Source of the DNA: Pontederia crassipes
Lineage: Eukaryota > Streptophyta > Magnoliopsida > Commelinales > Pontederiaceae
Length of the DNA stretch: 64,000 nt
NCBI GenBank assembly: GCA_030549335.1
Contig: CM060196.1
Location: 73,740,139 to 73,804,138 of the forward strand
Direction of reading: 5' to 3'
Shown: in pieces, positions 1 through 64,000 of the stretch
Position numbering within the stretch: the stretch's first letter is position 1
Layout: every line of letters begins with the position of its first letter
Made by a program: the position numbers and the translations under genes
The notes under the pieces: model-generated
What the model was told of the DNA's origin: nothing
The model's input: only the letters and a program-made list of their open reading frames with translations
Database searches by the model: none

Positions 1-790
1 ATGCCCGTTTCAGGTCGAATCGGTCGGACCGATCAGTCGGACCGGATAGTAATAAAATATTATATTTAATATAGTATATTAAATTAAGATATTATATTTT
101 GAATATATACCTATAACAAAATGTAATTATACAAAAAATAACAATCATAAATCATAAATTTTAAATTTAAGATTTGATATTAAAATTATTACACACTTAA
201 TAAATGAAAATCTTATTGAATCTCATTATTATATATAAAATTTCTATTCTTTAAATTTTTTATAAATATTTTTTCCAATATATTATGAAAATATTATTAT
301 ATATAATATAATACATATATAATTAACTTACATTATAATATATGTTTATGATATTAAAATTTTGAATAAAATAATAATCCATGAGTTAAAGTTCAAAGTT
401 TAGTAAATTTTAGATCAAATGAAGGAAAAAAGAGCAAGCAAGATATATAAACATAATCCCACATTCATAATAGCAAGGGGATAACTATAAATAAAGAAGG
501 ACACTAGTGGGCTAATGTATTGTTTTATAGAGAAATTCTATTTTTGGATATTTTTTATATTTATTAATAAACTTTATAAAATTAATAATAATAATAATAA
601 AAATTAATTGGCCCAAGAACCGCGGTTCAACTCAATTTTTCCAATTTTGACTAATTTTAACCGATTTTGACCGGTTCTTGATCGGTCTTGACCGATTCAA
701 CTTGGTTCAACTATGGGTCTGATTTTAGGGCTCATAGCAGATCGTGTTAGTGGCCAGTCGACGGTCGGACCGGTCCGGCCTGGCCCTAAT
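1..790. mobile_element. AT-rich MITE-like element with CGGTCGGACCG ends, cut by window start
   Basis: GC-rich subterminal blocks made of CGGTC/GACCG words flank a very AT-rich core (60-600). One block lies at 1-50 and the other at about 605-790, which contains the palindrome GGACCGGTCC and ends CTGGCCCTAA. This layout is typical of non-autonomous hAT-like DNA elements. The left end and target duplication are not visible. Confidence 0.4.
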
Positions 791-951
791 AACATTGCTT
801 CAAGCACACCAAATTTTGGACAAAGTTGAGTCTTGAAAATGTTTATAGAAACATGTTTCTTAGTCGAATAAATATTCATAGAAATTTTGAAAGAATAAAA
901 CATGGTGGAAAATACAAACCGTCTGCAAAGTGAAAAATAGGCGTCACACAC

Positions 952-954
<3 letters not shown>

Positions 955-1015
<61 letters not shown>
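955..1015. repeat. (TA)n microsatellite
   Basis: About 30 uninterrupted TA units. It makes false Tyr-Ile ORFs on both strands. Confidence 0.97.
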
Positions 1016-1022
<7 letters not shown>

Positions 1023-1559
1023 CATAAAATTATCATCATCATCGAAAGAAATTTCACGAAAGAAATGAATTGGTTTCACCTTGGCATTTATAATGTGATA
1101 ATACATAAATGTGATAATACATAAGAAACAAGAATGGAGTGACTAACCATGCAAATTAATAACTGACCATCGATAAAATAAATATGATAGATTAATTTAT
1201 ACTTTAATCAGTTACGGATTGCTAGAGGACACACATTACTGTAATAATGTGCCGAACGTCAATTTATGCTTACATGCGAATTTACTTTTAATATAATATA
1301 GATGGATCATGCAATGAGTAGCATATTATTTCTTTATAGTTATTGGAAAAGAGATCTTTCATCTGATAATGAGGAAAGAATAGTATAAAGATTGTAGGGG
1401 TGACAATAAATGCACCCCTGAATCCACATTTCAAAAGCCGACTTAAGAATTCTCAGATATTTACATATGAAATAAGTAATGCCTAATTGAAAAGCTTCAT
1501 GAAAGTTTATTCCCATCAGAAAAAACAGTTTGGAAGAAAACATTTTTTTGTTCTTTTAT

Positions 1560-2332
1560 TTAGAAAAATAATATTATTTGATTCTATAAGAATATAAATT
1601 TATATCTAGAAATCATACATATTATATATATGAGGAAAAAGTATTTACTCCGAAATTAAATAAACTCCCTGCCAACAAAAAAATAACTGACATTACATTT
1701 ATATTACCACAATTGTGTTTTCATTCCAACTAATTGGATTCGTCGAAGATGCATACGCATGTTTCTTTTATTTACTTTTATTTTCTTCTGTTCAAATAAA
1801 CAGAAAACGAGCATATTCTTTCCTTTTCTGGGTTAAAGAAGAATGCACAACACAAGAATATAAATCTAAAAATAAATAACACTAATATCTAAATTAAAAA
1901 AATACATAATTCAGGTAGGTGAAATTCAAATTCGAGATCTTTGTAAAGGAAAACACAGTTACCGATCCCATTGTCCTGATTCAAAATTAGGACACCTTGA
2001 AACTCTTTTCTCAATAGTACAAAGGAGGTCTATAAAATCGGTAAAACTGAAGGAACCCCTAAATATACAAACTTTCAGGTAATTCAAACCCTCAAGCAAG
2101 CTCACAAACCAAGGTGAAAACCAATGTCCCCAGACGAACTCGACTTTTACTGTACACTGAAAGAGGACTGGCTTGAACTTGATAAACGATAAGCTACTTC
2201 ATTTACACCAATACCAACTTTGGCAACCGCCAAGCGATAGGATCCCGTGCCTGTACCCGACAAGTAATGAATGAAGGGAAATTTGTCTGTCAGATCAAAA
2301 TGCATTCTGGATGCTTCTTTGTCAATGCCACC
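1560..2332 (-). other. Probable XPO4 3' UTR and poly(A) region
   Basis: AT-rich sequence downstream of the XPO4 stop. AATAAA-type signals on the minus strand (TTTATT on plus) occur near 1556, 1767 and 1778. I see no ORF of interest. The transcript end cannot be fixed from sequence alone. Confidence 0.4.
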
Positions 2333-2521
2333 TCAGACAATTGTCATGAAACCCGATATTTCTATCAAAAATGCTTGGAGACTTTTCCTGAATCTGACGC
2401 GCGCTGGCCTGTCGAGGGAAGGAGAGAGCAGGGCTGCACTTGTTAGCGTGTGAAATGCATTTGCCAGTCTCTCTCTTAGGGCAGGATTAGTCTGCCTTTC
2501 CAAAAAGTTCTGTACCATTTG
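2333..2521 (-). CDS. XPO4: XPO4 last coding exon
   Basis: 62 codons and TGA. Carries [20 protein letters not shown] and ends [12 protein letters not shown]. The acceptor is GATACAG. The C-terminal SLDR...RFRKSL pattern fits plant XPO4. Confidence 0.93.
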   Translation of the reverse strand, partial: QMVQNFLERQTNPALRERLANAFHTLTSAALLSPSLDRPARVRFRKSLQAFLIEISGFMTIV

Positions 2522-5500
2522 CTGTATCAATGAAAAAATTGATAAGAGTAAGTACAACATAAAATGGCATACAAGGTTGCTGAAACTATGCTTGATAAGA
2601 AACTTAGAAACACCCAATACTTATTTTCAAACTTGACAAAAAGTGGACAGACAAATTCGTGTATTATAATATTCACTTGTGGGTCTATCTTCATGGTATC
2701 CTCTTTAAGCTAATAGAACAATAAAATTATACAAAAATTTTAAAAAAATATATGTAAATTACAAAGTAGAATGAGCGGTGAGGGTTCAAGGATGGCGTTA
2801 AAATAACCATGTAAAAATTAGAATTCACAAGAATTGAGTTTCTCTCACGTGTTTATGTATGTCAATGTTAATATAGTGAAAGGGGTACAATCATTGGCTT
2901 TTAATGTTTTGTAACTTTGTTATCCTAGTAAATTGTCAGCTTCTGTTTGGCAGACTTATTTTAATCATTCAGGTTTTGTTCATGTTGTGATTCTCCACAT
3001 TCTAACTTCTTGAAGATCGAAGATAATCCAGAATTCTATCAATCACCTAATCCCAATAATTTAAGGTTTTTAAAATGTAGAGTGCCTGTGTATGGAACAT
3101 ACTTTATTTATTTCAGGTTGCATATATTGTAGTAGGTTATTGACAGTTTTAAATGCAAGTAATCAATGAACCAAACTTCACCATTAGATTGACATATATG
3201 TGGCAAATTACAAGTCCAGTGAAGTTAATAAAAAATATCAGGATCAACACTCCACTTCCAGGGCAAAAAGGATGGATATGCAAAATGCCCACTTTGGTTC
3301 TTGCGTATCAAAACATTATCCTTTCTCATGGCATACCCAACGTCAGATTAATGCAAATACCCAGGAAGTCTTAAACCATAATCTCAGGACAAAAGAGGTA
3401 GTGATGGATTATTGATTAATTCTCATTTTCTCTCCATGAAAACACAGGTTATCTTAGAAGGCAGAAAACAGTGTATCTGGCGAGGATGCCCAGTAATTTT
3501 CTTAGGTTGCACTAGTATAACTAGCTGATTTTTTTTTTTTTTGCCTTTTTGCACCTAAATCTGAGTTCATAAAGTAAAATATACATAACATTCCCTGGGG
3601 TACAAGGGACATGGGAGGATAAACAATATTCAGCAAAAACTATATTCAGTAGCCATAATATGCCAACTGCAAAGATATTCAACAAGTGTTTCCATTTTTC
3701 TCTTTTCGAAAGTCATGTTAGGTTTTAATAATCCATCTCATCCTTCTTTTCCTTCGTTTAATTTATGATTTCCCCTTTACTGGTACCTAGAATTACTAGG
3801 AACTACATTCAGGATAAGCTTCTTCTGTTTTTTTTTCTTTTGCATGTAGATTTCTCCATTATACGCAGCTGTGCCAAATGTTAAGAAAATATCATTCCAG
3901 TTAAATAACTGGACAACACAGACTATATCTACAGTATTGGATATCACAAATGTATTTGACTGCATCTATGAAGAGACAGGATACCTGGTAAGAATCTTGG
4001 TCGCATAGAACTAATGGAAGCAGGGCATCAGCTGCAGATCCAGAGAGTTCCATTCTAACATAATCGAAAGAGAAGATAGAGTATGATTATGATAGTATCA
4101 TAACTCACTGTTGACTAACTGGATGATAAGGAAGCATTCTATCACCAAAATGGATGTGATCAACTAAAGTTGCAATAGTGTGACATAGAACTTCCAGAAG
4201 ATAGGTTAAATGACAAATCTAACCTGAAATTTTTAAATAGAAGTGCCAGCACAAGTCTCAGAAAGTAGCTCAACACACTTTCATGCGATCCACCTCTTGA
4301 AAGTTCACTATCAATTGCTTTTGCACTCAATCCTTCTTTACCAACAATTCTCTCTTTATAATGGAAGGAAGCCAGGGCACTTACAGTTATCAAACACTTA
4401 TCAACAATATCTGTGTCCTGTGACATATAAGAACCATGGTAAATGAGTGCATCAATTGTAAGAGAATGTTTTCATGGTCATCAAATGTTAAACAACTGCA
4501 TAAAGTTCCCAATCAACTCAAAATCAAACAATTGATTTATAACCAAATGCAAGTTTATATAAATAAGTATAATAAGTGCAATGAGGGACAAGATCAAGTC
4601 TACTGATATGATGTTTGAGTGACTAACATACATCCAGAATTGCAGAAGTAAATTATAACCCTCACTAGGAGAACCCAAAACTGCTTAAGCTTGTTTAGGA
4701 TTATCAGTATATGAAATTTATAATGCCAACCTTTTTTTTTCTTTGGGGTGGGGAATATAACAATAAAATTCTGAGAAACATTTTCCTGATAGCGAGTCAT
4801 CATTAATTGCATTGCTCAAGTATGATCACTACCCATCACACATGAATTTTCATATTAGGTACAGATTAGTAATAAATATTTTCATGCATTTCATACATCA
4901 TTTAGTAGAATTTCGTTTTCGTTTTTTTTTTCTCCCATTACTTGGTTTAAAGTCTAAAGCTGCTTAAATGATGACCTTTGGGGGCAAAATTACAGAATCT
5001 TTGTCGGCTGTAAATGTAACTTTGGGGACCACTACTATTGTCTGGCCAACACCTGTCCAGAAATCTTTTTCTACTTGTTGCTGCCCTGAGCATTCTGCCA
5101 GGACTCGACAAATGACAATTTCTTTTTTTTTTTGTTTTGAGAAAAAGGATGACCATCAGGGTTGTGGTTGTCATCCAAGTACACACACAGACATATGAAA
5201 GGATCATGTACAAGTGTGGGCTCTCCAGGGGAGAGCGGCAACAAAAAAAGGGAAGATGAACAACAACTATCCGAAACCCCACTCCCCAAGAAGAAAAGAA
5301 TATGTAGTGTAATGTCCTCAACATAACTTTCCACACAAAAATGACTCAGTTACATTGAAGCCATATGAAATAGGTACCAGCCAAAAATGTCACGAGCAGC
5401 GCTCTCAAACGGACCACCAAGGGCCTCGAGTGAAGGGGTGATGCCCATGGTACCAAACCATGCCCACACCTCAAGGGCCACTGGGCGCTCAAAAAACAGG

Positions 5501-8500
5501 TGAGCTATATCCTCCTCGTCCCCTCGGACACCAGGCTCCCATGTGTCACGCCCTTACGCTTCGGATACGAAACACCAGACGTGAGGCTCGACTAACCCTG
5601 CTCGGTCGTCGATCAGCCCTCGTTTGGACGTGCCTTGGACCCCGGCCGTACACGCCCCGGATGCACAACGAAACACCCGCCCAGGAAGAAGAGAGGGAGG
5701 CTAAGAGTTTAGAGGAAAACTAGATAATATTATTGAGCAATCTCAAATTGTCCAGGATGGCCTTACAAGCCTTGATTACATGTCCTTTTATACTACCCAA
5801 GAGAAACAACTCCTAGTCTAAGTTAAGGACCTAATCCTATTATGCATGCAAGCCCTTCTCTAGAAAAACCTCCTTGGAGTAGGAGTAGAAATCCAGCATG
5901 AAGTCCCTGAAGAATTCGGCCCCTTCAAAGTCCATCTTGAAGACAAACTGGCCAGGCCGCCCTCCTGGCGCCCTGCCATGTCTGGGGAGGTGCGCCCGCC
6001 GGGACAAGTCCTAGTCCTACTAGGACTAGGACTGTTTTCCTGTGGCCTCTCCCCATCTTCAGTCCTCCTATGATTAGGACTTCATCTCCAAGTGACCCTC
6101 GATCCAGAAGGAAGCTCCGTCCGCGCCCAAGTCCTATCGACCTAGGAGAGGTCCGAATTCCTATTCCTACTAGGAGTAGGAATCCTTCCGATCCTGCACT
6201 TCTCCACGCGCTCGTCCTCCTACTCACGATAGGAGTCCAAGTCTTCACCTCCAGAAGCTCCTCCCTCCTCATTGGACCTTCGGAGTGTTGGACGACTCCT
6301 ATTCCTACTAGAAGTAGGAATCGCCCCGGCCGCGCCCGCCTCCTCGAGCGCGTGGCCACGCCCGCTAGGGGCGTGCCCTTAGTGGGCAGGAGTGACACAT
6401 GGGATGTGGGGCGACATATGCTTTGCCATGATACAAGGTGAATGTCCCTCGGTCCAGGGTGCACCCCTGCCAAAAGAACTTGCTCCTCAAGGAATCCAGA
6501 TACCTTGGAACATGAGCTGGCAGCCGGAGGACTAATATATAGTAAATCAGAAGCGATGAAAGAACTAACCGGAGAAGAACAAGTCGGCTCCCACGTGATA
6601 GCAATCTCGAACTCCAGCCTTGTAATCTGTACTCCATCCTCCCGATGACCGGGGTCCACTCTCGGAAGCTGAGGGAACCCCAAGTATGTGATCGGCAAGG
6701 AGCCAACCGGGGTGCGGAGCTCAGTAGTGCAATGTGCTGCATCCTCACTTGCCATGCCAAAAGGGATGGAGTACTTGGCATCCAGATATCACCCCAAAGA
6801 GCTCCACCAAAATAGTCACCAGCCTAGCCTCCTAGGCTGACCCCTTGATAACGAACATTGTATCATCCGCGTACTGTAGAGGCGGAAATAGGCTACCGGC
6901 AAATCCGCTGAAAATCCGGCCTTGCAGGAAAGCTGAGCATTTGGCAAGAACATCGACCGCCACAGAAAAAAAAAGCACGGAAGTTTTCCGTATATGGGCT
7001 TTTCCTAGTATTTTACAAGTATAGCTATGGGGTTTTCGGCCAATCTGTCTATTCAACAAATAAATGGAAGTTTTATATATCAATATTTATGGTCTTGGAC
7101 CATAAATAATGATTTTTCCTTAAGAGTTTGGATCCTTGATCAATCCACTTACTTCTATTATGTCGATACTAATTACTACTGTTGGAATTCTGGTTCTTAT
7201 TTATAGTGACAATTATATGTTTTACAATCAAGGATATTTGCGATTTTTTGCTTATATGAGTATTTTTAGTGCTTCCATGTTGGGATTAGTTACCGGTTCC
7301 AATTTGATACAAATTTATATTTTTTGGGAACTGGTGGGAGTTTGTTCCTATTTGCGAGGTTGGGTGCTGGATTGGACAGGTCAGGCTCAGGACCCGTCAA
7401 AGAGGGGTTATTTATTTTTTTTTTTTGAGGAGAAAAGAGGGGTTATTTTGAGATCTGGGGTAGGTGAAGTCATCCACTGCGGGCCCGACACGCGGCCTCT
7501 CCGTGCAGTCTGGTGAGACGTCCGCAGCCGACCAGCAGTGACCTCAGCCCAGGAACCACCGGTCGTCGAGAAATGCAGGAGTGGGAAGATGCTGGTGCCT
7601 GTGCAGATTGTTAAAAAGGCAGCGAGCCGACGTTCCAGCAGTAGCTCGACGACGGCAGACACATCTGAAAGATCAGGAGAGCAGACCGTTGGAACGACGA
7701 GTGAAATCAGCTTCCTGAAGCTGCAAATCACCGCAGACATCTCTGGCCTCTACGAGTGTACTGGAACTCCAAGAACCGTAACAGCGCGCCTGACCATCGG
7801 CGAACCGCCCCACAATTATCGTCTTCTGTCTATGTTCACCAGACTACACGGCCGCAGGGGGGCAGGGGACAGGGCCTGTCGAGGCGAGCCAGGAACCAGC
7901 AGCCATGACGCAGAGGAGATGCGGCTTAGGTGGAAAGGAATGGCTGTCCCAATGTCGGCAATGAACACCATCCGGCGAGCGGCCTGGTCGGGACAGGCGC
8001 CGATGACGTTGCCGACGATGCAGCAGTTAAGAAGGTCGACATTCTTCTGCAATTCTGGTGACCACATGATGATGACAGCCAAGCCTTCATCCACCATCTC
8101 TGGCACAGCAGAAGTCTCAGGGCGTTCATCCACGGAGGTGCGCCGACAAAGGCGGGACCAGGTGCTTCACCGGTGACCTTCGCCCGGCAGTGAAGACATT
8201 GTACCAGAGCAGAGCACAACCAGGCCATGTGACCTGCATCTCCAAGCACCTGTAACAGCAATCTGATCTGAGGTTCTGGCGAGTATGGTGGTGGCGAGCG
8301 AAGGCAAACACGTGATGGTTGTCCATCAGACCACCTGGTGCAGCATCGTGGGGCGCATGAGCAGAACCTAAGCGGCAAAGGCAAGGTGGGGGCATGCGGG
8401 TGGGGGATGCCAGAGACAGAAGGTGGCGACGCCGACAGGGAGCATTGGAGATGGTGACAGTCCGGGAAGGTGGGGATCAATTCCAAATCCTTGGATATTT

Positions 8501-11500
8501 TAAATCACAAATGACTATTTCTAGTTGAATCAGCAGATTCTGATGAGATCAAAGGGCTAAAAATATGCTATAGAGGGAGGAAACCAAGGGGAAAAAGAAG
8601 CTTTTCATCATTTGCTACAGGAAGGAGATGAGGGTCTTCACCTTTTTCTAAGTTTTCTGATACTTCTGTTGCTGCATCTTTGATTCTGTATTGTAGTGAA
8701 AAACTCTTTTTTTTTCTATTTTACTGTCATCGTAACAACCACTGAGTGGATGTTTTCTTCAAATTTGTAAGCCTGGGTGCAATCAGGGTCTATATAAATT
8801 TCCAGATATCATGTGTTTAATAAGAGGGAATTCCAAAATAATAGGGAAATTTCAATAAAGACAACATACTTTTCTTTTGAGGGAAGAAAGGATGATCGTC
8901 AATTTGTGACACCATCCATGTATGTATTACTATTAATAGTTAGAATGTACATGTAAAGCTCCCAAGTGAGAGCATCAAAAGGAGAGAAAACCATGTGAGG
9001 TGGCTACCCGAATCCCCACTCTCGAATAAGAATGGAGAAATGGTGAACAATGTGCTCAAGATAACACCTCTCACCATAAAAGATAGCACGGCTCCGTTGA
9101 AGACATATGGCCCACATAGCCACCAAAAAGATCACCACCTGCATCCTCAAACACTCGTGTCCGTCTCCTCCCCCCTCCTCCCCCTGAGACCTTTGAGTGA
9201 TTGCCGAAACGCCTCTACACCAGAGGGAAGCACCCATGAGTCGTCTGTCTCCATACTGCATGGGCCACTGTGCACTCGAAAAACAGATGTGTGGCGTCCT
9301 CCGCTAGCATGCCGCATAGCCCACAAGAGGTGTCACTGTTGGCTGCCCATGCCGCCCTGTACACCCTGGTAAGAATGCTGTTGCCTCTCAGAAGCCAAGT
9401 GAAGACCTTGACTTTGGGGTGCAGACAGGCTCTCCACGTAAGCCTCTAGTCATCTCTGAGTGAAGTCGTGATCATGCTATCGGGAAAGCACTGAAGGTAA
9501 AGGCTGCAAGCTGACTAGGCATCGGGGTGCCAGACCCATCCATCCGGGCTAGAGGCATCCGGGCATAGAGGTGCAGGTGCTAGAGCCAAAACTCAGAGAA
9601 ACGTCGATCCGAGAGTGAGGATCTGAAGAGAGGGGTCCAAGAGCCACCCCCTGCCCGGACAAGCTAAAATGAATTTCCAAAATAATAGGGAAATTTCAAT
9701 AAAAAACAACAAACTAAAGGGAGGGAGGCGCATGCTAATATGTTCTATACATGGTACTTGATAATTTTGCACGAAGTTGCTAGGATCGAGTTTTGGGTCA
9801 TCATACAACCTTACCACCCAATAGCAGCTTTACGATTTGGCTTCCAACCCAAAGATCAAAATGATAGCATCATCTTCAAGTTGGGATCCAAATCCTTTGG
9901 GTTGTTAATATCCGATGTTGTATGATGCAATCATTGACTTTGAAGCCTCATCATATCCTCTGGAGAAAGTGGTGCTCCATGCAGGATCTCAGCTTGCACT
10001 GTTCACAACTGATTTTTTTAAGAGCCATGCGCCAAGACAATCAAAGACACATAAGTAAGGGCACACAAGAACAGGAGAGGACGTCAAATTAAGGGCCTTG
10101 ATGAGTGAAGACAACTCAATGATGTAGTCATCCCTGCACACAGCATGATTGTTCAGATCACTTGCAGGATTGTGATATCTCACGATCTTTTGCAAGGTCC
10201 TTGATCTCGTTTCAAGGCAAGGATCGAAATGGTAGGATCGTTCAGGCTCACTTTGATTGTAAGACCAACGATCTCACCTCATGATAAAAATATTTTATTT
10301 ATTCTTTTTTTAGTAAAAATGGTAACCTAAACCTAATTACTAATTGTATCTTACAAGTCTGGGAAGGCCATTACAGCAACCAGAGTGACTCTTCCTTTTA
10401 TCTTCACTCTATATTAAGCTTTCAGATGTCATCCAAAAATTTGTTTGCACTAGAAACACAAGCATGCATATGTGTGTACAAGAAACAGCATAGTATCGAC
10501 TATCGATGATGTAATTATAGGAACTCACTTCTAGGAAAATGACTGCGGCCAATATAAAGTTGGCATTTCTTATGTTGGCTTAGATAATGCCGTACCAAGA
10601 GAAACATGTACCTGATGATGACAACCAAAGTTAAGGCTCTTAATTATATGTTCAAATGCTTCCTTGTTCAGATGCACAACCTTCTCAGGATAAACTTCTA
10701 ACAAGTGTGCAACAAGTGCAAAATACTGAAAACAGAACACAGATTCAGAAACTACCACATCGAGATGAATTTGTTCCACAAGTAATGTAAAAAGAATCTT
10801 ACATCACGGCATAACTTTGGGTACTTCAGAAGGTCCAAAGATATTAGAGGTGTAACAATATGCAGACCAACATAGATGACCTGCATAGTGAAGTAAATAC
10901 GAATACATTAACAAAGCTGGCTTTAAATGAATAAATCTGGATGTCTATACCATTGATAGACATCCTATTCCCTCTCAAAAACAGAAATAACCTGCAAAGT
11001 GATGTAATAAGAGTCTTCAAAAAAAAAGATAAGCACGACATCCAGGTTAAACCACTGCAAACTCACCTCAGAAATATCTGGACAATCTGCCTCCTCAGAA
11101 ATCGATGAAAAATCAACCTGCAAATATACAATATGAACAAGTGAGTTTCTGAAGAAATCAGGAACCAAATCTGTAGTTTCAAAACAACCACATACCAGAT
11201 CCTTTGAACAGATATTTCTGAGAAGATGAAGCAAAGCACGCAAATCCTTGTATTTCTCAGTTTGTGCCTCACTTTGCAGACTAGAAGACAGAGATAGAGA
11301 TATCTGTTGATACCAAACATTCACATATAAGAATACTGTTGCTTTGTAACTAGAAGCTGTAGAGCTCCAATTTGGGGTGGGATTGCTACTAAAATTTTTG
11401 GAGCAGTTATCTGCTCTACGCCATATTTTGTTGCATTTGTTTAAGACATACAGAAATCTCAATCAATTGAAAATATTTTCTAGATAACTTCAGAGAAGAT

Positions 11501-14500
11501 GTTTCCGTCCAGACTCATAATATTTCTCAAGTGAAATATATAAAACATAGTTAATTCATATTTTAAAACTTACATTTTTATTATACAACCAAACATTTGA
11601 AAATAAGTAATTTCAAATTATTTTCTTGTATAGCTAATTTTCTTGTCTTAGATACCAATGATATTTACTTCTTTATGTACAAGAAGTATTTGGTATGCCA
11701 GAGTTTTTCTCTAAAGAAAAAAGGTATGACTAACATGGTTGTTAATCATCCAAAACTTTCAATACTTCTAAGAGGAAATTGGATTACAATAGAAACCCAA
11801 ATGACGTTGTCCCCATTGAATACAATATTGTTTGGTTGTGACAATGTAGCCCATAGGAAAGCAAAAACAAGCATCCACTCCCTTGTATATCGATACGTGA
11901 CATTCACAACAGGGACCCCAAGTCCGAGGAAATGGGACTACAGTAGATAAGACAAAAAGTCAACCACTGGACATTCATTCCACAACCATGTTGCAAGCAT
12001 GAAAAAGAATATTCTCTGGGTAACATTGTCCCCATTGAATAAAGTATTGTTTGGTTGTAACCGTTTAGTCCGCAGGAGAGCAAACGACTCCGGTCAGAGC
12101 TAGAGGAAACCCAATTGAGCTGGGTCGAATTCCAACCATCCCAGGCAATACAGCAATCAGAGCAGAGACAACCAGTATCCTTTTCCTCATCCTCACATAG
12201 ATAATAATTATGCAGTTCAGCAAGAAACCACCTTTTAGATATGACCTAGCGAAGATTCTTCTCTGCCTCAGAAGCTAAATGAAAGCTTGACTTCAAACAA
12301 ACCTGGGTTTTTTCCCGATAAGCCTACAATCCAAAAGGAAATGGGCATCTTCTCCCTGGGTGCAAGGTAACTAACTAGCCTATTTGTTTTTTTTTTTTCA
12401 GAATGAACTATTATAATCAGTAGGCCAGCAACCAACTAAAAGGCATTGAAGGCTAACTAGACTACTCTCCCAACATAGAAAATTTTAGAGATTTGATCTT
12501 GTGCTCTCTCCTAACAGAGGCTCAAGCCACTGGTATATTTCCCCTCTTGATTAGAAATATGGTATTAAGAACATGCTTTGTATTACAAATGTTTCATGCT
12601 ATTTTATTTAAGGGTTATTTTCTTAAATCTCCCATAAACTATCACGATTTTTTGTATCTAACCCTAAAGTATGAACTTACCTTGCGACATCCCTAAACTT
12701 TACCACATTTTCCACTTTAATCTTTCCGTCAGATTCTGTTAAAAGACTAAAGTGCCCTCCCCACGTGATAATTAAAATATATGTGCTATCTTTTAGTGTT
12801 TTAAAAAATAAATAATATAAAAATTCTGTCGACGACGAAGAGGATTTTTTAATTTTTATATTATTTTATTCTTTTTTATTCACTAAAAAAGAGCACATAT
12901 ATTTCAATTATTACATGGGGAGGGCAATTTAGTCTTTTCACAAATGGAAAAAAAGCAAAAATAATAGAAAAGTTAACAGAATCTCATGGAAGGACTAAAG
13001 TGGAAAATGTGGCAAATTTTAGGGATGTCGAAAGGTAAGTTCATGCTTCGGGATTAGATGTGAAAAATCGTAATAGTTTAGGGAAGGTTTAAGGAAATAA
13101 CCTTTTATTTAAAGGATGGTTGGGAGTACTCTTACGATATACTTTTAATTATAACTAAGGTCTTAATCAAGGATTCATAATCCAGTCAAAACTGGACAAA
13201 ACCAGTCAGTTAATATCAAATCCATGAATAATGCATGAGGTTCATTTTAGTTTCTCCACCAACAAATTTAGAGATGGAAGCATAACTTCTATCCTCCTTC
13301 TCCACTGATGATGACTTGAGAAAGTGCACAATAAAACCTACAGTTAACCCCAACTGTGGGGGGAAACTATTAAGTCCATTGACAGTGCTCCCTGACATTG
13401 ATGAAGAAACTCTTCTTCGGCTATCTTTGATAAGACACCTAAATAGCCAAAATAAAACGAACGACGACAGTTCACCCTAAATGGTAGCTTTAGAATCTGT
13501 CTCAGTAGTAACTTGAGAAAGTGAACAACAAAACCAACCTAATGGAGAATAATCAAAATAGAGAAAACACATCCATTACCTTACCAATATTGTGTGAAGA
13601 ATAAATCTGTAAAAGCTGCAAGCAGAAGTTCACCAAGGTTGAAGTTTCCTTGGCATTAAGAAAGATGATTTCTCCCTCGACAAACTCAACCACAAACTTT
13701 AGTATCAGATAAACAACTGTTGACTGCAAAGAAGATGAGGAACAGTTATAACAAACTTACAAATAGCTACATAATCAAGTTGGATAGGTTCTTCTACCTG
13801 ATTTTTGTACACCTCGAGGAATATTAGTAGAGAATTCATAATGGAAGAACCCATCTCAAATATAGACTTTTGAGTGCGGGGTTCACCAGCTCTACATGCA
13901 CCTCTAAGCCGCTCCAACAGACAACTTATCTGTAAGATACACTTAGAGTTATCATACTAGAAAACTTAATATACCAAGCTGTTAGAGAAGATACTACCAT
14001 GTATATCATATCAGCTTGTTGAGCAAGAGCTTTTAAATCACTCCTTTGAGAAATATCTAGAAGATAAGATGTCATCGGTACCATGAGATCTCGCACATAT
14101 CTGTAAATTTTGGACACGATTAAATATTATCAAAAGTTTAAGAGATCCGCATTGTTTAATTTGTCTTACTGATTTGACGCCTCTACATCTTTAATGCTAG
14201 AGGCTGCACAAACAAGAATCTCTGCGAGAGAGCGCTGCAGTCAGTAAAAAGACCTCTGTTATCAAGGTATTAATAGAAGAACAAAGTGACAAACACAAAC
14301 ACAAATAAATGCAGCCTCACTTGCAGATGAGGAATTATAGAAAACAGAGTCCTCTCATTCACAAAGGCTCTCGCAAGGTCACTCCATAAATCCTGCAGAA
14401 CAATATATTTCTACTCATCACAAACCTGACAAAGCAAGTTGGAGTAACAAGCCATATCTGTTTCATATTGAAAAACATTGAGAGGAAAAAAAACGACGTC

Positions 14501-17500
14501 ACAAGTTATTTACTAAGGAGCAGTAGTACTTCATGAGGATCTAGAAGTTGTAGATAAGCAATACATTGTCAGAAGTCATAACATTTTTGTTATCAAACAT
14601 GGACACTTAGCGAAAATAACCAAACCAGCATGATGCCATTGATAGTTTTCAAGCTATCAACTTTATCTTTTCTTTTGGGTTAGGATATCAACTTTATCAT
14701 TTGAATGCTCCTCTTCTGCCCTAGTGACCATGCTTAGAGCATAAAGTCAGGTTTTATTGTTTCAGGAAAACATTATCACATTTTTGTGTTTGACAATAAA
14801 GATTGCAAAGAAAAAGTATACCTTTCAGTGGAGTATAATACTTCAGAAAACTTAGAAAAACTGCTTTCGTCAAAAAGAGTATTTTAGTCCCATGCTATCT
14901 TTTATTCATGCATGCAAAAGCATAATTAATCTGTCTAACATGTGTTTCTGTTAAACAACCAAAAACTGGAAAATAAATTATTTTCGTGAAAATGTTTCTT
15001 CCATACTTCATTTTCTTCAGAACTTATTTTCAGCTAAAGAATCACAAATGGAGTCCGAACTTCAAATGTTACACTATAACCCAGGTTTGAATTTCATACT
15101 GGCTGATGTCAGGGTTGACATCTCCAGGAAAAGAGTAGAGAGTGGGACGTAATCCTAGCACCAGGGGTCAATATGACAACGGAAACAATCTACATTGTCT
15201 TAGTACATTTAGCTTAATGAAATAAGAGGAAGTTCCTTTTTTACTTAATCTTAAATGCAATCTCTCACATTTGTCATTGTTCGAACTATTATCCCGTCAA
15301 GGTATATCTTGTGTCCAGCATCTTACTCGAGCAAGGATGCTGTCCTCCTCTTTGATGCAAGAAGCACTCTTAGCATTGTATATTTGCTCCAAAAAAATAT
15401 TCAGATATTTATTCTCTTATAAATTAGGATTTGCAATCGCATGCTCTAATTTTTTTCTGGTGCTACCACCTTTAGGCTACTTACTTTTTTTGGTTTTAAT
15501 TGATTTTTTTTTCCAATGTCGCGCTAGTATCCATAAAGTGCAAAGGCTTGCCATGAGACAGCATCAATATATCGGCATGTTAGTCCTAGACGTCATGCTG
15601 GGAATTTTTAGATAAGTTATCATCATATCCCAAAAATGTTATATAGATGAGTCAATGCATGTTTGAGTACAAAGGAACATCCCCTTCTTCAGATAAAAGA
15701 TAAAGAGAGGTAAAAGGAACAGCATTTAAGAGTAAAACATACAAGAAGGTTATTGAGGGCATATAACATATAAGAAACTAATGGTTTTTAGTTATCATAC
15801 TCTAATATCTGATATAATTCTCAAAAATATTACTCTAACAAATTACGAAAATTCACCTATATATTTGTGTACTTCAATCTAAACAGAAAAGTATCACAGT
15901 AGATGATATAGGTTTCCTTACAAATGCAACAAGGTGCGCACAAACATGTTTCCGATGTACTAGTGCTCCAAGAAGCTTTTGGCATGTTAAAGCCTGCATA
16001 ACAAGACATGTTCTAAGGTGATACAGACAGATATTATGAATTCTATGCTCAATGAAACAACAAAGTAAGCAAAAATTAACTCTTTCAAGGGGTAAGCAAA
16101 TGCAAATTTTAAAGTTTCCCAAAGAGAAGAAGAACCAATTTGTTTGCATTGATCACAACCAGTCTTCAGCTCTTTAAAAAACACAAAACTACAAAATTTT
16201 GAATGAAAGGAACATAAGAACAACTGGCTCACAGCAAAGATCTTGGCATGAGTACTTCAGTTTGTGAGCCTAAAATTTGAAAACTTCCCCTCAAGAGACA
16301 AACATTTTGAAACTTAGACTCTGTTTTTTAATAAAATATGTTACGGAAAAGATGAATTATGAGAACAATGAATACTGAGAAAATAATCAGTACTGCATCC
16401 AGCTGTATCTTAAAGGAAAATAAGATAAAAATATAAGTTTTTATTTTATCTGGGGCATGAGACATGGTGTGAAACACAGGTTCCAAACTGAGGATTCCTT
16501 CTCCAGAAATTATTCATAAAAAATCAATAAAACGGGATCCACTTTTGGTTGACCGAAGTTTTCTCTATAGCAACTGTAGAAAAGTGAGGATTTCCTCGAA
16601 ATGAAAGGAGCATTGATCTATGTTTCACACTTGACATAGAAGATCGTCCCAACATAGGTGGCGCAGCGTGGACAAGCTCAGGGTACCATCCAATTGGAGG
16701 CCAGGAAGGAGGAAATCCAGTGGAGGCAGTGCTACCGGTAGACCTGGCTTCAGGAGGGAGATGCCAACACAAGGTCTTTTCACCTGTACACGAGCTCTCG
16801 TCGACGGGCGAACCGGATTGACTAGCTAGAGGTGATGGGACAAAGGATCACCGCCCGCAGGCGATCGGGGCTGCCATGCGTCGATTGGGACTTCTCCAAG
16901 CATCAACCCCCGTCGACCTAGAGATGGTCTCCCAAGGGTATCACTTGTCTTACTGATCAGTCTTCCATGTTACTGCAAACCATCACCAATAGGGTGTTCA
17001 TGGGTCGGGTTTGACACAACCCGACCTGCCCAATTTTGATCGGGTCAGGTCGGGTCGGGTCAGCCCTCTTTGGAGGGATGGATCCGATCCAACCCGACCT
17101 TGATCGGATCAGGTCGGATCGGGTCAACCCTCTTTGGAGGGATGGATCGTTCGGGTCGGGTTGGATCGGGTCGGCCCGACCAACATTTTTTTTAAAATTT
17201 TTTTCTTACCTTTTCTATTATTTAATATAGAAAACATGATATAATATTTATTTTAAAACCATAAAATAATTTATTAAACATTTATATATTATTTTACATA
17301 TTTAAAATATTTTATTTTAATATTTTTTAAATTTTCTAGTATAAAATATACGCTGAAAACAAAAAGAATAAAAAAAATTTGGTCTTTCGGGTCGGGTCGG
17401 ATCAACTCGGGTCGAAAAATTCCGACTCGGGGTCGGGTTGAGATCGAGTCGGGTCGGACCCAAACTGGTTTGGGTCGGGTCGGGTCATCGGGTTCGCGGG

Positions 17501-20500
17501 TCGACCCGACCCACTGAACACCCCTAATCACCAATGGCGAGGGGTCTCCTGGCCCAGATGGTTTCCCGATCTTTTATAGGGAGTTCCGATCCGTGGTGCG
17601 TGAGGACGTCATGGCGGTCATCCAGGAGTTCTCGAGTGGGAACCCGGGCCTGTACTGGTTCCTGCTTTTCATGCTTTCCAAGTGCACGCCAGCGAAGAGA
17701 GTGGAGGATTTTAGGCCGATCGCCTTATCCAACGCCATCTACCCCCTGGTGGCTAGGGCATTGGCTAATCGGCTCCGGGGGGTGCTCCCCGACCTCATTC
17801 ACACAGCACAGTCAGCTTTCATCCAGGGCCGATCAATCACCGACAGTTACACTATGGCTTCAAAGATCATCGCACACTGCAAGCGAAGTAGTCGACGGGC
17901 CTACCTCTGCAAGGTCGATTTCTCTAAGGTATATGACTCCCTCTCATGGACCTTTCATTAGCATTCCCCGCAAATTAGGGGCTTCCCGACGACCTAGATT
18001 TTTTGGATGAAGCGGTGCTCACTACTGCTTCGTTCTCAGTCCTGGTCAACGGGGCGATGGCGGGGGGTGAGTGCAAGTTCGACAGGGGTGCCCCCTCGCG
18101 CCCATGTTATTCACACTGGAAATCGATGGCCTTGCTAGATACACTCAGGAGGCTTGCCAGGCTGGCCTCTTCAGCAGCTTTGCCGATGGGTTGATACCGC
18201 TGCTACAGTATGTTGATGACACTCTGTTCTTCGTGGAGGGATCAGAACAAGAGGTTGGCCATTCTGGTGGAGCTTTTAGGCGTGACGTCAGGCCTCGAGA
18301 TCAATCATACCAAATCCTCCTTTATCCCTTTTGGCATGGTGACCGAGGACATTTTGGGCTGTGCGACGGCACTTCGCACGACAGTGGACGCCTTACCGAT
18401 CACTTATCTCGGCCTCCCACTCTCGGATCGTCATATTGGTTCTCGGAGGTGGACCCCGACCATTGAGAGATTGGAGCATAGACTTCAGGGGTGTCGAGTG
18501 GTGGTCTTGTTATGCTCAAATTAGTTCTCATCACTTCCGATATACTTCATGTCTGTTCTTCGGATGCCTGCGCAGGTACTGACTCGGATTGATTCTCTGA
18601 GGAGCAGGTTTTTTTGACAGGACTGCAGCTCTACTCGGAGGGCCCATTTGGTTGCTTGGCAATGCATATGCCGGCCCATCTCCAAGGGGGATTGGGAGTC
18701 CGGGACCTACGCATCACCAACTGGGCACTCCTTACCAGGTGGGTGGGCCGAATCATGGGGCCCATTTGGTTGATTCTCATCACTCCTGTGCAGGTATTGA
18801 CTCGGATTGATTATCTGAGCAGGTTTTTTTGGCAGGGCTGCAGCTCTACTCGGAGGGCCCATTTGGTTGCTTGGCAGTGCATATGCCGGCCCATCTCCAG
18901 GGGTGATTGGGAGTCCGGGACTTGCGCATCACCAACTGGGCACTCCTTGCCAGGTGGGTGGGCCGAATCATGGGGCCCGCGGACAGTCTATGGAGGAAAG
19001 TTTTCTTCACTTGCTACGGTCGGGACCTTTCTTGGAGCACCAAACCTAGAGGTGTGTCCTCTTCTTTACGGGGTGTGGCAGCGCTTTTCCCCCGGGTGCG
19101 TCGATATATTACTTCAGCACTTGACTCCGGGGAGGCTTTCTCATTTTGACGTCACGACTGGCTACCTGGAGGCCCGTTAGCGGAGTCTTTTCGCCGATTG
19201 TGGGCTTTGGCGGCACATCCTGATGAGAGGCGGCTCTCCCCCTTTCTGGCTCTTCACTTTCCGATCAACGTTTTTCTGAGCAACTAGTTCTTCACTAAAG
19301 GATTGCTCCCCTCCGCCCGATCCCAGGCTTTGGATTTGGATTTCGGACACATTCACAGCACGCAGCCTTTATCTTCGCCTTCTTCCGGCCACCACAGTTC
19401 CAAAGGACTTCGGAGTAAACTGCAGGCTCATCTGGCGCTCTCGAGGGCCGTTAAAAGTCATAATCTTTGCTTGGCTTTTGCAGTGCGAGCAGGTCCTCAC
19501 CAGAGTATTGGTGGGCGTCCCACGCGGATATTTCCTGTGCCTTATGTGGGGAGATGGAGGAGGATGTCACCCATCAATTCTTCGATTGTCGGGTGTCCCG
19601 TGTGGTCTGGTCTCGGACGAGCATTGGTGATATTATATCTCTGGCACCTGATGATTTCTAGCAGGCTTTGAGGGGACTGGGCAGTCAGAGACATTGCTGG
19701 AGAGTTCCATTGGCGACTTTTTTGGCCGGTGCTTGAGCCATCTGGCTACAACGCAACCGAGTTATTTTTTGTGATATAGGCACAACCGAGTTATTTTTTG
19801 CTGAAATATAGTAATAGAAAGTTCACGTAATGGCAAGGAAAAGCTAGAAAAGGTAAAGTACTGAAAACAAGCATAGAATAAGAGAAAATATCACTTGATT
19901 ACACAGAAAGTTGAGATTAATACATGCAGTTCATTCTCTCCATGGTAAGAAGTAAGCGTTGTCATGGATATACGGACAATTGTATCAAGTAAAAGTTTCC
20001 CTTGATCATTTTGTCCAGCAAACTTAAGTAAGAGCTCTTTAGAAAATTCAGATACTTGTCCATTCTCATGCTCAGGAGTTGTGAGTTGTCCTTTGGCAGA
20101 ATCAACTGGCATTAAATATGTATCAACCCATCTGGCAAGGAACCACACAAAAGCCTGAAGAGAGCAAAAAAATTAAACAGTTACTATCAAGTATAGGCAT
20201 AAAACAACCATGGATCCAAAGTCCCGTAAAATGCTCATATTATTAATAAGAATTTGGTTAATACATGCATAAGTATAACATATAGGCTACAAAGTTTGTG
20301 CATAGTGCAAGTATCTTTAATTGATAAGTGGATATCTAATTGGTAGTATTATGTCATCACCTAGCAATGTCAACTGGGTTTTGTTGCTGTAATTTCCATC
20401 CAATAGGTTTAAGAGTATTGTACTCAACTTTTTTTTTCAAGTAAAGGATGACTCCAAAGCTTAGGCAGTCATCCACGATATATTTTTTTCCCTATAAAAG

Positions 20501-23500
20501 TCATCCACTATATATCAAAGCAAGCTGCGAGTAATTACATGAGTATGGAAAGGAGGGAGAAAAGAGAAATGCAAAAAATTCAACGGGTGTGGATATCCAA
20601 CTTCCCAATTTCTAAAAAAAAAAGATGTAATGACAATGTTCTCTATGTAGCACCCTTGCTCCCTGAATATCGTTTGGTTGTGTTAAAGCAAAATGGCCCA
20701 CGTGACTGCAAAGTCAAAACTCATAAATCAGACGACACAAAATATCATTTGCAACGTACCACTCCTTCGGTGGACAGTGAACAAGAGTTAGTTGTTGAAC
20801 CAAGAGGATTTTTTTTTTTGAGAAGGCAAAGGATGACTACCATAAGTTATGGTTGTCATTCAGGAATATTTATATATGAGGAATATTAGTACGTTACCAC
20901 ACCTTTGTGGTAGCACTATGTGCCAACACATTCAGAGCCATCCGATCTAAGATAGAGGGCTAAGATCTGTGCGCGCCAGTTCAGGCGCGCAGGCAGTTCA
21001 AGCATGTGGGTAGTTTGGGCAGCTCAGCAGGGAGCAGGTCCGGGGATCTACGCGTCGAGGGAGAAAGAGACGCGATCCCCTCACCGAGATCCTTCCCTCG
21101 CAACCTTCTTCCCCTTAGCGATTGAGATGAGCAGTTGGACCGCCGCCGCCGATCTCTCTCGTCCAACTCAGAGGTCGTCTGTGTTACCTAGCCTTCGCAG
21201 CTTGCAGCACGAACCACTCAGCTTGGACACTCAAACTGCTCGGCTTGGATGCGGATGCTCTCATCCGTTGGATGCAAATCGGACGGCTCCTGCTCTACCA
21301 TCGCACTGTGCTACCACTTTTGTGTGGTAGCACACTAAAATTCCTCTTTACACGCACACATACACACACACACATATATATATAAAGTGGCCAACATGTA
21401 CAAGTAAATCACTCTCCAGAAGAGTGTGGCAAAAGTTTGAAGAAAATGGTATCCAAAACCCCACTCCCCACATCTCTCTCCCCTCACCCAAAAAATAATC
21501 CGATTGCGCTGGAGCTACCAGAGGAAGTCTCCGACACTGCCTCTGTCCACCGGGAATCCGAAAAGTCTGCCAAAAAGTCTCTAATGACCACACCTGTTGC
21601 AATATAGGGCAATCAAAAAATAGGTGAGCTACATCCTTCTCCGCCTCCCCCACAAAATACACAAGATGTGTCGGAATGGGGTGGCCATCTTGCCCTGTAA
21701 ACTCTAGTAAGGATCCATCCATGCTGCAAAAGTCAAGAAAAGACCTTGACTTTTAGTGAGCCACATAGCGCCAAATAAGTCGTCTGAGTCCAAAGAATCT
21801 GGAACGAGACGAAGGTATAGGCTGCGGACCGAGAAAGAATCCGAGATCCACATCCATCCATCAGCCTTGGAGGAGTCCGGCCGAAAAGAAGCAATCCTCT
21901 GGTGAAGTGACAGTAACCCAAAAATCTTTGGTCAGACAAAGTGGAACTGAAGGCAGGAGTCAATGATCCCGGTCCGCCGGCCTCCGACGAACAACTATCG
22001 ATAGTTGTGTCCGGGTGAGACGCTAGGGCATAAAGCTGGGGGAAGGAGACTGCCAGAGACCCACCGGGAACACACTCATGACGCCTAAAAGAAAGGTCCT
22101 CCGAACCAAGTATGGGGGTCATGAACTAGAGCACCACCACGCCAAAAAAAAGAGGGGCCCCACAAGAGAATGCGCTGAGACTCCCAAGAGAGGTCACGAC
22201 CGTAAAGAAAACCTGCCAGAGACTGTGATCGGCCCCATAATCCATCCCACCCTCCGCCCAATTGGTAAGGCGGAAGTCCCGAATGCCCAATCCACCATGG
22301 GATGTGGATCTGCAGATACAATGCCACGCCATGCCACCAGATGAACCCCTTTATCTGAACTTGTTCCCTGCCAAAAGAATCTACTCCTCAGTGCATCAAT
22401 CCATCTCAAAACATGATTCGACATCCGAAGAATTGACATGTAGTATATCGAAGTGCATATAAGACAGCGAAGCGACTGCCACGTGATAGGAGCCTCGAAC
22501 TGTCTTTGCTCTAACCGCTCAAAGACAAGAGTCTACCCACGAAATGTGATGTGCTGGTCCGATAAAGGGTGGCCCAATAGGTGATCGACAAGGTATCCAC
22601 CGTGGTGCGAAGCTCCATCGCGCATCTATCCTCATCGACAGTCGCCATGCCAGTATAGTTGATCTCAAGCCCAAAAACCGCACCAAATAACTCCACCAAA
22701 ATGGCCACCCGTCTAGCCTCTTGCTCTGAGTCCTCCACAAAAAAAGAAATAGTGTCACCTGGATACTACAACATACGAACAGGTCCTCCAGCAAAGCCAC
22801 TGAACAAATCGGCTTGACAAGATACTTGAGCACGTCTGGCGAGGCCGACCACTGCAATCACAAAGAGCATAGGAGTGAGAGGACAGCACTGGCAAATGCC
22901 CCTCTGAGGTTGCACCCAACCCCCAGCCTTCATCCCATTGACCAGGAATTTCTTTTTTTGAGAAGAAAAAAGGATGACCACCAAAGTTGTGGTTGTCATC
23001 CAGTAAATATATAGAAATGTGAAGAGATGTACAAGTGTAGGCTCTCAGGGAGAGCGGCAAAAGGTGACCAAGGTCACAAAAAGAAACAACTAGCCAAAAC
23101 CCCACTCCCTAATAAGAAGAGAGATGTGGTGTACAACACGCTGACATCGCTCCCTACAAAAAATGATGCGGTTACGCTATAGCCAAATGGCCCAGGCACC
23201 GTCTAAAAAGGTCGTCAGTGGGCTCGCCAACTCTGTCTCTGACACGATGTGTCTCTAAAGATCTGCCACATGGACTCTAGATCTGACGACAAAGTGAGCG
23301 CAATGGTAGTCTGATGTGGGGCAGTCAAAAAACAGGTGGGCAATGTCCTTTGCTGACTCGCTGCAAAGAACACAGGAAGTGTTACTGTGTGGTGCCCACC
23401 GAGCCCTGTAAGTCCTGGTAAGACTTTGAGTGGTACCCGGGTCAGAAAAAACTGCTCCTGAGTGAGTCTAACCGTCTAAGGACCTGAGCTGGTAGAGGCA

Positions 23501-26500
23501 AGACTGACATATAATACGTCGGGAGTGCCGAGAGCACCGACCGTAGCAGAACGAGACAGCCCCCACGTGATAATAGGCGAGCACTCCGGCCGTTAAGTCT
23601 ATGCTCCATACGCTTGATGACTAGCGTCCAACCTCTGAAATAATGTGGCGATCCAAAAGCGAAATTCCCAAGTAGGTGATCGGGAGGGTGCTGATCGGGG
23701 TATGGAGCTATGATGCACAACGGTTTGCCTCCTCGGGAACGATGCCAAAGGGGATAAAAGATTTGGCATGATTGATCTGGAGTCATGTCATCGTGCTGAA
23801 TAAATCTAGAGGCATCACGACTCAACGAGCCTCCAACTCTGAGCCCTCCATGAAGAACACTATGTCGTCCGCATACTGTAGGAGGAGGACGAGGCTCGTG
23901 ACGAAACCGCTGAAAAGGCCAACCGCACAAGAGGCCTGAGTGCATCTGATGAGGCATCAATTGCTAGCACAAAAAGCATGGAGGCCAGAGAGCAGCCTTG
24001 CCGAACACCTCTCTGTAGCTGGACCCACTCACTCACCATCGCCCCGAACCAGGACCGAAAAAGAAGCAATGGTGATGCACCACTTCATCCATGCGATCCA
24101 GGTCGCTGAGAAGCCTCTAACCCGAAGGGCATGCCTTAGAAAGGACCATGACAGAGAATTGTAGGCTTTGGCGAAGTCAACCTTCTATAGGAAGGCCTGG
24201 TAGGTGGTCAACCCCCAATGGCCAATGATCTCAGATGCAATGGTGTAACTGTTAGTCCTGGATAAATGTTGACCGGGCCGGGTGTATCAGATGTGGTAAC
24301 ACCTCACGTAGCCTATTCGCCAAAACCCGAGCCACCAAAAGGTAGATGACATTGGATAAGGCGAAGTCCTCAACTCCCTCGGCCGAAGTGTGCTTCGGGA
24401 GTAGGAATAGCAGGAATCGGTTGAGGAGCTGAAAACCTCAATTCCCCTCGGTGAACTCCCAAACAATTGTGCATACATCATCTCGCGCAAGCGGCCAAAA
24501 CTCCCGATAGAAAAGACTGGAAAACCATCAGGGCCAGGGCCGCATCCGCATTGAGGTCCTGAAGGGCCTTAGAGACCTCATCTAGTGAGCATGGATGTAC
24601 CAACAATGAAGACTGTGCATCAGTAAGTCGGGGAATGTCTCCAGGGGTCAACCGCCAAGGTCCCAGTGGTCGTCGTCGGTATGTGGCTCAGAAGTGAGAT
24701 GTGATGAAAGCCCCGATGTCGTGTTGTCCAGTGACCCGCTAGCCCTGCACCTCGATCGGCTCGATCCTATTAACCCTCCGTCGAGAGCTCGCATATAAGT
24801 AGAAAAACCTAATGTTGACATCTCCCTCCTCAAGCCAGGTCTGCCCGGATTGTTGCCTCCACTGGTTTCCACTATCCGGTCCTCCAACTGGATGGCCGCC
24901 TGTGCCTGTTGACGCTCAGCAATCTCAGACTCTAAGAGGTGGTGGGAGTCCTCCATGCAATCCACCCGAGCAATGAACACCAGAGCATCCGTCCTACGAT
25001 GCGCCCGATCCTCGCAGATCTGCCAGCGGTGCTGACATAAGGTGTGTAGGCTGGTCAGGCAGGGTGCTAATGTTCTAGCTGCCGACTCAGAGGGGGCCAC
25101 GCGATGCCACTACGCCTCGACTAATTGACGGAAGCAATCCTCCAAGAGCCATGATCTCTCGAAGCGAAAAATGGAGCCTGCCTCTGCTCGTCATTGGACC
25201 GCCACAAAAGAGGGGTGTGGTCCGAGAATGGCCTGTCTAGGGCCTGGACGTCAGGCAGCTGGTGCGCCTCTGCTAACTCCAATGATCCGAGGAAACAGGC
25301 AAATGGTGCTACTGTACTCCTCCATGTGAATCTGCAATTGGTGGCCGGGTGATACGAACTGAAAATACAATTAAAATAAAACTAGGATAACTATTATTAG
25401 TAGTAAAAGTGCAAGAATCTTAAACACAATTACCAATAATAACTTGTCAATTCGAGATGACAAATTTTCATAAGACCGTATGGAGTGGACCAAACTCCAA
25501 TTACATAATTGATCAACACATTTCAAAGGCTTCCCTAAATCTAAAACCCATGCATGTATTTATAACATGAAAAGGTAGTTACAATAACAACAACAACAAC
25601 AACAACAAAGCCTTATCCCACTAGATGGGGTCGGCTACATGGATCATAAGACGCCATTCCACTCTATATTCGTCGATCCATGTTCATGAGATTCGACAGA
25701 GTTTTACGCTGGCTGTCGGGGCCTAACACAACCCTCCTCCTTTATCCGGGCTTGGGACCGGCTATAAAACATAGGCGGAGTTTTGAATTTGTCATCCACG
25801 AGTAGATGAATTTGTGTTGAATCCATCATCAACATAAAGGGTGCAGAAAATTGTCACAATTCTCTTTGATCGCTTAGAACTTGATTCTCTATTGTCACTT
25901 GCTGCACTATCATCGACCAAGGACCAAGTCACACATTTTTTCTTTCTCCATTGATCCAACCTCCTCTTTGGCAAGCACTAGAAACCAACATCTTTTCTTT
26001 TCTTGACTCTTGGTTTGAAGGTAAATGGTTGCAGGAAGGGGATCACTTGGTGCCCCCTCCCACATGCATCTGCTATCGCTCATTGTTTTCTCCAACAGAG
26101 GCAGGATGCTTGGGTCTGGATAGTTAGGACAAGTAGGCAGAATCATATTTGATCCAAAGGCAAGCAATTCCCCTTTCCATAGAGCTGCAGATGGATCGAA
26201 GAGGTCTAGAACTCAGTGTCATGTGAAGAGATGAAGCTGTGGCAGGATGATCCTGTACATATGAAAGCACCCAAGTGAGACTGAATGATGAAGCCAATAG
26301 CCCCAACTTCCTCAGGACCGAGGAAAGACCAGTCCAGGTTCAAAGATAACCAACCGTGGTTCTCCCATTGGAACCAAATTTGGTTGCATGAGAAAGTCTC
26401 TCAGAACAATGGATACTAACATCTTCTCAAAAGATGATGTCAATCAGGGTCGATTTGAAGCAGAAGTGGGGTTGTTGCCCTTGCTGAAACTACCGACTTC

Positions 26501-29500
26501 TTTGGACCTTTGAAAGCTTTACTATTGGGCTATCTTTTTCCTTAGAAGTATTATTAGACTATCTTCAGTGAGGTGAATCGTGCTGCGGATTTTTTGAGGA
26601 GCTCCACTTGCTTATCCATGTAGTGACGTTATTTCAAACAAAATGGTGTAACCTTGAACCACCATCTTGAGAACTCATACTTTGAATTAGGTGATGTTAT
26701 TGTTAGTAGGCTAAAGAATGCAGTAAAACTCTAAGTCTATCATCTGGTACCTTAATTCTTGGATCTACATCAATGCATGTGGAGAATAAGATTGTTTTTT
26801 TATTGTAGACAGAAAAATCCATGTTACAGCTAACTACACAATGTCAAAATAACATCTCAAAACTCATGATAATGACAGTTTATAAATTATGGATTGGGAC
26901 ACTAGAACATAAATAGTTCCTCTCTTTTTCCTATAACATCTAGACTTCCAAACTAATCCTATAACCTATGGACTTCCAACAAGAGAAAGAGCATAGAATT
27001 AACTGAGACATACCAAGATTGACATTTTTAAATGGGCTTCCACTAGCAAATACAATATTTTCACCCAGTACAGAGAAGGCTTCTTCAGGAGTACATTCAG
27101 CATTTTTTGTTGTAGTTACAATAACTATAACAAAAATACAAATATAACTAACTACCCACAACTTTCTTAACCAGCCACTAACTAAACAAAGTGGCATCTT
27201 TTAACTACCCACTACTTAATCAACCAGCCACTAACTAATACAAAGCGGTATCTTATCAGTACACCCCTCCTAAATTTTCGCCTTGTCCGCAAGGTGGAGA
27301 AAAGAAAATGAATCCTCCAGACTTGATAACTCCATCATTGAGCCAAGAGAGGAATTTTTGAACCAATATGAACTTCCAGCTTTTCTTCTTATAAAATGAG
27401 CTTTCACTTGTAATATGTAAAGCTGATTTCTCCTGAATGAATACTACTTCTGACGCAGCGGCAAGGAATTCGATATAGAAATTTAAATAAAGCCAAGAGC
27501 AAACCCTAGGCCCGATAAACGGTGTTCTATTACACCGTGCAGGTAAGCCTCTGGTACGCTTGAAAGAACTGCAAAAATCAAATGTCGATGTCGCCGGTTC
27601 AAGCGGACGATAATCGACAAATAAACTAGCAGGAATCCACCAGCACCTTAGAAGAAATCCAAGGTCAAGATCGTGCGCACACGAACTCAGAAATTCAGAA
27701 ACCTCTGAACTGGAACTTTAATTAAAGAGATAAAGATGTTTTTAACTCTTACAAGTCAGATCAATATGTAGCAATAATATTAGTATTAGGACTCCTATAG
27801 CAAAAGGAAAATACAATCCCATCAGCATTAAGACTCTTATAACCTAACAGAAATAAACTAATAGGAAATAACAATCCTAATAGCATCAGGACTCCTAAGA
27901 AAATAAACTAAAAAGGAAATAACAATCCTATCAGCATTAGGACTCCTAAGAAAATAAACTAAAAAGGAAATAACAATCCTATCAGCATTAGGACTCCTAA
28001 CATATTCTTCAAATCTGAATCAAACTAAGTTGATGACCACTAAAATTCTGTACAGCAGCAGAATTCTCTCTTTTCTTCTCAAAAGGATCTACATCAGCTT
28101 CTTTGTGCTTTGCTACAAGGATCGAGCTCGGATGTGTCGTGAATCACCAAGTGGGGGGCTGTCAAAACTTAATCGTCTAAAATCTTTGACACGATTTTGG
28201 CTATCGTTGATTAATAGGGATCATATCATAATAATGATCAACTCTTGGCTGATGCTGATTAGTAGGAAATCATGTCATAATAATGACATTAATCAGCTAG
28301 AATTAATTAGGTGGTTGATTTGTTGGCTCATTAGTTATTTCAATATTTTCTGTTTCCTTAATTCTGTTACCTTTTTTCTTTCCTAAAGTAGAGACTGCTG
28401 TAATAGTCTATAAAAGGAGCCAATGAATAGAGAAAAAACAATCTCATCTTTGCTTCAGAAATTCACATATGTTTATAGAGTGGATTCGCTAGTTTCAAGC
28501 ACCAGAATTCTATTATGTGCCTTTCTTGGATAGTACTTCGGGCTATCCTCGTATCCTTTTATCTTCCTTATTCTCATTAGATCCTGGTGCTACGCCAATT
28601 GGTATCACAGCATTGAGAATAATGGTAGACAACCCTACGCGTGCCGAGTTCGACGAGATGAAAGAGACGCTGCAACGCATCCATGAATCTCTCGAGTTAC
28701 TCTGGCACGACCATGAAGAGCGAAGACCCCCTTGTCGGGCCCAAGCCATTCGACGCCCCGCTGATAGTGACGATGACGCTGATAGCCCTCGTCCACGTCC
28801 GCGGCCTTTGCCTTTGTCAGGAAAAATTTCTCTTCCTCTTCCACGTGTAGCAAGTGCATATACATCTGTATGAGGAGAGAAATCATCAAGACGAGAAAGC
28901 CGAGCATAGATTTCTTCAGGGGTCGGAATAGTTTCCTGTGTCATCAACTGATCCTTGACCAATTTATATTCAGGACCACGACCTGAGAGAAACTGAACGG
29001 ATCTAATTTGATCACGTTGCTCTGCCAACACTTTGATATCAGCAGAAAGAGGCTGATAAATGTCCTGCTCATTCGAGAGGTTAGCCAATGTCCCAAAATA
29101 ATTTGCTAACGGCTAATCATTTTTCTTGCATGATTGGATTTCTTCAAGGACCTTGTAAAGGTGAGATATATTGCCTTTATGAGAGTGAAATTTTTGAAGT
29201 ACCTCCCCCTATAAGCCATGACCTGTGTGGCATCAGATTCGGTCATGCTTGAGCATGACAGAGGCAACCCAATCATTGTCAGTCTTCTGTACGTTCTTCA
29301 GATTTGGTGAGGATATGCTTCTCTTCCCGTGGGATCCTACATAGCACTCAAATGTCATGGACCAGAGGAGATAATTGGTACCATCAAGTTTGAGGTTGAT
29401 ACCGAGTGGGGTGGGGGTGGGGTGGGGGTGGGGGGGGGGTGTTGGTTGGATTTAACACCGGAGTTGCTAGATTCAGCTTTATGATCGGCCATGGTTGAGC

Positions 29501-32500
29501 ACGACGGATTCCACAGAAAAAAAAAGTCAAGCCCCGATCTTTAGAACTATGGACATGGTGCGGTGAGGGAAGTAGGAAAAAAAAAGGACGGAAAGGAGGA
29601 GAGAAGAACGGTGATCAGATCGTTATTGCTCTGACACTATGTTGAGAAACATGTGTTCTCTTATTATTCACCAAACACTAGTGCCTCCTACTTATAATCA
29701 AGGTCGGCAATACAAGAAGAGAGAATATGCTAAAATATTACTCCAAAAAATCAGGGATATTTTTCCAAAATATCTGAGATATTATCCCAAGAAATCTGGG
29801 ATACTAATCCTAAGTAATATTACAAAGACATGCCTAGATATGAAGGATATGCAAAAATATGCAAATCATATCTCAACAATTTGTTATCCTTGCCGCCATG
29901 CAGGTCATCTTCCACAGCGAGCTCCAATTCATCTTACTCAAACTAATGAGGTTGATCATCTTCCTTCTGAAAATGATGAAGAAGAAGAAGATTGTGATGA
30001 AGAAATAGTTGCTAAATACCCTAATCATGAGGGTGAGCGCCTCTCTTATGTGGTTCGTAAGTTATTGTTTACTCCCGAGCATGCCGACCCATCTCAGCGG
30101 CATCAAATCTTTCGAACTGTTTGCACCATAAACGACAAATTATGTGATGTTATTATCAACAATGGGAGTTCAGAAAACATCGTCTCTACTATCGTGGTTC
30201 AAAAACTAGGGCTGGCCACAGAAAAACACCATGTTCCATACAAAATAGGGTGGATTCGTAGTGGTACTGACATGAAGGTGACTCAAAGATGTCAAGTCCC
30301 TTTCTTTATCGGTCGATGAAATCATTTGTAATGTGGTGGACATGGATGCATTCCATATCATCTTGGGACGTCCTTGGCAATTTGACGTAGATGCCAAACA
30401 TCTTTGCCGTGATAATATTTATTCCTTCTCAAAGGATGGGCACCGCATCAAATTGATGCCCCTTGTTTCTGAAGATAAAGTGCATCCATCAGCCAACTCT
30501 CATCCAAATCTTTTGATCACAGGAAAAGTTGAATTAAACACAACTATGAAATCTGCTGGGCTGTTTTGTGCTCTAGCCATCAAGGATTTCACTCAACCAG
30601 CTATTTCGTCAAGTGATCCATTGGTGCAACAGCTTGTTCAGCAGTTTCAGGATCTCTCTCCTGAAGATTTGCCTCCTGGCCTTCCCCCAACATGTGACAT
30701 TCAACACAAAATTGACCTGATTCCTGGAGGTAACCTGCCTCGTTACAGGATGAGCCCCAAGGAACACCACATTTTGCAGCAATAAGGGATACATCCGCGA
30801 GAGCCTAAGCCCTTGCTCTGTCCATGCATTACTCGTCCCTAAGAAGGATGGCAGCTGGCGGATGTGCATTGACAGCCGAGCCATCAACAAGATTACTATT
30901 AAGTACCGTTTTCCTATCCCTAGATTAGATGATATGCTTGATATGCTGAATGGATCTTGCATCTTTTCAAGCTTGATTTACGCAGTGGCTACCACCAAAT
31001 TCGAATTGTTGAAGGCGACGAATGGAAAACAGCCTTTAAAACTAAAGAGGGGCTTTATGAGTGACTTGTGATGCCATTCGGTCTCTCCAATGCACCCAGC
31101 ACTTTTATGCGGCTGATGACTCAAGTTTTGAAGCCATTCCTTGGGCATTTCGTCGTCGTTTATTTCGACCACATCCTCATCTATAGTCGCAACCAAGAAG
31201 AGCACCTGCAACACCTAGAAGAAGTGTTGACCATCCTTCGGCATCATAAATTGTTTCTCAACCTAAAGAAATGCAGCTTTGCTACTAACCAACTTTTGTT
31301 TAACTTTTGTTTTTGGGTTATATTATTAGTGCTACAGGCATATCTATTGACTCCTCTAAGGTACAAGCCATTGTTTCTTGGCCATCGTCACCATTAGCGA
31401 AGTTCGAAGCTTCCACGGACTGGCCACATTTTATCATCGTTTCATACGTGATTTTAGTAGCACTATGGCTCTTGTCGACGCAATAATGATGCTAGCCATA
31501 TTGCTGCACTCTTCTTCAAGGAGATTGTTCGCCTACACGGCATTCCCAAATCGATTGTTTCATATCGTGACACCAGTTTTTTATCTCACTTTTGGCGTCA
31601 ATTATGGAACAGGTTCACTGTTTTGAACTTCAGTACTACTTGTCATCCACAAACAGATGGTCAAACTGAGATGGTGAATCGCTCTTTGGGAAATCTGATT
31701 CGTGCAATCTCTGGTGACCATCCTAAGCAATGGGACACAGCCCTTCCCAGGCTGAATTTGCCAACTCTATGGTTAATCGCTCCACTGTTCGGGCCCCTTT
31801 TGAAGTTATTTACGGCCGTTTGCCTCGTCAAGTTGCAGACATTGTTTCAGCTTACCCGATTTCCACTCCTCTTAGCAACATTGATCAACTTATTGCTCAG
31901 ATACAAGATGTACATTGCGCCACTCACAAACATCTCCAGGATTCTAATGCAAAGTACAAATCTAATGCTGATCACCGTCATCGCCGACAAGTTTTTGAAG
32001 ACGCAGACCTTGTTCTAGTCTATCTTCCCAAAGAATGTTTTCTTGCTGGTTCTTATAACAAGTTGAAGAACAAGAAATTTGGGCCTTGCAAAATCCTGCG
32101 CAAGATTAATGACAATGCCTATGTTGTTGCTTTACCATCTGCGTTCGGGATTTCGGCCACCTTTAATGTTGCTGATTTGTTCAAATACTACTCACCAGAG
32201 GACTCCGGTGAAAGCTTGAGGTCGAGCTTTGTCCAAGAAGGGGAGACTAATGTAGGATACTCCACAAATCCTGACACGATTTTGGCTATTGCTGATTAAT
32301 AGGGATCATATCATAATAATGATCAAATCTTGACTGATGTTGATTAGTAGGAAATCATACCATAATAACTAATCAGCTGGAATTAATTAGGTGGCTGATT
32401 TGTTGGCTCATTAGTTATTTCAATATTTTTTGTTTCCTTAATTTTGTTCCCTTTTTTATTTCCTAAAGTAGAGACTGTAGTAATAGTCTATAAAAGGAGC

Positions 32501-35500
32501 CAACGAACAGAGAAAAGACAATCTCATCTTTGCTACAAAAATTCACATATGTTTATTGCGTGGATTCGCTAGTTTCAAGCACCAGAATTCTATTATGTGC
32601 CTTTCTTGAATAGTGCTTCGGGCTATCCTCGTATCCTTTTATCTTCCTTATTCTCATTAGATCCTGGTGCTGCGCCACTGAACTAGAACCACAGCAGGTG
32701 ACTTAATACTTAAATGAATTGCGGTCTAGTACTAGAGAAAAAGTAGAGATGTAGACTCCTAGCACCATGACCATTGCAATAACCTTGGCAGAAACTGCTG
32801 AACATCAACTAGAACCAGCAGCCAAGGCACAATTTCATTCTACTAACACTAGTAAGATGGTAAGTGAATGTAATTCATCAAAATTTCCTGAAATTGAAAA
32901 GGTTGAAAGTGCGGACAAAAGTTAACCAGCAAGCTCTAAATCAAAAACTGCAGGTGTTGATAATGCTGAGGACTTCAAACTCGTATAAGAAGTCCAATTC
33001 TATTGTTTGCTATCGTTGATAGGCCATCGATCAAATGAGTGCCCACGACGACCAGCACTCCATTCCGCATGGATAATAGAGGATGAAGAAGAGATTGATG
33101 ATCAAGAGGCTAAAGATGAATATGACATTGAAGAAAAAACCTGCGCTGATCAGGGTTGTGCAATGCCTAGGAAAGAAGAGGACCCTTCGAGACATGAATA
33201 TTCCAAACCCATTGCTCAGTGAAAGGTAAACTTTGCAAAGTCATTATTGATAGTAGGAGCTCGGAAAATATAGTTTCACAAAAAGTGGTGGACAGATTGG
33301 GGTTGAAAGCAGAACCTCATCCTTCACCACATAGAGTTAGTTGGATTAATGAAGGCACAAACAAAGAAGTTACAAAATTGTGCAAGTCTCTTTCACAATT
33401 TTCAAGAGTTGGTCACCTCTGATGTATTGGATATGGATGCAAGCCACATCATCTTGGGTCGACCTTGGCAATTTGATGTTAATGCAACCCATCTAGGCTG
33501 GAGATAATATCAACAAGTTTTCTAAAGATGGAAAATGCATCTCTTTATTACCATTACCGCATGATTCAACAACCAAAGAAAACAGCTTCAAGAATGTCTA
33601 GTTGATTGAACAGATGCGTTCATTTCTGAAGTAAAAGAAAGTGGAGAAGCTTATGCACTTGTGTGTGCATTGGAGAGGTTTCTCCAGATCAAGAACACAC
33701 TAAAGTGGCAATCCAAAAGTACTTTCAGAGTTCAAAGATATCACACCTAAAGAATTACCTAATGGATTACCTCCTATGCAAAATATGCGACATCATATTG
33801 ATCTAATACTAGGTTTGAATCTTCCAAACTTTCCCCAGTACGATTAAGTCCAAAAGACCAAGTGGATGAGTTAATAAAGAAAGGATTTGTTCGAAGCTGA
33901 ATGCATCGGTCATCTTAAAGAGGCTTTGACCATACTATGCTAACATCAACTCTATGTTAATCTCAAAAAATGTTCATTTGCCATTGATCAACTACTTTTC
34001 CTTGGATTTATTATTAGCTATCAAGGTATTCAGGTGGATCCTCGAAAGATGCAAATGATCCTATCATGGACGAATCCAAACTATCACATAGGTTCATAGC
34101 TTTCATGGATTAGTCTCGTTCGCTCATTCATGATTTCAGCAATTTAATGGCACCAATAACGGCTTGTTTAAAGAAAGGGAAGATCCAATTCGCGATTATC
34201 AAATGAAAATTTAACAAGTTCACCCATTTAGGCACTGCCCGACTTCGAAAAGGTAGTTGAAGTGGAGAGGATGTTTCCATTCATGGAATTGGTGTTGTGC
34301 TCTGACAAGAGAGTTGTCCTGATGCTTTTTATAGTGAAAAACTTAATGATGCAAGACAAAAATGTGCAACTTAGCAATTGGAATTATACACAACTCTCAA
34401 GCATTGGGAGCATTATCTCATCCAAAGATCACGAGGATTTGAAACACTCTCAAACTCAAGCCACTATCAGCCAAATGCATGGTAGGTGGGTACAATTCAT
34501 GCAATGATTCACTTACGTCATCAAGCATAAAAGTGGAAAACTAAACAAGGTGGCTGGTGTACTTAGCTGACGAACAGAGTTACTTGCCACACTTCAAGTT
34601 GAAGTAATTAGATTTAAATCTTTCAAAGATCTATATGATATTGGTGAAGATTTTAGTACCAATTGAAAAACCTATTTTCACAACCATTTAGCCATGGGAT
34701 TTCATGTTGAGGATGGCTTTTTGTTTAGAGGTAATCAACTTTGTATCCCTCAGATCCTCTTTGCGAGACAAGATTGTTCAAGATTTATGGTTTAGGCAGT
34801 CATTTTGGCGGGGATAAAACAGTGGCAGCTGTAAACATCGCTTCTTTTGGTCTCAACTTAGGCGTAATATTGAGAGATTTGTAAGCCGATGTCAACTCTA
34901 TCAAGTTTCTAAAGGGCAATCACTGAATACTGGATTACATTCCACATTGCCTACTCCAGAAGGCCCTAGTGTCACGCCCCATATGTGCAGGATGTCCTGG
35001 GACATGGCGGACGCCCGGTTTGGCGGCCACGTCCGTTCCAGGACATGCTTTGGATCATCCCAGGAGCACCAGTACACTGCAGACGACGAGGAGGTCGTCA
35101 GGTCGTCAATCTCTTACGAAGAGGACCGGAGGCGGTTATGGCGGCAAGGTAGTTACCGGCGGCGGTTATGGCGGTGAGGTAGTTACCAGCGGCAGTTATG
35201 ACGGCCAGGTAGTTATCGGCGACCATCGTGACGAGAAGGTAATTACATGTGGCAGTTACAGGTGGCAGTTACAGGTGGCGGTTACAGGCGGCGGTTACCG
35301 ACGTGCGCATCCGCCATGCTATGGCCACGGAGTGTCCAGACGTCAGGGACGGAAGACCATTGAAGTCAGGGGTCAGGAGGACGCCTTGACAAGTGTTCGG
35401 GACAGTCGGTTATGTCCTGGACGTCCTTGGGACGTAGGGTGCATAGGCGGTGCGCCCCAACGCCCAAGTTGGCAGTTACGCGCAGTGACTGTCCCGGGGC

Positions 35501-38500
35501 ATAACTGTCTTGTCCCGGACTGATCCTCTTGATGCAGGATGGCGAGGAGGCTACTTGATCAGGGAGATCTTCGTGCAGGAAGATCTCGGGACGCAGCGGT
35601 GAGCGGTTTGGACGCAGCGGCGGTTACCAGCGGCCAGACGGACTTGGCACCTTGGCGGGAAGGCTTGAAGGCGCTCAGGAGTGTCCCAGGATCATGGAGA
35701 TGGCGGGAAGGCCATCCAGGGGGTTTTGCTGATGTGGCGCACCAGAGGGTGGGCTGCTGTGGAGGGAGCATTTGAATTCAAATGGGCTGGTACTTGCTGG
35801 AGTGGTAGTTACCTCTTCCCTCTTGTATAAATACCCATGTGCTGTAGGCATTTGTAGGAGGTGTGTAGTAGTGCAAGTGTGCTGTAGTGTAGTGCAGTGG
35901 ACAGCAAGTCCTCTGCAGTGCAGTGTAGTGCACAGCAGAGGGGCAGTGGGTGTTTGAGTGTGGGACGGCCAGATGGGCAGACCTTGGTAGGCTGTTGAGA
36001 GCCATTTTGTAAACCAAGGGTCTGTCATCTGGGCGGCGAGAATTGAGGCTTTCCCCTGTATCTTCTTGTGTGTCTAATGTTGTTCTTATGTGCATGAATT
36101 CTGTGGAGTGGTCGAATGCCCTCTGCAGCGTGTTTCTTGGAGGCTGACTGGACAGGCTCGTCGAGGAGAAGTTCAGTGCCGCACACCCTTACTTCTAGGT
36201 GAAAAATAAGGGCGTGACACTAGGGAAGACCTTTAAATGGATTGTCTTTGGTCTTCCTTGCACACAAAGAGGTTCAAATTTTGTATTTGTGGTAGTTAGC
36301 GTTTTTCAAAAATCGCACACTTCACCCGTGAAAAAAAAACTGCTGACGCAAGTCACGCAGCAGGTCTTTTAATCATAGAGGTAGTTAGACTTCATAGAGT
36401 ACCTAAATCCATCACATCAGATAGAGGTTCAAAGTTTATATCTTATTTTTGGAAGTCATTATGGAAACAATCTGATACCACCTTGAATTTTAGTAGTACA
36501 TTCCACCCCCAAACTGATGGCCAAACAAGTGGTTAATCGGACACTAGATTCTCCTAGATCTGACAAGAATCAAAGTTTTATGCAAGGTTCATTGATGATA
36601 AGCTTTGAACAAGACCATTCAATCCCAAATACATGAGAAGATAAACTAACCTCCATGAGTCTAGGACTAAAGTATGTGTTCCTCCTTTCCGGCTCCAAAC
36701 ATTGTCTAACAAAACCCAATATTGTCCTGCACAAATAAAGGACAGAATTTTGGTGAAGAATGAATCTCAAAAAGTTAGTAACAACTGAATCAGGCATCTC
36801 ACGGGAAAAACAATAAATAACTAAGAACCCAGGTTTCTGGTTGTCATCCTTCCTTCTCTCAACTAAGAACCCAGGCAATGTGTTTCACTTTGCCAATTTT
36901 GTATTCATGGAATCGAAATTTGTTATATTTTTTATCTTAGATGTGAAATCCTGTGATATAAATCAGTTGAGAAATAACACGAATGAAAAAAGCTGTACCA
37001 AGAAAGAACTATCACAGGATGTTGAGACTCGTGTGTTACATCTGAAAATCCCAACTGCAACGATTCTGGAACCTAATCACAACACCAGAAATTATTCGAG
37101 AATCTTAGATGCATGGTTAATGAAAGAAAATTACACAACAAACTGGAGAATACTTCTTTATAAAAGTTTTATATAACACGAAAGTCTTGAGGTGATCAAT
37201 TGGGTTACATCTACGATAACCCCTTTCAACATCAACTCTCAAAGTAAATCCCACCGCCGGTAGTTCCCACAGGCAGCGGCAAACCCGCCGCTGGCAATCC
37301 CTGCCGGTGTTGCCACCTCTCTCATTTCCACCTGCGCGTCTTGCTTGCCCAATAGCCAACCTGAAACTTGTTGCTTTCTCCCCCTGACGCCGCCACATAA
37401 CCTGCCAGCATGCACCCAAAACTGAATCGGAAAGACAAGTGGTTAAGATACTCCCACCTGCATTCTCTGACTATTTATTGGGCCAACACTGCAAAGGACA
37501 GCTACTAAAGTGTCTTCGCTATGGCCGCACACCCGCTCCTGCGCTGGGCCAGTGTGTGGCTTTCAACGTGAGCTCAAGGGACATAGGCAGTTCAGCTGCA
37601 CAGCACCCCAGCCGTCGCGGAGACCAACCAGACACCTGCTGACTCACCAGAGGAAGGGCTGCAGCCTAGACAGAAACGCCGGTGAGCGGTAGTCCAAAGG
37701 AAGCTGTAGGTGCTGGGGCTGCCGGAGTCACCAACAGGGGTTAACAAGTCACCGCTGTGCCCACCCTCTCATTTTGTGGATGCCTAGCATCCAGCAGAAC
37801 TTGGCATTTGTATGGAGCAGACCAAGCGACGAGGCCACTGTCAACCTCCCCAACCTTGCCCCAGAGCCATATCGGTGACCCTCTGCCTCACTCATGACTC
37901 CCTGCAATAACTGTACACACTGCTGGATGCTCCCTTCCCCTGCTGTGTGGCAGCTCGATAACACAGGGCCCATAAACAAAACACGATGGTGCTGTTATGG
38001 CACCCCCTGGTGACCACGTATTCCCTTCCCATACAATGACCGTGTCTCCTATTGGCCACCTCCGAGCAGCCTTGATCCCCAAATCGGGATTGACAAACAT
38101 TTTTATCATCACCGCCTGCGTCAAGTTTTGTTCTGGTCCCGACATCGGTAATCCTACATGCCAGGGTTCATCACTTCATAAGGATTGAAGGCAGCCCGTC
38201 GGTGCTGCCGATGGTCGTTCACCCAGCACGACTCGGCCTCTCGATGGCAGTTGTAACATTGTACCCCATCTCCTCTCTCATGAGCCACTAACCCCACACC
38301 CCCTACCTGTACCTCCAATCATGACTGGCCCAAAATCCTGAACCCATGTGCCTCCAATCCTGGAACCCTAACTACAACCACCTCCCCACCCTCTTGCAGA
38401 GGGTTCTGGACAGCCTCTTGCAGAGGGTTCTGGACAGCCCCCTAGTAGCAAACAGCAAGACCTCCCTGTCCAACAGTCGCCTTCCCTCTCCATGGCTGGC

Positions 38501-41500
38501 GGTACTGCTGAGTCTCGCAGGGTACCCTGAGGCCGAGGTTGCTACTGTGGCGGCAGCAGCTGTGTTCAGTACCTCCCATCGCAGCCGCCAGACCCAGAAA
38601 CCAGCCAGCTGACAGGTGACCTCTCACCACCCATTGCAGCACATGTTGGCTTGCTCTCAAGTCATCTTGATGCAGAGATCCTGACCGGCCCAAAATGAAC
38701 CTGTGTCCAATTGTTTCAGAACTTACATCCGCGAAACCAACCTCAAACTCCACACCCCAGCCCCACCCATCGGAATCCCACAACCACGGCGACGACCATT
38801 GATGCATGCAAAATACAACATATTTTAGTTAATTATTTTAATTAAATTTTCTGTAATTTGATCATGGCATGCATCATTTTTAGTCACTTTTAATCATAAT
38901 TCCGGATTTATCAATTTTAATTATTAAATTCTCTGAATATTTTAATTGTGGATGGATTAATTAAATTTTGATAATTATTTTGCAGAAAAATCGAGATTAA
39001 AATGGATTGTGCTGTATCGGCCAAAATTTCAAAGAATTTATCATTACGACCGAGATTTGGCTTTACACCCAAGTCGTTACGGCCGAGATTCAAAAGGAGT
39101 AACAAGTTTAAATTCTTTGTTACGGCCGAGAGTTAAAGGGGGTAAAGATAAATGGAATTTTATCTTTTGGGCGTAATGGTATGAAGATGAAGATGTTACG
39201 GCCGAGATTTGGAGGGGGTAATGGCAATGAAATCATCCGTTTGGCCGATATATGAAGGAGTACAACAACAACAAAGCCTTATCCCACTAGATGGGGTCGG
39301 CTACATAGATCATACGACGCCATTCCTATATTGTTGATCCATGTTCATAAGATTCGACATGATTTTATGCTGGCTGTCGGGGCCTAACACAACCCTCCTC
39401 CTTTATCCGGGCTTGGGACCGGCTATAAAATATAGGCGGAGTTTATGTCATATTATCAATCTGCTGCGACAATTCTCCTGTGTTTAGCTACTGTTAGATA
39501 GAAAAATAATACTTATATAATGACTGGAAAAAACAATAGAAAAGTGATAAACTCAACCTATTTGACTATTTCCAAGACCCAGCACCTCCTAAGCTATTTG
39601 AGACAAGGAAAAAAATCATGTTGAAACCTTCCTAACTAAGATAGAACCTGTCTGTCTAGCCAATGTAACGAGATTCAACGGATCAATCCGTATGTGTGTG
39701 CGTACCTTAGGAACTTGCCACGAGACTCAGGCCAATTCTCTGAGCCCCTGCTGTCAAATGGTCTGTCGTCCTTCCTATCTTTCCTCTTCCTTCCTTGACT
39801 GCCCTTTATTTCTCCAACTCCTGTATTCCTCACCCTCACACTTTTCGCACCGGATTCTTCGACAGTATCAGTGACTAAGAACTTGAAGTGCTTCTTGAAG
39901 AAGTTATGGACTTCCTAAATAGCCAAATATGATCGAAAACCCAATTTGTAGGAATTGGAACATAACAATAAATGCATTCAAATTTTATGACCAACCGCTC
40001 TGTGCGACTTATCGGAATCGGGGGACAGAACAATTGGCCTGATATCACTTTCAGCAGACGAAATCTTCTGCAGCAGCAACCTCAAAGCTTCTGTGTCTGT
40101 CTCGCCGCACAAAGTTCCAAATGCTTCGAGCTCCAAGGCATAATCTTTACGATCAGAGGACGATTCCACTTCTTCTATCTCCACCTTTTTGTCATTGCCA
40201 TCTTCCAATTCTTCTACTGTTAAAGGAGTAAAGATAAAATAATTTCCTTACGGCCGAGACTCTAAGGGAGTAAAGATAAAAAGGATTTATCTTTGGGCGT
40301 AATGATAAAAGGATTTATCTTTGGCCGAGTTTATCTTATAATTTTAAAGTCAACCGTACGATGTTACGGCCGAGATCAAATTGAAGGTCATCCGCACCCT
40401 ATAAATACGTGAAGAATCCGTCGTTTCAATTCGTGCTCTGAAGTTCAGGTTTCTTTCACGGCGAGTCGTGAGCTCTGCAGGCTACGACCAAGAGGAGAGA
40501 GGTGCGACGGCTGGAGGTTGATCGCGACCCTGATCAAGTCCGAGAGGCTGCCCGACTGTCTGCCCAATTCGAGAGCTCTACTTCTATTTTGGGTGTAATT
40601 CTTTCGATTATTATTGTTATTTTGTTATTATTTCTCCAGAATTTCTAGGATGAACTCCATGTTTTTAGGATTATTATTTTAGGAGATTATTAATTGAAGG
40701 GAAATGTTTGGACCCTATTTTATTTGCTTTAATCTTTTCTAATCAATTATTAATTGTGCTTAATGCTTTTATGTTAGTTAATTAAATTTCTGAATTAGGC
40801 TATACCAGTTTGTGGAGTGTTTAATTTCAGAATTTATTATACTAATTATAATTGATTTTATTTGGAATTAATAATTGACATAAATTTGATAACTAGTGTG
40901 TGGAGAATCAAGTTTGTGTGGTCTATTAATCTATACCAATTTGTGGAGTGATTAATAGTTTAGATAATTCAATTTAATGCATCTTAATTTTAATATGATT
41001 TTGGGAGTACCAGTCGTGGAGACTTCAATTCTTATTAAATTAAGATAGTTCTATATGATTAGATTGAGGGATGCCAGTCGTGGAGACCACAAGTTAATCA
41101 TGTTAGATTACTTTAGGGAGACTCTAATCCATCTTTAAAGATTAAATTTATCTTTCATGGTTCAAATATTTATCCTGATCTATTTTCATCCTAAGGCCTA
41201 ACTTCAACACCACTATCTTATCTTTATCTTATTTTCTTTATTTTATTTTATAAAACCTCTTTCCAAAAATCCATGTTTTTCTTCTCTTATAAATTTATAA
41301 ATTCAGATATTGAATTAATAATATTCCTCGTGGGTTCGACACTCTTACTCCTATTACTATATTACTTGAGCGACTAGTGCACTTGCTAGCAAATTTTATT
41401 GTTACAAATACAACGCATCAACCACGATGGATTCTCCTGTGACCCATTTCTAATGCACATGAGCCAGGAGGTGTGTCCGCTCTCTGTCCATCCACAGCAG

Positions 41501-44500
41501 CATTGCCTGATCTCCTCCTCCCCTCAACCATCTCCCCACCGTTTCCTGCAGAGGGGGTTCTGGACAGATCCCAGGTGGCAAACAGCAAGGCCTCCCCGCC
41601 CGAGGGTCCCCTTTTCCTCTCCATGGCTGGCGGCACTGCTGATTCTCGCAGGGCAGCCGGAGGCCGAGGCTGCTACTGTGGCAGCGACAGATGTCTTCCG
41701 CGCCTCCTGTTGCAGCGTCAGACCCAGAAACCGGACAGCTGACAGGTGACCTCTCACCACCCATTGCAGCGCATTTTGGTCTGTTCTTGAGCCAGCTTGA
41801 TGCAGAGATCACTTCTGCAATTTCAGGATGAGCATCGGTCTCTTTATGAAGGTTCTCACTTGGAACGTGTAGGGCTTCAGGGAGATGGTGTAGCGCTAGA
41901 CCCTAGGCCGTTACTTGTGAACATAGGGGCCGGACATCATCCTGATACACGAGACCACACTAACAGAATACAGTAATCAGATGTAGACTCAGATTGGGGA
42001 GTCTCGTATTACAACGCACATAATCCTCAGGTCGATTGGCTGCTCAGGGGGTTGCATTATTAGCTGGCACGCTGACCTCTTCGACGTGATGGACTTCTGG
42101 ACAGACAGGTTCTCCATGACAGCTCTCCTTCGGCACAACCACCAGTATCTTTTGTCCTACGTCTATGGACCATCCTCAGCATCCTTGCATGACATTTAAT
42201 GGGAGGAGCTCTGCCCGCCAGCTCCCACCAGCCTGAGGCATATCGGTTTATTGGTGGCTCCCGTCAGCTCTCAACATGGACAATTGATCTATTGTGAGAA
42301 GCGGAAGGGAATTGGGTGCAGATGTCTTTTGGGACTTCATTGAACTTCAATAATTAATCAACTTTCCGGCAACAAATTGCATATTCACCTAACGAAATTC
42401 TGGGGCTCCCTAGAGTTAGCAAAGGCCTATCGGTTGGCAAGGGTTCAGGTGACGAGGCAGTCTTCATACCACAACCCCTTATGTGCTACTCCAATGACTG
42501 ATAGCCAAGTGCTTGATCATTCTTTTTGAGCGCTCCTGTCTCCTTGAGGAGGGTCTCAGACATTAGGTGGTGGAGCACTAGCACAGCGTCGTGACCTCCA
42601 ACTTGCAACCAAGGGCAGCCAGGCTTGCGAGCCTTCGGGAGTTTAGTAGAGCTCATCATCGACGGATCCAGAAGAGCACGAGCAACAAGTGGATTGAAGC
42701 GTTTGCGGCCATCTCGAGAATAGACCAGGTGGGGAATAGCTGAGACATCATGCGGTCGAGGGGACCGAGGAGTTGGAAACCAAGTGGAGGCAACACTCGA
42801 CGCCAATACGAGGTTTTTCCACCTACGTGCGAGCTAGAGGAGGCAAACCATCAGGAGTAACCATCTTGAGGTGCAGGGCAGTTGGTATCTGGCTCTGCAT
42901 TTCCATTGCATCCTATTACAGGGAGCTCCTGAAGTGGGACACACTGCCATCTAAGCAGAGATTCAAGAGATTCACTGTGGGAGTTCCTCATTTATCTGAT
43001 GACCATCTATCCATCTTATCATAGAAATTCACAGAGGCCACGCAGGCACCACAAGACCGGAATAGTGAGGGCTCTCCAAGGCCCAATAGCTTTCCTATTT
43101 TCTTCTACAGGAAGATCTCTCCGGTTGTTCGGAATCAGGAGGACACGTTGGCCATCATACACGAGTTCACTGATGAGAACCAGGGCTTCAACTCAGCAAA
43201 CTCCAATGAAGCAGATCAAGTACTTCCAGCCCATCACCGTTTGCCAATGCCATATGCCTCATTGTGACAAGGGTCTTGGCGAACAAACTGAGAGGTGCTA
43301 GCTGACCTTGTGCAGTCAACTTTCATAGGTATTGCTCCATCGTTGACTGCTACAGTGCTACATTATTGCCTGTGAGATCGTCGCAGCTGGCGGCATTACG
43401 TCCACAACAGATTGTTATGGAAGGTAAATTCCTCCAAGGCCTGTGACAATTCGTGGCACTTGTTACAAGCTGAAGGCTTCCCATGACTTAGATTTCAAGA
43501 ATGAAGCATTGTGTCTCGGCGTCCTCATTTTTGGTTTTGGTCAACGGGGCTCCCACTGGGGGATGGGTAAAGCCACAGTGAGGAGTACACCGGGACTGCC
43601 TGTTTGTTCTGGCAGCCAATGTACTTGCCAAGTGTACCTTCTTGGCATGCGAAGCAGGCATCATTGCAGGGATTCTCTCCCTGGTAGACCTCAACAAGTC
43701 TGATTGCCCTGATGCAGTACGTGGACAATACATTGTTCTTTATTGAGGGCTCCAACTCAGCAGCATGGAGGACAGTCATTCTGGTGGCATTAGTATGGGT
43801 CATGCCAGGCCCCAGGATTAACCACACCATCATTCATTCCCTTTGGCATGACAGGAAATGAGGCGACGTGCTGCGCAGAGGAGCTCCGGACATCAATCAG
43901 CTCATTGCAACTTACATATTTGGGCCTCCCCACATTGACTGGCGAGGGTGGATGCCAGCCATCAAGCACATGGAGCATAGACTTCAGGGCTGAGGTTCAT
44001 GACTTCTCTTGCAGAGGGGCCGATTGTTCTTGCTGAGATCGATTATGTCATCCCTCCCCACCTACAATTTTACAGATGCCTAGGTGGTCGAGCGACGACT
44101 AGACGTACTAAGTAGCTTCTTTTGGCAGGATTTTAGCACCAAATGATTAGGCATGTCCTTGGTCGCCTGATCGAGCATCTGTCATTCCACATGCTATGCA
44201 ACGAACTTCCAAATGCTGATCAAGTAATTGTCGATTACATATTTCGGCCCCCACTCTCGGACGTCGCATTAGCTCTTCGGGGGTTGGACACCAATCATCA
44301 AGAGGATGGAGCACAAACTTCAGGGATGGAGTTCACAACTTCTCTCGCAAGGTGCCAACTGCTGTGATCGGCACTGCCATCCCTCCCTGCCTACTACATA
44401 ACCACTCTACAGATGCCTGCGATGGTGGATCGGCGATAAGGCGCACTATGGACAAGCAGGGTTATGGCACCGCACTACAAGGCGTACACTTGGTCATGTG

Positions 44501-47500
44501 ATCGAGCATCTGCCATCCCAAATCTCATGGTGGCCTTGGTGCATGTGACCTTCTATGCACGAATCGTGCCCCACTCTCGCGGTGGGTCGAGCGGATCATG
44601 GATGTAATTGAGGATTTATGGAGCAAAGTCTTGTTTCCGTGTTATGACAAGGATCTATCATGGGAGTACTCCAGAGTGCACAGCATTGTGCAAGCTCAGA
44701 ACAAATTGCCACTTCATTTGGAGATCCCAAGTACTCCTCAAAGTCCAATTTTTCACTCTGCTAATGAGGCGTAGTAGGATCCTCACTCACGCTTACTGTG
44801 TGCGATGGACATATCATGTTACATGTGTGGCAGGGACTTCGCGCACCTATTTTTCGATTCTGCAATCACCAGGGAGACCATGCGATAGATGTGCATCATT
44901 GATATAGATATTGCTAGTGTTGAAACCTTTTCACACTCAATGATAACCCTTGATAAGCAAGACAGCTTGTGTTGAAGGTGGCTATTAGGAAGTTCATGGT
45001 GGATACAAGGGCCATTTGAGTTTAGCCCTGCCGAACGATGTCATGAAAAGAATAGTGTACACCATGTTATATTTATAATTTGAGAGTGGGGCTTCAGGTG
45101 ACTTCTTTCAGGGAGTTCCACCACAGGCAGTTGATACTTCTTGATATGCAAATAAAATGTATAAAACCAAAATCCCGAACAGTTTTTGATCAAAAGATCA
45201 AGTGGTGGCAGTTAAAGGGGGAGAAGCGAGAGACTTTTAGAAGTAAGTTATTAGAGGAAAGTGTGTGGGAGTTAGAAGGAGATGCTAGTATCATGTGGAA
45301 GAATGTGGCAAAAAAGGTTGAAATGGTTGCTAAAGCCATTTTAGGAGAATCAAAAGGTTTTGGACAACGAGATAAGGAGACTTGGTGGTGGAATGAGGAG
45401 GTCCAAGAAAAGGTGCGTAATAAGAAGAATTGTTTCAAGGCGATACACTTGGACAATAGTTCTGACAATTGGGAAAAGTATCGTTTGGCGAAAAGGGAGG
45501 CTAAGAAGGCAGTTAGTGATGCTCGTGCTAAAGCATACGAGGGGTTTTATAAGGAGTTAGGGACAAAGGCGGGTGAACAAAGGATTTACAAGATTGCAAG
45601 GAACAAAGAGAAGGAGTCGAGAGATTTGGATCAAGTAAGATGCATAAAAAATGAAGTTGGCAAGGTTTTAGTTACTGAAGGAGATATTAAGAACAGATGG
45701 GAAGAGTATTTCTATAAGCTATTTAATGATGGATGTGAAGGTTCGCGTTGTGATTTGGAGGACTTGACAGTTAGCGAATGTGAACTTAATAGGTCATTTT
45801 ATCGTAGAATTAGAATCTCGGAGGTTAGCGAAGCTCTTAAGAAAATGGAGAATGGTAAAGCCGTTGGACCGGATGGTATACCGATTGAAGTTTGGAAATG
45901 TTTAGGAGAAAAAGGTGTGTTGTGGTTATGTAAACTATTTAATGAGATTTTACGGTCGAAAAAGATGCCTGATGATTGGAGATTAAGTACATTAGTTCCT
46001 ATTTACAAAAATAAAGGGGATATTCAGAATTGTGCAAATTATAGAGGGATTAAACTTATGAGTCACACTATGAAATTATGGGAAAAAGTGATTGAGCATA
46101 GATTGAGAATGGAGACTAGTATTTCTGAGAGACAATTTGGGTTCATGCCAGGAAGATCCACTACAGAGGCGATTTATTTACTAAGGGGGATGATGGAGAA
46201 GTATCGAAGTAGGAGAAGAGACTTACATATGGCTTTCATTGACTTAGAGAAGGCGTATGATCGGGTACCAAGGGATGTACTTTGGAAAGCCTTGCAAAAG
46301 AAGAGGGTGAATGTTGCCTACATTAAGGTAATACAAGATATGTACGATGGGGCATTGACTAGGGTTAGGACACCCGGAGGTGAGACAAATGAATTTCCTA
46401 TAGGAATTGGCCTACATCAAGGATCAGCTTTAAGCCCGTATCTATTTAACTTAGTTATCGATGCTATAACCGAGAGTATCACAGAGGAGGTACCTAAGTG
46501 CATGCTATTTGCGGATGATATAGTACTTTTAGCGGATTCAAGAGAAGAGATTAATACAAAATTGGAAATATGGAGAAATACGTTGGAGTCAAAGGGTTTT
46601 CGTTTAAGTAGGAATAAAACAGAATATATGCATAGCAATTTCACAAATAAACAACTTAGAAACGATTTGAAAGTTAGGTTAGGGGAGGATATAATTCCTC
46701 AAGTGACAAAGTTTAAATATTTAGGATCAATTGTAAGACAAGATGGTGAGATTGATGACGATGTTAATCATAGAATTCAAGCTGGTTGGTGTAAGTGGAG
46801 GAAAGCCACTGGAGTTCTTTGTGATAGAAAGGTACCCAATAAAGTTAAAGGAAAATTCTATCGTACTGCTATAAGGCCAGTAGTGTTATATGGTAGTGAA
46901 TGTTGGGCTATGAAGGGACAACATGAACGTAAAGTGGGGGTAGCCGAAATGAGGATGTTGAGATGGATGTGTGGTCATACAAGATTAGATAAGATTAGGA
47001 ATGACCATATACGTGAACGAGTCGGAGTGGCTCCTATTAGTGAGAAAATGGTAGAGAATCGTTTGAGATGGTTTGGTCATGTTCAGAGAAGACCATTAGA
47101 TGCGCCAGTAAGAAGAGTAGATCAAATAATCTGGAGTCCGATTAAAAGAGGAAGAGGGAGGCCAAGGCGGACACTTGGCGAACTAATAGAGCAAGATCTA
47201 TTGGTGAATAATATACCGAAAGGTTTGGTTACTAATAGAGCGGAATGGCGTCGTATGATCCATGTAGCCGACCCCACCTAGTGGGATAAGGCTTTGTTGT
47301 TGTTGTTGTTGTTTCCCAACTACACTTGTAAATTTTGATTTAATACTACGTGGATATCTATCACAAACTTATAGACATCATTCCCTTCAAAAAATAATAA
47401 CAATAACAAAAAAAGTCTTCCATGCCACAGGATAAACATGAGTAAATTAAATTATTAATATAAATCTCAGAGCTAAAAGGCAAAATATCTTACTAGCATT

Positions 47501-50500
47501 GTTTCTCCTTCACCGGAATCAGTGAGAACATGGCCAGTCATCAATAATAGCCAGTAGAGTTCTTCTTGAGTTTGCGTGAAATCAGTCTTTCCTCCACTCT
47601 GTTGACAATTTTTACAAGTATCAGCGACATCTGCATAATAATAATGCAAGGAAGCATAAAAGAAAAAATTAGAAAGCCAAATATCTTGCTTCAACCACCT
47701 GCAAATGATGATTTTTACCCGAATACCAGGATTCTGGCTTAAATGGCAAGCGTGCCTAAATCTACCTTAATGTTTGTCAAAATTTGTCCCAACATGGTGA
47801 AGTTCATATCAAGGTTTAGCAACTAGCTAGAGATTGCTCAACCCGGCAGTGGTCCAGTTCAAGGTTAATTTCAATGTCATTGGTCATGCCAGGAAAATGG
47901 GCTGCACAACCAAACTAGGAAATCTTACCCAACACTCGTTAGATAAATATTGTTCACCATTGAGTTGTGCATGAAAATGGTCTGCGTGGTACTAACAGTA
48001 GTTTAGACGATCTATATATGGCATGAATATCCATAAGAAGATTATACAATGAATCAGCATGACAAGAATATTGTAGACCATATCCCTTTTTTAAGAAAAA
48101 ATTGATTACTGAGATTGAGTAGTCATCAGCTTTGTATTAGAACTCTAAATCCATGAAAATTTACAAGTGTTTTCTGTAAAATCAAATACCCAAAAAAAGG
48201 GCCCAAAAGAAGCAAAGGAGAGGTTGTCAGGGTGTGAATACCCTCAATACAAAACTATCCGTAGAGGGTGATTTTCTGATACTGTCAGCTGCCTCTATAT
48301 CCTACAACGCATGAGTGAACTAACCCCATAAGAATACTCGGGTTTTTTTATTTTTCTTATTTCTTGATATGAAGTACAATTTTAGAGTACAATTTCAACG
48401 CATTCTGCGAGCTTGTGTCTTCTGGAGTACAATTTCCTCAAAATCGTCATGTTGTTACACCTGAAGTACCTGATCCAAGGGTCCAAATGGAAAGTATGCT
48501 CACTGACAAAACCCACCTCCAGAAATATGAAAATGGTGGATATGAAGCATCCGGCCAGCTCATAGTTAACTCAAGGTACGAGATTCTGTGGTCATTTTCC
48601 TTATTCCCAATTATAGTTCTTAATGTTAGAAGGAACATTTTGTGATCTGAAACTTGAAAATGTCAAGTCGACAATGCAATAATCTTTATTGTCTAAGATT
48701 GGAATACCAATCCAAACTCCGCCTATGTTTTATAGCCGGTCCCAAGCCCGGATAAAGGAGGAGAGTTGTGTTAGGCCCCGACAGCCAACGTAAAACCCTG
48801 TCGAATCTCATGAACATGGATCAACGAAACGTCGTATGATCCATGTAGCCGACCCAACCTAGTGGGATAAGGCTTTGTTGTTGTTGTTGTCGTCGTCGTC
48901 TTATTTCTTGATATGCAAATGAAATGTATAAAACCAAAATCTCGAACAGTTTTTGATCGAAAGATCAAGTCGTGGCAGTTAAAGGGGGAAAAGCAAGAGA
49001 CTTTTAGAAGTAAGTTATTAGAGGAAAGTGTGTGGGAGTTAGAAGGAGATGCTAGTATCATGTGGGAGAATGTGGCAAAAAAGGTTGAAATGGTTGCTAA
49101 AGCCATTTTAGGATAATCAAAAGGTTTTGGACCACGAGATAAGAAGACTTGGTGGTGGAATGAGGAGGTCCAAGAAAAAGTGCGTAATAAGAAGAATTGT
49201 TTCAAGGCGATACACTTGGACAATAGTTCTGACAATTGGGAAAAGTATTGTTTGGCGAAAAGGGAGGCTAAAAAGGCAGTTAGTGATGCTCGTGCTAAAG
49301 CATATGAGGGGTTTTATAAGGAGTTAGGGACAAAGGCTGGTGAACAAAGGATTTACAAGATTGCAAGGAATAAAGAGGAGTCGAGAGATTTGGATCAAGT
49401 AAGATGCATAAAAAATGAAGTTGGCAAGGTTTTAGTTACTGAAGGAGATATTAAGAACAGATGGGAAGAATATTTCTATAAGCTATTTAATGATGGATGT
49501 GAAGGTTCCCGTTGTGATTTAGAGGACTTGACAGTTAGCGAATGTGAGCTTAATAAGTAATTTTATCGTAGAATTAGAGTCTCGGAGGTTAGCGAAGCTC
49601 TTAAGAAAATGGAGAATGGTAAAACCGTTGGACCGGATGGTATACCGATTGAAGTTTGGAAATGTTTAGGAGAAAAATGTGTGTTGTGGTTATGTAAACT
49701 ATTTAATGAGATTTTACGGTCGAAAAAGATGCCTGATGATTGGAGATTTACATTAGTTCCTATTTACAAAAATAAAGGGGATATTCAGAATTGTGCAAAT
49801 TATAGAGGGATTAAACTTAAGAGTCACACAATGAAATTATGGGAAAAAGTGATTGAGCATAGATTGAGAATAGGGACTAGTATTTCTGAGAGACAATTTG
49901 GGTTCATGCCAGGAAGATCCACTACAGAGGTGATTTATTTACTAAGGGGGATGATGGAGAAGTATCGAAGTAGGAGAAGAGACTTACATATGGCTTTCAT
50001 TGACTTAGAGAAGGCGTATGATCGGGTACCAAGGGATGTACTTTGGAAAGCCTTGCAAAAGAAGAGGGTGAGTGTTGCCTACATTAAGGTAATACAAGAT
50101 ATGTACGATGGGGCATTGACTAGGGTTAGGACACCCGGAGGTGAGACAAATGAATTTCCTATAGGAATTGGCCTACATCAAGGATCAGCTTTAAGCCCGT
50201 ATCTATTTAACTTAGTTATCGATGCTATAACCGAGAGTATCACAGAGGAGGTACCTAAGTGCATGCTATTTGCGGATGATATAGTGCTTTTAGCAGATTC
50301 AAGATAATAGATTAATACAAAATTGGAAATATGGAGAAATACGTTGGAGTCAAAGGGTTTTCGTTTAAGTAGGAATAAAACAGAATATATACATAGCAAT
50401 TTCACAAATAAATAACTTAGAGACGATTTGGAAGTTAGGTTAGAGGAGGATATAATTCCTCAAGTGACAGTTTAAATATTTAGGATCAATTGTAAGACAA

Positions 50501-53500
50501 GATGGTGAGATTGATGACGATGTTAATCATAGAATTCAAGCTGGTTGGTGTAAGTGGAGGAAAGCCACTGGAGTTCTTTGTAATAGAAAAGTACCCAATA
50601 AAGTTAAAGGAAAATTCTATCGTACTGCTATAAGACCGGCAGTGTTATATGGTAGTGAATGTTGGGCTATGAAAGGACAACATGAACGTAAAGTGGGGGT
50701 AGCCGAAATGAGGATGTTGAGATGGATGTGTGGTCATACAAGATTAGATAAGATTAGGAATGACCATATACGTGAACGAGTCGAAGTGGCTCCTATTAGT
50801 GAGAAAATGGTAGAGAATCGTTTGAGATGGTTTGGTCATGTTCAGAGAAGACCATTAGATGCGCCAGTAAGAAGAGTAGTTCAAATAATCTGGAGTCCAA
50901 TTAAAAAAGGGAGAGGGAGGCCAAGGCGGACACTTGGCGAACTAATAGAGCAAGATCTATTGGTGAATGATATACCAAAAGGTTTGGTTACTAATAGAGC
51001 GGAATGGCGTCGTATGATCCATGTAGCCAACCCCACCTAGTGGGATAAGGCTTTGTTGTTGTTGTTGTTTGTTATTAGCAATGACACCTATTTTATGAAA
51101 TTTTATTTTCCTACATCATATAATAGATCAGTTTATTTTTTAAAAAAATTGTTGAACCCATATCATAGAATTTTTCAAAAATTAAAGCACATGGTACTAG
51201 TACTGCACTTGTAACTATGCATATAAACTTTGTGTCTTAACATTTTCACACTTGTTCAGCATTTCAGTCCTTAAAATATATATATAATATTATATATGAA
51301 TGTGTAGTCTTCTTTAGTCATCCTTATACGCCTCAAAGAAAAGGACTGACAAAACAAAACACGTGAAACTTAAGTTGGATCAGATCACCTCAAATTTGAA
51401 ACAACTTGTAAGAAAAAAAAGAAGCAAACAACCGAAAATGATGCAATGTTGGACAAACTAGCTCATGGACCTTCAACCTTTTAGTTATGGGACTTTAGGG
51501 TGGCCCTTTAGGATCGGTATCTTACATCCCATAAAATCGATCCCAAATTTGAGATCGAGATCACATATCATAAGTAGGATCGTAGATCGTACATTCTTAT
51601 AATTAAGATCGCGATCTTGATTACCTTGCTAATGAGGAAGCATAAATAAGGAAAACAAATTCAAAAGCCTAAGGCTCATCTTTTCGGGAAAAAGCCGATG
51701 GCTCACAGTAAAGACCCATAACTAAAATGTTTGACACTAAATGTCAACAACTAAAGGGCAGAAGGCTTATAAGTTAATCCATCCAGCCTCTTGATGTAAA
51801 TAAAACTAACTGAGTATGCTGCACTTTCAATATGGATTTATGTGATAATTTAGAAAACAAAAACATTCAAGACAAAGTTATGTTTTGCATGTAAATTCAA
51901 AAAGATGAACTGAATATAGCATGACCTGGTAAATTATAAGCTTATAACACCTAAGGAAATGACACATTGTACCATGGCCATGTGAAAGTTTTTTTTCCAT
52001 AATGACATAGAAATCAAATGTTATATAATTCCCAAATACATAAGCCTTTCTAATAAATGATCACTACTGAAAATAGTACATAAAACACCGATGTTTTAAG
52101 ATCGCAAAAAAGAAAGAGTAAAATAAAAATTATGGATATTTGAGAAGCCTTAAATAGATAAAATACGGGCGATTAAAATATATGATGAATACTTGGCTAA
52201 GCAGAACGAAACGTGTTGAGAATAATCTTGTGAGAAAAGGAACAGTTTTGTTTACTGCCACTCGGGCAATAAGAGCATACGCGGACATTGTTTCATCCCG
52301 TTCTGCAAGCAAAGAAAGCAAAAAAAAATTTAAGAGAGTACAGATCGTCAACCAACACAGTATAAATCTAAAACATAAGTCATGAAACTGAGGTAAATCG
52401 TAACCCAAATGATGCTTTTATGTACTCATTGACACATTAAAAAAGAACCACATACTTGAGACAGACACATGAAAGTAGTCGTCCTGACAATCATCTTCAA
52501 ATGCAGAATCAGCAGCAGCTATAGCAAAACAACAAAAAAGAACAAAAATCTTATAAAACTTCCATCAATAAGACAATCCAAATGGAAGAAGCATTATAAC
52601 TGCGATATCTCCAAAAAGATTGAAAGTCAAGCGGAATAAAATATATCCATAAAAAGTTACTACCTTTTAGGTGTGTTTCCACAATTGTCTGAAACAAATC
52701 AGAAACTGCAGATACTCCTTCGGTCGAGATTAAATTATCACTTCCTGTCCGCTACAAACAAAAAAATCATAAAAACTTTACACAGAAGATGAGAATGAGG
52801 CTATCACAGACAATTATACTCAATCAGCACAACACGACTTTTTCAACATCATGTTGTTGAACAAAGAATGATGCAAAAATATAGTTACCGAAAGAATGAC
52901 AGTCCATGTCTCTAACAGAATATCAAGGGCATCCGAAGTCCATGTTTCTTCATCATTGTTACTTGCATGGGCCTTAACAACATCACTTGTTATCGAGGAC
53001 AATAAGTGAATAGTACCTACAGGCCTGAAATAAAAAGATGAGCAAAATCAGTTGGTAAGTGATGAAATTAAGAAACAAGAATCTCATATCTTGGGTAATC
53101 GTGAAGATCAGCAACTACCAACCTTGCATATCTGAGGAGGTTATCAAACAATGTAGTACTAGTTAGAGTGGCCATTGAGAGCAATACGTGACAACCATCA
53201 ATTATCTCACTGGAAAAAAATGACAAACGTGTAAATATAAGGAAAAAACTCAAACATATCACACAAAACGGATCATTGAGAACCTTTCACTTCGTCTACA
53301 AGCTACTGTAATTGACATAACATCTGACTGCTCCATCCACTGGACAACAGCTGCTAAAATTTGTACTAAGTGTTTGACTTGCATCTCTCCATTATCTATG
53401 TCATCACAAAATTGTTAAACTTAAGACAAAAGCTAAAAGAACTAATGATTCAAATAAATAGAAAACAATGAAAACAATCATTGTAATATGAAGTGCCAAA

Positions 53501-56500
53501 TTTTAGTAAGGAAACTTTTTTAGGGGTAAAAGAATGACTAAAAAATTTAGTCATTTATGAATGTGTATATATAAAAACTATCATCAGAAAAGATATACAT
53601 GTGGGAGACATAATCACCACGCTTGACCCACTCTAGCAAAAATAAAGACATACGGTGAGGCACAAGATACTTGAAGTAGCATCTAATATTGATAAAGCAT
53701 ATCTCCTCCAACATCAGTTAGGAAACATGCATCTCCATCAAACACAGTTCATGTGTTCCACATTAAAACTTCACAAAAAATTCTCAATGTCTCTAATTGA
53801 GGTGGATGACATATGATTGATATCAGAACTTTTCTTTTGAGTGAGGAAACGATGACTAGAATGTTTGGTTCATCTGGAATGTATTAAAGAAACCTAAAAC
53901 GGTAAATTTAGAGGTGTCGGGGTGTATGTAAACAAAAGATGCAAAAGTAAGAAAGGGGAAACTAAATGTCGAGCTTCTTATGTCCCCCACTCTAACCAAC
54001 AAAGAGATATCATGTACAATGTTCTCAACATAGCACAACTCTTCCCCAAAATTAAAATCACATTTTTGTGATCGGAAAGGTGCATCCAAAATAAATGACA
54101 ACCAGAAAGAGATCTCTCTCTATAAATGTAAGTGTTCGCTCTTTTGATTGTCTCCTTGAATGTGTACTTCTGATCGTTTACACTAATGTTTAAACACCAT
54201 CCAACACACATGACTGTACAAAACTAATACTTAAGTTCATAATGAGTTTTTTTTTTTTTTTTGAAGTTTCAGTTTGATAACAAATAATCTCCAAACTAAC
54301 CTTGGATCTGTTAGAGTGTTTCAGAAGTAGATAAAAGATGCACACAAACAGAATGTTCTCTTCTTTGTGGTTGACATTTGAAAGCAAAACTTGAAATTAC
54401 AAGACATTTTCTTTCACAGCAAAAATTATCTTTCTTTGATGAAGAAATTACAAGACTTATAATCAGCACTGTGACAAGGAAAACTTTCACATATATTCCA
54501 GCACAAAGAACGTACAACAGGAACATCATAATCCTGTCCAATGAAGCAAAAATGTAAATACTCAAGATAAATCATCTCCCCAAATCCTTCAAGTCTTTTT
54601 TTTTAGACGAAATCCTGAAATCCTAAAAACATAATCTTCCTCACAGGCCTTGTTCCATTTCACAGAACATAAGTAGACCACAGATAAGAGGTTCAGAAAG
54701 TTGTGAACGGTCAGGAAAGGCTAACAGAAAAACCTAGAATACGGATTACAATCCAGATTTACATCATCAGATAAAAAATATTCCATACTGCTCTAATATA
54801 TCACGTTAGAATGTGTGTGGATGTCTCTCTGCACTTTGGTAAGGATTGTTGGATTGTCCTTGAGGATCAGGTGGGCTTTGCCATGTCCTATATCATGATG
54901 CTAGCACATTTCTGGCACATGACGTGTTATAAAGAAAAAACTATAATGGAATCACTAAAAAGCAAAGAAGTTAGTGGGATGGCTATGTGCATTCATGGTG
55001 ACACAAGCATGATGTTTCTCGTATCACCTAATACTGAACTGATGTTTTTCTTTTTATAAAAAACTATAATTTATCGCCTCAAAGAAAAACATAATTTATT
55101 CCAATGTTGTTAACTTAGGTCACAGACGAAATGACAACTTGAAAAAAAACCAATGATTGCAATACCAACCATCACTTGTAAAATTCAGATTTTTACATGC
55201 TTAATATAAGATGACTACCAAAACTTGTAGTCATCCATTCCTTCATTCACAGAAAAACAATATACAGACTCAATCATTAATCATGTGCAATGCAAATATA
55301 TAAATAATTAACAGATTTCCAGCATGCTCTATTTTAAAAAAAAATGTTATTGGTGTTAAAGAACTTGAAAAGATCATCTCATTGTATGCCAATGAAACTT
55401 TAACTTTCCTATAATCACATTGTCATCTCTCCTTTAAAAGATACCACTTCACCTCATTGTGCAAGCAAACATTTTTTTTGAGGGAGTGGTCGGTCAACAT
55501 GAAATAGGAAAAGGTACTGATAAGAGACTAGAATCAGAAACAAACTCATTCACCAGACATGCAAATTCAAACTGTAAGTAGAAGAAAATGCTGCTGACTG
55601 TCTTCCATATCCAGCTGTCCTTCAAGAACTTTTCATTAGACATTTGTTATCTTCGACCACCTTTAGTTTTCAAGCTATGTTAAACATGTTATATGCATTA
55701 TAATACATAATTCCCATACCCAAAAAAAATGACAAATTATAGATGTTACATCATACTTCTGATCATAACTGAACTAAGCTCTACGGAAGTAACAGCCTTT
55801 TTTTCATAATTAGCAGTATTATAAAGATCACAAAAGAAATATATCATCGCCACCTCTGGAAGGCTCCACCGAAAGGAAGGTCTCCTTGCCGGATGACATG
55901 ACGGATGATCCTACATCACCGACTTCAACGGCTGCTAGCACACTCGCGCATTGCTCAGAGGACGAGTTCAGCCCCGGCGAGTGGCCCAGCCAGTCAGGGG
56001 GGTATCACTTTCCCTATAAAAGTCCTCACATGGAATGTGCGGGGCCTAGGAGACCCAGGGAAGCTCTCAGATTGTAGCACAGCGACATGGGCTCAAATGG
56101 GAGGCTCGCGCGTGTCGGAGTATCTCTATTTCCATGCGGTGGACCACTCCGGGGGCTGCATCATCGGTTGGAAGTTGATCTTTTCTCCTTGGAGGATTCC
56201 AGGACGACTAGGTGCCAGGTGGACGGTGGGGCGTACCTTATCTCATGTGTTTATGGCCCTTGCTCAGCTTCCCTACAGGCAACTATGTGGGAGGAGCATA
56301 GAGGCGCATGGCTTATCTCCTCGACGCTCAGTGGTTGATTGGGGACAACTTCAATGTCACCTTGAACATGGATGATCACCCTTGAGACGCAGCAACTTCA
56401 ATGTCACCTTGAACATGGATGATCACCCTAGAGACGCAGCAGGAGGGATGCAAGAGAGGAGTTCAGAGATTTGATTGATTCGCAGTCACTGGTCCATTTC

Positions 56501-59500
56501 ACGGTCATGAATTGCATATTCACATGGTGGAGCATAGCGCCTCCAGCCGCCAGATCAAGGAGTGAGAGATTCCTAGGGTCCCTGGATCCTGCGGAGGCCC
56601 ACCATTTGGCGGATGTGCAAGGGCTTGACTGATCGTTCTCAGACCACACCCCCTCGTATGGAAGTCCAACTCGCTCTTTCGCTTTGAGAATTCCTGGATC
56701 CTGGAGGATGGTGATACAAAATACAACTAAAATAAAACTAGGATAACTATTATTAGTAGTAAAAGTGTAAGAATCTTAAACACAATTACTAGTAATAACT
56801 TGTCAATTCGAGATGACAAATCTCCATAAGTCCGTATAGACTGGACCAAACTCCAATTACTTATTTGGTAAATACATTTCCAAAGGCTCCCCCTAAATCT
56901 AAAACCCATGCATGTATTTATAACATGCAAATACAAGTATAACTAACTACCGACTACTTTCTTAACTAGCCACTAACCCATACAACTTCTAACTATCCAC
57001 TACTTAATTAACCAGCCACTAACTAATACAAAGTGGTATCTTATCAATACACCCCTCCTAAAACTACGCCTTGCCCTCAAGGCGGAGAAAAGAAAATTAA
57101 TAATTATATTCCGCAGGTGCAATTGAAGCCTCCAAACTTGATTAACTCCATCTTTGGGCCAAGATAGAAATTTTTTAACCAATATGAACTTCCAGCTTTT
57201 CTTCTTATGGAATGAATTTTCCCTTGTAATATGTAAAGCTGATTTCTCCTGAATGAGTGTTGCTTCTTTGTGATTTGCTACTAGGATCTCTGAAGCTCTG
57301 ATACCAATTGATACAAACTAAAAAGTACAACTAAAATAAAACTAGGATAACTATTATTAGTAATAAAAGTGCAAGAATCTTAAACACAATTACTAGTAAT
57401 AACTTGTCAATTCAAGAAGACAAATCTCCATAAGTCCGTATGGAGTGGACCAAACTCCAATTACTTAATTGGTAAACACATTTCCAAAGGCTCCCCTAAA
57501 TCTAAAACCATGCATGTATTTATAACATGCAAATACAAATATAACTAACTATCCACTACTTTCTTAACTAGCCACTAACTCATACAACTTCTAACTGTCC
57601 ACTACTTAGTTAATCAGCCACTAACTAATAAAAAGTGGTATCTTATCAGATGGCTTCTGCGAGATGGTAGCAGCACACTAGCAAAGAATCGCAGCATCAA
57701 AGCCAGGACCCTGGCCACCCGCCAAGACAGCCTCCAGTCCTCCTTTGGCTTCACTGACGATCGAGTGGAGGACTCGCAGTACCTCACAGATGCAGAGGCA
57801 GCAAAGCGGAGACAAGATCAAGAGGTCATTCAGATTGAGGATAGGAAGATGGAGATCTAGTCCCAGCAGACCTAGTTTCAGGAGAGGATGCCGACACTCG
57901 ATTCTTTTACCTTTATGCAAGTTCGGGCTGGAGAGTGAACAGGATTGAACAGATTGAGGTGTAGGGTCAGCAGGTGTCTGGCCACCACAACATTGAGACA
58001 GCTATCACCTCTTTCTACCGAGAGGCATCTCAGTGGCAAACACTGGGCCCATCGAGATGGTCCCTTGGGACATTCCTCGGCTCATTGACGTCCAGTCTTC
58101 TTTTTTGATGCAGGGCATCTCCAAATGAGTTGTCCTAGGCACTCTGGGACATCGACAGCGAGGCGTCCCCTCGCCCGAACAGTTTTCCAATCTTCTTCTA
58201 CAGGGATTTCTGACCGGTGGTGCATGAGGATGTGATGGTAGTCATCCAAGAGTTCACTATCGGGAATTGGAGCTTTGCGCACCTCAACTAGTTCTTGTTC
58301 ATGCTACCGAAGCACAACCCCACAGAGCGCATAGAGGACTTCAGGCTGATAGCCTTATCCAATGTCATATACCTTTTGTTGGATGGCTAATCGGCTATGG
58401 GAGGTGCTGCCGGAGCTCATCCATCCGGCGCAGTTGACATTCATTCAGGACCGTGCATAGCTACACCATAGCCTCGGAGATCATCGCTCGACGGCGAAGG
58501 ACCAGCTGCCGGGCCTTCCAATGAAGGTGGACTTTTCCAAAGCATATGACATTCTCATAGTTCTTCCTTAAGAATTAAGCATTCATTGCAGGTTAAAGAC
58601 TTCCACGAGACCTGGATCGCTTGAATGAAGCATAATATCACTACCGCTTCTTTCTCAGTCTTGGTCAATGCAGCGAGGTCAGACAACTGGGTGCAACCGC
58701 AGAGGGGGGGGGGGGGGGGGGGGGGGGGTTCGACAAGGTTGGCCATTGGTCCCTATGCTTTTCATCTTGGCGGTTGACAACCTAGCCGGATGCGCCCAGA
58801 CGTCATGTGTGGCCAGCCTCTTCAGCAGCTTTGCCGGGAACCTTGTCCTCCTTCTCGAGTCTGCTAGTGACACTGTGGCACTCACCAGGAGGCTAGAAGG
58901 GTGGCCATCCTCATGCAGCTCTTTGGTGCAGAATCTGATCTCCAGATTAACCATGTCATATCATCCTTCATTCCATTTGGCATGATCATAAATGATGCAG
59001 CTCGATGTGCGACTAAGCTTCACATTCCGACCGACGCATATCTCTGATCGCCACATCGAGTCTCGGGAGTTGACCTGATTATCGAGCGGCTGGAGCACAG
59101 GCTTCACAGTTAGAGTTCGAGACTATTATCATGGGGTGGCCAGCTCAAATATGTATTGTTTGCACTCCATGTCTATTATGTTACGCATCGATTCTCTAAG
59201 GAGCAGATTCTTGTGGCAGGGTGCAGCCTTGATAAATAAGGTGTTCACCTTGTTGGATGGGAAAGTGTTTGTCAGCCCACTACACATGGAGGATTGGGGG
59301 TGCAAGATCTTTGCTAAACCAACTGGGCTCTCCTTGCCCGTTGGCTGGGGCGGATCATTGGGACCCGAGGACAGCTTATGGCACACAATTTTTGTCACCT
59401 GCTATGGCCAGGACTTATCTTGGAAGAATCGGACCATACTACCACGTAGGACATCATCCTTTTGATGGGGAGTGGGAGCTTTGACCCCACGGGTGCGCAC

Positions 59501-62500
59501 ATTCATGGTCCCCTCACTTGGATCCAGGGAGGGAGGCCTTCTCTTTCTGGCAGCATGACTGGTCACTCGGGGGTCCACTTGCGGCAGCATTCTCTTGGCT
59601 TTAGGCTTTGGCAGCTCACCTTGGTGCGACAGCTCAGCGCCAGGACATCTCAGAACAGTGACTTGGTCAAAGGTTGGAGGCCCCGGTTCTGGCTCCTGGA
59701 ATCCCCTCTTCTCATCTCCACTCTCGGACCAGGACATCTCAAAGCTGTTGACACTTCATCAGAGATTGCCCACTTCCGACCAGAGCCCTCTCGGTCGTAT
59801 GGTTATGTTTAGCTATCGGAGTCCTTTTCTGCTCGCAACCTCTACCTTCATTTTCTCCCTGCCCCCACAACCCCGGAGAAGCTCAAGTCGCACTGCAGGC
59901 TCATCTGGCATTCCAGCCCCGATGAAAGTCAAGATCTTCACTTGGCTTATGCGGCGAAACAGGCTTCTCACGGTCTCACCTGAATACACATTGATACATC
60001 ATGCGCCATGTGCGTTGAGGCGGAGAACACCGCTCATCTATTTTTCGAGTTCCCCATATCATGCGAGGTTTGGCAGCATACTAGCATCACGAGTATCTTT
60101 CCATCAGCACTGGGGTCCTTTTGGCAGCCACTCTGCACCCTTACCAGGCAACGACAGAGTTGGCAGGGGACATTGGTAACCTTTTTTGCCAGTTCCTGGG
60201 CTATCTCGATTCAGCGCAACCGGATCATAACCGGGTCATTTTTTTGTGAGACGCGATGTCACTCTCCTAAAGAGCTTACACTGTACATGATCCTCATTTT
60301 AGATATATATATGAATTAATGGATGACAACCACAATCTTGGTGGTCATCCTTTTTCTCCTCAAAAAAATCGTACAGGACCAAGAAACTTCAATAAGCCAC
60401 TGGATAACATGAACTGGTAGATCTAAATTCAAGATGGGAACAAATTATCCATATGATTTTTGCAAAGATCAAATCATCAATCGCTTAGTGTATGACCGTG
60501 TAGTACCTGATGGAAATACATCACCAGCAAGGGAGCAAAGTTGTACAATTAGTTGTCGAGCAGAAGTTGCCAGAGGAGAATCAAACCATATCACATCAGA
60601 AGAATATGTCTGACGGAGTGTGCCATACAAGTTCAGAAGCCAAAGAGTCTGGCCACTTGATAATAAAACATCATGCCATGCAGGACCTGGCTAAAGGACG
60701 GAGACAAAAGTTTAGTAACCTAACAGATAATAGGAATAGATACAATGAAATATTGGTTCCAAAGTCACCCCAGCTTACCAGCACCAAGGAGCGTTCAAAC
60801 TTTTGCAACATAACTGTGTCATGTCTGATGCCAGTTGACCATGAATTTTGTTTACTGACGGAAGGATCAATAGCACCATTGTTTCCCCCAAAATTCCAAT
60901 TCAAAATTTGAAACATAAAGCGCAGAGCTGTTGAGCATATTTTATTTTCTGTAGCAGATGCATGGCAACCAACAATTCTGTCAGTTACAGCCATTGCAGC
61001 AGAGTGTGCCCAGCAATAGAACTCCTGCCAGAAAGGAGAAAAAGAGACAAGAAATAAATATAAAATGCACTGCAATCAAGTTTGATAAATGGAAAAGGCG
61101 AAAAAGATAAATATTTTTCAATTTGCTTTAATTAACAACAAGCATAACTATTGAACAAATAATTACTTCATGTAAAATATGCACCGTCCTCTATCTTATC
61201 AAAAATAAATAAATAAATAAAACATACACAACATTAAACTAACCTTCAAATAGTTTGACTCTAATGAAGAACGACATTGATCATGGAAATCCCTAGGGAG
61301 ACCCATTGAAGTTGATGTTAAGGAGGAAAACTCTGAAACCTATTTTATAAATAAATTTATGGAATTTCATCAAATTGCATCCTCGTATTTATGAAGATAT
61401 CAATGTTTAATGCTGGAGAATCTGAAGATACCAAGGATTCTAGAAAGCAGATGCCCGCTAATTTTACATCCAACGCATGAGACCATAGGATGGCTTGCTT
61501 CACCTGTAAATCAAAGTAGTAGAATCCAACATGTGAATATTTGAAGTGATGTTTTTCAGAAGTATAAATTAAACTAATCTAATTTTTTCATTAGGATTCA
61601 TGTTTGTGGCTTTCCATACTTCACTAGACTAAAATACAATTCCTCGATTCACTTCAATAAGCTACACTCGACTATGTTGGCGCAAATCAATATGGAGAAA
61701 AATAAAATAACAATGTGAAGCACATTTTAGTACAAGCTGGATAACCAATCAAGCTATATAGCCATCCTTTCTCTCATAAAAAAAAAACAAATGTGAAGCA
61801 CATTGGATGAGATCAGAAAAAATAGATAAATTACAAAAATCATTAGAGGAGAGGAGATCAGATCTGAGATTGATTAAAAAAGAACATAAATTGAAGAACA
61901 TTTATAGTGGAGAAAAAAAGAAAATGATGCAGAACTGAAATAAAGGGAAAATAAAAATAGGAAAACGAATAAAAAATGTAATAATGGAGGCAAGCACCGG
62001 GACAAAGCTCCTCAAAAGCATTGATACCATTTGACATGACAGGAAATGATGTGAAGGAGTTTGCAACACAACAAAGATCCCAAAGAAGTTGATGGATCAT
62101 AACACCACTGGGAATGTGTTTGAAATTCTTCGGGCAAGATAACACAAAGTTTTGGACTAAATTTAAACAATCAATTAATTCATCATGCAAGGTGTTAACC
62201 CATATTTATAGGCTTATAGTATCAATTATTTAACTTCAGCTGAAAGACTACATAAGTAACAAATGGAAAATTAAAACAGATAACCTAATTTTAAGACAAT
62301 GAGGACTCCTAACTACGAAAAAAGAAGTCAGAAAGGAAAAGATAACAAATAACCAAGGAATTAGGCAGATAACCTAATTTTAAGACAGTGAGGACTCCTA
62401 ACTACGAAAAAAGAAGTCAGAAAGGAAAAGATAACAAATAACCAAGGAATTAGGAGCCCACTACAAAGATGTTCAAGGAAATATAGTGTAAAACAAATGT

Positions 62501-63804
62501 TCTCCAAATATCTCATCAAAAACAAAATGTCCTTATGTTACTCCAATCCATGGTTGCATTGCTCATACCCAACCATACTTATCCGGCCATAGTGCAAACA
62601 GCAGGTGAGATTGGTCCAACTATCACCTTTGCTTAAAAGACCTTAAATTTAAATAGAGCAAAGGAAAAAAGGACACTACATTACTGATCAATAACACATG
62701 AAGATCAGCGCGACTACCTAAGCAATATCCATTTTCTTTTTTTTTTAGGAGAAGCAATATCCATTTTCTTTTTTTTTTAGGAGAAGCAATATCCATTTTC
62801 TTTTGATTGAAGGGGTAAGCAATATCCATTTTCAAGGGCTTAATAAACCATGGTCATTTCGTAAAGCCAACATAAATATTCGAAGTGTCCTAAACTTGTA
62901 ATATCAAATTTCCATGAATTTCTATGAAATCTTTAACTATATAATATTTCCACACATCGAGGTCTTGCAGCATAAAAGTGAATTTCTTTAGAAAGCATAA
63001 GTAGAAAACTTCTATATTGATATTTGTAAGTTCATAATTCCATACCATTTGTCACCTTTATAAAGTTAATTAATGCAATTGATAAACCATTTTTTATTGA
63101 AGGAGCATACAATTCAATTTAAAGAACACAAACATACTTTTTTGAGGGTTTAGGGTTTAGGGTTTGGGTTGATACTTTAAACGATAAATCATATAACATG
63201 ACCTCCTTTTTAGTGTTGGTCAGTCGATCATTAATAAGAAATGATGATCTGATTTCAAAGTCTCTTTCAGGAAAATGTTTGCAATTACTTGTGGCCTTTA
63301 CTTCTTGCAACAAAAAGTGAGAATTGTACATCAAATGCTTAACAAAGTTGAAAACAACATTGTTGTCATACCTGAATTGTACTTGGCTCAAGAAGAGCAA
63401 TATAGTAGGAGGTTGCCTCATGTGTACATAATTATAATAATACACCATGAGATGGCTAATGACCTCAAGTAACTCTGACACTTTATCTTTCGAAAGGAAA
63501 AAGGACATCTTCCAATGTGCATAAAAACCAGTGAGTATGACATTACCATCAAAAACCCTTAGCCTTTTTTTTAACACACAAACACAGATATGCTATTATC
63601 CTTTTATACTTTGCTTTAAATATAGTGGAGTTGTGTGGACCAGCATATGACTTTGATACCCACAAGCTTGTTTGCGACTAATTCAATGGAGACAACTACT
63701 TATAGACCTATAGTTATGCATACAATGAAGATATAAATAAACACCTACGTTAAATTCTTACCTCAACAAGAAGAGCTACCTTGTCAGCTTCAGCAAACTC
63801 TAAC
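2333..63804 (-). CDS. XPO4: Exportin-4, 3' 27 exons (N-terminus outside window)
   Basis: Exportin-4 is a large HEAT-repeat karyopherin that carries cargo out of the nucleus with Ran-GTP. eIF5A and Smad3 are known animal cargoes; in Arabidopsis it has been linked to TOPLESS-family corepressors (from memory). Joining 63762-63804, 61432-61503, 61244-61339, 60779-61024, 60507-60690, 53284-53395, 53123-53209, 52889-53024, 52664-52751, 52456-52518, 52193-52302, 47494-47598, 36651-36797, 19924-20154, 15922-15993, 14321-14392, 14170-14234, 13998-14100, 13798-13929, 13580-13723, 11196-11303, 11067-11117, 10803-10880, 10612-10725, 4224-4417, 3985-4054 and 2333-2521 gives 3,112 nt, all phases compatible, all GT-AG, and no stop before the TGA. 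Family hallmarks include [71 protein letters not shown] and [18 protein letters not shown]. Plant XPO4 is about 1,160 residues, so only the extreme N-terminus is missing. The gene looks functional although its introns hold over 40 kb of transposons. Confidence 0.95.
2522..3984. other. XPO4: XPO4 intron, 1.46 kb
   Basis: Intron between the last two coding exons. It is AT-rich unique-looking sequence with a T run near 3530. I recognise no transposon or RNA gene in it. Confidence 0.7.
3985..4054 (-). CDS. XPO4: XPO4 exon 26 of 27 seen
   Basis: One base plus 23 codons: [20 protein letters not shown] and then SYQ. A 169-bp intron separates it from exon 25. Confidence 0.95.
4224..4417 (-). CDS. 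XPO4: XPO4 exon 25 of 27 seen
   Basis: 64 codons plus two bases. Carries [20 protein letters not shown] and ends [13 protein letters not shown]. The trailing AG joins A of the next exon (Arg). Confidence 0.95.
5544..6397 (-). mobile_element. Solo-LTR-like insertion, 854 bp, CATG target duplication
   Basis: Bounded on plus by TGTCACGCCC and AGTGACA, with 4-bp CATG on both sides (5540-5543, 6398-6401). On the minus strand a TATAAAAG box lies at 5785-5792 and the element ends AAGGGCGTGACA, like the element at 34970-36219. GC-rich. It contains three near-perfect hairpins built on CCTA/TAGG words. No coding capacity is seen. A solo LTR is the best reading, although a 4-bp duplication is unusual for a plant LTR element. 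Confidence 0.6.
5785..5792 (-). promoter_or_regulatory. TATA box of LTR-like insertion
   Basis: TATAAAAG on the minus strand inside the 854-bp LTR-like element, placed as a U3 promoter would be. Confidence 0.5.
6985..7357 (+). pseudogene. ndhF: Nuclear plastid DNA: fragment of plastid ndhF
   Basis: ndhF encodes the membrane NDH-F subunit of the plastid NDH complex. On plus, words such as [10 protein letters not shown], then [20 protein letters not shown], then [14 protein letters not shown] match the transmembrane core of plastid ndhF. The piece carries a frameshift near 7115 and several substitutions. It stops abruptly at GTTTGTTCCTATTTG, after which GC-rich L1 sequence resumes. It sits exactly between two parts of one antisense L1. 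This is a transferred plastid fragment, not a gene. Confidence 0.9.
8867..9670 (-). mobile_element. 5'-truncated L1, antisense, with ~39-bp target duplication
   Basis: The 3' end on the left carries the GGATGA...CCATCC stem remnant and a T-rich lead. The body matches the zinc-binding and 3' UTR part of the other L1s here (for example ATGGTGAACAATGTGCTCAA). Direct repeats of about 39-41 bp at 8828-8866 and 9671-9711, differing by small indels, flank it. Confidence 0.8.
9712..10611. other. Intron sequence without recognised gene
   Basis: Part of the 6.2 kb XPO4 intron. The stretch 10150-10290 is rich in GATC words and resembles 51490-51640, hinting at an unclassified MITE. Nothing else recognised. 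Confidence 0.5.
10612..10725 (-). CDS. XPO4: XPO4 exon 24 of 27 seen
   Basis: 38 codons, phase 0: [20 protein letters not shown] is followed by [18 protein letters not shown]. It lines up with the animal XPO4 segment before the SLELG helix. Confidence 0.95.
10803..10880 (-). CDS. XPO4: XPO4 exon 23 of 27 seen
   Basis: 26 codons, phase 0: [20 protein letters not shown] and then PKLCRD. The acceptor is TATGCAG and the donor GTAAGA. Confidence 0.95.
11067..11117 (-). CDS. XPO4: XPO4 exon 22 of 27 seen
   Basis: A 51-nt exon, [17 protein letters not shown], phase 0. This is a serine-rich linker found in plant XPO4 between the KDL and the VTPLISL blocks. Confidence 0.93.
11196..11303 (-). CDS. 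XPO4: XPO4 exon 21 of 27 seen
   Basis: 36 codons, phase 0. [20 protein letters not shown] is the conserved core; ends ICSKDL. Confidence 0.95.
11700..12480 (-). mobile_element. Degenerate L1 remnant, antisense
   Basis: Contains GTATGACTAACATGGTTGTT, a decayed form of the L1 3' stem-loop. A repeated phrase about TGTCCCCATTGAATA...TTGTTTGG appears at 11808 and 12025 and suggests two overlapping remnants. No ORF survives. Confidence 0.5.
12612..13102. mobile_element. Mutator-like MITE, 491 bp, long inverted repeats
   Basis: Two arms of about 200 bp are inverted copies: GGGTTATTTTC at the left, and GGAAATAACC at the right. The arms share words such as ACTTACCTT.CGACATCCCTA. A 10-bp direct repeat TTTTATTTAA (12602-12611, 13103-13112) flanks it, in the range of Mutator-type duplications. 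No transposase. It lies in the XPO4 intron between exons 20 and 21. Confidence 0.85.
13103..13579. other. Intron sequence, nothing recognised
   Basis: AT-rich remainder of the 2.3 kb XPO4 intron. Confidence 0.6.
13580..13723 (-). CDS. XPO4: XPO4 exon 20 of 27 seen
   Basis: 48 codons, phase 0. Carries [19 protein letters not shown] and ends [12 protein letters not shown]. The donor AAG|GTAATG is chosen over an earlier GTAAGG because it retains the conserved Gly-Lys. Confidence 0.93.
13798..13929 (-). CDS. XPO4: XPO4 exon 19 of 27 seen
   Basis: 44 codons, phase 0. [20 protein letters not shown] and FLEVYKNQ are family hallmarks. Confidence 0.95.
13998..14100 (-). CDS. XPO4: XPO4 exon 18 of 27 seen
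   Basis: One base plus 34 codons: [18 protein letters not shown] is followed by [16 protein letters not shown]. Confidence 0.95.
14170..14234 (-). CDS. XPO4: XPO4 exon 17 of 27 seen
   Basis: 21 codons plus two bases: [18 protein letters not shown] and then ASN. The trailing CA joins A of the next exon (Gln). Confidence 0.93.
14321..14392 (-). CDS. XPO4: XPO4 exon 16 of 27 seen
   Basis: 24 codons, phase 0: [18 protein letters not shown] and then IIPHLQ. The acceptor is TTCTGCAG and the donor GTGAGG. Confidence 0.93.
14393..15921. other. XPO4: XPO4 intron, 1.5 kb, nothing recognised
   Basis: The plus-strand ORF at 15271-15615 has no family features and no splice context. I treat it as chance. 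Confidence 0.6.
15922..15993 (-). CDS. XPO4: XPO4 exon 15 of 27 seen
   Basis: 24 codons, phase 0: [18 protein letters not shown] and then AHLVAF. The acceptor is TATGCAG and the donor GTAAGG. Confidence 0.93.
16990..17526. mobile_element. Non-autonomous hAT element, 537 bp
   Basis: Terminal inverted repeats TAGGGTGTTCA and TGAACACCCCTA. A perfect 8-bp target duplication ATCACCAA (16982-16989, 17527-17534), as hAT transposases make. Subterminal arrays of CGGGTCGGGT words surround an AT-rich core (17180-17390). Removing it and one duplication restores the L1 frame ...[12 protein letters not shown]. Confidence 0.93.
18566..18985 (+). repeat. Tandem duplication inside the L1, ~216 bp period
   Basis: The segment from GCAGGTACTGACTCGGATTG to the ATCATGGGGCCC phrase occurs twice in direct order (from about 18570 and from about 18787) with a few differences. 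Confidence 0.8.
19924..20154 (-). CDS. XPO4: XPO4 exon 14 of 27 seen
   Basis: 77 codons, phase 0. Starts [18 protein letters not shown] and includes [19 protein letters not shown]. The acceptor is CTCTTCAG and the donor GTATTA. Confidence 0.95.
20420..20500 (-). mobile_element. Very short L1 3'-end insertion
   Basis: A T-run followed by AAAGGATGACTCC...GGCAGTCATCC, the L1 3' stem-loop, with almost no other L1 sequence. Confidence 0.5.
20800..20877 (-). mobile_element. Very short L1 3'-end insertion
   Basis: A T-run, then GAGAAGGCAAAGGATGACTA and TATGGTTGTCATTC, i.e. the L1 3' stem-loop alone. Confidence 0.5.
20878..21346. mobile_element. MITE, 469 bp, ~42-bp inverted ends
   Basis: The left end GAATATTAGTACGTTACCAC and the reverse complement of the right end, GAATTTTAGTGTGCTACCAC, continue alike through GTGGTAGCAC. 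Each arm itself forms a small TACCACAC/GTGGTA hairpin. No transposase. The target duplication is not clear, so the superfamily is undecided. Confidence 0.65.
21350..21385. repeat. (CA)n/(TA)n microsatellite
   Basis: A short run of CA then TA units, at the 3' edge of the antisense L1. Confidence 0.9.
21386..22951 (-). mobile_element. L1-type LINE, antisense, 3' half
   Basis: Minus-strand frames give [20 protein letters not shown] near 22900, a decayed catalytic box about 22760, the [20 protein letters not shown] block near 22380 and [17 protein letters not shown] near 21620. Its 5' half is displaced by a second L1 that starts at 22952. Confidence 0.75.
22952..25349 (-). mobile_element. Second antisense L1, nested
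   Basis: The 3' end at 22952 has a T-run and the perfect stem GGATGACCACC/GTTGTGGTTGTCATCC. Upstream (rightwards) lie the [12 protein letters not shown] block (23450), [20 protein letters not shown] (24000) and RT-finger sequence to about 24600. Beyond 24650 is linker/endonuclease-side sequence. Truncated at 25349 by the TRIM-like LTR. Frameshifted. Confidence 0.72.
25589..25784 (-). mobile_element. RTE-type short 3' module (copy 1)
   Basis: On minus it runs from AAACTCCGCCTATG through GGTCCCAAGCCCGG to CTAGTGGGATAAGGCTTTG and TTG repeats. The last ~60 bp match the 3' end of the RTE LINEs at 47230-47310; the first ~130 bp do not occur in those copies. Confidence 0.85.
27014..27111 (-). pseudogene. 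NAD-dependent malic enzyme exon fragment (captured)
   Basis: Reads [20 protein letters not shown] and then [12 protein letters not shown], ending in a clean donor TTG|GTATGT. This is the NAD-binding part of the mitochondrial NAD-malic enzyme large subunit, which decarboxylates malate to pyruvate. The frame is open to the element's 5' end. A single exon cannot make enzyme. It lies in XPO4 intron 13/14 in the same strand sense as XPO4, so could in principle be exonised. Confidence 0.85.
27259..28094. other. TRIM internal remnant and unclassified insertion
   Basis: 27259-27450 matches the internal region of the TRIM at 57047-57240. From about 27455 to 28090 a different sequence intervenes, including the tandem repeat at 27781-28001, before TRIM-like TTCTTTGTGCTTTGCTACAAGG resumes at about 28097. 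Confidence 0.5.
27781..28001. repeat. 51-bp tandem repeat, about 4 units
   Basis: Units from AATAAACTAAAAAGGAAATA to CAGCATTAGGACTCCTAA. The last two are nearly identical (start 27902 and 27953) and the earlier ones diverge. Confidence 0.85.
28160..28597 (+). repeat. Gypsy 5' LTR
   Basis: Nearly identical to 32251-32677 over TGACACGATTTTGGCTATCG to GATCCTGGTGCTACGCCA. TATAAAAG at 28409-28416. Confidence 0.85.
28409..28416 (+). promoter_or_regulatory. TATA box of gypsy LTR
   Basis: TATAAAAG, repeated at 32489-32496 in the other LTR. Confidence 0.6.
28797..29878 (-). mobile_element. Ty1/copia fragment, antisense: 5' LTR plus gag
   Basis: The LTR at 29640-29878 has perfect TGTTGAGA/TCTCAACA ends. 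A primer site GTGTCAGAGC on minus follows it at 29628-29637. The gag reads [12 protein letters not shown] (about 29390), [20 protein letters not shown] and [20 protein letters not shown], then a Gly-Arg-rich stretch. No protease or later domains. Inserted in the gag of the gypsy element. Confidence 0.82.
29405..29445 (+). repeat. G-rich tract
   Basis: Repeated GGGGTGGGGGT words ending in ten Gs, within the copia gag linker region. Capable of forming a G-quadruplex. Confidence 0.8.
32251..32677 (+). repeat. Gypsy LTR shared by two internal regions
   Basis: Serves as the 3' LTR of the first body. It is followed at once by a second, different gypsy body, starting with a decayed primer-site-like ACCACAGCA. 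Confidence 0.75.
35135..35310 (+). repeat. 33-bp and 15-bp tandem repeats
   Basis: Three to four units built on GGCGGTTATGGCGG..AGGTAGTTACC, then four units of GGTGGCAGTTACA. Confidence 0.85.
35826..35833 (+). promoter_or_regulatory. TATA box of LTR-like insertion
   Basis: TATAAATA in GC-balanced surroundings, about 390 bp before the element's right end; consistent with U3/R. Confidence 0.5.
36651..36797 (-). CDS. XPO4: XPO4 exon 13 of 27 seen
   Basis: 49 codons, phase 0. Starts [12 protein letters not shown] (internal, not a start) and ends [13 protein letters not shown]. The acceptor CCGTGAG has a weak pyrimidine tract, and a 27-bp L1 scrap sits 36 bp upstream of it. Isolated between introns of 16.5 and 10.7 kb. 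Confidence 0.9.
36834..36860 (+). mobile_element. 27-bp L1 3'-end insertion with 15-bp target duplication
   Basis: TGGTTGTCATCCTTCCTTCT, the very 3' end of the local L1 family, lies between two perfect copies of AACTAAGAACCCAGG (36819-36833, 36861-36875). It sits 36 bp upstream of XPO4 exon 13. Confidence 0.75.
38390..38705 (+). repeat. L1 segment repeated at 41530-41815
   Basis: Shares GAGGGTTCTGGACAG, TCCATGGCTGGCGG, and CAGCTGACAGGTGACCTCTC with 41530-41815 in the same order and orientation, with roughly 80% similarity judged by eye. Confidence 0.8.
39263..39444 (-). mobile_element. RTE-type short 3' module (copy 2)
   Basis: Same module as at 25589-25784, from AAACTCCGCCTATATTTTAT to the TTG-repeat tail on minus. 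Slightly shorter by internal gaps. Confidence 0.85.
39706..39910 (-). pseudogene. PUS7/TruD-like pseudouridine synthase exon 2
   Basis: [20 protein letters not shown], a Lys/Arg-rich insert, then [19 protein letters not shown], ending at donor AAG|GTACGC. It joins exon 1 in phase over an unspliced 81-bp intron. The frame is intact but the catalytic core is absent. Confidence 0.78.
39992..40222 (-). pseudogene. PUS7/TruD-like pseudouridine synthase exon 1 fragment
   Basis: Open from the insertion edge: [19 protein letters not shown], then [35 protein letters not shown], ending at donor TTG|GTCATA. No ATG is present, so the copy begins inside the exon. Acidic N-terminal leader of the plant multisubstrate pseudouridine synthase (U modification of tRNA and mRNA). 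Confidence 0.75.
40400..40407 (+). promoter_or_regulatory. TATA box of long LTR
   Basis: TATAAATA preceded by GCACCC, in the expected U3 position. Confidence 0.55.
45080..47281 (+). CDS. RTE-clade LINE reverse transcriptase, intact ORF
   Basis: 733 codons. About the first 200 residues are the Lys/Glu-rich linker ([20 protein letters not shown]). The reverse transcriptase follows: [14 protein letters not shown] (about 260-273), [20 protein letters not shown] (about 315), [15 protein letters not shown] (about 352), [20 protein letters not shown] (about 385), [19 protein letters not shown] (about 440) and the catalytic [13 protein letters not shown] (about 475). The C-terminal tail ends [10 protein letters not shown]. 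The apurinic endonuclease domain of RTE elements is missing, so the element is 5'-truncated; the first ~15 residues may be flanking sequence. Confidence 0.92.
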   Translation: MRVGLQVTSFREFHHRQLILLDMQIKCIKPKSRTVFDQKIKWWQLKGEKRETFRSKLLEESVWELEGDASIMWKNVAKKVEMVAKAILGESKGFGQRDKETWWWNEEVQEKVRNKKNCFKAIHLDNSSDNWEKYRLAKREAKKAVSDARAKAYEGFYKELGTKAGEQRIYKIARNKEKESRDLDQVRCIKNEVGKVLVTEGDIKNRWEEYFYKLFNDGCEGSRCDLEDLTVSECELNRSFYRRIRISEVSEALKKMENGKAVGPDGIPIEVWKCLGEKGVLWLCKLFNEILRSKKMPDDWRLSTLVPIYKNKGDIQNCANYRGIKLMSHTMKLWEKVIEHRLRMETSISERQFGFMPGRSTTEAIYLLRGMMEKYRSRRRDLHMAFIDLEKAYDRVPRDVLWKALQKKRVNVAYIKVIQDMYDGALTRVRTPGGETNEFPIGIGLHQGSALSPYLFNLVIDAITESITEEVPKCMLFADDIVLLADSREEINTKLEIWRNTLESKGFRLSRNKTEYMHSNFTNKQLRNDLKVRLGEDIIPQVTKFKYLGSIVRQDGEIDDDVNHRIQAGWCKWRKATGVLCDRKVPNKVKGKFYRTAIRPVVLYGSECWAMKGQHERKVGVAEMRMLRWMCGHTRLDKIRNDHIRERVGVAPISEKMVENRLRWFGHVQRRPLDAPVRRVDQIIWSPIKRGRGRPRRTLGELIEQDLLVNNIPKGLVTNRAEWRRMIHVADPT
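45085..47311 (+). mobile_element. RTE LINE copy 1, 5'-truncated, (TTG)n tail
   Basis: Body of the intact RT ORF followed by CTAGTGGGATAAGGCTTTG and TTG repeats at 47294-47311. The lack of stops suggests a recent insertion. Confidence 0.88.
47312..48354. other. XPO4 exon 12 flanks and AT-rich intron
   Basis: Apart from XPO4 exon 12 (47494-47598) I recognise nothing here. Confidence 0.6.
47494..47598 (-). CDS. XPO4: XPO4 exon 12 of 27 seen
   Basis: 35 codons, phase 0. Carries [20 protein letters not shown] and ends GETML. The acceptor GTCAACAG is chosen because it keeps phase 0 with the previous exon; the open frame continues upstream but would break phase. Confidence 0.9.
48372..48575 (+). 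pseudogene. Captured host exon, gene unidentified
   Basis: Open in one frame across its 204 nt: [60 protein letters not shown] and LIVNSR, closing at donor AAG|GTACGA. Composition and a clean donor argue for a real coding exon. I do not recognise the protein family. The frame continues into the intron to a stop at about 48643. Confidence 0.6.
48714..48898 (+). mobile_element. RTE-type short 3' module (copy 3)
   Basis: AAACTCCGCCTATGTTTTAT through GGTCCCAAGCCCGG and CTAGTGGGATAAGGCTTTG to (TTG)n(TCG)n. Confidence 0.87.
48905..51070 (+). mobile_element. RTE LINE copy 2, 5'-truncated, with stops
   Basis: Collinear with copy 1 from TTCTTGATATGCAAAT to the TTG tail, and very similar by eye. Disabled by a stop near 49112 (GAA to TAA), one near 49558, one near 50305 and a 2-bp deletion near 50470. 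The catalytic [13 protein letters not shown] is still present. It lies head-to-tail behind copy 1. Confidence 0.9.
51071..52192. other. Intron sequence, unclassified
   Basis: AT-rich. 51490-51640 is rich in GATC words and small palindromes such as GATCGCGATC, possibly a MITE related to 10150-10290. Otherwise nothing recognised. Confidence 0.5.
52193..52302 (-). CDS. XPO4: XPO4 exon 11 of 27 seen
   Basis: Two bases plus 36 codons. [16 protein letters not shown] is the best-conserved block of the family. Ends FVLLSQ at donor GTATTC. Confidence 0.95.
52456..52518 (-). CDS. XPO4: XPO4 exon 10 of 27 seen
   Basis: 63 nt encoding [20 protein letters not shown], a highly conserved acidic XPO4 motif. 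It begins with two bases of a codon and ends with one. Confidence 0.95.
52664..52751 (-). CDS. XPO4: XPO4 exon 9 of 27 seen
   Basis: 29 codons plus one base. Carries [20 protein letters not shown] and ends IVETHLK. The trailing G plus CT gives Ala in the next exon. Confidence 0.92.
52889..53024 (-). CDS. XPO4: XPO4 exon 8 of 27 seen
   Basis: One leading base and 45 codons. Starts [16 protein letters not shown] and ends [13 protein letters not shown]. The acceptor is ATTTCAG and the donor GTAACT. Confidence 0.92.
53123..53209 (-). CDS. XPO4: XPO4 exon 7 of 27 seen
   Basis: Encodes [17 protein letters not shown] and ends DNLLRYA, with one base before and two after. The trailing AG joins G of the next exon (Arg). 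Confidence 0.92.
53284..53395 (-). CDS. XPO4: XPO4 exon 6 of 27 seen
   Basis: Two leading bases, 36 codons and two trailing bases. Carries [20 protein letters not shown] and ends ACRRSE. The acceptor GACATAG is inferred from phase. Confidence 0.9.
53510..54150 (-). mobile_element. Decayed L1 3' fragments, antisense
   Basis: 53513-53560 shows AAAGAATGACTAAA and TTTAGTCATT, an L1 3' stem. At 53829 TCTTTTGAGTGAGGAAACGATGACTA starts a second fragment. Its 53990-54100 part matches other L1 3' regions (CATGTACAATGTTCTCAACA). Confidence 0.5.
54151..55850. other. AT-rich intron, nothing certain
   Basis: Homopolymer T runs near 54250 and 54600, and an L1-tail-like GATGACTACC...GTAGTCATCC stem at about 55210-55236. 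No gene recognised. Confidence 0.5.
56712..57648 (-). mobile_element. Intact TRIM-like retrotransposon, 937 bp
   Basis: LTRs of 335 bp (56712-57046) and 340 bp (57309-57648) with TGATAC...TTATCA ends. The internal region is only 262 bp, without coding capacity. It holds a perfect primer-binding site TGGTATCAGAGC on minus at about 57294-57305. A perfect 5-bp target duplication GATGG (56707-56711, 57649-57653). A TATAAATA box on minus at 56915-56922. Length and structure fit terminal-repeat retrotransposons in miniature. Confidence 0.93.
58704..58728 (+). repeat. G25 homopolymer in L1 reverse transcriptase
   Basis: An uninterrupted run of Gs where sister L1s read a short GGGG in the LQRGVRQG motif. 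Confidence 0.95.
60507..60690 (-). CDS. XPO4: XPO4 exon 5 of 27 seen
   Basis: 61 codons plus one base. Starts [20 protein letters not shown] and ends SLAGDVFPS. The trailing G joins AT of the next exon to make Asp, which fixes both junctions across the 7.1 kb L1-filled intron. Confidence 0.95.
60779..61024 (-). CDS. XPO4: XPO4 exon 4 of 27 seen
   Basis: 82 codons, phase 0. Starts [19 protein letters not shown] and includes [14 protein letters not shown], a strongly conserved XPO4 helix block. The acceptor is CTGGCAG and the donor GTAAGC. Confidence 0.95.
61244..61339 (-). CDS. XPO4: XPO4 exon 3 of 27 seen
   Basis: 32 codons, phase 0. Carries [17 protein letters not shown] and ends SNYLK, a typical plant XPO4 segment just before the EFYCWA block. 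Confidence 0.9.
61432..61503 (-). CDS. XPO4: XPO4 exon 2 of 27 seen
   Basis: 24 codons, phase 0 at both ends. It carries [17 protein letters not shown] and ends FLESL. The acceptor is TTTACAG and the donor GTATCT. Confidence 0.9.
62277..62454. repeat. 89-bp perfect-looking tandem duplication
   Basis: Two copies starting CAGATAACCTAATTTTAAGA at 62277 and 62366, differing at about one base. Confidence 0.93.
62721..62834. repeat. 32-bp tandem repeat, 4 units
   Basis: Units starting AGCAATATCCATTTTC at 62721, 62753, 62785 and 62818. The first two are identical; the last two diverge at their ends. Confidence 0.92.
63146..63168 (+). repeat. Interstitial telomere-like repeat
   Basis: Three consecutive GGGTTTA-type units (GGGTTTAGGGTTTAGGGTTT) in an intron. 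Confidence 0.85.
63762..63804 (-). CDS. XPO4: XPO4 exon 1 of 27 seen
   Basis: Encodes [14 protein letters not shown] after one leading base that completes a codon from an upstream exon (probably Trp, TG|G). The acceptor is ATATAG and the donor GTAAGA. The upstream exon is not visible between here and 64000. Confidence 0.85.
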
Positions 63805-64000
63805 CTATATCAAAATTAAGAATCATGCATCAGCTCTACTCAAAACATAGTTGAGGTAGTACAAAAAAAAATGAGTTCAGGATACATGTGATACAGGAGT
63901 TCTGAGGATCTAGTCACATGTGCATTAAAAAGTATTCATCTAAGGAACTTTGTAGAAGTCAACACACCTCTCAAAAAATAGAAAGAAAGAAAGAAATCAA

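Follow-up and report, generated by a model that had tools for sequence, protein, structure and literature searches.

The analysed window is a stretch of 64,000 nucleotides from the 1.13-Gb genome of the plant Pontederia crassipes (CM060196.1, positions 73,740,139 to 73,804,138, forward strand), and positions below are counted from its first letter. It holds three insertions, at 25589-27111, 39263-40222 and 48372-48898, in each of which host exon pieces with a GT splice donor are followed by retained intron sequence and a short repeated element. Direct reading of the sequence bore out these coordinates, given in an earlier note on this DNA, together with its claim of three distinct target duplications of 14, 8 and 17 bp. 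Two RTE-type LINE copies lie on the forward strand, the clade name being taken from that note and from the (TTG)n tail. The first copy (45135..47310), a candidate source of the copying machinery, has an RVT_1 match (2.1e-37, scored over 45143-47281) and shares its final ~64 bp with the element (96.9% over 64 bp); the second (48902..51069) is 97.1% identical to the first, and its reading frame is broken into several ORFs.

Host exons and splicing in the three insertions

Insertion 1 (25589..27111, reverse strand) consists of NAD-malic enzyme exon pieces, a retained intron and the element, between exact 14-bp copies of GTAGTTACAATAAC at 25575-25588 and 27112-27125. It matches the donor locus L056 at 99.6% over 1514 aligned columns, the element included. 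The exon at 27014..27100 is open in translation, matches Pfam Malic_M (4.9e-7) and has its GT donor at 27013-27012. Joined to it are the last 11 nt of the upstream exon (27101..27111), the two pieces together giving an open frame of 33 residues, and the 68-bp intron that separates them in the donor is missing: the donor junction reads AACAAAAAATG/GTTCGTAAG...TTTTGCAG/CTGAATG and the insertion reads AACAAAAAATGCTGAATG. The earlier note had proposed looking for the element in the matching intron of the donor gene, and L056 does carry it there, flanked on both sides by copies of GTGGATGACAAA.

Insertion 2 (39263..40222, reverse strand) lies between 8-bp copies of AAGGAGTA at 39255-39262 and 40223-40230 and contains PUS7-like exon pieces (Pfam PUS7L_N, 6.8e-7), one retained internal intron, the element-bearing intron and the element. 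A 13-nt end of the upstream exon (40203..40215) marks the removal of a 93-bp intron. A search of solved structures with the PUS7 exons as the query gave no match, and 7 bp at the 5' edge have no assignment to the gene. The nearest copy of the gene, L048 (99.5% over 760 bp), is empty at the element junction, so that the same expectation failed for PUS7.

Insertion 3 (48372..48898, forward strand), between exact 17-bp copies of TCTTATTTCTTGATATG at 48355-48371 and 48899-48915, carries exon pieces of a gene which we take to be VHS/TOM1-like; the VHS match is weak (E 0.016, below the Pfam cut-off). It matches the donor L033 at 97.9% over 477 bp. Eighteen identical nucleotides of the upstream exon (48400..48417) continue, across what is an 11,996-bp GT...AG intron in the donor, into the exon at 48418..48575, which is open in translation, aligns with L032-L036 and has its GT donor at 48576-48577. 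About 28 bp at the 5' edge (48372-48399) have no assignment to the gene. L033 gave rise to three insertions (the one in the window, L032 and L034), each with its own duplication and its own 5' end, and L035 and L036 have an empty site at the corresponding junction.

GT donors occur in the donor loci as well as in the window. The removal of an upstream intron, with the element-bearing intron kept in all three insertions, indicates that partly spliced pre-mRNA was copied. The earlier suggestion that host RNAs were copied unspliced thus holds for the element-bearing intron and fails for an upstream one. Chance is excluded as the origin of the host parts, since they match other loci at 97.9%, 99.6% and 99.5% with homology ending at, or at most about 45 bp from, the insertion edges. 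The same features bear on a DNA-level or segmental duplication of gene fragments that contained the element by chance. Near-identical relatives of some donors (L048, L049, L050 and L051; L033, L035 and L036) would fit such duplication, but two of these, L036 and L050, are chimeras in their own right, each between target duplications; introns of 68, 93, 815 and 11,996 bp were removed exactly at GT/AG, and the chimeras read end in a (TTG)n tail with perfect edge duplications at which homology halts. For insertions 1-3 the splicing refutes this reading, and overall we give it next to no weight.

A repeated element with a 5' twister match

The shared module occupies 25589..25782 and 39263..39443 on the reverse strand and 48715..48898 on the forward strand, with a (TTG)n tail. 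As the earlier note had described, it is common to all three insertions (87.5-92.6% in pairwise alignment), and its last 61-64 bp correspond to the 3' ends of the two RTE copies in the window at 96-97%. It is more than a passive 3' tag, being a complete mobile element of ~180 bp (consensus of 173-178 nt plus the tail) with a 5' end matching the twister ribozyme, and most copies read are solo. In 45 of the 67 copies read, the target duplication adjoins the element (within 8 nt), and 42 of these 45 duplications end between -4 and +1 nt from AACTCC; in a mismatched-flank control the same score was reached by 4 of 392. The duplications at L105 (11 bp), L022 and L030 (10 bp each) and L104 (9 bp) fall inside the control range, and none was found where sought at L051, L101, L102, L106, L107, L109, L006 and L014.

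The element is short, non-coding, repeated and flanked by target duplications, and it shares the 3' end of a partner LINE, as SINEs do. No Pol III promoter was recognised in the consensus, which lacks an A box close to its 5' end and has a B-box-like string with two mismatches. Likewise, no tRNA-, 5S- or 7SL-derived head was detected in the one copy searched against Rfam at E<=5 (L004), where only twister was returned, apart from two weaker overlapping matches of the same clan. We accordingly call the element SINE-like. An assignment to Au SINEs was dropped, since Au-like SINEs terminate in poly(T) (PMC3747384), as opposed to (TTG)n here.

The twister match (RF03160) covers the first ~55 nt, and the known cleavage bond falls on the 5' boundary of the element. 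In the window the matches lie at 25728..25787 (reverse strand; predicted cleavage between 25783 and 25782; 59.0 bits, E 9.7e-11), 39389..39448 (reverse strand; between 39444 and 39443; 66.3 bits, E 7.6e-13) and 48710..48769 (forward strand; between 48714 and 48715; 56.9 bits, E 3.9e-10), the second just under, and the others under, the family gathering score of 67.2. Besides these three copies and L004, all 20 further copies scanned, out of 37 short loci, matched by covariance model across the conserved core (E from 2e-8 to 1e-14). The whole model was covered in 19 of them; the match in L070 begins at model position 8 and has no positions 1-7. The gathering score was reached by three of the 24 copies scanned (three of the 20 further ones), and by 12 of 62 twister places counted irrespective of whether they belong to the element. 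Stem P1 was not found within the element: its pairing would need the host flank, which mispairs in two of the three window copies. A twister lacking P1 is described as cleaving at a near wild-type rate, with P1 dispensable (PMC5408937). Judged from its sequence, the element twister would cleave itself at the U-A step, and such a 5' end would explain why the 5' boundary of the element is invariant.

Ribozyme-core mismatches averaged 0.86 in copies without an abutting duplication (n=22) and 0.64 in copies with one (n=45), the difference not being clear. Ribozyme damage is thus no predictor of chimeras, and the idea that damaged ribozymes seed them found no support, although one donor element (L035) has lost its first ~8 nt, including the cleavage site. 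A stronger constraint on the ribozyme than on the middle segment was also considered and set aside, as the difference in conservation was not significant (p 0.48).

Donor loci across the genome

At least six of the 67 element copies read are chimeras. Eleven chimera families were examined for a donor with the element directly downstream at the same junction. Such a donor was present in seven families, absent at the nearest locus in three and ambiguous in one (L108). The seven donors are L056 (insertion 1), L033 (insertion 3), L027 (with an abutting 21-bp duplication), C9:23003880 (with no evident target duplication of its element in the stretch read), L035 (where L033 is empty), L049 (where L048 is empty) and C2:42185927 (known from match coordinates only). 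In at least three of them (L056, L033 and L027) the donor element has its own duplication. The earlier proposal of 5'-transduction from element-carrying introns is supported by these donors, and its premise that donor genes carry the element in the matching intron holds for the seven families and fails for PUS7 in this assembly. The passage through RNA and the new target duplications to be expected of 5'-transduction are evident in the introns spliced exactly at GT/AG and in the exact duplications; L050 and L036 keep their upstream introns, so splicing was not universal. For L028, the upstream exon was sought in ~15 kb of C16 and not found; for L023, the exon preceding the first located one was not located in the donor; and the 5' part of L061 (~390 bp) gave no identity.

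A different route would be template jumping, whereby the enzyme copies the element up to its ribozyme-made 5' end and then jumps to an unrelated, partly spliced host RNA, so that the donor needs no element. The three families with an element-empty nearest locus (99.5-100% identity over the matched part) point this way, namely insertion 2, L103 (100% over 137 bp) and L101/L102. The host loci concerned are PUS7 at C8:55874986, C14:31089324 and C11:46162882. In the last of these families, the match to C11 stops short of the element by 31 nt, a filler which seems to contain a scrap of the element and looks like template switching; moreover, L019 has an element-like fragment between the duplication and the element. 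On the other hand, the empty loci could reflect alleles outside this assembly. The 29-mer across the junction of insertion 2 occurs three times in the genome, so that the exact junction is common to three separate insertions, which is hardly expected of independent jumps. Same-junction donor elements in seven of the 11 families, several of them with an empty paralog, rule out template jumping as the sole mechanism. As a general account we consider it rather unlikely, and we retain it as a minority route.

Partly spliced retrocopies form a known class, and the chimeras could accordingly be ordinary semi-processed pseudogenes made by L1-type machinery on poly(A) mRNA, with the element there by coincidence. 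However, the chimeras read terminate in (TTG)n and an RTE-like 3' end instead of poly(A), and they stop at the element and not at the 3' end of the gene, which makes this origin highly improbable.

A probable route of exon capture and its parallels

The observation of the earlier note is thus confirmed and its interpretation partly supported. The chimeras are very probably products of 5'-transduction by a non-autonomous retroelement whose predicted ribozyme would leak. A sense-oriented intronic element would be transcribed within host pre-mRNA, presumably from host promoters, and its 3' ~60 nt, a copy of the RTE LINE 3' end, would recruit the LINE reverse transcriptase; RTE is suggested as the copying enzyme by this common end and by the (TTG)n tail. 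Where the ribozyme cuts, the freed RNA would be reverse-copied as a solo element. Where an uncut, partly spliced pre-mRNA is engaged, reverse transcription would run from the element 3' end back through the retained intron, past its 5' splice site and on into the upstream exons, one or several, that had already been joined, and the chimera would then integrate with a target duplication. Competition between cutting and copying may decide between the solo and the chimeric outcome, and a minority of chimeras may owe their origin to an enzyme that reaches the 5' end of the element RNA and there switches to a host RNA. The earlier note had host pre-mRNAs terminating in the module; reverse transcription could also start internally at the module 3' end.

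The human SVA includes a form with a MAST2 exon joined to the element by splicing, which spread through L1 and poly(A). Human SVA groups are described as a non-autonomous element carrying upstream host sequence as a 5'-transduction (PMC13317346), which is the likeness to the present case. Here, however, an RTE-linked element with a (TTG)n end lies within an intron that was retained; several donor genes are involved, and a ribozyme cut is predicted at the boundary. RTE retrotransposons headed by twister ribozymes were announced as 'in preparation' (PMC7761336), and twister variants were named in Schistosoma mansoni non-LTR elements (PMC11620745). As there, an element linked to RTE starts with a truncated twister, which is proposed to release the element RNA from the upstream transcript; what differs is that the present element is non-autonomous and ~180 bp long, and that bypass of the twister is tied to host-exon capture. 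Schistosome SINEs with hammerhead ribozymes (PMC11620745) likewise join a self-cleaving ribozyme, here a predicted one, to a short non-autonomous retroelement, but the ribozyme class differs and the passage on them makes no mention of exon capture. The tobacco TS SINE and RTE-1_STu (PMC3747384) resemble the present pair, by description and not by sequence, in being a plant SINE with a (TTG)n tail and an RTE LINE 3' end; the ribozyme match at the 5' end sets our element apart. In R2 and other LINEs, HDV-like ribozymes (PMC7761336) define a 5' end cut from the upstream transcript, as is predicted here, but those elements are autonomous and the ribozyme is different. Plant retrozymes carrying hammerhead ribozymes (PMC4918200, PMC7761336) are also described as promoterless, ribozyme-bearing, non-autonomous and thought to depend on read-through transcription; they are LTR-type, with hammerheads and circular RNA, whereas our element has a LINE-type 3' end and a single match to twister.

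According to a 2026 review, no 5'-transduction had been reported in plants. In P. crassipes the donor, the empty-site paralog and several daughter copies all lie within one genome, and the daughter copies carry splicing intermediates frozen in DNA. The role suggested for this plant twister is to fix where an RTE-linked element begins. For a promoterless, ribozyme-headed retroelement of this kind, we lean towards host pre-mRNA being the normal precursor; each sense intronic copy would then make its gene a potential exon donor, and how often exons spread through the genome with their 5' splice site intact would depend on whether self-cleavage or reverse transcription comes first. Exon dispersal thereby becomes testable through the counts of donors and daughters and through the ratio of solo to chimeric copies against ribozyme activity.

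A short repeat that moves as a complete element

The window corresponds to C14:73740139-73804138 of a 1.13 Gb genome in 43 contigs. The earlier note had described three insertions with target duplications and a common module whose 3' end resembles that of RTE elements, and all of this was confirmed in the window sequence for insertion 1 (25589..27111, NAD-malic enzyme), insertion 2 (39263..40222, PUS7-like) and insertion 3 (48372..48898, VHS/TOM1-like). The module is itself a complete mobile element. Its copies were sampled by two genome searches with module sequences, in which the best 40 of 2,835 and the best 40 of 1,675 first-look candidates (totals that are not copy counts) were scored. 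Of these 80, 67 were read, 30 being loci cut out from the first search and 37 coming from the second, whose window copy, L056 (a donor gene, see below) and C8:41583333 were left out. The sample is biased toward copies resembling the two queries and takes in insertion 3 itself (L001). A duplication adjoining the element was present in 48 of the 67 copies (score >=10), compared with 4 of 392 in the mismatched-flank control; 45 of these duplications abutted it, at a distance of no more than 8 nt, and 42 of those had their end at -4 to +1 nt relative to AACTCCGCC. Three of the 48 (L012, L019, L026) had 10-34 extra bases, and two (L003, L011) were elements nested in elements, both at the identical internal target GGCCCCGACA of another copy.

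Insertion 3 is immediately adjacent to the second of two RTE copies (45135-47310 and 48902-51069; 97% identical, direct orientation), and the RTE similarity already starts within its right target duplication. At its 5' edge, about 28 bp (48372-48399) repeat the string AGTACAATTT of the following exon, suggestive of filler generated at the 5' end during integration. Other window repeats share 92-94% identity (28187-28597 with 32272-32677, and 56715-57046 with 57319-57648).

Chimeras and their donor genes

No duplication adjoins the element in the remaining 19 copies, and for 17 of them 1.2-1.5 kb of upstream sequence was read. Six (L001, L023, L028, L103, L108, L110) had an exact duplication of 14-24 bp farther out, the best among 30 mismatched pairings being 11 bp; therefore at least 6 of the 67 copies are chimeras (5 of 66 if the query copy is excluded). 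Two others, L101 and L102, have 956 bp in common at 99.8%, ending at the element tail, and no duplication was found for either.

The donor of insertion 3 is the gene copy L033 (C8), whose corresponding intron contains the element together with its own flanking duplication, ATTGGAATACCAATCC; L035 and L036 are empty at this junction. L033 has two further daughters, L032 and L034, with the same exon-intron-element unit and their own duplications (GTAGTTAG and GTGCATTAAAACTG, respectively). The expectation that the NAD-malic enzyme and PUS7 donors would carry the module in the matching intron held for the former, L056 (C14, 3.2 Mb away), where it lies between copies of GTGGATGACAAA, and failed for the latter: in L048, the PUS7 copy closest to insertion 2 (99.5% identity over 760 bp), the junction is empty. 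A genome search allowing up to 3 mismatches located the 29-mer across the insertion 2 junction three times, each time as a perfect match, namely in insertion 2, L060 (15-bp duplication) and L061 (16-bp duplication). The PUS7 intron of L048 also holds another repeat, unrelated to the element and at least ~180 bp long (query 595-777), which recurs at eight other genomic places including L054; in L048 and L054 it runs past the junction without the element.

Further donor-daughter pairs are L027 and L028 (WRC-domain gene, 869 bp at 99.8%), C9:23003880 and L023 (VAC14, with no evident duplication around the donor element), C2:42185927 and L110 (PHD-like zinc finger, 98% across the junction as judged from coordinates only), and two pairs whose daughters were discovered through homology to the window insertions and stand outside the copy sample, L035 and L036 (12-bp duplication) and L049 and L050 (17-bp duplication). 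For L108, a paralog on C6 (95%) has the element at the site and a perfect duplication, its junction differing from that of L108 by 6 bp, and a closer paralog on C5 (98%) is empty. The relative of L103 (C14:31089324, 100% identical over 137 bp) is empty, and that of L101/L102 (C11:46162882, 100% identical over 730 nt) matches up to 31 nt before the element, as known from the match alone. Overall, across 11 chimera families, the element was at the donor junction in seven, one was ambiguous and three donor loci were without it; these three may reflect template jumping or alleles missing from this assembly.

Splicing state of the copied templates

Introns of 68 bp (insertion 1), 93 bp (insertion 2), 11,996 bp (insertion 3) and 815 bp (L023) were removed exactly at GT/AG, which demonstrates an RNA intermediate. 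Duplication of gene fragments at the DNA level is contradicted by this exactness and thus excluded for the spliced cases. L023 diverges from its donor at another exon edge upstream, as if a further intron had been removed, although the donor sequence read did not reveal that exon. All ten gene-like relatives listed for L110 start at query base 23, as expected of an exon edge. The element-bearing intron was kept wherever its GT was readable (insertions 1-3, L023, L103, L110); insertion 2 keeps an apparent internal PUS7 intron as well, and L050 and L036 keep upstream introns. The templates had been proposed to be unspliced, which is true of the element-bearing intron, but an upstream intron is gone from each of insertions 1-3. 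Since introns were variously removed and kept, the templates were pre-mRNAs at differing stages of splicing.

The twister-like head and a proposed route of copying

The Rfam twister-P1 model covers the first ~55 nt in all three window copies (56.9-66.3 bits), and it matched L004 (64.1 bits, E 1.4e-14) and 20 of 20 further copies picked from the 37 short loci (47.3-68.1 bits), the match in L070 beginning only at model position 8. Just 3 of these 24 copies reached the Rfam gathering score, which we attribute to stem P1, as it would need whatever host sequence is upstream. According to PMC5408937, P1 is dispensable, a twister without it cleaving at almost wild-type rate, and the cleaved bond is the U5-A6 step; in full-length twister alignments, the predicted bond falls at the element's first base. 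A genome search for twister scored 62 of 68,074 first-look candidates. Every one of them was a match, 12 exceeding the cut-off, a number of twister matches rather than of element copies; the same search in 14 control genomes gave no matches. No family besides twister was listed for L004 in Rfam at E<=5. Pol III A and B boxes were sought in the element and none was credible, and therefore we name it SINE-like.

Damaged ribozymes were in no clear excess among non-solo copies. The donor element of L035 (L035:2131-2309) lacks about 8 nt at its start, the predicted cleavage site among them, and the chimera derived from this donor, L036, is 2.2 kb long and unspliced.

A 2020 review (PMC7761336) announced a study in preparation on RTE retrotransposons headed by twisters that are truncated but remain catalytically competent, and an eLife paper (PMC11620745) names twister variants among the non-LTR elements of Schistosoma as well as hammerheads in the SINEs of schistosomes. 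No description of a twister-headed SINE or of ribozyme-linked exon transduction was found in a search of literature listings and excerpts that took in few subscription papers and no bioRxiv preprints.

We propose that the element would be transcribed as part of its host gene, and that self-cleavage of the predicted ribozyme would release an RNA beginning at AACTCC and give rise to solo copies. Where cleavage does not occur, the RTE machinery that recognises the 3' end would extend its copy backwards across the intron, the splice site and the joined exons.
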